The translations under genes were made by a program, and so were the position numbers. This document shows positions 1 through 64,000 of a stretch of 64,000 nt of DNA, piece by piece. The notes beneath the pieces were generated by a model. The model saw only the letters and a program-made list of their open reading frames with translations. It had not been told where the DNA came from and searched no databases. The stretch covers positions 8,833,822 through 8,897,821 of the forward strand of contig OZ025872.1 of the NCBI GenBank assembly GCA_964019415.1. The letters are read 5' to 3'. Position 1 is the stretch's first letter. Each line of letters starts with the position of its first letter. This stretch comes from Ianthella basta. Its lineage: Eukaryota; Porifera; Demospongiae; Verongiida; Ianthellidae.

Positions 1-146
1 TCCCCACATCCCTGTCAAGGTCGTTATTGGGTTTGGGTCCCCCTCCAGAGCAAGGCAGGTTTGCGTCAACCACTTTATGGACTGGCTAGCCAACTTAGAC
101 CGCACCTCAGTAGATGCCTTGCCAAAGGTGCCAGATTCATCCACAA
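1..146 (-). CDS. Possible internal exon running off the left edge
   Basis: On the minus strand this stretch is open throughout and starts directly after a plausible acceptor (attacag, complement of 147-153). With phase 1 it reads as a helical-looking peptide containing KLASQSIKWLTQTCLALEG. It could be a downstream exon of the ZSWIM8-like gene, which has the same orientation and continues leftward, but I could not align it to a known ZSWIM8 segment. It may belong to another gene or be chance. Confidence 0.3.
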
Positions 147-3100
147 CTGTAATCATTACACTCTCTGCCCAGTTGCGGAAAATCTAATGTGTGATAACAG
201 TGGGAAAATTGTCATGTCACATAGGTCCATTATATATGAAATGACATGCTACATTAGTGATAGATTGTGTGACGTATCTTCTTGTGACAATGCTATACAT
301 TCCCAGGCATAACCAGCAATTTGAAGGGGAGAGGCGGCATATTCTTGTGATACATTAAGTTCAATGCTATACTCCTGCAGACAGAGAGTTACATAGGCTG
401 GGTTGCCTGAGCAAGCTCAATACTTATTAGTACACATTTCCCTATGAGTGGTATGACCAACTAATTCCCTTTTTGCATGGATATTGTGCAGCAATAAAGA
501 ATGATGGGTTTTCACGGTGTGTTAACAATGTCTGTCCATTATATTCCCATGTGCAGAAGTTTAAGGAAATAGGGTTAAATACTGCCAAGGGTAGATAAGA
601 GATGAGAGTATGCAATCTCGTACACTCACCCGTAACAGCATTTTTCTAGAATGACGCAGCAACATGTCACACGTAGGCATGGTAACACTACTTGATATTC
701 TGATGTAATGCATGAACCCAAGTAATTGGTTAGCTTCAATGTAGGACTTCATTCGCACTGATTAGATAAGCAATCATGGCCATCAGAGGATCAAGAGCAA
801 AAAGATTGTGTGAATTTGCCAGCGATATCCAACTTGCCTCATTTGAGGGCAAGGTGGGTTATTAGACAATTTGCTATGTGTAATTGCCGAGAAAAGGTCG
901 AAGACCGCAAGCCATTAATTTGGAGTTTGATGCAATTTTCACTTTTTCCTTTCTTCCATAACTCACGCATGCTAGCAGTGATCTACACAAAACTTCTTAA
1001 CCGTAATTCAGATCCATATATAACTCTACCTCTCCACCAAAAGTTGTATAGGTTTGATTTCGACATGTGAGCCAGTGTTGCTACCTTCAGACCGGTATAT
1101 ACAATGTGTACAATTGACAGGTAATTTTGATGGCTCATTTCGCATGCTAAGGAAATTATCTAGCCTTTCCATGCATGCATTGTTCATTCTCACTTTCTGT
1201 GAGGAATTACAAGGCACAGAAGTTGGTCAGGGAGAAACGAAAGTTAGTTTGCTTGTTGTAACTTTAGATATGACTAGTTTAACAACAATGCATGCATGCA
1301 AAAAGTAAGATCGTATGTGTATGAACAGATTAATGTTCTCCTTGTTCCCTTTAGACGTTCCTCCAATAGCCAGAAAGATATTTCCCGCTATTTTGATGGC
1401 TTCGTTAGCAGTAACATTGCTCAGTGTAGCAAGGCATCAGTCAGTCATCAGTGGATATTGTATGTAGACTCAGAGAACTGAGTTTATTCTTTCTTCTGGT
1501 ACTTGTCTGACTTTGATCGAACAAAGTTTGCAGGAGATATAAGCAATTATAAGGAGGTAGAAATCAGCCGTGCGCAGCATCTGCATTGTTTACATAGCCA
1601 TAACTCACATGCATGGTCATAGCTGATAGGGCTCACTTCACAAGCTTTACTGCAAACTAGAAGGGCAACACTGTTCTTTTACTGACTGCATTTTCTTACC
1701 AAGGGGAGCAGAACTGAATACTCAGTCGACGTTTCAATTTGCCACTCACATTAGCTACTTCCCCACACTGTAAACTCACGTAATATCTCAAGTCCATCAT
1801 GGCATTAAAAAGGAGTTTCCATGCTCATGGCAAGTCTGGCAGCCATGGAACGATGAAAGAAAACAGAACTGCACCAGGCCTTCTTTCATCTCTCACACCA
1901 ATGTCTAGCTGGCATTGATTCCATTCATTCGACTGCAAGGGTGAAATTGTGTTTCGTCTGTGTTTACTACTTTTACCAATTTTATTTTGTAACATCTATT
2001 CTCGTGAGGAAATTGGAATTTTGGGTGTATAAGGTTATCTAAGAAGAGCAATCCATTGGTTCTAACCCAGTATGGCGGCCACTTGCACAATGGACAAATC
2101 TTTCAATTGCAGTGAGCTCATCTTCATTTGCAAGGATTGTCTGGGCAGTGATGCCCAATTAAGGTTCAGTAAGAGGTCTTGAGGGAGTCACAAAGCAAGA
2201 TGTTGCCCACAATCATGACTGAACTGTTCAGGGCATCACTAATATGATTCAAAACAAAACCTGGATAACAGTAATGTTGTGTTTGACGCAATACAGCCAA
2301 AAATAGTGCAATATGGCAAGTCTTCTTTTCGGTAATTCCATTTAACCTCTTAAACTTTGTGCCATACACCCAATTACAGAATTAAATGGTTGCGCATACG
2401 AGGAAATTTGCTGTTTTCATGCTTTAAGGCCATTTCTCCCCCGAACGGTGATGTAGGAGAATGCTCTGTTTCAAGAAGTAGTCCAGGAGTGTTGACAGCA
2501 TTCTCAGGCACAATCCGGACTCTTTGCATGAGTATGTGACTCCTGTGAGCAAGATTGCACGCATCCATGTTGTCTGAGCTTTGTCTCAGCCCAAACCATG
2601 ATAACGAACATTTGCTGCTTGATTCAGTATCACAGAAAGATATGGACTCCTTTCTACACAAAATTCATGACAGCGCAAGCGTGCCTAAGCAAATACAAGC
2701 GAGAAATGTTGAGTCATTTTGCTTGCAAACTAAAGCAGTTAATTTTGTGCAGATTGCGTGATCATGAGAGAGGTAGGTATGCCAAAGGATGGCTCTAATA
2801 TTGCTGCAAGTCCTGTGTAAGAGACACAGCCGTGGACTACACGTAGCCAGAGAAAAGCAATGTTTTCTGAGTCCAGTTCGCACGCATATATGCATCATTG
2901 GCACTTAGGTGCATTCCAATTTTTGAAGCATATATGCATCATTGGTAACTAAAGAGTTAAAGAGCACTGCCTGGGCTATCAAATGACGTTAATCTCACAT
3001 TCTTTTGACGACCTATGACGTGTTACCTTCTTGAAGTTGCACAAAATTCTAATGCAATTTTTTCAAATGACAATATACTGCATTGGCCCCTTTCCCATGA

Positions 3101-3236
3101 ACGGTCACAAATACTGAAAATAACTACTGAAAATAAAGCTACTAAATCTACTAACTGAAAATAACTATAGCAATACACCAAATACTGCCCACCTATATAC
3201 CACTATATAGCATTAAAGATTGCAGCATGTACGTAC
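147..3236. other. Likely intronic or intergenic DNA, no confident exon
   Basis: Only short ORFs occur here. A minus-strand ORF at 2374-2661 has a possible acceptor near 2550, but its phase does not fit the end of the exon at 3237, so I do not join it. At 2890-2960 there is a short repeat (gcatatatgcatcattgg twice) that recurs in diverged form at 6220-6302 as ttgatgcat..cattggtaattaaagggttaaa. This is probably part of an interspersed repeat. Confidence 0.4.
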
Positions 3237-6200
3237 CATAACATCTGTACTGCAGGTTTTTAGTGGCAGCTGGCTTCCCATTAGCTTGAAGACTAACATG
3301 GCAGCATGGTCAGGATTAGTTGAGCTTCGCAGCAAACTAGTGCCATATTCCAGTAGTAAGGGAAGACATATCTCCTCAACCTCGTGGTCAGCATGAATGG
3401 ATACTAGTTCCTCTTGCAATTCTACATCAGCGGGGATAGCTGGCAACAGCAAAGCACATATGGCAGAAACCATATCTTCCATTTCTGCTGCAGAAGCACA
3501 ATCATAAAACTTCATATACTCCATGACTGCCATTGCAGAATGCAGCAGTTTGGGAATAGTGCTTCTCGATTCTCCCAGGTTGGCATCATTAGCAGTATGC
3601 AATGGAACGGTTCTTGACGCTGCCTTTCGAAGACGAGTAAGCAGCTGGTGGCGGCCAACAGTGTCTGCTACTGAACCATCAGCAGAAATTTGCGGGAAAC
3701 AATGGAGCATGTCGTATATTGGTCCAGACGGGTGTGTGATCAAGCACTGAGTTATGGACTTAGTGACATCTTGCTTGGCATGACTGCTCACGGCTGGGCT
3801 AACAAAGAACATCCCCATCACAGGGAGCAGCATCCTGCAGAAGCACCACTGGACCCTGCACATGAAACAAGGTATTGTAGTCTAACAGTGTGCATGGTAA
3901 TATTGCAATGGTTTGCTAAACAGTAACTTGCTATACACACAAAATTCAGACTTAAATAAGATACTAACCAATTCTCTTGCATTAGATTTTGCAAGTGGGA
4001 AAAGGAGGATTCTTTTATCGATAACAATGTCTTCTCCACAGCCCAAATCAAAGCAATGGACAAGTTGTCATTCTCATCAAGCAGAAGACTGTGTAACTCA
4101 GAGGGAGCATTGGCTGTTGAGGATGAAGAGAACTCCTTAAATCCCACTAGTTTACGCTGAAACGTCAGAAGACCAGGAATGGAGCGGTGGCATGAACGTG
4201 ATTTTTCCCTTATATTTCTGTCATATGCAGAATTGAGCCTACTGAGAATGGTATTCTTGTCTGCCTGCCACACTGGCGTTTCACCAGGACACCCTCCTGC
4301 TGTTAAATCTGCAACCAAAGTCAAAAGCATGTTAGCGATGATATTCAGTATCAACTGTATAAATCACATCACTTGAACTTATGGGGTTTAATTGTGCATA
4401 TACACACATTCATGCGCATGCACACACACATTAGTGTTGTAACTAGGGATGAGCAATTCAATCAATTATGGCAATTAATCAATGGTCTTCCACCAATCGC
4501 AACATAATCGTAGGGGGAAACCCCCAATCAATTAATTGTGCTAATGCTATTGTGATGTAACGATCATTTATTGGAAGTGTAAAACTGCTGAAAGTGGCTG
4601 TTTCTCTACTTCCAAACAGACGGGCACAAATGGCACCTGGTTCAAAGAGCCTATCTACCTACCCTAAAGAACTGTAGTAGCAATGCGTGGCAGTCCTTTG
4701 GATTCCGACTGGAGAGTAGAGTCATCCACAGATTGCAGCCAAGTGACACACTATAGCAGAGCCTGGTTTTCGTATCTTGCCATTAGTGAAGTAGCTTTTC
4801 ACTTCTGCCTAGCGCATATTTGTTCCTTTTATGCTGATCATGTGACCTCTAGCCAATGGGATCTATTATAATGGGTCATGATCACATGACTGAAGGTTAA
4901 ATTGCTTTATGCACACTTTAGTGTGCATTACGTTGTTAATGCACACTATTTTAACTACATGTTCCTGGTGCGATGCATGCAGCCTGTTAGCCAAAAAGCC
5001 TTCATTTTGACTCAGCTCCAACTGAACGACGCTCTCCAGAATAGCAAGCCAGTCACCCACACTTCCACATCCATATAAAAGAGCAAAATCTTTTCCGCAT
5101 CCATGCCAAACAGAAGAAGTCCACATGTTGGAGCTGGGGGCATGGAGCGAATGGAGTCACATTTCGTTGCGTTCAGAAGGCGAACTGCTGGCCGAGCACA
5201 TTTTGCTGTTCCCATATATTGGAAATGTCAGCTGGAGATGTGGCACAGTTGGTGGAACGCTTGCCCTGAAGGTTAGAAAAGTCCTAGAAAGTTCACAAAA
5301 GAAGTCTGGTGGCTATCTAAAGTGTTACACTCCGTGGGACAATGAATTGAGTGAGTGCAACATATCTTCCACTCGGAACTGAGCGAATAATCAGACGTCA
5401 CGCTCGTGACGTCTATTTAGAAATGTACCCGGTTCAAAATGCCGTCCCTATCTTAATGTATTAGGTTGCTTCGATGAAACTAGCCAAACGGCAGTGGCAA
5501 AGAATAATTAAAGGCCATGGATAGGCTTCTTTTGACGTATTGACGATGGCAGTGTTCCCAAAGGCAACCTGGAGTGCACGTAAGAGAAAAACGTCATAGG
5601 CTGCTCATACTCCATTTTGTCTTTCATAGTATTTCTTGTTCTTCCCACCGAATATTTGCGCGCTCCTAGCGCACGACACAGGGCACCTACAGACCCAAGT
5701 CATGTATGAGGACTTACGTACCTAGGTCAAGGACTAGGATCTGAGCGCCGGTGGCAATCTGATAAGTACAGCGCTGGAGTGGGCAGGAAACTTGTCGTCC
5801 CCATGTATTAAAGATACCCTAATGCTGCCATTTTGTTGCACTGTACCGTACGGTACACGGCAGCCGCTTCATCTAAAAGTGGCGTAACTGTGCTCGATGC
5901 TCTGAACAATCTTCATCTAATTAAAGGAAGGGGTATTAGTCAGCGCTGGTATCATTCTGATGTAACCATAGTCCTTTGGATATGCAAAAACAGTACAAAC
6001 TAGTGTATAAAAATTCATTTAGAATCAAAAGGGGTTTCGGAATAGCCAGCAGAAAAAGCATAGAAACAAGCAACAGTAACTCAACACCATGATGAACCAC
6101 ATTGCCGCGAAGTTCGCTATGCATTCCTAATTTCCTTGTAGCTACATGGGACTGGCTAGCTAGACATTTGGGACCATGTAGCTGTACACGTTGTAAAATG

Positions 6201-7565
6201 GGGGAAACTTGTCTTTGATGCATAATTAGATGCGCCATTGGCACTTAATGCAATGCAACAATTTGATGCATATAATTATATGTCATTGGTAATTAAAGGG
6301 TTAAACCTATCCAGAAGATGTTGCACAATATATAGAGCATACATGTCACTCTAGACCAACTGCCACGTGCATACCTAGTCTAGAGTGCTAGACTAGCTTA
6401 CGTGCGGTGCAGTCTATAGATGCGCTGCGGATTGGGGTATCATTAATACAATGGGAAAAAACAAACTTCATACGTACTCACTCCAACGCTGTACTTATTG
6501 GATTGCCACCGGCACTCAGATCTTAATCCTTGACCCAGGTACATAAGTCCTCATGCACTATTTAGGTTCATAGGTGTCCTGCAACTTCAGATACTATGTT
6601 TACTTTAAGTCTAAGGAAGCACAGCAAAGTGAAAACATTAGCTTGGCCATTTATTCATAATGACTATTTACCTGGTGCACCCGAGGTGTTGCTGATTTCT
6701 GACCCTTTGTCAAGCAGCCTGCTAGCTACTGCCACGGTGACAGCTACACCGTCTAGGGACAGCTCATTCAGGGAGTACTGAACTAGCTTCTGTAGCTGAT
6801 CCCTGTCAAAGTTGCTAAGGATCTCCGAAACTGGTGGATGAAGCTGGACTGACGCACCCTCCTTCATCCGTGCCAGGCATAGGGCTAAGACGTGTGAGCA
6901 CCAGCTCTTCTTACTGCATGAACACTTGGTTGTAGTGATGCACCCTCTATCAAATTGGACATAAGCTCTGAAGCATTTATCCTCCTTCTCTTCTGAGTAG
7001 TTTCTGTAGCGGCCAGTGACAGGTGAGTTCATGATGGTTCCAGTGAGGTACATTCCTGTAGAAGAGGCCATATATATTGAAGCACGTACCATACATAGAT
7101 AGTTAGGTTCATAGCTAACGATAGCATAGCATATTAGTCAATCCTATAGTTGACCTCACCTGACTGCAGCATATTTTGTACTTTTGCTCTTCTTGCGCTC
7201 CGAACTTCGTGCTCTGAAACTCCACCCAAGTGTTTCGCTTTAGCAAGGAGTTCCTTCTCTTCAGTAGGAAAGGACCAGAATGCAATTCGTCGTTGCAGGT
7301 CTTCCGGAAGGGGTGAGGGGTACAACGGCACAATCCCAAAGGGTAGGTTTTGCCCTATAAACCGACAACAAAGCTCGCCTAAGGGCACTAACGTCCTCAC
7401 GGGTTGCTCTCCTGTTCTCTCTAAACTCTCATCTGAGCTTTCCTCGCTCGGCTCAGAAGCAACACGAACCGGAAATTCGTCGGGAGAGAGGTCGTAGTAG
7501 TCGTTAAGGTCGTAAGTATCGAACCTATCACTGTCAAATCCAGAACCCCACTCCGGACCAGACAT
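3237..7565 (-). CDS. ZSWIM8: ZSWIM8-like SWIM zinc-finger protein, 5' half (4 exons)
   Basis: Exons (minus strand): 7160-7565, 6672-7055, 3969-4308 and 3237-3855. They join in consistent phase to 583 codons and then continue leftward beyond what I can resolve. Order of features: an acidic N-terminus with SGFDSDRFD, resembling the ZSWIM8 N-terminus; a BC-box-like PLGELCCRFI (elongin B/C binding in this family); the family signature LQRRIAFWSFP; the SWIM zinc finger CSC-x6-C-x-H (CSCSKKSWCSH); then PVSEILSNFDRDQLQKLVQY and, across the exon 2-3 junction, GAPDLTAGG, as in ZSWIM8. Known role of the family: substrate receptor of a cullin-RING ubiquitin ligase; vertebrate and insect ZSWIM8 degrades Argonaute during target-directed microRNA decay. 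I chose the ATG at 7565; an in-frame ATG at 7583 is also possible. ZSWIM4/5/6 is the alternative, but the N-terminus favours ZSWIM8. The last two exons are weakly conserved. Confidence 0.82.
5385..6590. repeat. Foldback interspersed repeat in the ZSWIM8-like intron
   Basis: Positions 5680-5840 reappear inverted at 6433-6575 (shared core: gctgtacttat..gattgccaccgg, aggtac.taagtcctca), so the element can fold back. A second copy lies in opposite orientation at about 46770-47592. Near the outer end is a perfect inverted repeat, GACGTCACG-ct-CGTGACGTC (about 5394-5413). There is no coding capacity. It is probably a non-autonomous DNA element; the arms have diverged, so it is old. Confidence 0.65.
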
Positions 7566-10162
7566 GACTTCTCTCAATCTCACGTGACCAATTAGGAAAA
7601 TGGCCGGCTAATTATGAATGCAACCCCTTCAGGTAGAGCGGGATAATTTGAAATGATTACAATTATGGTAAGCATGATCTCTCGATCAGCGAATTCAAGA
7701 ATAGCGCAAACGTTCTGATAACGTAGCTGCATTCTGATAACTTAGCTTTATACTAGTAGCTACAACGAAGCTATACTTCATCCACAAAATCACAGCTTAG
7801 ATAGTTAGCTATTATCCAGAAATAGCTAGCTGCTCAACCCTATAAGTAGGCTTGGTGAGAAGTACGATTGAATCTAGATCTGTCAAGAAATTTCAAAACT
7901 ATACCAGCACCATCAGGCCATCTTTACACAGGGGCAGTTGCGATATAGCTAATATTAAATATTATTGTGTGGTTGTCACCCTCAGATCCGTATCCATCAT
8001 ATACACCACTTTCCTCCATTGCACAAGTTACTGCAAGCTATGTATAATCATAGAATAGTTCGAAATTCTAAAATACCTGGCAAGTAGCATGCTTCCTAAG
8101 TAGCTAGTTAGATGTCATGCCATTTCCATCATTCTCGGGTCATCATTTCATCATTATCTTGGTCTTCTTCTTAGTCGCTTCCACGTCACATCCCCTACAA
8201 AGCACCTTACTTACCATCTTGAATTGGCCTGAGTGACTAGAGTAACTGTAGCAGTGAGTGCATGTGCCAAGCTATGAAGTGTGCATTTCTAACACACTTC
8301 TATAAGTAGAATCGAGAAATAATTTTAGCTGCCTGCATGTACATTGGTTAAAGGTGCAGCTCACTGTACCCTATAATGTATAGAGCAGAACTACATGCAT
8401 GCCGTGAGGGTTTCCAGATCTTAATTGTTCTGTCATCTTTATGGTGTATATAGCATCCCATGCATGGGCCTTCTGGCCAAAGAATCTCATATATAAGTCC
8501 TTCTTGCAGTTCATTATCTCATTATAAAACACTAGGTTTAAACAGTACTTTTTGGGTCGGTTGTCCCAATCAGATGGTTGCAATCGGTTATTGGTTATGC
8601 AATCTGTAAAATTATTATACTGCATGATGTCGTTGACCTCAATATCCTCTTACCCCATGAGAATGCAATATTAACTTCAATCGAAAGTTATCAAAATGGT
8701 TTCAGGTTGAGGTTGGTCATGTGGAAAATTAGGGCTGGGGGAGGGAGACAAATTATGTCTGCAGGTACATAGTCGTGTAGCTATACATTCCTTTTATTTA
8801 GTAACACCTCAAGCACATGCATGCATGTTTCTATTGTCTCTCTTCAATGATTAGAGCTAGGGCTTCAGTGCTCCAATACATCAGTTCTCCCTATGGTTAA
8901 GACTGGTACCTCAGCATCAAGGCAATGCTTGTAATTGGACCATGTTGAATGAAATTAATATACAATTATATACCTCCTATAGAGCTAACTATCCACAATT
9001 TAAATGGGCCATTTTGCATCTTGCAATTAATGCGTTGTATAGTCATTTTGGCCATTCTCATATGAATGCACTATATATAGCATCCAGTTAAATGCACATG
9101 CTACAAAAATCAAGTTATCTGTGACTGTGCCTATGTAATTAGTAACATCTGACTCTCATACAGGTACAGGCTTCTATAGTTCCTTCCCATACATGATTGG
9201 AGGGCTTCAGGGCTACCAAAATATCTCCCGTGGCTAATTGGAAGACCCAATTTATATAAAAATGTAATTATAACTTTTGACTACAAGGATTCTCTCATTC
9301 TGTAATTACTTTCTTTAATAATCACAAGCCGTATAGTGTCTCCTTTTGCTGCACAGAAATCTGATGAAGGCTTGCGTTAATTATTGTGGTTCACAACCGA
9401 GTAGGAGATTAATGGGCAACTCTGCTCCATCATGATCAATGGTTTATCAATGGTTATTAATTAATAATATTTATAATTAATTTTAATAATATTTAATAAT
9501 TAATAATTAATAATTTATCAATGGTTCCCCCGTACACACAGTTTGTGTGTACGGGGGGGGGAGGGGGGGGAGTAGCCGACATACTGCTATAGTCTAAGAC
9601 TAGAATCTGCCAACACAGTGTATAACCATGTCCTCCATTAACTAGTGATAGTTTATGTATTATAAGATTTCATATACAGATTACAAACAATCTGGACACT
9701 TACTAATAGATTGTACGGAAAAAATTAATGCTTTCAATTTAAATATTTTGGATGACATACATAATAGTATAACGCAAATATAGTCACAAAATACACGGAT
9801 TATCAAACAGTCTATTATAATAGAAAGTTCTGATTGCACATAGGCATATCACGAAACACTTCTACTGTACTGCTCTAGTACCGGTTTTTTGGGGGGGAAT
9901 ATATTTTTATATTGCAGTGCACTGCATAATAAGCTAACATAAAAGTGATAGCAAAAGGTAATGAACACACTGATGTAAGTTGCTGTAGCTGCATAATATA
10001 GTCAGCTACAATATAGAGCTAATCACACATAGTCTAGTGCATGAAGCATCCACTGCACTTGCAGCAAAATTCAATTAAATTTCTTAAGTCCACTTCTTGG
10101 AACAACGTATACCCAAATTACCATGGCAACATGAAGTAAGCTACATCATGATGATCTTGTTG
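7566..10162. other. Gene-poor AT-rich intergenic region
   Basis: This runs from the putative 5' end of the ZSWIM8-like gene to the first membrane-family copy. I see no exon or homology. At 9430-9520 there is a TAATAATTAATA-rich block, followed by a hairpin at about 9530-9557 (cccccgtacacaca-gttt-gtgtgtacggggg) and a G run. Confidence 0.45.
9530..9557. repeat. Short perfect inverted repeat (hairpin)
   Basis: CCCCCGTACACAC is followed by a few bases and then GTGTGTACGGGGG, giving a stem of about 13 bp directly after an AT-rich block. It may be one end of a decayed mobile element. No function can be assigned. Confidence 0.5.
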
Positions 10163-10871
10163 TCAGTGGCTATCCTGCCACAAAAGATACCACAATACCA
10201 ATGATGGTGATAAACAGGAAAGCAATGGAGAATACAGAATTGGTTCTAACATTGCAGCAGCAGTTTCATTCAGTGCTTGAATCTTGATGCTTCCTGAAGC
10301 AGCCGCCAATATCCCAATGCCAGAATCCTTCGCCTGCAAGAATATTCCTTCTAATTGATCGACTTTGATTTCGTAGTACTCGTTTGGGTCCGGTTGTTTG
10401 GAGTCCGGCAGTATGGGCTGTGACAGCACCTTGGGTATAGTCCAGCATATGACATGTGCGTGCTGCACAAAGATCACAAAACAGACCATTCCAATCACTC
10501 CTGTCACAAATGCCCACGGCCACCCAATGAAGTCTGTAAGAAAAGGCATTGGAGGGATCAAGCAGATGTAGAATATAAATGCTCCTACCATATAACGAAT
10601 GTACCAGTAGGTGCGGAGTTTTCCGTAAGGAATATATAGACGACTTGTCTTAATTGATATAGAAGTTGGTGTGGACGTAGATGTCATTACGTAACACCGA
10701 CCGCCTGCCAGGTAGCCTTATAACAGTGGCAGCTTCTCTAGCCACATGTCCAAACTCTGCATCATTCACTCTGCCAACGAGGGCAGAGGTGTTCGTTTCA
10801 CTTACAATATTAATTGGCTGATCTTGTTCTTCTGTGCTTCTGCTATACCTGATATTGTACCGTACGTTCAT
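10163..10871 (-). pseudogene. Membrane-protein family copy 1 (divergent, frameshifted)
   Basis: This is the most divergent member of the six-copy family. It keeps NDIYVHTNFYI, then YIPYGKLRTYWYIRYM, the hydrophobic hairpin, WTIPKVLSQPIL, DSGIGI and IKIQALNETAA. The N-terminal part (10650-10871) and the main part (10163-10687) are in different frames. One extra base in the AAT-TAA region near 10650 separates them, because FYI should run straight into KTSRLYIP. The C-terminus after LNETAA has no similarity to the conserved Cys-rich membrane segment. Either it is a pseudogene, or an assembly error or unusual splice is involved. All members are on the minus strand. Confidence 0.75.
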
Positions 10872-12724
10872 GCAGTCAGCACTTCAGTTTTATATAATTA
10901 TGTTTTGCATTCAAGGTGAACTGATCCGCTTCCATTTTACGTTTAGAGTAATACATATGTACAGTGTACATGCAACTGCCTACAGGCTGCAATTGTTACA
11001 AGGCGTGAAACTTTAGAGTGATGCACTAATAGTGTTTTTATATGATTGCATGCATGGTGAAAGCTGCATGCATGGTTCTTCTGTCTCCATGAATGCCAGA
11101 TGCATATAATTATAGATGATTTTTCTATTCATATGGCTCATAACTCAAGACCAGCAAAGCCATGCACTCCCCTGCCAATTCATCAACTACGTGTATGTTT
11201 CATAGTGGTGCTCTTTGCCTTGTGGATACTACAGAATCGATTCCATGGTCACTTACTGCATGAGCTGCCTGTATATGTTCACAGTTACTGTTACAGTAAT
11301 GAAGGTTAACTTGGGTGCAGTGTCGAATAACGTCATTGCTAAATACTAAGTAATTAAAGTACTAGTTATCTACCACTCCAGAAATCATAATCGCACGGAT
11401 TCACAGTTACGGCGGTTGCTTGCAGTTAGCCACTGCCAGTTGGTGAGTATACCATTCCATCTATTGCCTTGTATAGTGGCTTACTGCAAGCAATCTCTCC
11501 CTTTCAGCAACACTTCAGCTGTGCTTGTAGCCTCCCTTGTCTGTTTCTGTCGAAACCACAAGTTTTTAACTTGTGGTGGATGCAGAAGCCAGTCATCCAA
11601 CATGTACATCAACCATCAGTACGTCACACTGTTGAGCTCCATGCAATCAGGATGAAACAGTTGTCTGGGGCTCTTCCATCTTTGTTGAAACACTGCATGG
11701 GGAGGCAATCACATGGTTGTCAACTCAATAGGGCTTTGGCCTCTTACCAACTGAGACACCAACAGGTGTAGTTAGTGTGGGTTTGGCATAATATCCATGC
11801 AGTGATTACCATTCAATTCACATTGCATGATCTCTTATATCTCTTATGTGCATGCATATTATGTAAATTGAAGTGTTTAATGAATATATAGGGTCTCCTA
11901 ATGCATAATGACTAGGTAGCTGTTGTCACTACAGTTCTGGGCAGCACAAATAATACAACAAAACTAAATATTACAATACTACATATTAAACACCTTGTAA
12001 AAAATTATTACATATTTATACTTAAGTGCATTGAATTTTAATGCCTAAATGGTAAGAGCTTGATAGGTTAAATCAGAACACTTCCCTGTGTGTAAGGTAT
12101 TGGAATATATAATTATGACATTGTAGAATATTGAAGATGGGAAAGAAGTTGAACAACTGGGCACCTGGGACAATAGCCTATGGCTAAAGGTTCCCCAGTC
12201 TATATAATGATCCCCTGGTCCTGATCCTTGATCCCTGAACCACATGTACATATGCATCAAACCGTGTTATGTATACCATGCAGAGAGGATTAGGTAGTGC
12301 TTATGGATGCGCAGGTATGCTTTCAATGTCATCTCAACTGCTACAAAGGCTGACCCATATCGAAACAACATTGAAAGTAATGAATATCATTAAATAGTTC
12401 TATACCTATTTACCGCCCACCATGTCTTAAAATGGTCATCCTATGTGTTACTATTCATAGGTTAAGGGAATCAGTGCAAGTTCCACAGCTCCACCTCACA
12501 CATGCACACACATACATAGCAGTCACACAATCTGTTAGTAATAATGCAGGTCACTTCACTGACAAGCAAATTAAAGCAGTCACCACATGCTGTGAATTAA
12601 TGATGCAGAAGTGGAATAATACGATAGTTAGTATGTAATATACATATTAGCTATATCAGCACACTCAATCTAGATTGTTTTGGAAGCAAAATCTCCAGCC
12701 GCAGTGGCACAGAATTAGACAATG
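10872..12724. other. Intergenic; shared 3' flank of copy 2
   Basis: No gene is recognised. Positions 12362-12475 hold a block (aacattgaaagtaatgaatatcatta, then atggtcatcctatgtgttactattcatagg) that recurs downstream of copies 3 to 6. Family duplication therefore included several hundred bases of 3' flank. Confidence 0.5.
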
Positions 12725-13483
12725 CTACTGCATGGTGTTAGCGTTAAGGTATGGTGCCTGTGTGCCTTCCTCCGCCAAAGCAGCTGAGAAGCGGGCTGCA
12801 AAGACGATTGCCGACAAAGTTATAACTAGAATGGTGACCAACAGCATACAGCAAGACAGGCAGGAGCTCGCACGCACAGTGCGAGCAGCAGTCTCGTTCA
12901 GTGCTTGGAACTTGATACTCGCTGAAGCAGAGCCTGAAGCTGATTGAACAATCCCGATTCCGGAGTCCCATGCGCTCAGGAACACCTCTTCAACTCTTTC
13001 CCTCGTATATACGTAGAAGTCGTTTTCTCGTGGTTGTACGACATCCGACAGGATGGGCTGCGAGAGAACTTGTGGAATCGTCCAGTAGACGACGTGCATA
13101 TGCTGCGCGAATATCATCAGCCAGATCAGCCCAATTCCGCCCGTGACGGCAGACCAGGGCCACATGAAATTGGGTACGAACGGCATTGGGATGCACAAGA
13201 CACAGTAGATAAGGAACACCCACCGCATGAAACGGATGTAGAAGTAGGTTCGTAGTCTCCTCTGGGGAATGTAGGGACGACTTTGTTCGATGTAGTGGTT
13301 CGTCTTGACATAGATGCTCTTTCGCAGAAAAACCGTTCTTCCAAACTTGCTGAGCTGGGATCTCACCTGCGTAGCTTTCGCCGCCTGAACTCCATCAACC
13401 TGAACAGCCTCTACGGTTACTATCCGCTCACCCAAAAGCGGAGTGGATGGGTCTTGTCTTTGTCGATAGGGGTTTGCGGACAT
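12725..13483 (-). CDS. Unrecognised 3-TM membrane protein family, copy 2
   Basis: A single-exon ORF of 252 residues; I do not recognise the family. The start MSANPYRQRQ is conserved in four other copies. Layout: polar N-terminus with DPSTPLLGE (11-19); a basic, Tyr-rich stretch KSIYVKTNHY and YIPQRRLRTYFYIRF (55-85); two hydrophobic segments at about 86-105 and 109-128, separated by IPMPFVPNFMWPW, which suggests a membrane hairpin; then QHMHVVYWTIPQVLSQPIL; a soluble part with WDSGIGI and IKFQALNETAA; a Cys cluster SSCLSCC (207-212), possibly palmitoylated; and a third hydrophobic segment at about 213-231. Unlike the other copies it has a 4-residue SASA insertion and a different tail. There is no signal peptide and no enzymatic motif. 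The intact frame, with substitutions at many sites, suggests a functional gene. Confidence 0.8.
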   Translation of the reverse strand: MSANPYRQRQDPSTPLLGERIVTVEAVQVDGVQAAKATQVRSQLSKFGRTVFLRKSIYVKTNHYIEQSRPYIPQRRLRTYFYIRFMRWVFLIYCVLCIPMPFVPNFMWPWSAVTGGIGLIWLMIFAQHMHVVYWTIPQVLSQPILSDVVQPRENDFYVYTRERVEEVFLSAWDSGIGIVQSASGSASASIKFQALNETAARTVRASSCLSCCMLLVTILVITLSAIVFAARFSAALAEEGTQAPYLNANTMQ

Positions 13484-15797
13484 GTTGTCAGGACGTTATG
13501 CTGTACTTCCGCCCCGGCTACTTCCGTAAAATGGCTGTTACTCTAATACCTTTCACAGTAGAGAGATTGGACATGCATGCAGTAGGCCATGGTGAGATAA
13601 TTTGACAATGAAAGGTAGATTGTAAGATACTCTGACGACAATGCACCTTGGAAACTGCATGAGTGCAGATTCTCGAGAAGGCCTCAGGAAGAAATATGCA
13701 ACTAGTTGCAAACATTGCACATGCATGTTTGTCTGGTCCAGTGATCACGCATGGGTATGTATATATCAGAGGCTGCAGTGAAGAACCTGCTGTTGGTAAA
13801 GGGATGCAAATAGCACATGGCCATGAATGGCTTCGAAACACACTGAACCAAATGAATGTCACACAAAAGACAAGATTAAATGGTTCAATTTTACCCCAAC
13901 TATAACAGATGAATAAACACAAGACTGATTGATGCAAGACGTTTGCATATTACATTATCTCATTCATTAAAGTTCTGTAGATGTTCCAAATAATCTGATC
14001 AGCAAAATATTGCTGACCTCTGAAAGTGATACATAAAATAATCTTCACACCAGGGCAAATACTGTTACTAAAATTAATATTGCATAATGTTTATTTTATC
14101 ATAGCTTAAATTACACAAAAACGAGTGATTAAGCAATAATTTGACACAGTCAGAAACAAGTTGCAAATAACTATGTGATGCTTGGCTGCCCCTTTGCAGG
14201 GATTGTTGAAGGTGCTATTCCCAACACAAAATATGCATCATACCTCATTTGCCCATGCATGCGTGGTTCTCAAGCACTCATGAAAGATCTTCATTGCATC
14301 AGTTCTATATTTGGAGGTTCGTGCTTCTCCAGAATAGCTATACAGGAATGTGTTACAAGTCACACTGTATGATGCACAGGTATAATTTAGAGCTGGTAAA
14401 TATTAGAATAGATTTGCTATTATTAGTCTTTTTCTGCAATTTTGAGAAACTCATAAGTCAGCCACTGTACCGTTTTACATTCTTTAATCCAGCTGTTTGG
14501 TTTCCTTTGTCAATTATGTTGCTCAATTGAAAGCTATTGTTTGCTCCTGTATTAACCCATCTGTCTGTAATACCTTATGCAGACACTGCTGTGTAATAAA
14601 TATAAAAGTATATACCCAGCATATAATAATATCTACATCTCTTGCATGGCATGCCCTGCCTATGTAAAAGCACAATCATACATAATGTGTCTATGCATAT
14701 GTACAACCACACAACCATACATAACGGGTATAGGGCAGATATGTTTAAACCAATCCAATATTATTTTAATTAATGATAAGCTATTTCCTGAGTTAGAACT
14801 GCAGGATTTCCTGAGAAACTAAACCACCGAACATTTAACTAGTGAGCAGTACTGCAGCTTTAACTGAACGATGGGGGAGCAGGATGTTTCATTGTCAAAG
14901 ACCCCCGGGTCAAAACGTCCTGCTCCCCAATCGCAGCTATGAGCCTCTATTAAATCAAATTAAACCATCTGACAAGTGCACCTCAGCAACACAGACAGTC
15001 TTGTTTGCTGTACATATGCATTCCTGGTCCCTAGCACAAGAATATAAGTAAACAAGCACCATGTGAGCTATACGCGTTGTAACACATACTTGACAATAGT
15101 ACAGCTTTCCTATATCCTGCAGGTCATATAGCTATACTCATGGAGATGAGGTTACAGTTTCAGTGCATGGTACGTATATACTAGCACTGGACTGTGTAAA
15201 CTGTTATAGCTGTGCACAATAAAGTATGATGTGTTTTGGGATAGTTCAAAGATCAGTGTATATCTTGACTGTGTGACTGAAGATCATTCGCTCACAGTGG
15301 ATAATAGGCGAAGGTGCGAAAGACGTTGGTATATATCCAAGCGTATACACAGCCATATTCGACCGGAGAATTGGGCGGAGCCTGCAGATGTGTTTACTTT
15401 CACAATCAGAGCAATAGTTACATAACATGACCATAGTCAAACAACATTGAAAGTAATGAATATCATTACACTGTTGGTATACCCATTTAGCGCACCCCAT
15501 ATCCAAATATGGTCATCCTACTTGTTACTATTCATAGGTTAGGACACAAATGTACTTTAAACCGCAGTTCAACCATAAGCCAAAACTTGAAAGAGCACAC
15601 AATATAGTTCGTAAGATCACAATACAAAGGGAGTTACTGTGCGGTAGAGATTAAATCAGCATTGCATGATATTCAGGTAAGCATTTGCTAATGTAAAACA
15701 AGCTCTCATTCTCACTAGCTATAGCAAGCTAACTTTAGAGTACTTTCAATGCTAGTAGCTACATCAAACACTTTGCCTATCTATATGGAAGTGCAAT
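13484..15797. other. Intergenic between copies 2 and 3
   Basis: No gene is recognised. It contains a strong hairpin at 14870-14931 and the shared 3'-flank block at 15441-15546 (gtaatgaatatcatta ... atggtcatcctacttgttactattcatagg). Confidence 0.45.
14870..14931. other. Isolated long hairpin, about 60 nt
   Basis: TGGGGGAGCAGGATGTTT is followed by a loop of about 22 nt and then AAAACGTCCTGCTCCCCA. The stem is about 18 bp with a single T/C difference that becomes a G-U pair on one strand. The compact single hairpin could be a pre-miRNA-like transcript or the remnant of a foldback element. No transcription signal is visible. Confidence 0.35.
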
Positions 15798-16532
15798 TTA
15801 GGCCATATCAGTGGTGGTGACATTGAATTGTGGTGTCAAGGTGGCCGTGAAGCGGTAAGCAAAGATGCCTGCTGACACAGCGACAGCTACAATGGTTACC
15901 CACAGCATACAGCAAGACAGGCAGCAGCTCTTGCGCACAGTGCAAGCAGCAGTCTCGTTCAGAGCTTGAAATTTAATGCTTCCCGCAGCTGCCTGATGTA
16001 TCCCGATTCCCGAGTCCCTCGCGCTCAAGTACACGCCTTCAACTCTTTCAACCTTAAATTCGTAGAAATCATTTTCTTGTGGTTGGGCGTCATCGGATAG
16101 GATTGGCTGCGAGAGAACTTGTGGGAGCGTCCAGTAGATGACGTGCATGTGCTGCGCGAAGATTAGGAACCAAATCAGTCCGATTCCGCCGGTGGCGGCA
16201 GACCAGGGCCACATGAAATTTGGCAGGAACGGCATTGGAATGCACAAGACGCAGTAGAGAAGGAACACCCAACGCATGAAACGAATGTACAAGTAGGTTC
16301 GGAGTTTTCTGTTGGGGATGTAGGGGCGACTTTGTTTGATGTAGTGGTTCGTCTTGACATAGATGCTCTTCCGTAAGTAAACCGTTCTTCCAAACTTGTT
16401 TACTTGGACTCTTTCCTGCGTAGCTTTCACCGCCTGCACATCTCCCACCTGAACAGCCTGGAGGGTAGTTCTCCCCTCGCCCAAGAGCGGAGTGGAAGGA
16501 TCTTGTCTTTGCCGATATGGGTTGACGGACAT
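15798..16532 (-). CDS. Unrecognised 3-TM membrane protein family, copy 3
   Basis: A single-exon ORF of 244 residues from the conserved start MSVNPYRQRQDPSTPLLGE. The frame is open to 16580, but the conserved start is at 16532. It is close to copy 2: KSIYVKTNHYIKQSRPYIP, hairpin hydrophobic segments, CIPMPFLPNFMWPW, HVIYWTLPQVLSQPIL, DSGIGI, IKFQALNETAA, SCCLSCCML and a last hydrophobic segment VTIVAVAVSAGIFAYRF. The tail TPQFNVTTTDMA matches the tails of copies 5 and 6 (APQFNVTTSGG), so this tail is ancestral and copy 2's is derived. Function unknown; probably an integral membrane protein of the endomembrane or plasma membrane. Confidence 0.82.
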   Translation of the reverse strand: MSVNPYRQRQDPSTPLLGEGRTTLQAVQVGDVQAVKATQERVQVNKFGRTVYLRKSIYVKTNHYIKQSRPYIPNRKLRTYLYIRFMRWVFLLYCVLCIPMPFLPNFMWPWSAATGGIGLIWFLIFAQHMHVIYWTLPQVLSQPILSDDAQPQENDFYEFKVERVEGVYLSARDSGIGIHQAAAGSIKFQALNETAACTVRKSCCLSCCMLWVTIVAVAVSAGIFAYRFTATLTPQFNVTTTDMA

Positions 16533-17608
16533 CTTGCCAGCTATACGAGTAGTCTCGTATTCCTTCCGAAGCGCGCGCAAGCGATGGAAGTGTCTGGGAC
16601 GAGACTGGTATACGGAGCTGAGCTAGACCAACTTCCGCAACAATGGCTGGCGCGTTAATGCACACAAGAAACTATTTCTTCACCAAATGCATGCATGCAT
16701 TTTGAGAGTATTAAGACTTGCCCCGCTAGGTTGCATCACTACATGTGAGTATAGATGAACATGCTGCATGCATGTGAGTTTCAAGAAGTATATACTTTGC
16801 CAAATTAAACTCTTGGGCTTTAGCTAGCTGGATATAAAGATATAGCTAACTATTATTATATTGCACTTTTAGTAACTAGCATTGGCTAGCAATTGCAAGG
16901 CATATACTACCTCAAATCATTGACAGGTTACAATAATGCTAGTCCCTGGTGTCTGTAACACATGTCCTTCATCTGCATCTTTAATAATTGCACTGTTTGA
17001 CGATAGAATGTTTCAGGGATTACAATTAGAACATATTGCATCTTGCACTGTATATCATAGTGCTGGTATGATCATAGTATCTTGTTTCCTTTAATAATTG
17101 CATTTTTATAGAACTCATATTATATAAAAGTTCTGCAGTTAACATTAAATTGTTTCAGAGTCATCAATCGAAGGCTGTACGTAGTTTGCTATAGCTGCAC
17201 CACTGGTGTAGCAGTAAATTGATGAAATATAATATTACTAGCGGACAGACCTGCCCTTCGTGCAGGTCTCTCCGCGTGCTCGGCGTATGCCAGCTGGTCG
17301 GACACAGGCTGGTAATGCCATTGCTACTCAGGCCCCAGCTGGTAATGCACTGGCTGGTCATGCATGTTCTGGCAAAGGATAGTCCAGGCTGGCCTGGTGA
17401 TGACAGTGTGACTGACCTAGCTACCATGTGTGCATGCAAATTTACATTGAAGATCACCGTAGACTAACAACGGCTAGTTGTAAGAAGCTGATGGTTTCTG
17501 TGTGTGAGACAACCCCCTTCCCTTATTCTCAGCTTCGGCATCACGCTAACTTGGGTGCAATTCTCGCACCTGCGCGAGCGCCTAGGATACGGCATAGCTA
17601 CTTTCTCT

Positions 17609-17641
17609 AACCCTAACCCTTTTCATACCCTAACCCTAACC
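17609..17641. repeat. Short interstitial telomere-like repeat (CCCTAA)
   Basis: Two runs, CTAACCCTAACCC and ACCCTAACCCTAACC, are separated by ttttcat. The unit is the complement of the metazoan telomere repeat TTAGGG. Only about five units are present, so this is an interstitial trace, not a telomere. Confidence 0.7.
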
Positions 17642-18086
17642 AAAATGTAACCAGATGATCTTAACTAACATTTACATGCACAGCAATGTGCAGTCTAACC
17701 CACAGCTAAGACAGTAGCCCATTGATAGGATATAGGCTGCATGCTTTGAAGTGTACACATGCTCAGTATACACATGTACATACATGCATGCATGCATGAA
17801 TACTTTCAGGAAGTCTGTGAAGCATCAGTTACTACCTTGTAGCGTATATTATGAAAGTGAATATTATTTTGCACACCATGCAGCCATCGTCATTCATGCA
17901 TTGTACTACTATTCACTATATTACTTTCTGCTATGTATTCATGTCCACTGAAGGGTGCAATGCATTCATTAATGTATACACCTCTAACATAATTATATGT
18001 TATAGCTGCAAGTCCCCGTAGGAGGGTCCATTGTATACTGAAAAGTGGTCTAGTGCTTTCTGTAGGGGGGTCTAGTGCGTCCTGTA

Positions 18087-18515
18087 CGTTTTTCGCAGAT
18101 CCAAGATGGCCGACGGTCGGTTCATCCTAGGTTTTCGCCACACGCTCCTCGGCAACAGCTTATTTTAACACGTCTACCACCTTATATTGATGTGAGGTAC
18201 AGCGTGCGACAGCTGGGAACGTTTGGGCGCGTTTCGTCGACGTTCGCGGGAGGAGTTCGCGAACAACGGTTGGGGTTCTTCTTTTGTATTGCCAGCATAG
18301 GAGCGTGCGCGGAAAACCGTATATTTTCTCCGTAAATCCAAGATGGCGGACGGTCGTTTGGAGGTTTTTCGCCGCGCACTCCTCGGCAGGGGCTTCTTCC
18401 CGCACGTCGCCCCCCTTAGATCGAGACCGGGTGTGGCGTACGTAATCTGGGAAAGTTTGGTGTCGATGCGCCGTTGCTCGCGGGAGGACTTCGCGAACAA
18501 CCGTTCTGCTCATTA
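18087..18515. repeat. GC-rich tandem duplication (two units)
   Basis: The unit beginning gatccaagatggccgacggtcg (18101) is repeated as aatccaagatggcggacggtcg (18337). Both units share a later cgcactcctcggcag-like segment, aaagtttgg/aacgtttgg, cgtcga/tcgatg and cgcgggaggacttcgcgaacaac. The two units differ by indels. The base composition is much richer in GC than its surroundings. It may be a decayed promoter or CpG island that was duplicated. Confidence 0.6.
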
Positions 18516-19507
18516 CCTCTTTATATAGATAATATCTAGCTGCTATTATAGTGATTGACAATCTATCAATCCAGCCAACCTTGTGCCATGTAGTGACATA
18601 CTTCAAGAGCTGCTTGTTCTTCCAATTAACAAAACACATGTCAAGTGCCTGATGCAATTGCAAGTGGCAGGTAGAGTGCATACATGCATGGCTAAATACC
18701 ACTAGTAGTAAATTATACGTAAAAGTAGCCACAAACAGCGAACGATTAGTCTTAATCAAATTTTCAGTAACCAAAGACAGTTCCCAATAGTAAACAGAAT
18801 TAAGAGTAGTATCTCTTAACTACCCATAAATTGCATTTAATAATGAGAAATTGAGCATGATCATCTGACCACAGTGTGTGCTTGTGTGCATGCATTACAC
18901 AATGCATGGCATTGTCCATGCACCTGTGTGTGCTCTCATGCAATTGAAAATACACCTGCAGAGCAACTTATAACAAACTCAGAGATGCTTTTCTGCTACA
19001 TCTCAGTTTGCATGCACCTTGATTCCATCTTGCCAACATTGCCTCCCAGCCTTTTATATTAGTCTGACATAGCCCTGATCCACTTCCAGCCATTTTAAAT
19101 TGCTTAATGGACTAATGACGACGTCATACAAAATGGAGGCTAAAGTGGTCGGGCTCGAGTCTATATCCCAGCCCTGCCATCTAGCCCTTGCAGAGTGAAC
19201 AATTGCAATGAGAAGGGCACCAAAAATCCATGCTTAATTTAGCAAGGATTAACATGATTGTGTTATATCTCCCTCTCCAAGATACATGCTTGCATTGTGT
19301 ACATCAGACAGCACGGTAGTGCTGTCTATGTAGGGATGGCAGTGGTTGTTTGTATGCTGTAATACAACGAAAAGTAGCGCTACTCCTGAACAGTAGTGAC
19401 AACCGACACAAGAAACCGCCTACAAGGAAGGAAGGCTGTACAGTATACAGAGCTCACCTTACTTCCACGCGCGCGCGCCGTTGTGAAGAAAGCGTCGATG
19501 ACTTTTT

Positions 19508-19566
19508 CCGTGTTTCGTCTTCTTCTTTATCTTCTTCTTCTTCTACTTCTTCTTCTTCTTCTCCGT
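19508..19566. repeat. CTT microsatellite
   Basis: An interrupted (TTC)n run, polypyrimidine on the plus strand. The short ORF across it translates to a Ser-rich peptide and is not treated as a gene. Confidence 0.7.
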
Positions 19567-20046
19567 CAGCTGTAACTCACGAACGATAAGCAGTAAGGGA
19601 CTAATTCATTCACAATTCTACAGCGCCTTCACCGGGTAAGTGCCTTTTGTAGGTTTGATGACTCCGATGAAGTCCACAAATGGAGGTTTCCAGATCTTGG
19701 GGAGGCGTTCCTGGGAGAAAGACGCCAATTTACGCTGACGTAACTACACGTTCGGACACCCTTCTCCGCCTATTCCTCTTTCTTTTGCGATTCAATTGTT
19801 CCACAACGCGATGAGATGACTGTTCCAGAGTGCGTACGGGGCATGCTTCAACCGACATTCGCCCGCGCGCTGTTTCGGAGGATAGCCGCGGTCGTGCCAT
19901 TTCACTTACTGCGTGGTACAAAATCAATGATAATGAGGAATACATAGGCACACATGCGCACTGCCTGATAAAACAACAATAATTGACAAAGTAATGCGTA
20001 CATTACAGATTGTCATGTCATTGTCATGTCATTGTCAGATTGTGAG

Positions 20047-22197
20047 TCATGCTGAGGGTACTCGACCCTCTGCAATCGCCAACTCAATCACTGCAGCAGA
20101 TTGACGGGAGGAACGAGCAGACCTTGATCCTCTGATTGCTGCTATGGCTGCTCGCAGGAGACTGAATGACAGTTGGCACCGGAGCCACTGCATCACGCGG
20201 CAGTATCTCTGTCCTCTCTTCTCAGCTATCAGTGCAGCTAGACGCTTGTAGGCAATTGTAGTTGATGGACCCATTCCTCCACATGCTGAGAAGACCAAGG
20301 GAGTGAACGAGTCATGTTCAATCTCTCTTATTCTTTGGTCATACATCCTTCGCTTCTCTCTCTCATGTCTCTGAAAATTCGTCAAGATATTAGGATTTTG
20401 GTTGGAGGCTGCCAGCGGGTTAGCTAAAAACCCTCACGTCAAAAAATGCATCCTGATGCTTGATCCAAAACCCCATACATCTGATGTCCCTACGACTGTC
20501 ATCTTGAACATTGGCTGATCTCCCTTGTAATTTCTCCCCAGTAAGCAGCTGCAACGGTGGTTCAATTTCTGTGGAGTGACTCACTTCCTCCATAAGCATG
20601 GGTGTAAGGTCACGGATGTCATTGTGTGTCGGTGGATTGGAAGACTTCCTTTTGTGCAACTCAGAGCATGTTGTACAGAGTTTGCCTTGCCGCATGGGCA
20701 TATGGAGGGAAGGTTGTTTGGAAGCCATCCATATCTTAAAGCCAGGGCATCCCTGAAAGCTCCTTTATTCAGGGAAAAGCCATGTTCCTCAATCGGTAAG
20801 GTTCTTAACCACGCAGACGCTCCCTTCTCTTGTGCTAGAGTGGCTGCATTCTCAGTGGTACTGTTGAGTGCCTCCAAAGTCATCTTCATTTCGCCCTCCT
20901 GTTGCTTCTTGTTCTGTTGTCTGACCCTTTTCCTGGCCTCATTTTGTTGAGCCTCAACTTCAGCAGTATGAACTGCACTCTTCTTCTGTAGGGAGCACAT
21001 AAGTGGCTCTGAGACAAGGAAGGAGTTGGCTAACTCATTATCAGCGCTATCTGGCAAGATGGGAATTCCTATATAGGCCTCCTAGGTTCGTGGGTAGAGC
21101 AAACAGCCTCCTTTCTGCATCACTGATGTTTTTTTCCCTATTATGGCTGGTATTACTTTGTGGCGAATGACATCCTCTACAGGATGCAACAGCTCTGAGA
21201 TGCTTCGTCTGGTTCTTGCTAGGAAAGACCATTTATGTTTCAGACTGAAGACTAGTGCGGAATAGGCCGCTTGGGGTTGGGAAGCAGCTATGTCTGCCAA
21301 CTTTTCTAGCTCACGTACCCACTGGTCAACCTTCTCCCTCACAAAGGCTTCTTTGAAGGAAGTGACACCAATGGCTGAGCCAAGGTATCTAACTCTGGCA
21401 GAAGTAAGTTGGATTCCAGTGTCTCCAAAGACTGCTTGGGCTTCTGGAAGCCATTGTTCCTTCACAACTAGAAGACACTTTGATGGATTTGGGAAGTAAC
21501 CAAAGCTAGGACCAACTATCTGCAATTCCTCCCACCATTTCTTAAGGCTCTCGATAGCTCCAGCTGCAGAAGAGTTATCCGCATACCAGCTTTGTGAGGC
21601 CAAGTGCTTAAGACGCAGGATCAGCGTAAGTATGCCAAAAGCATACATTGACATTGCCAAGGGGTCTCCTTGGGTTGTGCCCTCCCTGGATGGTATGGTC
21701 TCCCCATCAATGAAAAGTGACGGTTCCAATCGGTAGGTGTTCACCAGGGTGGCTGCAAAGGCCGGGCACAGAGACTGAACATTCATCAAAGTGGCTTGGC
21801 GATTCAGATTGTTGAATGTATTAGATGCATCAATGAGCAGTATCCCTTCCGATGTATCCTCATGAAACAGCTCTTCCAACACGTGTACGGCTGCTTCGCA
21901 TCCACTTTTCTGCCCCACACAAAGCTGATGGGGTCCAACAGCCTCTTGGATGTCATAACGGATGACTGAGAGGATTGCCTTGCTCAGAATGCATCTCACC
22001 ACTTCCCCGATACCTATTGGCCTAACACCTGGGCACTTGTCTGGCTGTAGAGGTTCCAGATCAACAAAGCTGGAACTGATTCTTCTTGCAGTACTGGCTA
22101 TTGCCTTGCGTGGTTGCTCCTGGCCGTCATTTCTGCATTCATTTGGCGGTGCTGAACTAACTATCACTTCCTGTTCCACTCCACAATCATCCTGCAT
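20047..22197 (-). pseudogene. Degenerate non-LTR retrotransposon (RT plus C-terminal nuclease-like region)
   Basis: Four minus-strand frame segments follow each other: 21082-22197, 20581-21057, 20420-20728 and 20047-20385. The first carries reverse transcriptase motifs: motif A LLIDASNTFNNLNR, the GTTQGDPLAMSMY block, and YADN where YADD is expected, so the second catalytic Asp is lost. Later pieces carry EKGASAWLRTLPIEEHGFSL, a CxC...H...C knuckle (CPCGKANSVQHALSC), DIRCMGFW..AFFDVRVF (nuclease-like) and FTPLVFSACGGMG near the C-terminus. This order is typical of a retrotransposon family common in invertebrates. Frameshifts lie near 21060-21100, 20700 and 20400, and the N-terminus is missing. 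It is dead. Confidence 0.85.
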
Positions 22198-22930
22198 TCA
22201 GGGTGTAGGTATAGTGCAGCTCTTTTGTATGCATCTAGGGGCCGTACATCCAGAACACCTGTGGTGTGGGCATAAATACGTACGTAGTTATAGTCAATAT
22301 CCCTCCAGACAGTGAGTCAGGGTGGCAGCTAAATATGATTGAGATTGTGGGAGTTACTCCGTGACCAAGCCAGCCTTGCTTACTGCCACGTTTCCTGGAT
22401 CAAGTAATTTGGGGCGGGAGGGGGCTACAATCCCCAGCCCCCCTGTTCCGTCATCCTAGCCTATATTGCCGTAACTCTGCGTCATGATAGCCTATCCAAA
22501 TAGAATTAATACATCTTGCACTCACCCTAGGTTGCCCACCCAGCCACAATGTGCTACACACCCTGCATGCCATGCAGTCAGGGCACATTCTTTTATTGCC
22601 ATGTTGTTTCGAAGCTTTTCAAGTAGATCAACCGTTGCCCATCTAAAATTTGCATTCCATAAAAAGTCAAGAAACAAGGGTGCGTAAAAATATTAATGTT
22701 TCTTCCAAAAACAAGGGCAGATGTAGGGATGGTGCGGTGTGCCTCTGAAGAGCATGGCAAACCACCTGGCAGGAAAATTGTATATAGGAACAAGGAGGAG
22801 GGCCGGTCCATGCCAAAAGGGGGGCCATGCAAAACCCAGGTCTTTAACATTCGCTGACTTTGAATACATTTGCACCATCCGTACATCTGGCAACATTTTG
22901 CTGTGCTTACGGTCTTGCTACCATCCCTTA
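22165..22930. repeat. Interspersed repeat copy A
   Basis: Matches 24105-24710 in order and orientation: ttcc.gttccactcc, gggtgt.ggtatat.gtgca, aggggcc.ta, gcctatccaaa.a, taggctgcccacccag, tgttt.gaagc and ccataaaaag. The 3' part is the TIR element at 22717-22890. It overlaps the truncated 5' end of the retrotransposon pseudogene by about 30 bp, so the shared sequence starts inside that element. Confidence 0.6.
22717..22890. mobile_element. MITE-like element with 18-bp TIRs, copy 1
   Basis: Left end gcagatgtagggatggtg, right end caccatccgtacatctgg, which is its imperfect complement. Interior: ggtccatgc, acccaggtctttaacat and gctgactttgaata. This is the same family as the copies at 24491-24686 and 25797-26088. 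It is non-coding and about 174 bp long. Confidence 0.65.
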
Positions 22931-24104
22931 TTTCTCCACCTGCATATTGTTATACAATTGTGAGTATGCAATAACAATCTAAAGGGCTGCTACATGCATG
23001 CGATAAAGATTGCATGCCTATTCCAGCTATGCATCTTCCCATGTACACATCACCAAGCTGCATGCATATACCCATGTACATGACTAAAGCGCTAATGAGT
23101 AAAGGCTGTACAGCTATACTGTATGGCAATTGCAGAGTCTGCATGGTGTACACTGTGGTGCATGCATGTATATGTACTGGTGTGTTCTGATATACTGTAA
23201 GACACTAGCTACCTGGATATACATGTATGAAGGTTGAATTTCACAAATGTTGGCAGTGAAGTGTACAATGTTTGTGCTGGCCTAGAGCTAAACAGTGTAG
23301 GCAAATAGTTTGTGGGCAATACGTAGCAGATTATTCAACAACTGAATGCAGGACGTTTCAGCCTGAAGGCCTTCGTCAGCTGCGTACAAAAACTGCTGTG
23401 TGGGTACATAGCTAAACAGTGTGGGCATGAAAGTGGGTGTGGCGGTTTGCAGGCAGCGATGTAATGAGCAGCTATGGTACGTATTGACAATGCAGTTGAG
23501 CTTAGTGGTTTGCCAGGGTCTCATGGCAGAGAGGTGGCTACATAAGAGATAAGCCCAAAGAATATGGAGCCTGCAACTAATAATTACATGGAAGCACGTA
23601 ATGAATTGGAAGAGTAAGAGGTCCTAGATCCTAGAGCACAGCAAAGTAGATTGCAGTTTAATTTGCAGGGATAAACCTTCTGGAAAGGGAAGCTAGAGCA
23701 CAGCAAAACAGAGAGATGGGTAAATGGTAAGGCTGTACTTGTAGGTGCAAAAGGGACACTGAATGGTTGTGCAGTAGTAGCTACGAGGCGCCATGAACAC
23801 CACTGTCAAATTTTGTGTGCATGTCACATGCATGTCATGGTCGCTACATTGCATGTCAACGTGCATGACAAGTAATGTGCATTGTGCAATTGCACACGTT
23901 TGGCCACCGTTATTCGCCTAATCCTCCTTCAGTTTCAATTCAATACTTTTACAACACAGTCAGATGCATGTTCCATTGTGAATACTAGACAAACTTCGAC
24001 TAGCGTTCATCTGCGTGCAGTTATGGAAGGTAATTTGCGGTCGTGCCATTTGACCGCCATTTGCAATTACTGTGCAGTTGCTTCCGACCAGCGCTTTAGC
24101 TAGC

Positions 24105-24710
24105 TGCCACTTCCAGTTCCACTCCGCACCCTACATCAGGGGTGTGGGTATATATGGTGCAACTCTCTTGTACATGTGTAGGGGCCATAGCTACATCCCC
24201 CTGTTCTGCTGCCTTAGCTTGCATCACAACTAACTCTCAAGCCTATCCAAACATAGATAATTGTAATATATCTTCAACCCACCTGCCACAGCCTACCCTA
24301 GGCTGCCCACCCAGACACAACCCACATTGTGCTATTGTGCTACACACCCTGCCATGATTCAGAGAATGTCCCTTTGTTGCCACTGTTGTTTGGAAGCCTT
24401 AATTAAAAGTTGACTGGCCCATGAGTAATTTGCATTCCATAAAAAGAATAGAAACAAGGGTGTTTAAAAATGTTTCCTCCAAAAACAAGAGCAGATGTAG
24501 GGATGGTGCAGTGTGTACCTGCAAGGTAAAACCACCTGGCAGAAAAACTGTAGGAACAAGGAGGAGGCCGGTCCATGCAAAGAGGGGGGCCAGCCGGTCC
24601 ATGCAACAAGGAAGCCCGGTCCATGCTAAACCCAGGTCTTTAACATGCGCTGACTTTGAATATGTTTTCACCATCCCTACATCTGCCAACATTTTGCTGC
24701 GCCTCCTACT
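24105..24710. repeat. Interspersed repeat copy B
   Basis: Second copy of the repeat at 22165-22930, with the TIR element inside its right end. The copies differ by many substitutions and small indels. No ORF is conserved between them. Confidence 0.6.
24491..24686. mobile_element. MITE-like element with 18-bp TIRs, copy 2
   Basis: The TIRs match perfectly: gcagatgtagggatggtg (24491-24508) and its complement caccatccctacatctgc (24669-24686). The interior has two to three partial units of ggtccatgcaacaaggaagc-like sequence, a small minisatellite. It is non-coding. Confidence 0.75.
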
Positions 24711-25108
24711 ACTGCATGCCCATTCCAGCTCTTCAGCTTCCCCTTTACACCCACAGATACAGCCTTACAATTTCCCCCATCTTTCTGCTTTGTGGCATGC
24801 GCTCTGTGCACTATAGTTATTAGGTTTATCCTTGCAAATTCCTTGCTACTCAATCTACTTTGCTGTGCTCTAGAATCTAGGCCCTCCTGCTCTTCCATGC
24901 AATCTACTATGTGTTTTGATGTAACAGCTAGCTGCAGGACTCATATTCTTTGAATTCATCACATATGTGGCTATGCATCTTGCTTCGCCTTGAGACCCTG
25001 GAAAACCACCCAGCTCAGCTACTAGTACATGTTATTGCTTACCATTGCTCTTCACTACATTGCGGTCTTCAAACCAACACCCACTTTCAGGTCCTCTCTG
25101 TTTGGCTC

Positions 25109-25256
25109 TACACTGTAAAAACAGTGGTGGTTTCAGGCCATAGCCACCAATGGTGGTTTTCAGGGACAAGCAGTGGTTTCAAACAACCACTGTAACACCT
25201 TTAGTCCCTGAGAAAACACCACTGGTGGTCTGAATCCAACACTGTTTTACAGTGTA
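25109..25256. mobile_element. 148-bp MITE with TA flanks
   Basis: Ends TA-CACTGTAAAAACAGTGGTGG and CAACACTGTTTTACAGTG-TA. The terminal inverted repeat of about 17-20 bp is flanked by TA on both sides, as for Tc1/mariner-type targets. The interior is rich in ccaccactg/cagtggtgg subrepeats. It is non-coding and looks well preserved. Confidence 0.8.
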
Positions 25257-25796
25257 CACCAGCACAAACCTGGTACACTTCACTGTCAACACTTGTGAAG
25301 TTCAAATTAACTCCCTATATCCAGGATGCAAATGGCTTATACAGTGTACAGAGAGCAGCTGTACATGCGCCATGGTGCACACCAGATTGCAATTTCTGGC
25401 TATTCAGGCTTTCCTCATTAGCGCTTCATTCATGTACAGCGGATTTATGCAACCTTGCAACAGTTCCCACACCATATGCATGGGCAGTCATTACCTATAG
25501 GATACGGACTGGTACTGTACACACTTATTATATGGTAATGATCATGACTACCCAGGTATGGGAACTATTGCAATTTTGTATAAATCTGCTGTACATGGAT
25601 GTATGCATACATGGGGGTATATATATATGTACATGAGAACATGGGAACATGTAGCTGGAATGGGCATATGCATGCCATAGGATATTGACTCTTGTGGCAA
25701 CCCTTGTTATTGCACACTCACATGTACAATTGCACTATAATACGCAGGTGGAGAAACAGGGGATGGTAGCAAGACCGCAAGTGTGGCAAAATGATG

Positions 25797-26088
25797 GCAG
25801 ATGTAAGGATGGTGAAAACGTATTCAAAGTCAGCGCATGTTAATGACCTGGGTTTTGCATGGACCGGCCCTCCTTGTTGCATGGACCGGCTGGCCCCCCT
25901 CTTTGCTTGGACCAGCCCTCCTTGTTGCATGGACCGGCTGGCCCCCCTCTTTGCATGGACCAGCCCTCCTTGTTTCATGGACCGGCTGGCCCCACTCTTT
26001 GCATGGACCAGCCTCCTCCTTGTTCCTACGGTTTTTCTGCCAGGTGATTTTACCTTGCAGGTACACACTGCACCATCTCTACATCTGC
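25797..26088. mobile_element. MITE-like element copy 3 with expanded internal minisatellite
   Basis: Inverted relative to copies 1 and 2. Ends are gcagatgtaaggatggtg and caccatctctacatctgc. Inside, a unit of about 48 bp (catggaccggctggcccccctctttg..tggaccagccctccttgttg) is repeated about three times. The copies at 22.7 and 24.5 kb have fewer units, so the minisatellite expanded within this copy. The ORFs on both strands here are repeat translations. Confidence 0.75.
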
Positions 26089-26685
26089 CTTTGTTTTTGG
26101 AGGAAACATTTTTACGCACCCTTTATACATATAACCTCAATAATGAATAATGTTGTCCCACCCTTCACGTTCTATTGTCTTGTTTTGAAATTATAATTAG
26201 CTAATGAATGCTATTACCAATACTGTGCACCTGTTTAACATGTCCAAACATGGACATCCCTGATGTTACTATTCATTCATTAGGATACAAATGCATGATT
26301 ATGCATTTGAAACCACCATGCACAACGGTTTACTTCAATCATATTATACAATGTCATTAAAGCAGATAGAAAAACAGTACATATATGTAGCAATATTCTA
26401 ATAGTCACTTCAACATTGTTTATTCAACAGTGTTCCTATATTGTAGCTACAATATAATATAGCTAATAAGGTAGCTATGTATAGCTATCACTGCTAAATT
26501 TGGTAATGCTCAGTCACACATTATAGCTATTATATACTAGTTTAGAGCAGCTAACACTTCTGTCCCAGTAAGTCTTAGAATAGAACTATAATAGGCAATA
26601 CTACACACTGATGAATGGCATATTGTTGTATCACAGTGCATGCCACTTAACCGCCACTGGTGGTAACGTCGAACTGTGGTGTCAT

Positions 26686-27396
26686 TTACTGTGCGTAGTT
26701 GGCCGAGAAGCGGAACGCGAAGATGCCTGCTGACACAGCGACAGCTACAATGGTTACCCACAGCATACAGCAAGACAGGCAGCGGCTCCTGCGCACTCTA
26801 CAAGCAGCAGTCTCGTTCAGAGCTTGGAACTCGATGCTCCCTGAAGCTGCCTGGACAATCCCAATTCCAGAGTCCCTCGCTCTCAAGTATACTCCTTCCA
26901 CCCTTTCAAGCGTAAACTCGTAGAAGCCGTTATCTCGTGGTTGTACGGCATCCGACAGGATGGGCTGCGAGAGAACTTGTGGAATCGTCCAGCAGACGAC
27001 GTGCATATGCTGCGCGAATATCATTAGCCAGATCAGCCCAATTCCGCCCGTGACGGCAGACCAGGGCCACATGAAATTGGGTACGAACGGCATTGGGATG
27101 CACAAGACACAGTAGAGAAGGAACACCCACCGCATGAAACGAATGTAGAAGTAGGTTCGTAGTCTCCTCTGGGGAATGTAGGAACGACTTGTCTCGATGT
27201 AGAAGTTCGTCCTGGAGTAGATGCTATCCCGCAAGGAAACAGATTTTCCACTAATTAATTTGCGCACTTGAATTCTCTCTTGTGCCGCCCTCGCCGCCTG
27301 CACTTCGCCCACCTGCACGGCCTGGACTGTAGTTTGCCCCTGCTCCAAGAGCGGATCGGACAGATCCTGACTCTGCCGATAAGGATATACAGACAT
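26686..27396 (-). CDS. Unrecognised 3-TM membrane protein family, copy 4 (C-terminus shortened)
   Basis: A single-exon ORF of 236 residues from MSVYPYRQSQDLSDPLLEQ (start 27396; the frame is open further upstream, but the conserved start is used). All family blocks are present: DSIYSRTNFYI, SYIPQRRLRTYFYIRF, the hairpin, HVVCWTIPQVLSQPIL, DSGIGI and the Cys cluster, although the latter reads RSRCLSCC. It ends at SANYAQ. A TAA replaces the CAA codon found in copies 5 and 6, and the old tail MTPQFDVTTSGG is still readable after it, so 13 residues were lost by one C-to-T change. A possible polyadenylation signal (AATAAA on the minus strand, 26419-26424) lies about 260 bp downstream. A foldback element begins 16 bp upstream of the ATG. 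Confidence 0.8.
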   Translation of the reverse strand: MSVYPYRQSQDLSDPLLEQGQTTVQAVQVGEVQAARAAQERIQVRKLISGKSVSLRDSIYSRTNFYIETSRSYIPQRRLRTYFYIRFMRWVFLLYCVLCIPMPFVPNFMWPWSAVTGGIGLIWLMIFAQHMHVVCWTIPQVLSQPILSDAVQPRDNGFYEFTLERVEGVYLRARDSGIGIVQAASGSIEFQALNETAACRVRRSRCLSCCMLWVTIVAVAVSAGIFAFRFSANYAQ

Positions 27397-27411
27397 CTTA
27401 TTCCAGCCGAA

Positions 27412-27608
27412 TTCAGAATGTTGGCCAAATGGCAAGTGGTTAATGATAAATGGCAAATGGCGTGACGTCATAGTGTGAGATCGAGTGTGGCACATGTGAC
27501 TAAAATGACGCGGTAGACACCACAATTTATGACGTTCTCGGTGACGCTCGCCATTTGCTCTTTACCATTTTGCGATTTAACATTTGCCATTTGGCCAACC
27601 ATTCTGAA
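27412..27608. mobile_element. Foldback/MITE-like element upstream of copy 4
   Basis: The left end ttcagaatgttggccaaatgg is the near-complement of the right end ccatttggccaaccattctgaa. Inner parts also pair (aaatggcaaatggcg with cgccatttgctcttt). The element is about 197 bp. Homologues sit at the same place upstream of copies 5 and 6, so it predates the segmental duplication. It contains TGACGTCA (CRE-like) and would lie in the promoter or 5' UTR of the membrane gene. Confidence 0.75.
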
Positions 27609-27645
27609 ATCGATTGTAAGCGAGATTATAATTATTCATAATTAC

Positions 27646-28043
27646 CCTACTCGAAATGATGCATCTGAAACATGCATGTTACATGCACCTGACTGACAAT
27701 TTCAGGTGTAACTTTCATGCATGGAATTGGCCTGTATGACTATGCATGATCTGGTCTACAATAGTTAGAACCATGCAAGCTTACGGTCCATGCATAAAAC
27801 CTGTAACATGCATGTAACATACAATGATTTGGGACGCTTTTCAGGTAGGTCCCATGCAGGTTTCATGAAGCAAATCCATGCATGGTATTCCATGAACTGA
27901 GCTTTGACTAGGAAACATGCACATTCAAGCTTAAGCCCTTTTCATGCATATTCTAGACATAATTTATGCATGATTCTTGTGAATATTATGCCTATTATAT
28001 GCACAGTTCATGCATGTATCATGCACAGTTCATGCATGTATCA
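27646..28043. other. Unique filler at the truncation of duplicated unit 1
   Basis: Up to about 27645 the sequence matches 49443-49475. From 28044 it matches SAMM50 exon 8. The roughly 400 bp between has no counterpart in units 2 or 3 and is full of catgcatg and ctgtaacatgcatg words. It replaces the 3' half of SAMM50, so it marks a deletion with insertion or an older junction. Confidence 0.55.
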
Positions 28044-28075
28044 CCCAGGTAGTGTTCACCGAGGAAGGACGGGAA

Positions 28076-28338
28076 CTGGAGAAATGTGGGAAAGAGAGTG
28101 CAGGGAGGGAGGGAAGGAAGGAGGGGGAGGAAGAGAGAGGGGGAGGGGAGATGGAGGGAGGGAGGGAGCAGGAGAAGGGAGAGGGAGGGAGGGAGGGAGG
28201 GGAAAGGGAGAGGGAGTGAGGGAGAGGGGAAGAAGGGGAGAGAGTGGAACGGTGGGGGAGGGGCAAGGAGGGGGAGGGGGAAGTGAAAGGGAGGGAGGAA
28301 GAGTGAGGGAGAAGGGGAGAGGGAAGGAGGGGGAAGAA
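28076..28338. repeat. Polypurine (GGGA)n tract, unit 1
   Basis: About 260 bases that are almost only G and A on the plus strand. On the gene strand it is a giant polypyrimidine tract that ends at the SAMM50 exon 8 acceptor. Homologous tracts lie at 42255-42507 and 54847-55096. The Gly/Arg/Glu-rich and Ser/Pro-rich ORFs across it are artefacts. Confidence 0.85.
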
Positions 28339-28803
28339 CAATTGACCCGAAGAAAAATATCTACAGAACCTGCAGTCTCGCTCCACAGTTTGCAGTCAGC
28401 AGGTTGGCAAGTACTGCTACGTAACTCACCAGCAGCTGTGCTGAAGTGCCAGTTGTTGTCTGCTGGTACCCACTGAATGGGTGATCCAGTTTGGCCGTCC
28501 CCAAAGACAGAAGTAGTCTACAATAGGAGAGGAGTATACACTGTATACCTCAAGTGACCACATATCATACATATGTACACACATTGTGTATGTACACGGT
28601 ACACATACATCAATGTGGATACGTTAAATAAGGGACACTCTGAAGTCATGAACCTTCAGGACAGTGCTGCTGTCCCAGCTATGTACACAGAGATGTGTAT
28701 AAAACAACCTCTGAAATGAGGGCACCTCTCTAATGAGGACACTTGGTACAGCCCTAAACTGCCCCAGTCGAGTCCAGGGTATAAATGAGTCACTGTACCA
28801 CTG

Positions 28804-28804
<1 letters not shown>

Positions 28805-28890
<86 letters not shown>
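28805..28890. repeat. (CA)n microsatellite, unit 1
   Basis: An uninterrupted CA run of about 86 bp in the SAMM50-homologous intron 6. A separate short CA run at 29043-29063 forms the donor of exon 6. Confidence 0.9.
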
Positions 28891-28893
<3 letters not shown>

Positions 28894-30870
28894 TCGGTAA
28901 ATAAACTATATTCACCCTTACAGAGGTAATTGAGATAAAAGTTGCCACACTGTAAATAATGAATCCCAAAATTGCAGCTTGACCTAGGTGATGACTATTA
29001 TATGCTTATCTGTACACAAAACAAAAGTGCTTTGAAGTTGGCCACACACACACACACACACACCTCTTCCTAAGGTCTGTGATAAGGGGTTTGTTGAACT
29101 CCAATTGCAGAATCTGTCCCCATCGAGGGAACTCAGTTGATGTTGTTGCCTTGAGCTCCTCAGCATGACCAAGGAGGTTGCGGAGAGCAAAACTGACAGA
29201 CTGATGACAGGGGGAAAATAGTGACAAATTAGTGACAACAGTGACAACATTAGTTCTACCACCAACAGTGACGGTGACATAGATGACAGTGATAGTGTGC
29301 ATGGAAAATAAGACAGTGGGGTATCAACAGTGATGACAGTGACAATTGACAACACAATAGCATGACAACAACAGTTGCAACAGCTGTGAAATACAGATTG
29401 ATAACGGTTTCCTGCAAAAACAAGAACAGATGTAAGGATGGTGGTGTGTGTCTCTACAAACACGTTCACATGTCCAAGTGTCAGGGAAACACACAGGCAA
29501 CACTCTCTCCCCAGTGCATGGGTTGATCAAACAGGCCCAGTGGCAGTCTAGCAAGATAGACCCTCTCTACCTAGGTAGGTAGCATAGATAATGGATAGGT
29601 ATAGCGCGCTACATTAGCCAATGGTGCACTGTTACCCTGCAAATATGGAAGTTGGATTTCCATACTCATTATGGCTTCCTCAACCTACCTCCTCAACACA
29701 AGCATGTACAACAGATAGATAAAAACACATGCAAACACAACAAACTCACACCCAAACATGCACATATTCACACACACTCAACTCACGGCATCTCCCGCTT
29801 GGTTCCCTGCATACGCCACAATGCTGGCACGGAAACATCTCTTCTCCTTCACCTTAAACACCACATCAATGTCACTCTTGCTAAGTGAAGACCCAGCAAC
29901 TGCAAAGAGAGCCATAAAAGGAGCAATTTTCCCAGTTGGAAGCAGGTATGTGGGTGACATACAGTGTACGTATACATACATTGAAACCTGTCTAAGACAG
30001 CCACCTGTGGGCCAGTTTTAATTGACCTTTATAGAGATATGGCTGCTCTATAGAGGTGAAATTGTAATGCTTTAGTGCTATTTGGGGCCTGTTTTTTTTA
30101 GAGAGGTGGCTGCCTAACCCAGTGACCATTATAGACAGTTTCCACTGCATTCCAGAGCAGTTAATGAAGGTGTGTCAATATACATGTGAGGAGGGGACTG
30201 AGGATTGGGCTACAACTTTCCAACAAGATAATATACACACTTAACATGAACAGTTAAGTGCAAAAATACTACCTACATATTTGTGTATAGGTGTGTGTAC
30301 ATGCGTGTGTGCGTGCTCGCGTGCATGTGAATTTGTGTGTGTGTGTATGAATTTGTGTGCATGTCTGTGTGAGAGAGTTCATGTGTACACAGGCGTGTGT
30401 GTGTGTGGGTGTCCATGGCAGGTCCCAATTCACTTGCCTTCTTTGAAAACATTGAGCTGCTTCAGATTGTCCACTGCACGATGAACACGCTCAAAGGCCT
30501 GCAATGAGTGTAAGGTATATATACAGAGACATCTACCACACAATGTCATAGTGGTGTATACAGTAGTATAGTACAATAATATACACCACTATAATATTAC
30601 AATATCATACTGATCGGAGGCTGTACAACGAGTGCATCATTAAATTTTTATCTTTAATTGCCTGCCTAAGGTAGAGGAACCTCGTGGGTCCATGGTGATG
30701 TTATGAATACAATTATATATTATAACCTCAATAATGAATAATGTTGCCCCCCCCCTATCATGTTCTGTTGTCTTGTCTTGAAATTATAATCAGCTAATGA
30801 ATGCTATTACCAAAACTGTGCACCTGTTTAACATGTCCAAACATGGACATCCCTGGTGTTACTATTCATA

Positions 30871-31157
30871 AGGGGAGTGTTGGTGGTCTGGTGGTCAAGA
30901 TCAAGTCCAGTGATCCAGTGACAATGGGATGTTTGAAGCTCAAGCCCTGGCCATGGAACAAATTTTCAGTGGCAGCACCCCCCTAACAACAAACTCCCCA
31001 CTGAACAAATAACAAACTGATTAGCTACTGACTGATCATGTGTGTGTATGTGTTATGTATGCTGTATGTATTATAGGGCTCGCAGGAAGACCAGCAAATT
31101 GCTGATGCGACTCCCTATTCAAATAATCATTAAGTGAAAAGTAAAAGTGGAGTCATA
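30871..31157 (+). mobile_element. SINE-like insertion, 287 bp
   Basis: Absent from the homologous site in unit 3 at about 48058 (ttactattcatagattagg). The insertion is flanked by TCATA (30866-30870 and 31153-31157). Its head resembles a tRNA: A-box-like tggtctggtgg (30884-30894) and B-box-like gtttgaagctc (30930-30940), at typical spacing. The tail lacks a long poly(A). It is most likely a tRNA-derived SINE; it is too diverged for me to name the tRNA. Confidence 0.65.
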
Positions 31158-31516
31158 GATTAGGATACAAACGCATGATTATGCATTTGAAACCACCATG
31201 CACAACGCTTTACTTCAATCACATTATACAATGTCATTAAAGCAGATAGAAAAACAGTACATATACATAGCCATATTCTAATAGTCACTTCAACTTATTG
31301 TTTATTCTGCATGAATCAGCAGTATTCTTATATTATAGCTACAATGTGTATAGCTATATCTGCTAAATTTGCAGTCACACAATATAGCTATATACTAGCT
31401 TAGAGCCTAGTAACTAACACTTCTGTCCCAGTAAGTCTTAGAATTATAGAACTATATAGGCAATACCACGCACTGGTGCATGGCATATTGTTGCCTCACA
31501 TGCAGTGCATGCCACC

Positions 31517-32260
31517 TTAACCGCCACTGGTGGTAACGTTGAACTGTGGTGCCATTTGCTGTGCCAAGTTGGCCGAGAAGCGAAATGCAAAGATGCCTAC
31601 TGACACCGAGAAAGCTACAATGGTTACCCACAGCATACAGCAAGACAGGCAGCAGCTCTTGCGCACTTTGCAAGCAGCAGTCTCGTTCAGTGCTTGGAAC
31701 TTGATGCTCCCTGAAGCTGCCTGGACAATCCCAATTCCAGAGTCCCTCGCTCTCAAGTATACTCCTTCCACTCTTTCAAGCGTAAACTCGTAGAAATCGT
31801 TTCCACTTGATTGGACGTTATCTGGCCATATGGGTTGCGAGAGAACTTGTGGGATCGTCCAGTAGACGACGTGCATATGCTGCGCGAAGATCAGTAGCCA
31901 AATCAGTGCGATTCCGCCCGTGACGGCAGACCAGGGCCACATAAAATTGGGTACAAACGGCATTGGGATGCACAAGACACAGTAGATTAGGAACACCCAC
32001 CGCATGAAACGGATGTAGAAATAGGTGCGAAGTTTCTTGTGGGGAATGTAGGGACGACTTTGCTTGATGTAGAAGTTCGTCTTGGAGTAGATGCTATCCC
32101 GCAAGGTAACATATTTTCCAAATGTGCGCACTTGAATTCTCTCTTGTGCCGCCCTCGCCGCCTGCACTTCGCCCACCTGCACGGCCTGAACTGTAGTTTG
32201 CCCCTGCTCCAAGTGCGGATCGGAAAGATCCTGACTCTGTCGATAAGGATATAAAGACAT
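31517..32260 (-). CDS. Unrecognised 3-TM membrane protein family, copy 5
   Basis: A single-exon ORF of 247 residues from MSLYPYRQSQDLSDPHLEQ (start 32260). It is almost identical to copy 6 (48416-49159); differences include a PHLEQ/PLLEQ change near the N-terminus. Blocks: DSIYSKTNFYIKQSRPYIP, RTYFYIRFMRWVFLIY, IPMPFVPNFMWPW, WTIPQVLSQPIWPD, DSGIGI, IKFQALNETAA, KSCCLSCCML and VTIVAFSVSVGIFAFRF; the tail is APQFNVTTSGG. AATAAA on the minus strand at 31301-31306 could be the polyadenylation signal. The foldback element begins 16 bp upstream of the ATG. Function unknown. Confidence 0.85.
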   Translation of the reverse strand: MSLYPYRQSQDLSDPHLEQGQTTVQAVQVGEVQAARAAQERIQVRTFGKYVTLRDSIYSKTNFYIKQSRPYIPHKKLRTYFYIRFMRWVFLIYCVLCIPMPFVPNFMWPWSAVTGGIALIWLLIFAQHMHVVYWTIPQVLSQPIWPDNVQSSGNDFYEFTLERVEGVYLRARDSGIGIVQAASGSIKFQALNETAACKVRKSCCLSCCMLWVTIVAFSVSVGIFAFRFSANLAQQMAPQFNVTTSGG

Positions 32261-32275
32261 CTTATTCCAGCCGAA

Positions 32276-32465
32276 TTCAGAATGTTGGCCAAATGGCAAA
32301 TGGTAAAATCGTAAATGGCGAATGGCGCGTGACGTCATAGTGTGAGATCTAGTGTGGCACGTGTGACGCGTAGACACCACAATTTATGACGTTCTCAGTG
32401 ACGCTCGCCATTTGCCCTTTGCCATTTTGCGATTTAACATTTGCCATTTGGCCAAACATTCTGAA
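32276..32465. mobile_element. Foldback/MITE-like element upstream of copy 5
   Basis: Homologue of 27412-27608: it begins ttcagaatgttggccaaatgg and ends ccatttggccaaacattctgaa, about 190 bp, in the same position relative to the ATG of copy 5. Confidence 0.75.
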
Positions 32466-32613
32466 ATCGACTGTAAGCGAGATTATAATTGCTCGTAATT
32501 ATTGCAGAAAGTTGCCATAGTGATGAGCCCAGTATTATGGCTGAAGTCCATGTATACGAAGCAAGGAATGTTTAGACCTTAATTAGAAATCCATCATCAA
32601 AGTATTATTATAA

Positions 32614-32614
<1 letters not shown>

Positions 32615-32653
<39 letters not shown>

Positions 32654-35600
32654 AAACATAATGTGTAAAGGGTCACTTTATTATAATAGTAGTAATAAAT
32701 GATAATAATGATAATTATTATTATAAGACAAAGAGACACAGATACGCATTACATTAATTGAACAATCATACTGATGAATTAAATCAAATAAAATCAATCA
32801 AATCAATTCAATTAAATCAATCAATCAATCAATAGACTGGAGTCCTGGCAGCTCCAAAGTGCTCTGCACAGAGGCAGAGTTCCCCATCTGGATAGCCACA
32901 GATAGTCGCTGGAGCAGGTAGGCGAAAGACTGAGGCTCCCCTGTGGTTGCCTTCAGCCTGCGGCCTAGGTTTCGGAGGAAACTCAATGAATCTGGACCTA
33001 TTGTGCCGCAGGTTTCCACTGCAATAGGCTGGAATACATAGGACCTGTCAAGGTGGGCGTACTTGCTCTGCTTGTTCTTCTCTGCTGCAGCTGCAGCCCC
33101 TCCCGCTTCCCTGGACGACCCCCGAATGCGGGAGTCACAAAAGGAGTCCACGCATGTTGCGTCCCACACGAGGAACTTTCCCTCCGTCCATGGGATGAGG
33201 GTAACACCATCTGGGCGCTTCCCATCAGCTCTGTGAAGGCCAGATGGTTCAAGTCTGCTGGGGATGTTGGCTGAAGCTAACGAGTGGTAGATGGTGTTAT
33301 TCAGCATCTGATGGCGAGGGATTCTGCCTTGGCTCATCCTGCAGCTCAGACCATGAAGGCCGAGCTTGTCGACAGGTCCTCCGCAGAAGCTGCAGGAGTG
33401 GGGTAGGCATATGGAGGCGCCCACTCTGAGACCAATGGCAATACGGATAGCCTCGTTGGGCATGCGAAGACCCAGTGAGGAGATAGGTGGTGCGTTCAAC
33501 CATGCCCCAGACTCGAATGAGCCGGCACCAAGCAGCCGTGATGTTGAGATCTCATTGGTGCAGTGCTCCAGAAGGGTGTCGAATGTGTGCTGGACTACAG
33601 GCCCGTCCCAGGATTTCTGGCGATTTACGGCAGAAGGGACCGGTGTGTCTTCAGGCAGTGCCTGTTTCCATTTAGACAGAGCCAGGTCCCTGTCAATGTA
33701 TGGGGTAGACGACAGGTGGTCGGGGAGAAGCTCCTGCATTAGGTCTGAGGCCCCACCAGCAGATGCCAAAAAGGCAGATGGTGCAAGAGTGGAGGCACTT
33801 CGAAACCCAAGACCACCTGATTTCACAGGGAGGGTTGCCTGGAGCCATGAGTCTCCCTGATCAAAATCAATGTTGGTGATCCTCGAAACAATGGACTCCA
33901 GAAGGTGGTCCCAAGACTCAAGGAGTGGGGACAAAAAGGCTGGTGACGTTCGTAAGATGTGCAAGAGCTTTGGGATGGAAAGGGAGTGTCGCAGGATAGT
34001 GATGGCATCGTGCATTTGGAGGTGGCAAAGTCGTTCCCCCATCACTTTCAACTGGCGACATTGTTCCTCAATGCAAGCCTGCAGTGCCTCCTTCCCTAGG
34101 GGAGAACCCAACAAGATGGCATGGGAGGCATGAACATACTGCAGACCTGGAAAAGCCGACAGAACAGGGCTGACTGAGGACTCACTGTGAGACAGCACTT
34201 CAGACTTGTCTACATTTAGGAATAGCCCTAATGCCTTCCCCTGATTCTCAATTTTCAATAGGTCTGATTCGATGTCCTCAAAACTCCCGCCAATTGTGCC
34301 GTCATCAAGGTAGAACACTGTGAATTCCGATGACAGGCTGGATACCAGGTTGTGAATACCCAGGCAAAACAGCATTGGGCCCAGGGGGTCCCCCTGCTGT
34401 ATGCCCTCAGCAGACGACACTTGCACATCGTTCCACAAAAGGATGGAAGGAGAACTGTATGCTGAGTGGACGAAAGGCAGCAGATCTGGGATGTGGTCCT
34501 TGACAGCTCTCAGCATTTTGTCCCGACGAAGAGAGTTGAATGCATTCTTAAAATCCACTTTTACCATGGCTTGGTGGGGAGGTAGGTGATTCAAGTAAAT
34601 TCGGCTGGCATGGACAGCTGCCTCGATGCCGCCCGCGACTCCAAAACCCAGCTGGCGGGGTGCCAGCATCTGGGGAATGGATTCGAGGGCATGTAGGCTG
34701 GCACATTTTGAGGCAAGTCTTCTCAGAGTGCAACCTACTGCAATTGGGCGAATACCACCACTTTTCTTAGTTAGGGCAGTCAGATTTGCTCCAAAGAAGA
34801 GGGGGCAGATAGAGGTGGGGGTTCTGCCTTCAAGAATCAGTGTGGTAAGGCCTACTAGAGCTGTTAAGAGGGATGCGCCCCCATCACCTGCTGATGGACT
34901 TGTAAGGTCTTTGAGATGTTGAGGGAGTAGGCCATCAAAGCCTCCACTCGATCCTTTGGGGAAGGATGAGATTACCTTCATGATGACTTGGGTATCAACG
35001 GTGAAAGCGAGTGGTGATGTGTGTTCCAAGGAAGGGATGTCAGAGTCAGGCGGTGGCAGAGGATGCTTAGCTTTGAGGGCTTGTAGGGTCTCACTACTGG
35101 GTTCTGCAATAGCATCCTCGCTGCAAGCCAGCCGGACAGCCCCTCGGTAATCACCCTCTTCCAGTTTACTGGAGACCCTGGAGGCCAGTTGCTCCATCTG
35201 GTTGTGCTTTTTGGGTGGTCTCACTCGCTGGGGAGGCCGAGTAGCAGGTGTCTCCGTGGACGGTTCCTGGGTCACTTGCTTGTTGATCAGGGTTGCCAAA
35301 CTCCAGCGCTTACCCCCTCTGGCAGGTGTTTGCAGACATTTCTTGGAAAAGGAGAGCAATCCCACCCAAGAGGACACATCGTTTCTAGAGACGACCTGCT
35401 TAATCACATTGGCCAGCCTTCGCGCGACAGTCACTCTAGAGAGCCGAGGTATTCGCTTCACAGTCCTAATCGGCGAGCTAAGGTGTGAAATCAGGGATTC
35501 AATTTCAGCTTGTGTAGAGATATCAAGTTGTTGATCACTGGCTAATTGATGAACGGTTTCTGGTGGTGGAACGGTGTCCGGTTGTAGATCAACGGCAGGC

Positions 35601-35813
35601 TGGTGATCGATAGCGCCATTCACAGCAGATCGTTGACCCACCTCAGGCTTGTTCATACATCGATTGGGCTGGGATGTGGACGGCCAGCAATCTACACAAA
35701 GTCTGCCATTCTTCACGCACAGGCATCTGACACATCGTCCATTCTTCATGCAGGGGCAGCACCGTGAATTGGACTGAGATTGACAGCGCGGTGCTGCCGC
35801 CATTTTTGCCGCC
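32615..35813 (-). mobile_element. RLE-type non-LTR retrotransposon, apparently full length
   Basis: Unit 3 has the empty site at about 49578-49590 (agtattattataattataatt). In unit 2 the element is bracketed by attattataat (32604-32614 and 35814-35824), an 11-bp target-site duplication. The 3' end (left) is a (TAA)n-type tail. There is almost no 5' UTR. About 3.2 kb long, with one ORF that fills it. A TAA-rich target and tail recall the R4/Dong clade, but clade assignment is inference. Confidence 0.85.
32825..35806 (-). CDS. Retrotransposon polyprotein: Cys-rich N-terminus, RT, CCHC, RLE-like nuclease
   Basis: An intact ORF; from the second Met it has 993 residues. The N-terminus has a CxC-rich motif (CMKNGRCVRCLCVKNGRLC) of possible nucleic-acid-binding type. 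The RT has all expected blocks: GFDGLLPQHL, motif A VKVDFKNAFNSLRR, IQQGDPLGPMLF and the catalytic YLDD. The C-terminal part has a CCHC knuckle (CSFCGGPVDKLGLHGLSC) followed by KRPDGV and then FLVWDAT, the arrangement of a restriction-like endonuclease. No APE-type endonuclease is present. The upstream Met at 35815 is created by the target-site duplication (AT) plus element G, so the element's own start is probably at 35806. No stops or frameshifts are present, which means it is recent and possibly active. Confidence 0.88.
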   Translation of the reverse strand, partial: KMAAAPRCQSQSNSRCCPCMKNGRCVRCLCVKNGRLCVDCWPSTSQPNRCMNKPEVGQRSAVNGAIDHQPAVDLQPDTVPPPETVHQLASDQQLDISTQAEIESLISHLSSPIRTVKRIPRLSRVTVARRLANVIKQVVSRNDVSSWVGLLSFSKKCLQTPARGGKRWSLATLINKQVTQEPSTETPATRPPQRVRPPKKHNQMEQLASRVSSKLEEGDYRGAVRLACSEDAIAEPSSETLQALKAKHPLPPPDSDIPSLEHTSPLAFTVDTQVIMKVISSFPKGSSGGFDGLLPQHLKDLTSPSAGDGGASLLTALVGLTTLILEGRTPTSICPLFFGANLTALTKKSGGIRPIAVGCTLRRLASKCASLHALESIPQMLAPRQLGFGVAGGIEAAVHASRIYLNHLPPHQAMVKVDFKNAFNSLRRDKMLRAVKDHIPDLLPFVHSAYSSPSILLWNDVQVSSAEGIQQGDPLGPMLFCLGIHNLVSSLSSEFTVFYLDDGTIGGSFEDIESDLLKIENQGKALGLFLNVDKSEVLSHSESSVSPVLSAFPGLQYVHASHAILLGSPLGKEALQACIEEQCRQLKVMGERLCHLQMHDAITILRHSLSIPKLLHILRTSPAFLSPLLESWDHLLESIVSRITNIDFDQGDSWLQATLPVKSGGLGFRSASTLAPSAFLASAGGASDLMQELLPDHLSSTPYIDRDLALSKWKQALPEDTPVPSAVNRQKSWDGPVVQHTFDTLLEHCTNEISTSRLLGAGSFESGAWLNAPPISSLGLRMPNEAIRIAIGLRVGASICLPHSCSFCGGPVDKLGLHGLSCRMSQGRIPRHQMLNNTIYHSLASANIPSRLEPSGLHRADGKRPDGVTLIPWTEGKFLVWDATCVDSFCDSRIRGSSREAGGAAAAAEKNKQSKYAHLDRSYVFQPIAVETCGTIGPDSLSFLRNLGRRLKATTGEPQSFAYLLQRLSVAIQMGNSASVQSTLELPGLQSID

Positions 35814-37785
35814 ATTATTATAATTATAATTATATTTAATTATGACATGTGAATTTTGGAATGAGGTGGCTACAATCAGTGTTCATGCAGGAGTGTGCCA
35901 AGTGAAGCAGTGCTAGCAGAATCTAGCATTGTATAGTTTAGCTAGCTACAATGCTACATTTCTTGCTAAGTCAAAAGCAGATTGAGCCAAAAAGGTACCC
36001 ATTTTCAGGAATATCTGAAATTTGTAGTGGTCGAGCTGCCCATATTTAGCTACTATGGGCCCAGGCAGATGGGCCACCTGCAGCTGGCTATGTCCACCAA
36101 GCTAACCACCAAGCACCAACCATGTCTAGAAATGATAGAGCCATAATGTGTATATATTATGCACAATGCCATTTACCGCCATGTACTTACCAATGAAAAT
36201 TGCATGCATGACATTGCATATATACCATACCTTTGAATTCCGTAGGGGGGAGGGGGGGGGGGGGCACAAGACTAAAGTGTTTTCCTATTATGCATGAGCA
36301 TGCATTCAAATTAGCACTTCACATGCGTGCACCTTACACAAGCTGAAGATGAAGCCCGAATTAAAATTATGTGACTGTTAGAAATCCTTCAAATTAATAA
36401 AATACCCTATATTGAGCACATTTTCTCCAGGGCATTGATCCTCAGCTGTGCTGAATTATGGCTTCACATGGGTATAATATAATTGTGTAAACTTGAAAAA
36501 TTATTTACAGATGACATTGTTTGGTCTACTACTTAATGTACCTACGTAGTATCTAATATCGATATGACTCATGCACTATCACATAGGTGAACATACTACA
36601 GCATCTCCAGTCCAACTCCGATTTGAAAGCCAGTCATGAGCCTGCAGCACACACACACACGCACACACACACACAAGTAAAATAGACAGAAAAACGTCAA
36701 AGTCACAGAAGAAAGCAAAATTATCTTCAATATCCACCGTATTGAGTGAACCATGTGCATGCAGAGTGCACTAGAGCCCCTAAGTATCCCCTTAATGTCT
36801 AAGGACAGTATGGGGGATTCATGTCTGCATTTTGGAGAACGCCTGTAGTTGCAAAATTCGTGCAAATGAAATCCCATGAAATTTTTACCCATACGGTATA
36901 AAGGGGGCAAAGACACCATGTCTGATTGAAAGTATCATAGCAGTTTAGGCAATCACAGAAATCTCATACCTGTAACAGCAGGGTTCTCCCCGTGCAGGAA
37001 AACAAGTCTTGTGGCTGTAGTCGCTACGACGTTTCTACTAAGACACATGTACAAGGTGTGGTGATTAGCTGTGGAGTCTTAGTCTCACAAACTACAACCT
37101 GCTTATCCCCTCCATTTCACATCATGACATCACACCACATCATATAAAATGAAGTGGGGAGGGGCCAGGCTACGCGAGACTAGGTATGACTCTATACCAA
37201 AAGAAGCATAGGGTGCACTACTAACAAGCTTAGAGTAGCCATGCAAGGATCACAACAATTCCTGACGCTTCGGTAGTTTTCAGCTACCTTCACCAGTGAA
37301 TGAAGAAGGTAAACTTTCTTACATTACCTGCACGGATGAAGTACTGCAGCTGACAAAGCATCTGGAATTGCTGTGACATGGCTAGCGTGAATAAGTATAA
37401 GTATCTCAGAACTTCTTAGCCATTCAGGCTTCAAAATTTACCAACATGCTATTGCCAAAGTATTTTTGTTTGTACTTTAATACTTAATTCACACTTCACT
37501 TATCAAGCCCATGCCAGCAGGTTCGCCGGGTATACTTAATTGGCTGCTGCTACATTTGTATTGTGAGCAATACTGGAGTCATGCATACCTACCTGTATTA
37601 GGGACAGCCATGCTAGGGCACTTGATCTTGCAATGCTAACAAGGTTTAGTGGAATGTTAATATATCGCACATAAGGTTGATCATTCACAATTCAAGCAAA
37701 TTGTACCAGCTTGAAAACACCACTAACACTGAGAAAAGGTACTTTGACTTACAGTACAAGACAAATGTGGTTAAAAAGAATAGCT

Positions 37786-39147
37786 TTAAAGGTCCACTGT
37801 TGCATTTTTTTTAAAAATTTTTATATTGATAGTGCTTTGTGAAACATCTTCAATGATACCCATTTCAGTGTGCTCTGCCTCACGATGGGGGAGTTACGAG
37901 GGCGCAAAGTTGCAAAAAAGACCAATTATGCGTGGGCGTTTCCGGTTTTCTGGTGGCAGCAATGCTAAAACGTCGTGACGTCGCAGTAGGCTCCGGAATG
38001 TTTGCACAAGTATGGAGGAGAGTAGGCCAGGCAACGGACTAAACAAGAAATCGTTATCTCCTGCGAGTCTTTATCTTAAGATGAAGGCGAACCTTCTTCA
38101 GACAATGAAGGAGATGCCCCTGCTGATTCTGAAATAGATCTGGGCATGCGGGTTGCGCAGCCGTACGGCACGACATCAATTTTGCGACACAACCAATAAT
38201 AGAGTGACGCCCATTCTCAGCCCTACAAACGCCGATTCGCACCATTCTTGGACTGTTACAAGAGCATACGAAACAGAGATGGTACACTAGCCTAGAGCTG
38301 ATTTGTCACCTCCTACAAGGCGTAACAGCTGAAATACGAAGTGTGCCGAAAACATATTTCGGAGCACTCGGCACATATTTCAGGTCACTGGCTCGCACAT
38401 CACGAGATGTAAGCATCTCTCCACTCCTACTTGCTAGGTAGTAGGGCACACACAAGCTCTGGTCACAGCAAAAGGTTCTGACTTCAGAGGAAAAACCATC
38501 CCCCTCTGCTCTCTACCAAGAACGGCTGCGCAGAACACCAGGAGGTGGGGGCATCGAAATGGCCCTGGGACGCCCTTTTCGTCATCCTAAAGCTACTACT
38601 CACCCTTTCGTCCTTTGTAGCGATTTGTCGTATTCTCGATTGGCTTTCTCTGTGCTAGGAAAGACTCTCCTGTAAGTTAAAGCGTCATTCGGATTCTGAC
38701 GAATGTACTAGAGTGAGCAAAGTGGTTGTTGCTAGAATATTTACACCAAGAAACAGCGAAATGGCAGGTAGAGCATCAGTCGCAATCCGAAAGGCGCTCT
38801 AACGTATGGGAGAGTCTTACCAAGTGCAGAAAGACCCTGCCAACAGCTGCTGGCCACCGCTTCTTCAGACTATCGCTCTTTGTGAAATGAAGCAGCGACT
38901 GTTGCCTCCACCATAGATCTATGCCTCCACTGGCCCTACTACATCCTCCAGCAACGCATTTGTGATGCATCGGGGCGAGTTCATCAGCAAGAGGGACGTG
39001 AATAGCCAGTTCCGGAAGTTTTCCGGAAGTGAGCCATTATCGCTCTACCAGGGAATTTCGAAGCGCTCTTAAAGCGATTTTCGGTGGTTTTAGACGATAG
39101 TCTATCATATAAAGGCAACTTGTATAACTGTGACAGTGGACCTTTAA
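37786..39147. mobile_element. DNA-transposon-like insertion, about 1.36 kb, in SAMM50 copy 2 intron
   Basis: Absent from unit 3, where gatagctttgagcattagtg runs through (about 51638). Ends TTAAAGGTCCACTGT and CAGTGGACCTTTAA form a terminal inverted repeat, with probable TA or TTA at the target. The interior is richer in GC (cgtcgtgacgtcgcagtagg, cggaatg) and has only short ORFs, such as a Cys-containing one at 38054-38287 on the minus strand. No transposase is recognised, so it is probably non-autonomous or decayed. Confidence 0.72.
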
Positions 39148-40071
39148 GTCTTAGTGTGTGCAGGTGTGAATACGTATACACTTGACATGCAGATACGTAT
39201 TATTGCAATAGAGGTGAGTATGCTGTAGGTGATCTCGACTCACTTATCAGAAGCTTGAAACCACAGTGGCCACACATAGTTAAACTCCACTTTGGCAGTT
39301 CCTATTCTCATGCTAACACCTGTCCCCACAGATAATCGGACATTCTTCCCCAGTTCTCTCAAGTTGCTAAATCTCTTCACTTCTACATACAAGAGCACAG
39401 TGACACAAACAAATCGCTAGCGTTAGAGGAACAACGCACAAAAGAAGCAAGAATCCCTTACCATATGCATGCCAGACCTAAAGATCATGCACAAATACAG
39501 GTACAATGTATAAGGTATAACCCGCAGTATGCACAGTCCCATTCTACACACAGTCAAATTGGACTGCACACTAGTTTGTGGAATTCACTACACTGGCACT
39601 CGCACAATAAAGTCAAACAAAGCTTTTGAAAATATTTACATTTGACCTTTCGCAATTACATTCCTTCAAAAGCAAAACCAAAACATGAAGCTTTGGTTTC
39701 TACTGCAGGTAGAAACAAGTACTCTCAGGCCTAGAAGATGTGCACGCTCTCGCTAATGTCTCATTGCAGGCCATTTACCTGTAGTTGTGAGGTTGCCTCC
39801 GGTGAGGAAGGAGTGCACTTTGATGCGCTGTCCTGAAATCCAACTTAAAATGGGAATGGGACTGTACAGGTGCAGTGCGCCCGCCCAATATAAGTGGCCA
39901 CCTAAACTGAAATCTACAGAGAAGGAAATATTTTGTAATAGCAGATGTTAATTGTGTGTGCGTGCTTGCGCATGCGTGTGTGTGTGTGTGTGTGAGTGTA
40001 TATATGTGTGCTTGTGTGTGTGCATGCATGCATGCATGCAATGTGTGTTTGTGTGTGTGTGCATGTATGTG

Positions 40072-40078
<7 letters not shown>

Positions 40079-40152
<74 letters not shown>
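40079..40152. repeat. (TG)n microsatellite, unit 2 intron 11
   Basis: A TG run in the intron between SAMM50 exons 11 and 12, flanked by gcatgcatgc and tgcatgtatgtg words. The homologous tract lies at 52585-52655. Confidence 0.9.
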
Positions 40153-40154
<2 letters not shown>

Positions 40155-42254
40155 ATGCGCATGTGCATGTGTGCGCACGCGTGTGTGTGTGTGCATGCAT
40201 GCGTGTGTGCATTCATGTTTGTGTGCATCTGTGCGTGTGCTAAAGCATTGCAGTGCGTACTGAAAGACTTCAACACCACACACACTGCACACTGTTGATC
40301 TGAAGTGTACGTTGTACAATACATAAATATACAGTATTAACAGTGCATGGCAATTGGTGTACAGTGTAGTGGGAACTCAAGTGAGCTTGCATGCGGACCT
40401 TTCTCTCTGGGCCCAAGTCCCCACATTCCAAATCCCCTGAGAGTTGTAGGTCCCCCAAGAAAGAATTTATCACTAATATGGGAATCTGGACCGATCGACT
40501 TCATCATTCCACCCCACAGAGAGCAGGAAGCAACTTGGACACGATGGCAGCAGAAACATGAATGACACTCAATGCATGAGAGGCTAGGTAGAGTGGTTAT
40601 ATATCACAACTACTAGTAATACAGAGATAAGTAGCAATAGCCAAAAGTCAACAGATACCATATAGTTTATATACACAACTACACACTGATTGGTGTAACC
40701 TTCACATTGTATTGTACAAGATATATACATAAGTAAATGTCACTCAAAACATATGTAGTGTTTAAGTGGTTATGTTAAGACTACAAATTTTAGCAGCAAC
40801 TTAATTTAGTGTTTCAAAAATTCCAGAAACGAGTAGGCACTAGTTTTCAAGTTTATCTATACAAAAACTTGCCTGCACAACAAATTATAGCGGGTACAGT
40901 GTTAGCGATTTTCACTACTCACTACCTGTGGTAAGTTAGCTATACTTGGCCTTCATAGAGAAGCAGCTGCTTTACAAAATTAGGCTGCAATGGTTCAATG
41001 CTATGTTAGTGCTATTTGGGGCCAGGGAGGCTGTATGTTTTAGAGAGGTGGCTTAACACAGTGACCATATTGACAGGTTTCGCTGCAGTACTAAACACGT
41101 TAAAGTAGCCAAACAGCCAATGGACAGTCTTAAGCAAATTTTCAACAACCCAAGGCAATGCTCATTAGTGAACAGAAGGGGTAGGTTGATGAGCATCTGA
41201 CCACAATGTGTGCTTGTGTGCACACACGCTACACACTGCATGGCATTGCACACCTGTGTGTGTGTGTCCTCTTGGAATACTAACCAGAGCGACTTACAAA
41301 CTCAGAGAAGATCTTCTGATACATTTCAGTCTGCACTTCCATCTTGCAAAAGCTCACATTTCCTCCCAGCCCTGCCACCTCCTGCAGAGTGAACAGTGAG
41401 AAGGATTGTTGAAAGGTCACTTCATTACAGTAGGCCACTGGAATGGACAGGCTGGGCTAGGTTGAACAAAGGGCTAGTCACTAAATTTTATGCCTACCAG
41501 CCTTCTGAGGCAGCCCTTTGTTCTGTGAGAAGGACCTCACGTGTACAGACATACACACACAGACATGGACCCCTGACACACACACAAGCACACCAGTGCA
41601 CACACAAGTGGTCATCACCTGCACTATCTTTGCAGTGTGCCCACTATGGGGGTTCCACACACAGTCCCTTGTATCAGACGCCAACACATGCTAAGGAAAA
41701 AAGGAGAAAGATGAGTTTCACTTGAAATGCTCCACTTGGCAGAGCAGGAAGAACTGCACACAACACTGCAAACTCGCAAACATCCACACATAGTCAAATC
41801 AAAAATGCAACAATTTTATACTCTCTTAAGCAATATTTGTGAATCCCTTAAAAATACAAAGCTGGGCCCTCAACACCAAGATCCACTTTCTACCACAACA
41901 CTCACACTGGGGCTGCCCAGAAAACGAGAAAGTTTTGTTCTTTTTCACAAAAATCTGCTAATTCGTAAGGTTTTAAAACATTTGTATGTACAAAGTACAC
42001 ACTGGCACCGCCCAGGTGGCCATTACAATTTGACTCTGAATACAAGTGGTTAACACAACCAGTTTAACGGAATACAGTAATTATAATATTATAAGTACTG
42101 CAAAGATGTATGGTTGGTGTCTGACCTTGATGGAAGACTTTAGTGTATGCCCTCCGTGTTCTCTCACTGACATAGGAGCAGACTTGAAGAAGCCAAATGT
42201 CTCCCTCCAATCAATGGACCAACCCAGGTTGTGTTCACCAAGGAAGGATGAGAA

Positions 42255-42507
42255 CTGGAGAAATGTGGGGCGAAGAGAGTGCAGGGAGGGAGGGAAGGAG
42301 GGAGGGGGGAGGAGAGGGGGAGGGAGGGAGGAAGGGAGGGGAGAGAGAGGGAGGGAGGAAGGAGAGGAGAAGGGGAGAGGAAGGGAGGGGAGAGAGTGGA
42401 AAAGAGGGGGAGAGGAAAGGAGGGGGAGGGGAAAGGAGGGGGATGGGGAAGTGAGAGGGAGGGAGGGAGAAGGGGAGAGGAAGGGAGGGAAGGAGGGAGG
42501 AAGAACA
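42255..42507. repeat. Polypurine tract, unit 2
   Basis: Homologue of the unit 1 and unit 3 tracts, abutting the exon 8 acceptor of the SAMM50 copy. The gene strand is almost pure C and T. Confidence 0.85.
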
Positions 42508-42954
42508 ATTGATCTGAAGAAAAATATTTACAGAACCTTCAGTCTCGTTCCACAGTTTGCAGTCAGCAGGTTGTCATGTACTGCTACATAACTCACCAGC
42601 AGCTGTACTGAAGTGCCAGTTGTTGTCTGCTGGTACCCACTGAATGGGTGATCCAGTTTGGCCGTCCCCAAAGACAGAAGTAGTCTACAATAGGAGAAGG
42701 GTATACGCTGTATACCTCAAGTGACCACATGTCATATGTACATATAAGGGTACACACACATCAATGTGGATACGTTCAATAAGGGACACTCTGAAGTCAT
42801 GAACCTTCAGGACAGTGCTGTTGTCCCAGCTATGTACACAGAGATGTGTATAAAACAATCTCTGAAATGAGGGCACCTCTCTAATGAGGACACTTGGTCC
42901 AGCCTTAAACTGCCCTAAACGAGTCCAGGGTATAAATGTGTCACTGTACCACTG

Positions 42955-43790
<836 letters not shown>

Positions 43791-45079
43791 GATAATAATT
43801 GCCACACTGTAATTGATTAATGAACTCCAAAATTGCAGCTTGACCTAGGCAATGACTATGCATGCATTTCCGTACACAAAACGAAAGTGCTTTAAAGTTG
43901 GTCACACACACACACCTCTTCCTAAGGTATGCAATAAAAGGCTTGTTGAACTCCAATTGCAGGATCTGTCCCCATCGAGGGAACTCAGTTGATGTCGTTG
44001 CCTTGAGCTCCTCAGCACGACCAAGGAGGTTGCGTAGAGCAAAACTGACAGACTGATGACAGGGGGAAAATAGTGACAAATTAGTGACAAGCGTGACTAC
44101 AGTAGTTCTACCACCAACAGTGACGGTGACATAGATGACAGTGATAGTGTGCACAGGAAATAAAACAGTGGGGTGACAACAGTGATGACAGTGACACCTG
44201 ACAACACAACAACTTGACAACAACAGTTGTAACAGCTGTGAAATACAGGTTGATAACAGTTTCCCACAAAAAAAAAGAACAGATGTAAGGATGGTGATGT
44301 GTGTCTCTACAAATACGTTCGCATGTCCAATTGTTTTGTGTCAAGGAAACACACAGGCAACACTCTCTGTCCAGTGCATGGGATGGTCTAACAGGTCCAG
44401 TGACAGTCTAGCAAGATAGACCCTCTTTACCTATGTACGTAGGTAGCATAGATAATGGAAGGGTCTAGCGCGCTAGATTAGCCCAATGGTGCAATGTCAC
44501 CAAATATGGAAGTTGGATTTCCATACTCACTATAGTTTCCTCAACCTACCTCCTTCTCAACACAAGCACGTTCAGCAGATAGCTAAACACACATGCACAC
44601 AAACACAAAAAACTCACACCCAAACATGCACATACTCACACACACTCAACTCACGGCATCTCCGGCTTGGTTCCCTGCATACGCCACAATGCTGGCACGG
44701 AAACATCTCTTCTCCTTCACCTTAAACACCACATCAATGTAACTCTTGCTAAGGGATGACCCAGCAACTGCAAAGAGAGAAATTAAAAAGCAACACTTTT
44801 CCAGTTGGAAGCAGGTATGTGGGTGACATATACGATGTACGTATACGTACATACATTGAAACGTACATACATTGAAACCTGTCTAAGGGGCCAGTTCTAA
44901 CTTTTATTTAGCTATATTATTTATTAACTTTAACTAACCTTTATGGAGAGGTGGCTGCTCTACAGAAGGGAATTGCAATGCTTTAGTGCTATTTGGGGCC
45001 TGTTTTTTAGAGCGGTGGCTGCCTAACCCAGTGACCATTTTAGACAGTTTCCACTGTATTTCAGAGTAGTTAATGAAGG

Positions 45080-45269
45080 GACCTTCATTAACCACCTCGC
45101 ATTTTAATTTCTTTGATTGACTGGACTTATTCTTGAGGGGGCACCCCCTCATCTGACTGCATATTTTTCTTTTATTCTATTTTTCTTTTACTCAGTTTAT
45201 ATCTCAGGCAGTGCGCATGTGTGCCTATTGTATTTTACATTATTATAATTGTGCACTTTAAAAAAAAAA
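45080..45269 (+). mobile_element. 190-bp poly(A)-tailed retroposed fragment
   Basis: Flanked by a 12-bp target-site duplication AGTTAATGAAGG (45068-45079 and 45270-45281). The uninterrupted site is present in unit 1 (30159-30170). The insert ends in a run of about 11 A. It could be the 5'-truncated end of a LINE, a SINE, or the 3' end of a processed mRNA; I recognise no coding sequence. Confidence 0.78.
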
Positions 45270-45473
45270 AGTTAATGAAGGTGTGTCAATATACATGTGA
45301 GAAGGGGACTGAGGATTGGCCTACAACTTTCCAACAAGATAACATACACACTTACCATGAATAGCTAAGTGCGAAAATACTACCTATATACTCGTATATA
45401 AGTGTTGCCACCTGCTGGCTCACCCTTTTCATGGGGTCCACTTAGCCAAGTCTTGGCTGTGGTATTACAAGTA

Positions 45474-45588
<115 letters not shown>

Positions 45589-45906
45589 ATGCTTGTGTGC
45601 GTGTGAATTTGTGTGTGTATGAATTTGTGTGCATGTCTGTGTGTGAGAGAGAGTTCACGTGTACACAGGTGTGTGTGTGTGTTTGTTACTTCCAAGTCCA
45701 AATTCACTTGTCTTTGGCTTTAGTTAGCAAAACTTCAATTCCTTCTTTGAAAACATTGAGCTGGTTCAGATTGTTCACTGCAACATGAACACGCTCAAAG
45801 GCCTGCAATGAGTGTAAGGTATATATACCAAGACATCTGCCACACAATGTCATAGTGGTGTATACAGTAGTATAGTACAATAGTATACACCACTATAATA
45901 TTATAA

Positions 45907-46286
45907 TACCGTACTGATCGGTTTTTAAGCGCATGCGCTTATAGCTCTGGCAGGAAGAAATATGCGCCTAATATAGGATATGCGCATAACAAACGAATGG
46001 TTCATGAAATTATAATTATATGCAAACGTCATATTAATATGGCCGCCGCCTAGCGCAGTAAGTGAGTTCTCATTCAAGCGTTATTTTTACTAGCTTATAG
46101 TCATTATCACACTTCAGGAAAGTGGCTAGGTTACCAGGGAGTCCTTTTATGTGCCTAAAAAGGAGTGAATCCCTGAAATTACTATGCGCATAGCAATTAG
46201 AGTGAATAGCTAACTGGTAAGATGTGTGCGCTAACAGAGGTTATGCTCTTATAAGGGGGGGTGTTTAACAACCGATCAGTACGGTA
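45907..46286. mobile_element. 380-bp MITE with TA flanks
   Basis: TIRs: TA-CCGTACTGATCGGTT at the left and AACCGATCAGTACGG-TA at the right. Inside are repeated gcgcata/tatgcgc words. Unit 1 retains only its first few bases (tactgatcgg, about 30606-30615) immediately before the unit 2 boundary, so the unit 1/2 junction cuts through a copy of this MITE. Confidence 0.8.
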
Positions 46287-46769
46287 ACTGTTCAGGCCTT
46301 CTTGATCACATTGTAAGTACACATCTAGTGATAACCAAAAATTTCTAGTCACAATGTTAATTCATTTCAGATATAATTATATCATGCTCAGTCTATTATG
46401 GAGATCAGACTAACCAAAAGCTATGCAGTCTTAACCGAAATTACTATTTGCTACTCCCACCAACTTTGGCAGTCAATGTCATTTGCATTCAAACAAATTA
46501 AAGCCTTTCTCAACTAATTCTGAAGTTCCACCTTAGCCTATACTACCACTAGTATAAGCGTTACGGTTGGCAGATCAACATGCTCCCTGTGAAATATACC
46601 CAAGGCATGTAGCTAACTATCATTGTATGCAATAATCATTGCCAATACCATGGCCAAATCATGCACTATCCACAATTTCTCCTGAACCAGTTGACTTAGC
46701 TATATAGCTAGCTAGCTATCAGGCTTCGCCCATGTCCCTTTAGTGGAACGCACACAATCGTATAGCTAC

Positions 46770-47592
46770 TAGTGTATAAAAATTCTTTTAGAATTAAAAG
46801 GGATTTAGGAATGGCCAGCAGAAAAGCATAGAAACAAGCAACAGTAACTCAACACCATGATGAACCACATTGCCATGAAGGTCGCCATGCATTCCTAATT
46901 TCCTTGTGAAGCTACATGAGCCCAAATGTCTAGCTAGCCAGTCCCATGTAGCTACAAGGAAATTAGGAATTTTTATACACTAGTTTGTACAGTTTTTGCA
47001 TATCCAAAGGGCTATGGTACATCAGATTGATACCAGCGCTGACCCCTTCCTTAAATTAGCTGAAGATTGTGCAGAGCATCGAGCACAGTTATGCCACTTT
47101 AGATGAAGCGACCGCCGTGTACCGTTCGGTATACCAGCGCAACAAAATGGCGGCATTGGGGTATCTTTAATACACGGGGAGGACAAATTTCCTGCCCGCT
47201 CCAGCGCTGTACTTGTCGGATTGCCACCGGCGCTCAGATCCTAGTCCTTGACCTAGGTACGTAAGTCCTCGCGCACGACTTAGGACCGTAGGTGCCCGGT
47301 GTCGTGCGCTAGGAGCGCGCAAATATTCGGTGGGAAGGAGAACAAGAATAATATGAAAGACAAAATGGGGTACGAGCAGCCTATGACGCTTTTCTCTTAC
47401 GTGCATTCCAGGTTGCCTTTGGGTACGCTGCCGTCGTCAATACATCAGAAGAAGCCTACCCATGGCCTTTAATTGTTCTTTGCCACTGCCGTTTGGCTAG
47501 TTTCACTGAAGCGCCCTAATACATTAAGATAGGGACGCCATTTTGAACCGGGCACATTCCCTTAAATAGACGTCACGTGATGTCTGGTAGAG
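46770..47592. repeat. Foldback interspersed repeat, second copy
   Basis: Matches 5385-6190 in inverted orientation: accgt.cggta.acc, attgccaccggcgctcagatcctagtcc, gtcgtgcgctaggagcgcgc and ggccttta-attgttctttgccactgccgtttggc. A segment at 46770-46925 (agtgtataaaaattcttttagaat) is repeated inverted at about 46935-46990. It sits where the missing exons 1-3 of SAMM50 copy 2 would be. Confidence 0.7.
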
Positions 47593-48415
47593 GATGAATG
47601 GTATGGCTCCCTTTAAGCAGATGCAGCTGACCATACACCACCACATGCATAAATCCATGCCTGATAACGGTGGACCTCATGCACCATATCTTTCACTACA
47701 ATGATTAAAATTTAAGTATGCTACTCATCATCCATATAATCTGTCACTGACTGGGCAACTGTATACATGTAGGCAACAAATTAGAATGAATACAAATAGC
47801 AGCTGCTGGGAGGCTGTACAACGAGAGCATCATTACATTTTTTATCTGTAATTGCCGGCCTGAGGTATAGAGGAACCTTGCGGGTCCATGGTGACGTTAT
47901 GAATACAATTATATATTATAACCTCAATAATGAATAATGTTGTCCCACCCTTCATGTTCTGTTGTCTTGTCTTGAAATTATAATTAGCTAATGAATGCTA
48001 TTACCAATACTGTGTACCTGTTTAACATGTTCAAACATGGACATCCCTGGTGTTACTATTCATAGATTAGGATACAAACACATGATTATGCATTTGAAAC
48101 CACCATGCACAACGGTTTACTTCAATCATATTATACAATGTCATTAAAGCAGATAGAAAAACAGTACATATACGTAGCAATATTCTAATAGTCACTTCAA
48201 CTTATTGTTTATTCTGAATCAGCAGTATTCTTATTATTATTATATGGCTACAATGTATAGCTATATCTGCTAAATTTGCAGTCACACAGGTATATACTAG
48301 TTTAGAGCCTAACTAACACTTCTGTCCCAGTAAGTCTTAGAATAGAACTATATTATAGGCAATACCACGCACTGGTGAATGGCATATTGTTGCCTCACAT
48401 GCAGTGCATGCCACT

Positions 48416-49159
48416 TTAACCGCCACTGGTGGTAACGTTGAACTGTGGTGCCATTTGCTGTGCCAAGTTGGCGGAGAAGCGGAACACAAAGATGCCTACT
48501 GACACCGAGAAAGCTACAATGGTGACCCACAGCATGCAGCAAGACAGGCAACAGCTCTTGCGCACTTTGCAAGCAGCAGTCTCGTTCAGTGCTTGGAACT
48601 TGATGCTCCCTGAAGCTGCCTGGACAATCCCAATTCCAGAGTCCCTCGCTGTCAAGTATACTCCTTCCACTCTTTCAAGCGTAAACTCGTAGAAATCGTT
48701 TTCACTTGATTGGACGTCATCTGGCCATATGGGCTGCGAGAGAACTTGTGGGATCGTCCAGTAGACGACGTGCATATGCTGCGCGAAGATCAGTAGCCAA
48801 ATCAGTGCGATTCCGCCCGTGGCTGCCGCCCAAGGCCACATGAAATTGGGTACAAACGGCATTGGGATGCACAAGACGCAGTAGATTAGGAACACCCACC
48901 GCATGAAACGGATGTAGAAATAGGTGCGAAGTTTCTTGTGGGGAATGTAGGGACGACTTTGCTGGATGTAGAAGTTCGTCTTGGAGTAGATGCTATCCCG
49001 CAAGGAAACAGACTTTCCAAATTTGCGTACTTGAATTCTCTCTTGAGCCGCCCTCGCCGCCTGCACTTCGCCCACCTGCACGGCCTGGACTGTAGTTTGC
49101 CCCTGCTCCAAGAGCGGATCGGATAGACCCTGACTCTGTCGATAAGGATATACAGACAT
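48416..49159 (-). CDS. Unrecognised 3-TM membrane protein family, copy 6
   Basis: A single-exon ORF of 247 residues from MSVYPYRQSQGLSDPLLEQ (start 49159). It is nearly identical to copy 5 along its whole length, with the same hairpin (FMRWVFLIYCVLCIPMPF), WTIPQVLSQPIWPD, DSGIGI, IKFQALNETAA, SCCLSCCML and tail APQFNVTTSGG. AATAAA on the minus strand lies at 48209-48214, about 205 bp past the stop. It lies immediately downstream of (left of) the complete SAMM50 gene and on the same strand; the two stop/start signals are about 1.2 kb apart, so they are separate transcripts. It is intact. Function unknown. Confidence 0.85.
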   Translation of the reverse strand: MSVYPYRQSQGLSDPLLEQGQTTVQAVQVGEVQAARAAQERIQVRKFGKSVSLRDSIYSKTNFYIQQSRPYIPHKKLRTYFYIRFMRWVFLIYCVLCIPMPFVPNFMWPWAAATGGIALIWLLIFAQHMHVVYWTIPQVLSQPIWPDDVQSSENDFYEFTLERVEGVYLTARDSGIGIVQAASGSIKFQALNETAACKVRKSCCLSCCMLWVTIVAFSVSVGIFVFRFSANLAQQMAPQFNVTTSGG

Positions 49160-49174
49160 CTTATTACAGCCGAA

Positions 49175-49442
49175 TTCAGAATGTTGGCCTAATGGCAAAT
49201 GGTAAAATCGTAAATGGCGAATGGCGTGACGTCATAGTGTGAGATCTAGCAAGTGTGGCACTAGTCAGGCGTCGCGTGACCCCTCCCCGCGAGGAGGGGT
49301 CACGCGGCGCCTGACTAGTGTGGCACATGTGACTAAAATGACGCGGTAGACACCACAATTTATGACGTTCTCAGTGACGCTACGCCATTTGCCCTTTACC
49401 ATTTTGCGATTTAACATTTGCCATTTGGCCAACCATTCTGAA
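49175..49442. mobile_element. Foldback/MITE-like element upstream of copy 6, with nested palindrome
   Basis: Same element as at 27412 and 32276 but about 70 bp longer. A second, GC-rich palindrome (49261-49318) has been inserted within it. The palindrome is flanked by the direct repeat agtgtggcac. Confidence 0.75.
49261..49318. mobile_element. 58-bp near-perfect GC-rich palindrome, nested insertion
   Basis: The arm CTAGTCAGGCGTCGCGTGAC... (26 nt) and its complement differ at one base and surround a 6-nt loop (ccgcga). It is absent from the equivalent positions in units 1 and 2, which read gagatc.agtgtggcac straight through. It looks like a tiny foldback transposon or a palindromic duplication. 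Confidence 0.75.
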
Positions 49443-50364
49443 ATCGGCTGTAAGCGAGATTATAATTATTCATAATTATTGCAGAAAGTTGCCATGGCAA
49501 TGAGCGCAGTGTTATGGCTGAAGTCCATGTATACGTAGCAAGGAATGTCTAGACCTAAAAATCCATCATCACAGTATTATTATAATTATAATTATATTTA
49601 ATTATGACATCATGTGAATTTTGGAATGAGGTAGCAACAATCAGTGTTCATGCAGGAGTGTGCCGAGTGAAGCAGTGCTAGCAGAATCTATATATAATTT
49701 AGCTACCTACAATGCTACATTTCTAGCCAAGTCAAAAGCAGATTGAGCCAAAAAGGCGATCATTTTCAGGAATATTAATATCTGAAAATTTCAGTGGTCT
49801 AGCTGCCCGTATTTAGCTACATACCATGGGCAGATGGGCCACCTGCAGCTGCATGGCCATATATGTCCACCAAGCTCCATGTATATGACTGCGCATGTGA
49901 TACATGTCTAGAAATGATAGAGCCATATATAATTTGTATAAAAAATCAATGCACCATGCCATTTAACACAACGTACTTACCAATGAAAATGTACCATACC
50001 TTCGAATTCTGCAGGGGGGTCTGGTGCACAAGACTGAAGTGTTATGTTCTCCTATTATATATGAGCATATGCATGCATTCAAATTTATTTAGCACTTCAC
50101 ATGCATGCACCTTACACCAGCTAAAGATGAAACCCAAATTAAAATTCTGTGACTATAAGAAAACCTCCAAATTAATTAAATACCCTATAAATACGGAGCA
50201 CATTTCCTCTAGGGCATCGATCCTCAGCTGTGTTGTATTATGACTTCACATGGATATTATAATTGTGTAAACTTGAAAAATTAATTACAGATGACACAGT
50301 TTGGTCTACTACTTAATGTATCTAGTATCGATATGACTCATGCACTGTCACATAGGTCAACATG

Positions 50365-58438
<8,074 letters not shown>

Positions 58439-58584
58439 TTTTGCTCAGTGGCGGGTATTACGCAATTAACTTCCGGCGGTAGCATGCATACTGTGATCTT
58501 ATTATAATTATACTCTATGCTGCGATACACCGTTACCCCATTAGCTAGCTACACTCCATCTTTAACAATTCTTTAGCCGAACAG

Positions 58585-58738
58585 GTCAGTAAAGAGGATT
58601 AGGATTGTAGGCAAAAGGTTGAGGTGGACCAATGTGGCCACTGCCATTATTGAAGGAGCAGCACATAACACAACATTGATGGAGGTGGAGCTGGTGACAC
58701 CAGATGACCTACACCCTCCCCAGAGAGTGGTTGACTAA
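58585..58738 (+). other. Possible orphan 3' exon on the plus strand
   Basis: After a plausible acceptor (ccgaacag) the sequence is open for 51 codons and ends in TAA. The peptide (WTNVATAIIEGAAHNTTLMEV, in part) looks like coding sequence in composition. It lies 146 bp from the SAMM50 start codon and points away from it. I find no upstream exon. It could be the last exon of a small divergent gene, a remnant, or chance. Confidence 0.25.
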
Positions 58739-61700
58739 ACAAGACAAGCAAATCTAAAACTGCAACTAGTTGTTGTGGCTGGTGAGAAAGCATCACATGA
58801 CATCACATGACATCACATGACACTAGTACACTCCCCACATGTTGTGTCTCATGTCCCAAGTTGTGTCTGAGTGGTGTGCAATGGTCTGTTGGTACAAGTG
58901 TGTCACAGTGAGGGCTTGTGAGCAAGTGCTGCACTGGAGGAGCGACCCGTCCCCCCTCACTCACAACATCCACCCGGTAGTATCAGTGTGTGGTAGTGTG
59001 GATTAGCCTCATACCCTTTTGTGTACATGTGAAGGAAGGTCTGGTACGTGCATACTGCTTGCAATTGCACTGTGTGGCATAATTCACAATCTCACAGAGA
59101 ACAGAGGAGCCTCTGCACATGTGCACACAGTGGTACCAGGCTGCCCTTCCCACCCCCACACAATTAACAGTGCACAGGAATGAGGCTAGTGATGAATGTG
59201 TGGTAGTGGGCATGCAAGTGATCAGGAGGGAACGATTTGGGCAAGACTGACGTGGTGCTAGGGTGCCAGGTGACATGTCACATCTGTGTACTGTGAGTGA
59301 CAGTCACTTGTTGCTGTTTGCATGCAGGGGATATGCATGGCCTTCTCAACTACTTGTAGCTTCCCAAGACACCCCTCCTGACCCTGGTGAGTTGAGCAGT
59401 GTCCCAACCTCCTCTTGTCCCTGTGCTGGTCACATGACCCAGACAGAGGTAGTGGGTGTACACATTGATCCATTTGTCATGTGTCCTCCCATTTCATGTC
59501 CTTACCCACAACATGTCTCTCCACTCCACAGAACTCCAGTCTCCTCTCATGTCTGCACAACAAACTGAAAGCTATTTACACCTAGTTATGTTCATAGTAT
59601 AATTAGCTTATTGATAGATAATACTATGCTTATATACATTAATTTGCTATTTAACTGACAATTTATTATTACAAATTATTTCATGATTCTATAAAGTTTG
59701 TCATGCAACAGTACATGCATCTTCTTCAGTTGCATACATATACGTACATGTGTGCACTCTGGAGGCCAGGGAGGAGGACTGGGAAATTAATGGACAAATC
59801 GTATTAGATCAAATGTTTGAAGTGTGAAACACAAGTTGAAGAAGGAACAGTGTCAACATGTACAATTTTACAACAACAGTAGATGCAACTCACCATCTCA
59901 TATACGCGTGATTATATAGCCATAAATAAGGCTAACCCTATGTAATATAAGTTTCCATATAATGTTATATACGCATTTAGCTTTACTATTTGCAATGACA
60001 CTGTGCTGCATGTGCAGTGAATGCATGTAGCTAAGCTCGGGGATTCAGTCCGTGAACACTCACCTTCTGAAGTGCAGTGCAGCTCCCTACAGCAGTAAGG
60101 AGAAGCACAGTACTTGAATAAGCTAGAGTGCACACTTTTGTGAGTTATCCATCTTGATTTGAAAGAATTCACTTGCCTTTATACTGACACACTGCCAGTT
60201 CTGGTTTCTTTGCAAGCAATTTAAGTACAGGGAAAATGTCACATGCACCAATAGACTGACTACACCTTATATGTAATATATATACGTATAATGTGAAATG
60301 TGCCCAAAATAGCTTGTGGCAATGACATCATAGCCACATTCAGCATTACAATTGGGACATGATCATGGGGTATGATGAAAATGCAATAATGCATACCAAT
60401 GATAACCTGAACCCGCATCGCTACATATAGTCTTGCAAACCAAATGCAGCTGAATCCTTGTAATATGTGAATGACCATGATAGGATGTGTACAAAGAATG
60501 CATAGCCATAAATGTTCATATAATATATTATATGTTCTCAAGGGCCAGGACTCATTCCTCACACAGACAGTACCGTCTCCATTAGGATGGCAGATGTTGT
60601 GGTTCCCATGCATAATTATATACATTTGTAAGTAGCACTAGTTATTCTTCTTGTGTGACAGAAGCCCACAGACACCTTTGTGGCTCTTGTATGCTACGTA
60701 AATAATTATGGTAGGTGTGATCCCATTTCCTTCAACTATAGCCACTTTATTCACACTTTGCACTACAATAAATTGAGGTCCTAATCTTAAAGACTTATAC
60801 ATTGCACAAGCTATATAAAGTATTGCTAAGATAGGAATTCAATTTGCCCACTATGTTTAACCACAGAGAGTAAGAGTGTTGAATGATGAAAACTGTGAAG
60901 GAGCTTCACATCCCTAACATATGGGTATTTATACATTATATGCATGTATGTGCCATTTGTTAGACAAAAACACAAGCAGCTTTGAAATTTAATTTCATTA
61001 TGGTTATAACAAAAGACAACTTTTGGCAGCATATGCATGTGTACAGTACTGGCTGCCTGCTTGGCATGGATTGCTGTGCAACCATATGCAGGCAGTGCTT
61101 TTACTCTCTAACGTCTTCCAAAGGGCACATGTACTGCGTGCAGTTTGAGACACTCATATGCCCCTGGGATCCCTTGAAACCCCATTATGCACATGCCCCT
61201 ACTATATATTCCTACCGTATTGTTACAGAGTCAGACGTACTTGTGATTATATAATTTTTATGCACTTCAAGATATCACATATAGTCAAAGCACATTAAAA
61301 GACTATCGTCAGCCGCCATGCAGTCTGTTAGCTCAATTAGCACTCTTAATCTCACCAAGATTCAAATATTATATCAATGGAGAAAACCCATAAGGTTGTG
61401 AAGTATAAAACGTATATAAAATGACAGTCATGCATGTAAATGATAAGTCAGATGACACAATAGAATACAACACTACATCACTTCTATTGTATACGTGCAT
61501 GCTTCTAGGAATCAGGCCTGCATGGACCTAAATGAAGATGAAAGGCCAAAAGTGTTAGGCAGTAGTGATATATAGGGAAAACAGCCCAGTCATATACATT
61601 TCTCTGACACATTATGGGTACATTAAATATATATAGTGAGCCTGAATATACAAACCATTTACGGCCTTCATATATATACTTTATAGATGGTTGCTTCTGA

Positions 61701-61891
61701 GGTCTGGTACACCTATACCACTCTGTTCCTTGTTTTGTACAATTATATACAGTCATCTGATTATTTAGAATTAAAACAGACAAGTTTATATTTATGTACC
61801 TATTACCACAGCATGCAACTTTTGACAAAGGTAATACTATTATGTAGAATAAGGATGGAAGCATATGCATGCTCACCATGCAGGTGCACTA
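58739..61891. other. Intergenic region, no recognised gene
   Basis: Includes a small tandem array of catcacatga (58791-58823) and scattered short ORFs (for example 59263-59568 plus, 60260-60625 minus) without recognisable domains or convincing splice signals. It lies between the divergent 5' end of SAMM50 and the 3' end of the death-domain gene. Confidence 0.4.
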
Positions 61892-64000
61892 TCACACAAT
61901 TCTCTTCATGAGGTCTAGTTCTCCCCTTAAAATGCATCTTCGGAGTTTTCTGGCATAGTCAGTCATATCCATCAACTCTAGTGCATGAAGAACACTCAAC
62001 CAAGTGAAAGGAGGATTAGGTGCTCCAGACGATCGTGAGAATGAATAGAGAGCTGCCATCATGGCTTCATTGACATTCCCAATGTTATTGGCACTGGCTG
62101 TGACAATGGCATCTTCCTTCATTCCCAGGGCTCTACAGAAGACCTTCCATTGCCATCCCACCTTGTTCACAATGTAGAACTGGAGGTGCTTTGTTGATGG
62201 TGTAGCTGTAGGGCAAAGCAAAGCCTGCATGCATTAAACTCCAAATAATGTGAACTTGACGAATGTATCAAACTATATAATTGCATGGCAAGTATTCACT
62301 CAGCTGCAGATGTTACAACATAGCATGCAGGTGCTTCAATTTTAGGAGACACAGTTTGATTATTCACAAGAATGTTCACACAAAATGTGCTTACTACTGC
62401 TGTAGTGTACTAGAAAAATTATTCAAAATAACTGGTTTTCCGGAAAGCAAGAGAGATGTGGTGATGGTTTAGTGCCTCCACTCCTTTTACTGGCAGAATT
62501 AATTGAGTAACAATGAAGATGGAGCATGCATAATTGTAGGTTGTATAACATGCAGGTCTAATGATATAATTGCATCTGAGCATTCTCTGCCAGCTGTAGC
62601 AGAGCCATAGTGAGTAGGAAAACTGTTACACCGTAATCCACCATTTGTGACTGGCTGATGGTCTTTGTATGCATGCACTAGGTAAGAAAGCTCCAAAAGA
62701 AAGGTTTAATATGTATATCGATATATAGCTAAAGGCAGGAACAAATTATAGGGATGGTTCAGTGTCTCCAATAATGCACTACCTGTTTACATCTGCAGTC
62801 CAATAATAATATACTATAATATACACTGTTCTAAATAGGTTGAATCATTGTTAGTGAGCTTCATCAACAACAGCCCATGATTACAAATATGCACAATAAA
62901 ATTTAAATGTCAGTGCCTTGCATGCATGCATGTCTAAGAGAGAGACAATTCCCTAAAATAATATATAGTCGATCAGGAACTGCAAGATGCATTAATTAAT
63001 ATTTAACAGTATAATGTTTATGGTAGCTTACCATCCAATCTGCAGTTTTCTGCATCTCCATCTCTTTGCTCATCACTGATTGCCAAATAGTCTTCATCAT
63101 CGTCAATTCCTGGCAATACAAGAAAAAGAGCTATATATACTCTACAAATTGGGACGAAGAAATGCCCCAAAACTCATTCAGTACTACAAAATGTATAATT
63201 TGCACACAATAATTATCAACCATTAATTTTCTATACTCTGTCATTTTTCAACTGTAAATTTGTATTGTGTATATTTGTGTATTGTTCTTTATCAACAACA
63301 TACCCTGCTGCAGGATTGGTTCCAGGTCTGTGGCAAAACGTTCCACTGATTTGGCCTTCTTTTGGATGATTATGATAACTACCACAAGTACTATGGCAAT
63401 GGTGACAGCAACCAGCAATAGGAAGGCAAACAGTCCAGCCATTCCAACAGCAACGTAGTAGCTGGATGCTTCTATCTGAGCTGTGCAGTCTGGCATACAT
63501 AGCAGTGGAGGTGACGAGTGTATTGAGATTGATACAGTAACAAAGAATGCCATGCACAGCATGCAGAAATGTAAGTTAATTGCTATATTAAGTAATGAGA
63601 ATGAGCTCAGATGACATCAGCATCACACACACAGTATCTGAAAGAAACACTCACAGCACACACACACACACACAGAGACTTTTTCACCAATTATGTAATT
63701 ACCTTCTTCTGCAGCTGATTTAGTGAATTCCATTTGAACCACAGGGATCATTCCTTTAACTGGAAACCAAGACCCAGATGCCCTAGGGTTTTCATAACCG
63801 TTCCAATAACTGCTAGCCAATGTCTCGCTGGCATTGTCATTCAGTGCCCCAATACTTATTCCATGGGATACATCTGGGATACCAGGAATCGACTCAGTTG
63901 GAGGGAGACTTAAACCAAGGATGTATCCAGGGTACACTTGCAATGGGATGCTCAACCCAAATGAAGCTGATACAACTAATGGCTTTGAGACGTAGTACCT
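61892..64000 (-). CDS. Single-pass membrane receptor with cytoplasmic death domain (3' end of gene)
   Basis: Exons: 63703 to beyond 64000, 63304-63489, 63032-63109 and 61892-62205, joined in consistent phase with GT-AG sites. The first visible exon gives an extracellular-looking segment (YPGYILGLSLPPTESIPGIP; YWNGYENPRASGSWFP). The second starts DCTAQIEASSYY, then a long hydrophobic helix (VAVGMAGLFAFLLLVAVTIA and beyond) followed by QKKAK, which predicts type I topology. The third is acidic (IDDDEDYLAISDEQRDGD). The last has a death-domain pattern: VGWQWKVFCRALGMKEDAI, then FTWLSVLHALELMDMTDYARKL near the stop. This suggests an adaptor-recruiting signalling receptor for immunity or cell death. 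No ligand-binding domain is identified and I cannot name the gene. The 5' part lies outside the window. Confidence 0.75.

Follow-up and report, generated by a model that had tools for sequence, protein, structure and literature searches.

A tandem group of membrane-protein genes

The window (64,000 nucleotides, C5:8833822–8897821 of a 209-Mb genome) carries five complete, uninterrupted minus-strand frames of 236–252 residues that encode related, predicted three-pass membrane proteins: copy 2 (12725–13483, 252 aa), copy 3 (15798–16532, with its ATG at 16532, 244 aa), copy 4 (26686–27396, 236 aa), copy 5 (31517–32260, 247 aa) and copy 6 (48416–49159, 247 aa). Copies 2, 4, 5 and 6 are 76–78% identical to copy 3, and the in-frame length differences among the five are whole codons. 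An early TAA shortens the C-terminus of copy 4, leaving an intact frame that is 8–16 residues shorter than copies 2, 3, 5 and 6. The initial annotation had described six minus-strand copies, with intact frames in copies 2, 3, 5 and 6; related open reading frames and the sequence blocks it listed do lie at these places, and copy 4 brings the intact frames to five. Its term "intronless" holds for the coding sequence.

The remaining locus, copy 1 (10256–10660, minus strand; mechanical ORF 10163–10687), retains an open homologous core of ~133 residues. A remnant of the N-terminus, interrupted by a stop, is found in a different frame (about 10569–10796), and the tail has also lost the frame. The core is 86% identical to u2 and 77% to u1, two members outside the window, and 55–62% identical to copies 2–6. 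Copy 1 was rejected as an equal sixth member, its core being nearer to u2 and its flanking frame broken; we classify it as a decayed member of a sister (u) subfamily.

Copies 4, 5 and 6 each belong to a duplicated block, and the blocks have long flanks in common (e.g. 26123–27644, 31153–32501 and 47909–49478). Copies 5 and 6 are the youngest pair (dS 0.10): their coding DNA is 96.0% identical over 744 gap-free bases, the 3′ flank is 92.9% identical with 16 gap positions, and identity over the 90 bp directly upstream is 97.8%, as high as in the coding region. DNA matches of at least 150 bases between copy 2, copy 3 and copies 4–6 end within the frame or no more than 8 bp upstream of the ATG. 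A reverse-transcriptase element with an intact 996-aa ORF and a Cys-rich N-terminus (32825–35815, minus strand; RVT_1 E 4e-18) sits upstream of copy 5, and its insertion postdates the split of copies 5 and 6, because the corresponding site at copy 6 (about 49576–49605) lacks it.

Several other features occupy the window. A second reverse-transcriptase ORF (21082–22197, minus strand; RVT_1 24.1 bits against a cut-off of 29.6) is probably a degraded element. Large segmental duplication blocks, mostly 87–93% identical, span 28043–30870, 39142–46000 and 51640–56946, and long CA/TG arrays lie near 42900–43800 in the region of segmental duplication. A repeated element that does not overlap the family genes, at 5405–6148 and 46768–47577, comprises ~0.6 kb in inverted orientation (90%) and ~0.15 kb in direct orientation (92%). 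At 3213–4354 (minus strand), two ORFs that overlap each other (216 and 178 aa), with no Pfam match at E≤0.01, are possibly exons of another gene. Pfam searches of four neighbouring stretches, in one frame each, returned nothing.

Genome-wide extent of the family

Genome searches with copy 3, two members from contig C3 and u1 agreed on a family of 12 loci plus two 3′-end fragments (C5:9369353 and C3:364173), so that its equation with six copies in the window, as initially proposed, does not hold. The additional loci are u1 (C5:8794839–8795606) and u2 (C5:8800661–8801362), about 38 and 33 kb past the low-coordinate end of the window, and four divergent members, d1–d4, at about 340 to 407 kb on C3, which are 28–35% identical to copy 3. 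For d3, which has neither the N-terminal part nor the start found in d1 and d2, only a putative start could be given. The search with u1 returned a further match on C15 at E 0.04.

Twelve of contigs C1–C23 measure 6.0–16.6 Mb, and C24, C25, C26, C30 and C96 are each below 0.1 Mb; the contig sizes examined suggest 23 chromosomes. Contig C96 (21 kb) carries cox1 with nine in-frame TGA codons and a gene for ATP-synthase subunit c (atp9-type). Among animals, an atp9 gene in the mitochondrial genome is characteristic of sponges, so that the host is most probably a sponge.

Protein anatomy and signature

Hydropathy reveals three hydrophobic peaks in all 11 proteins, in accordance with the three segments originally reported for the window copies; d1 has an extra, weak fourth peak, for which the transfer energy is unfavourable. 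In nine of the 11 proteins, the 15 residues that precede the first segment (TM1) contain 3–5 positive charges; in d2 and d4 they contain two. The positive-inside rule provides a basis for reading membrane orientation, and these charges therefore suggest a topology in which the N-terminus and middle loop would be cytosolic and the tail outside. The tail sequon NVT, present in copies 3, 5 and 6 and absent from copies 2 and 4, fits an outer tail. The predicted segments are free of charged residues in all seven intact C5 proteins, whereas three of the four C3 members (d2, d3 and d4) have an Asp in TM2.

An alignment of 11 sequences contains 21 invariant columns. Fifteen of these flank the hairpin formed by the first two segments, falling in Y-x2-TN-x-YI-x2-SR and the stretch between it and TM1, and in F-x-QH-x2-V-x3-T-x4-L at the end of TM2. 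The signature common to the whole family is Y-x2-TN-x-YI-x2-SR before TM1 and F-x-QH-x2-V-x3-T after TM2. Motifs previously singled out have a narrower distribution. QALNETAA, called strikingly conserved, occurs in 8/8 C5 copies and 0/4 C3 copies, and was rejected as a family signature on that count; the Cys cluster, assigned to all six window copies, is confined to copies 2–6. Both can be regarded as subfamily markers as opposed to family-wide features. NPYRQ, given as common to the copies, is found in copies 2 and 3 and is replaced by YPYRQ in copies 4–6.

The N-terminus of d1 consists of about six tandem 32-residue repeats (L017 928–1542; counted by eye), with 49% identity at a lag of 32 compared to a best value of 18% over lags 15–79 in 500 shuffles. 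Related repeats occur in d2, and a genome search found them nowhere else except for one match on C2, which was rejected as a low-complexity stretch, the fragment itself having only a sub-threshold DUF3432 match (E 1e-4). Structure prediction, a check named in the initial annotation, was run twice with AlphaFold2 from window proteins and gave mean pLDDT values of 42.2 and 42.9 from shallow alignments, too poor to use.

Selection on the coding frames

Pairwise dN/dS among copies 2–6 is 0.20–0.37, and a codon model yields an omega of 0.277 for these five window copies. An omega of 1 was rejected for the five (delta lnL 46.0), for the same set without copy 4 (44.6), for the seven C5 copies (66.1) and for the four C3 copies (24.3); the u1/u2 pair has a higher dN/dS, 0.57. 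Even copies 5 and 6, the most recent duplicates, differ by 17 synonymous changes over 175 sites versus 13 nonsynonymous changes over 566 (Fisher p 7e-5). By region, with several counts too small to use, dN/dS of the transmembrane hairpin is 0.11–0.14 in four overlapping pairs of copies 2–6 and is the lowest of any region in three of these pairs; the u1/u2 pair, in which dS is low, gives 0.88. Seven of the 10 members examined have a poly(A)-type signal no more than 600 bp from the stop, and none was found in copies 2, 3 and d2.

We regard the family as genuine, recently duplicated protein-coding genes whose frames selection maintains. The earlier statement that the proteins are probably used gains support from a dN/dS well below 1, one of the tests that the annotation had set for it.

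Upstream DNA and putative promoters

A dispersed palindromic (MITE-like) repeat lies just upstream of copy 4 (27430–27620, minus strand), of copy 5 (about 32294–32477) and, in two pieces, of copy 6 (about 49193–49454). In all three cases, TGACGTCA, which we take to be a CRE, is positioned 74–77 bp before the ATG. The repeat has at least 64 matches genome-wide (40 of 132 candidates scored), distributed over 18 contigs among the matches listed, and it forms a cluster at C7:2053146–2375293. The TGACGTCA octamer was present in two of five dispersed repeats checked outside the gene cluster, both of them neighbours on C1.

The proximal upstream region of copy 2 (13484–13533, minus strand) has two sense CGGAAG sites, presumably of ETS type, at –43 and –28, and copy 3 has two at –105 and –36. 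Copies 2, 3, u1 and u2 each carry one or two sense CGGAAG sites no more than 105 bp from the ATG, compared to a background of 2.3% of random 150-bp pieces having one on either strand, for a motif chosen after inspection. CGGAAG was not found upstream of copy 1 (300 bp from a guessed start), d1, d2 or d4. We infer that insertion of the palindromic repeat replaced the proximal promoter before copies 4–6 were duplicated.

Search for relatives

Pfam matches for 10 proteins all fell below curated cut-offs, the best with E 0.003–0.007. FA_desaturase (PF00487) matched three of the 10 (E 0.0032, 0.0066 and 3; best 17.7 bits against a cut-off of 29.7), DUF2207_C (PF20990) matched four (E 0.091–5.6; best 12.9 bits against 33), 2TM (PF13239) matched three (E 0.88–2.7; best 10.1 bits against 24.8) and DUF4758 matched one (E 0.0064), with other single matches at E 0.02–0.9; the best match in d1 had E 0.56. 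NCBIfam returned one match for nine proteins, which at 14.3 bits (E 0.02) fell below its cut-off of 150, and the best PHROGs match for five proteins was that of phrog_8329, of unknown function, to the repeats of d1 (E 0.0051). A PDB profile search reached E 1.4 at best; d1 alone matched KtrA (E 0.0011) and the designed protein HeliScrew4 (E 0.004). We judged the matches of d1 to KtrA, HeliScrew4 and phrog_8329 to be effects of composition or membrane segments and set them aside.

No relative was found among viral contigs (79 pattern matches), bacterial and archaeal contigs (213) or phage records searched with copy 3. The bPH_2 profile (PF03703) matched neither the 10 proteins nor the genome at E≤10, and five peptide strings of the family did not occur in the literature searched. 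Desaturase membership was rejected on the sub-threshold score and the single invariant His in 11 sequences, 2TM and DUF2207 membership on scores far below the cut-offs, and bPH_2 membership on zero PF03703 matches. Within the libraries and the prokaryotic and viral contigs covered, the family appears to match no catalogued protein family, and the earlier remark that it has no recognisable homologue holds across them.

Interpretation

The reading we prefer, at a little short of an even chance, is an orphan family under selection whose small three-pass proteins act as a scaffold or adaptor embedded in the membrane. The initial annotation had already offered a membrane-shaping or scaffold role as a candidate. 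The protein would comprise a cytosolic N-terminus, a two-segment hairpin, a cytosolic middle of ~65 residues, a third segment and a short outer tail. The Y-x2-TN-x-YI-x2-SR and F-x-QH-x2-V-x3-T blocks may come together as a single conserved surface next to the membrane, and partner choice would fall to the variable N-terminus (32-residue repeats in d1, part of them in d2). A scaffold or adaptor role is proposed because next to nothing would be exposed outside and most of the invariant residues are placed at the cytosolic ends of the hairpin; with topology as its basis, this role is put forward more tentatively.

Chief among the alternatives, given that the structure models stand at mean pLDDT 42–43, is that these proteins belong to a known membrane-protein fold but have diverged beyond recognition by sequence profiles; we consider this somewhat unlikely. 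Structure prediction drew on shallow alignments alone, and the Pfam matches (FA_desaturase, DUF2207_C, 2TM and DUF4758) and the KtrA match of d1 could be faint traces of such a fold. However, the Pfam matches are mutually inconsistent and every one lies below its curated cut-off, and the PDB profile search likewise came to nothing significant. A single invariant His means that the desaturase His boxes are absent, and the KtrA match begins within a membrane segment although KtrA is a soluble domain.

Less probable still is a small channel or transporter-like subunit that forms oligomers, with the tandem copies as its variants. Three membrane segments, the strong constraint on the hairpin in copies 2–6, the invariant Q-H at the cytosolic end of TM2 and the Asp inside TM2 of d2, d3 and d4 would all suit such a protein; the uncharged segments of the seven C5 proteins and the want of a family match for 10 proteins in Pfam argue against it. 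That the genes are mostly silent, decaying duplicates with residual constraint seems very improbable. In its favour are the broken copy 1, the shortened copy 4, the two 3′ fragments and the dispersed repeat that makes up the upstream DNA of copies 4–6; against it, frames 2–6 are open and copies 5 and 6 show an excess of synonymous change.

Beyond the preferred scaffold or adaptor reading lies a bolder pair of proposals, doubtful when taken together: (i) the fold would be an undescribed one, restricted to sponges or early-branching animals, whose juxtamembrane surface presents interchangeable cytosolic modules, the 32-residue array included, and (ii) the three recent copies would be newly regulated, with a transposon-borne CRE-like site replacing an ancestral ETS-like promoter. 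If absent outside sponges, the family would offer a compact, intact-frame case of selection on a membrane protein peculiar to one lineage, together with duplicates of stepwise increasing age and a naturally replaced promoter that could be put to the test. As it stands, one well-delimited orphan family is added to many, and a function would count for more than orphan status.

Comparison with known systems

Fatty-acid desaturases, characterized by three His boxes and four membrane segments, resemble the family as multi-pass membrane proteins and in a weak alignment over its hairpin; they differ in that the proteins of the family have no His boxes, span the membrane with three segments rather than four and score below the cut-off. 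DUF2207_C and 2TM proteins similarly place membrane segments before a soluble stretch, and their profiles match overlapping stretches in several copies, weakly; E values of 0.09–5.6 are, in contrast, consistent with general membrane-segment similarity. Proteins combining a hairpin with a bPH_2 (PH) domain are a tentative parallel, in that the family can be read as a two-segment hairpin with a strand-like stretch after it. The closest parallel may be the lineage-restricted tandem membrane-protein families of animals, in which orphan families are common: these too combine tandem or segmental duplication, purifying selection and no recognisable domain, and here homologues are absent from the curated libraries (Pfam, NCBIfam, PHROGs and PDB) while selection maintains the frames. 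The present family differs from them in nothing categorical, and is set apart by a second branch on another contig and by its N-terminal repeats.
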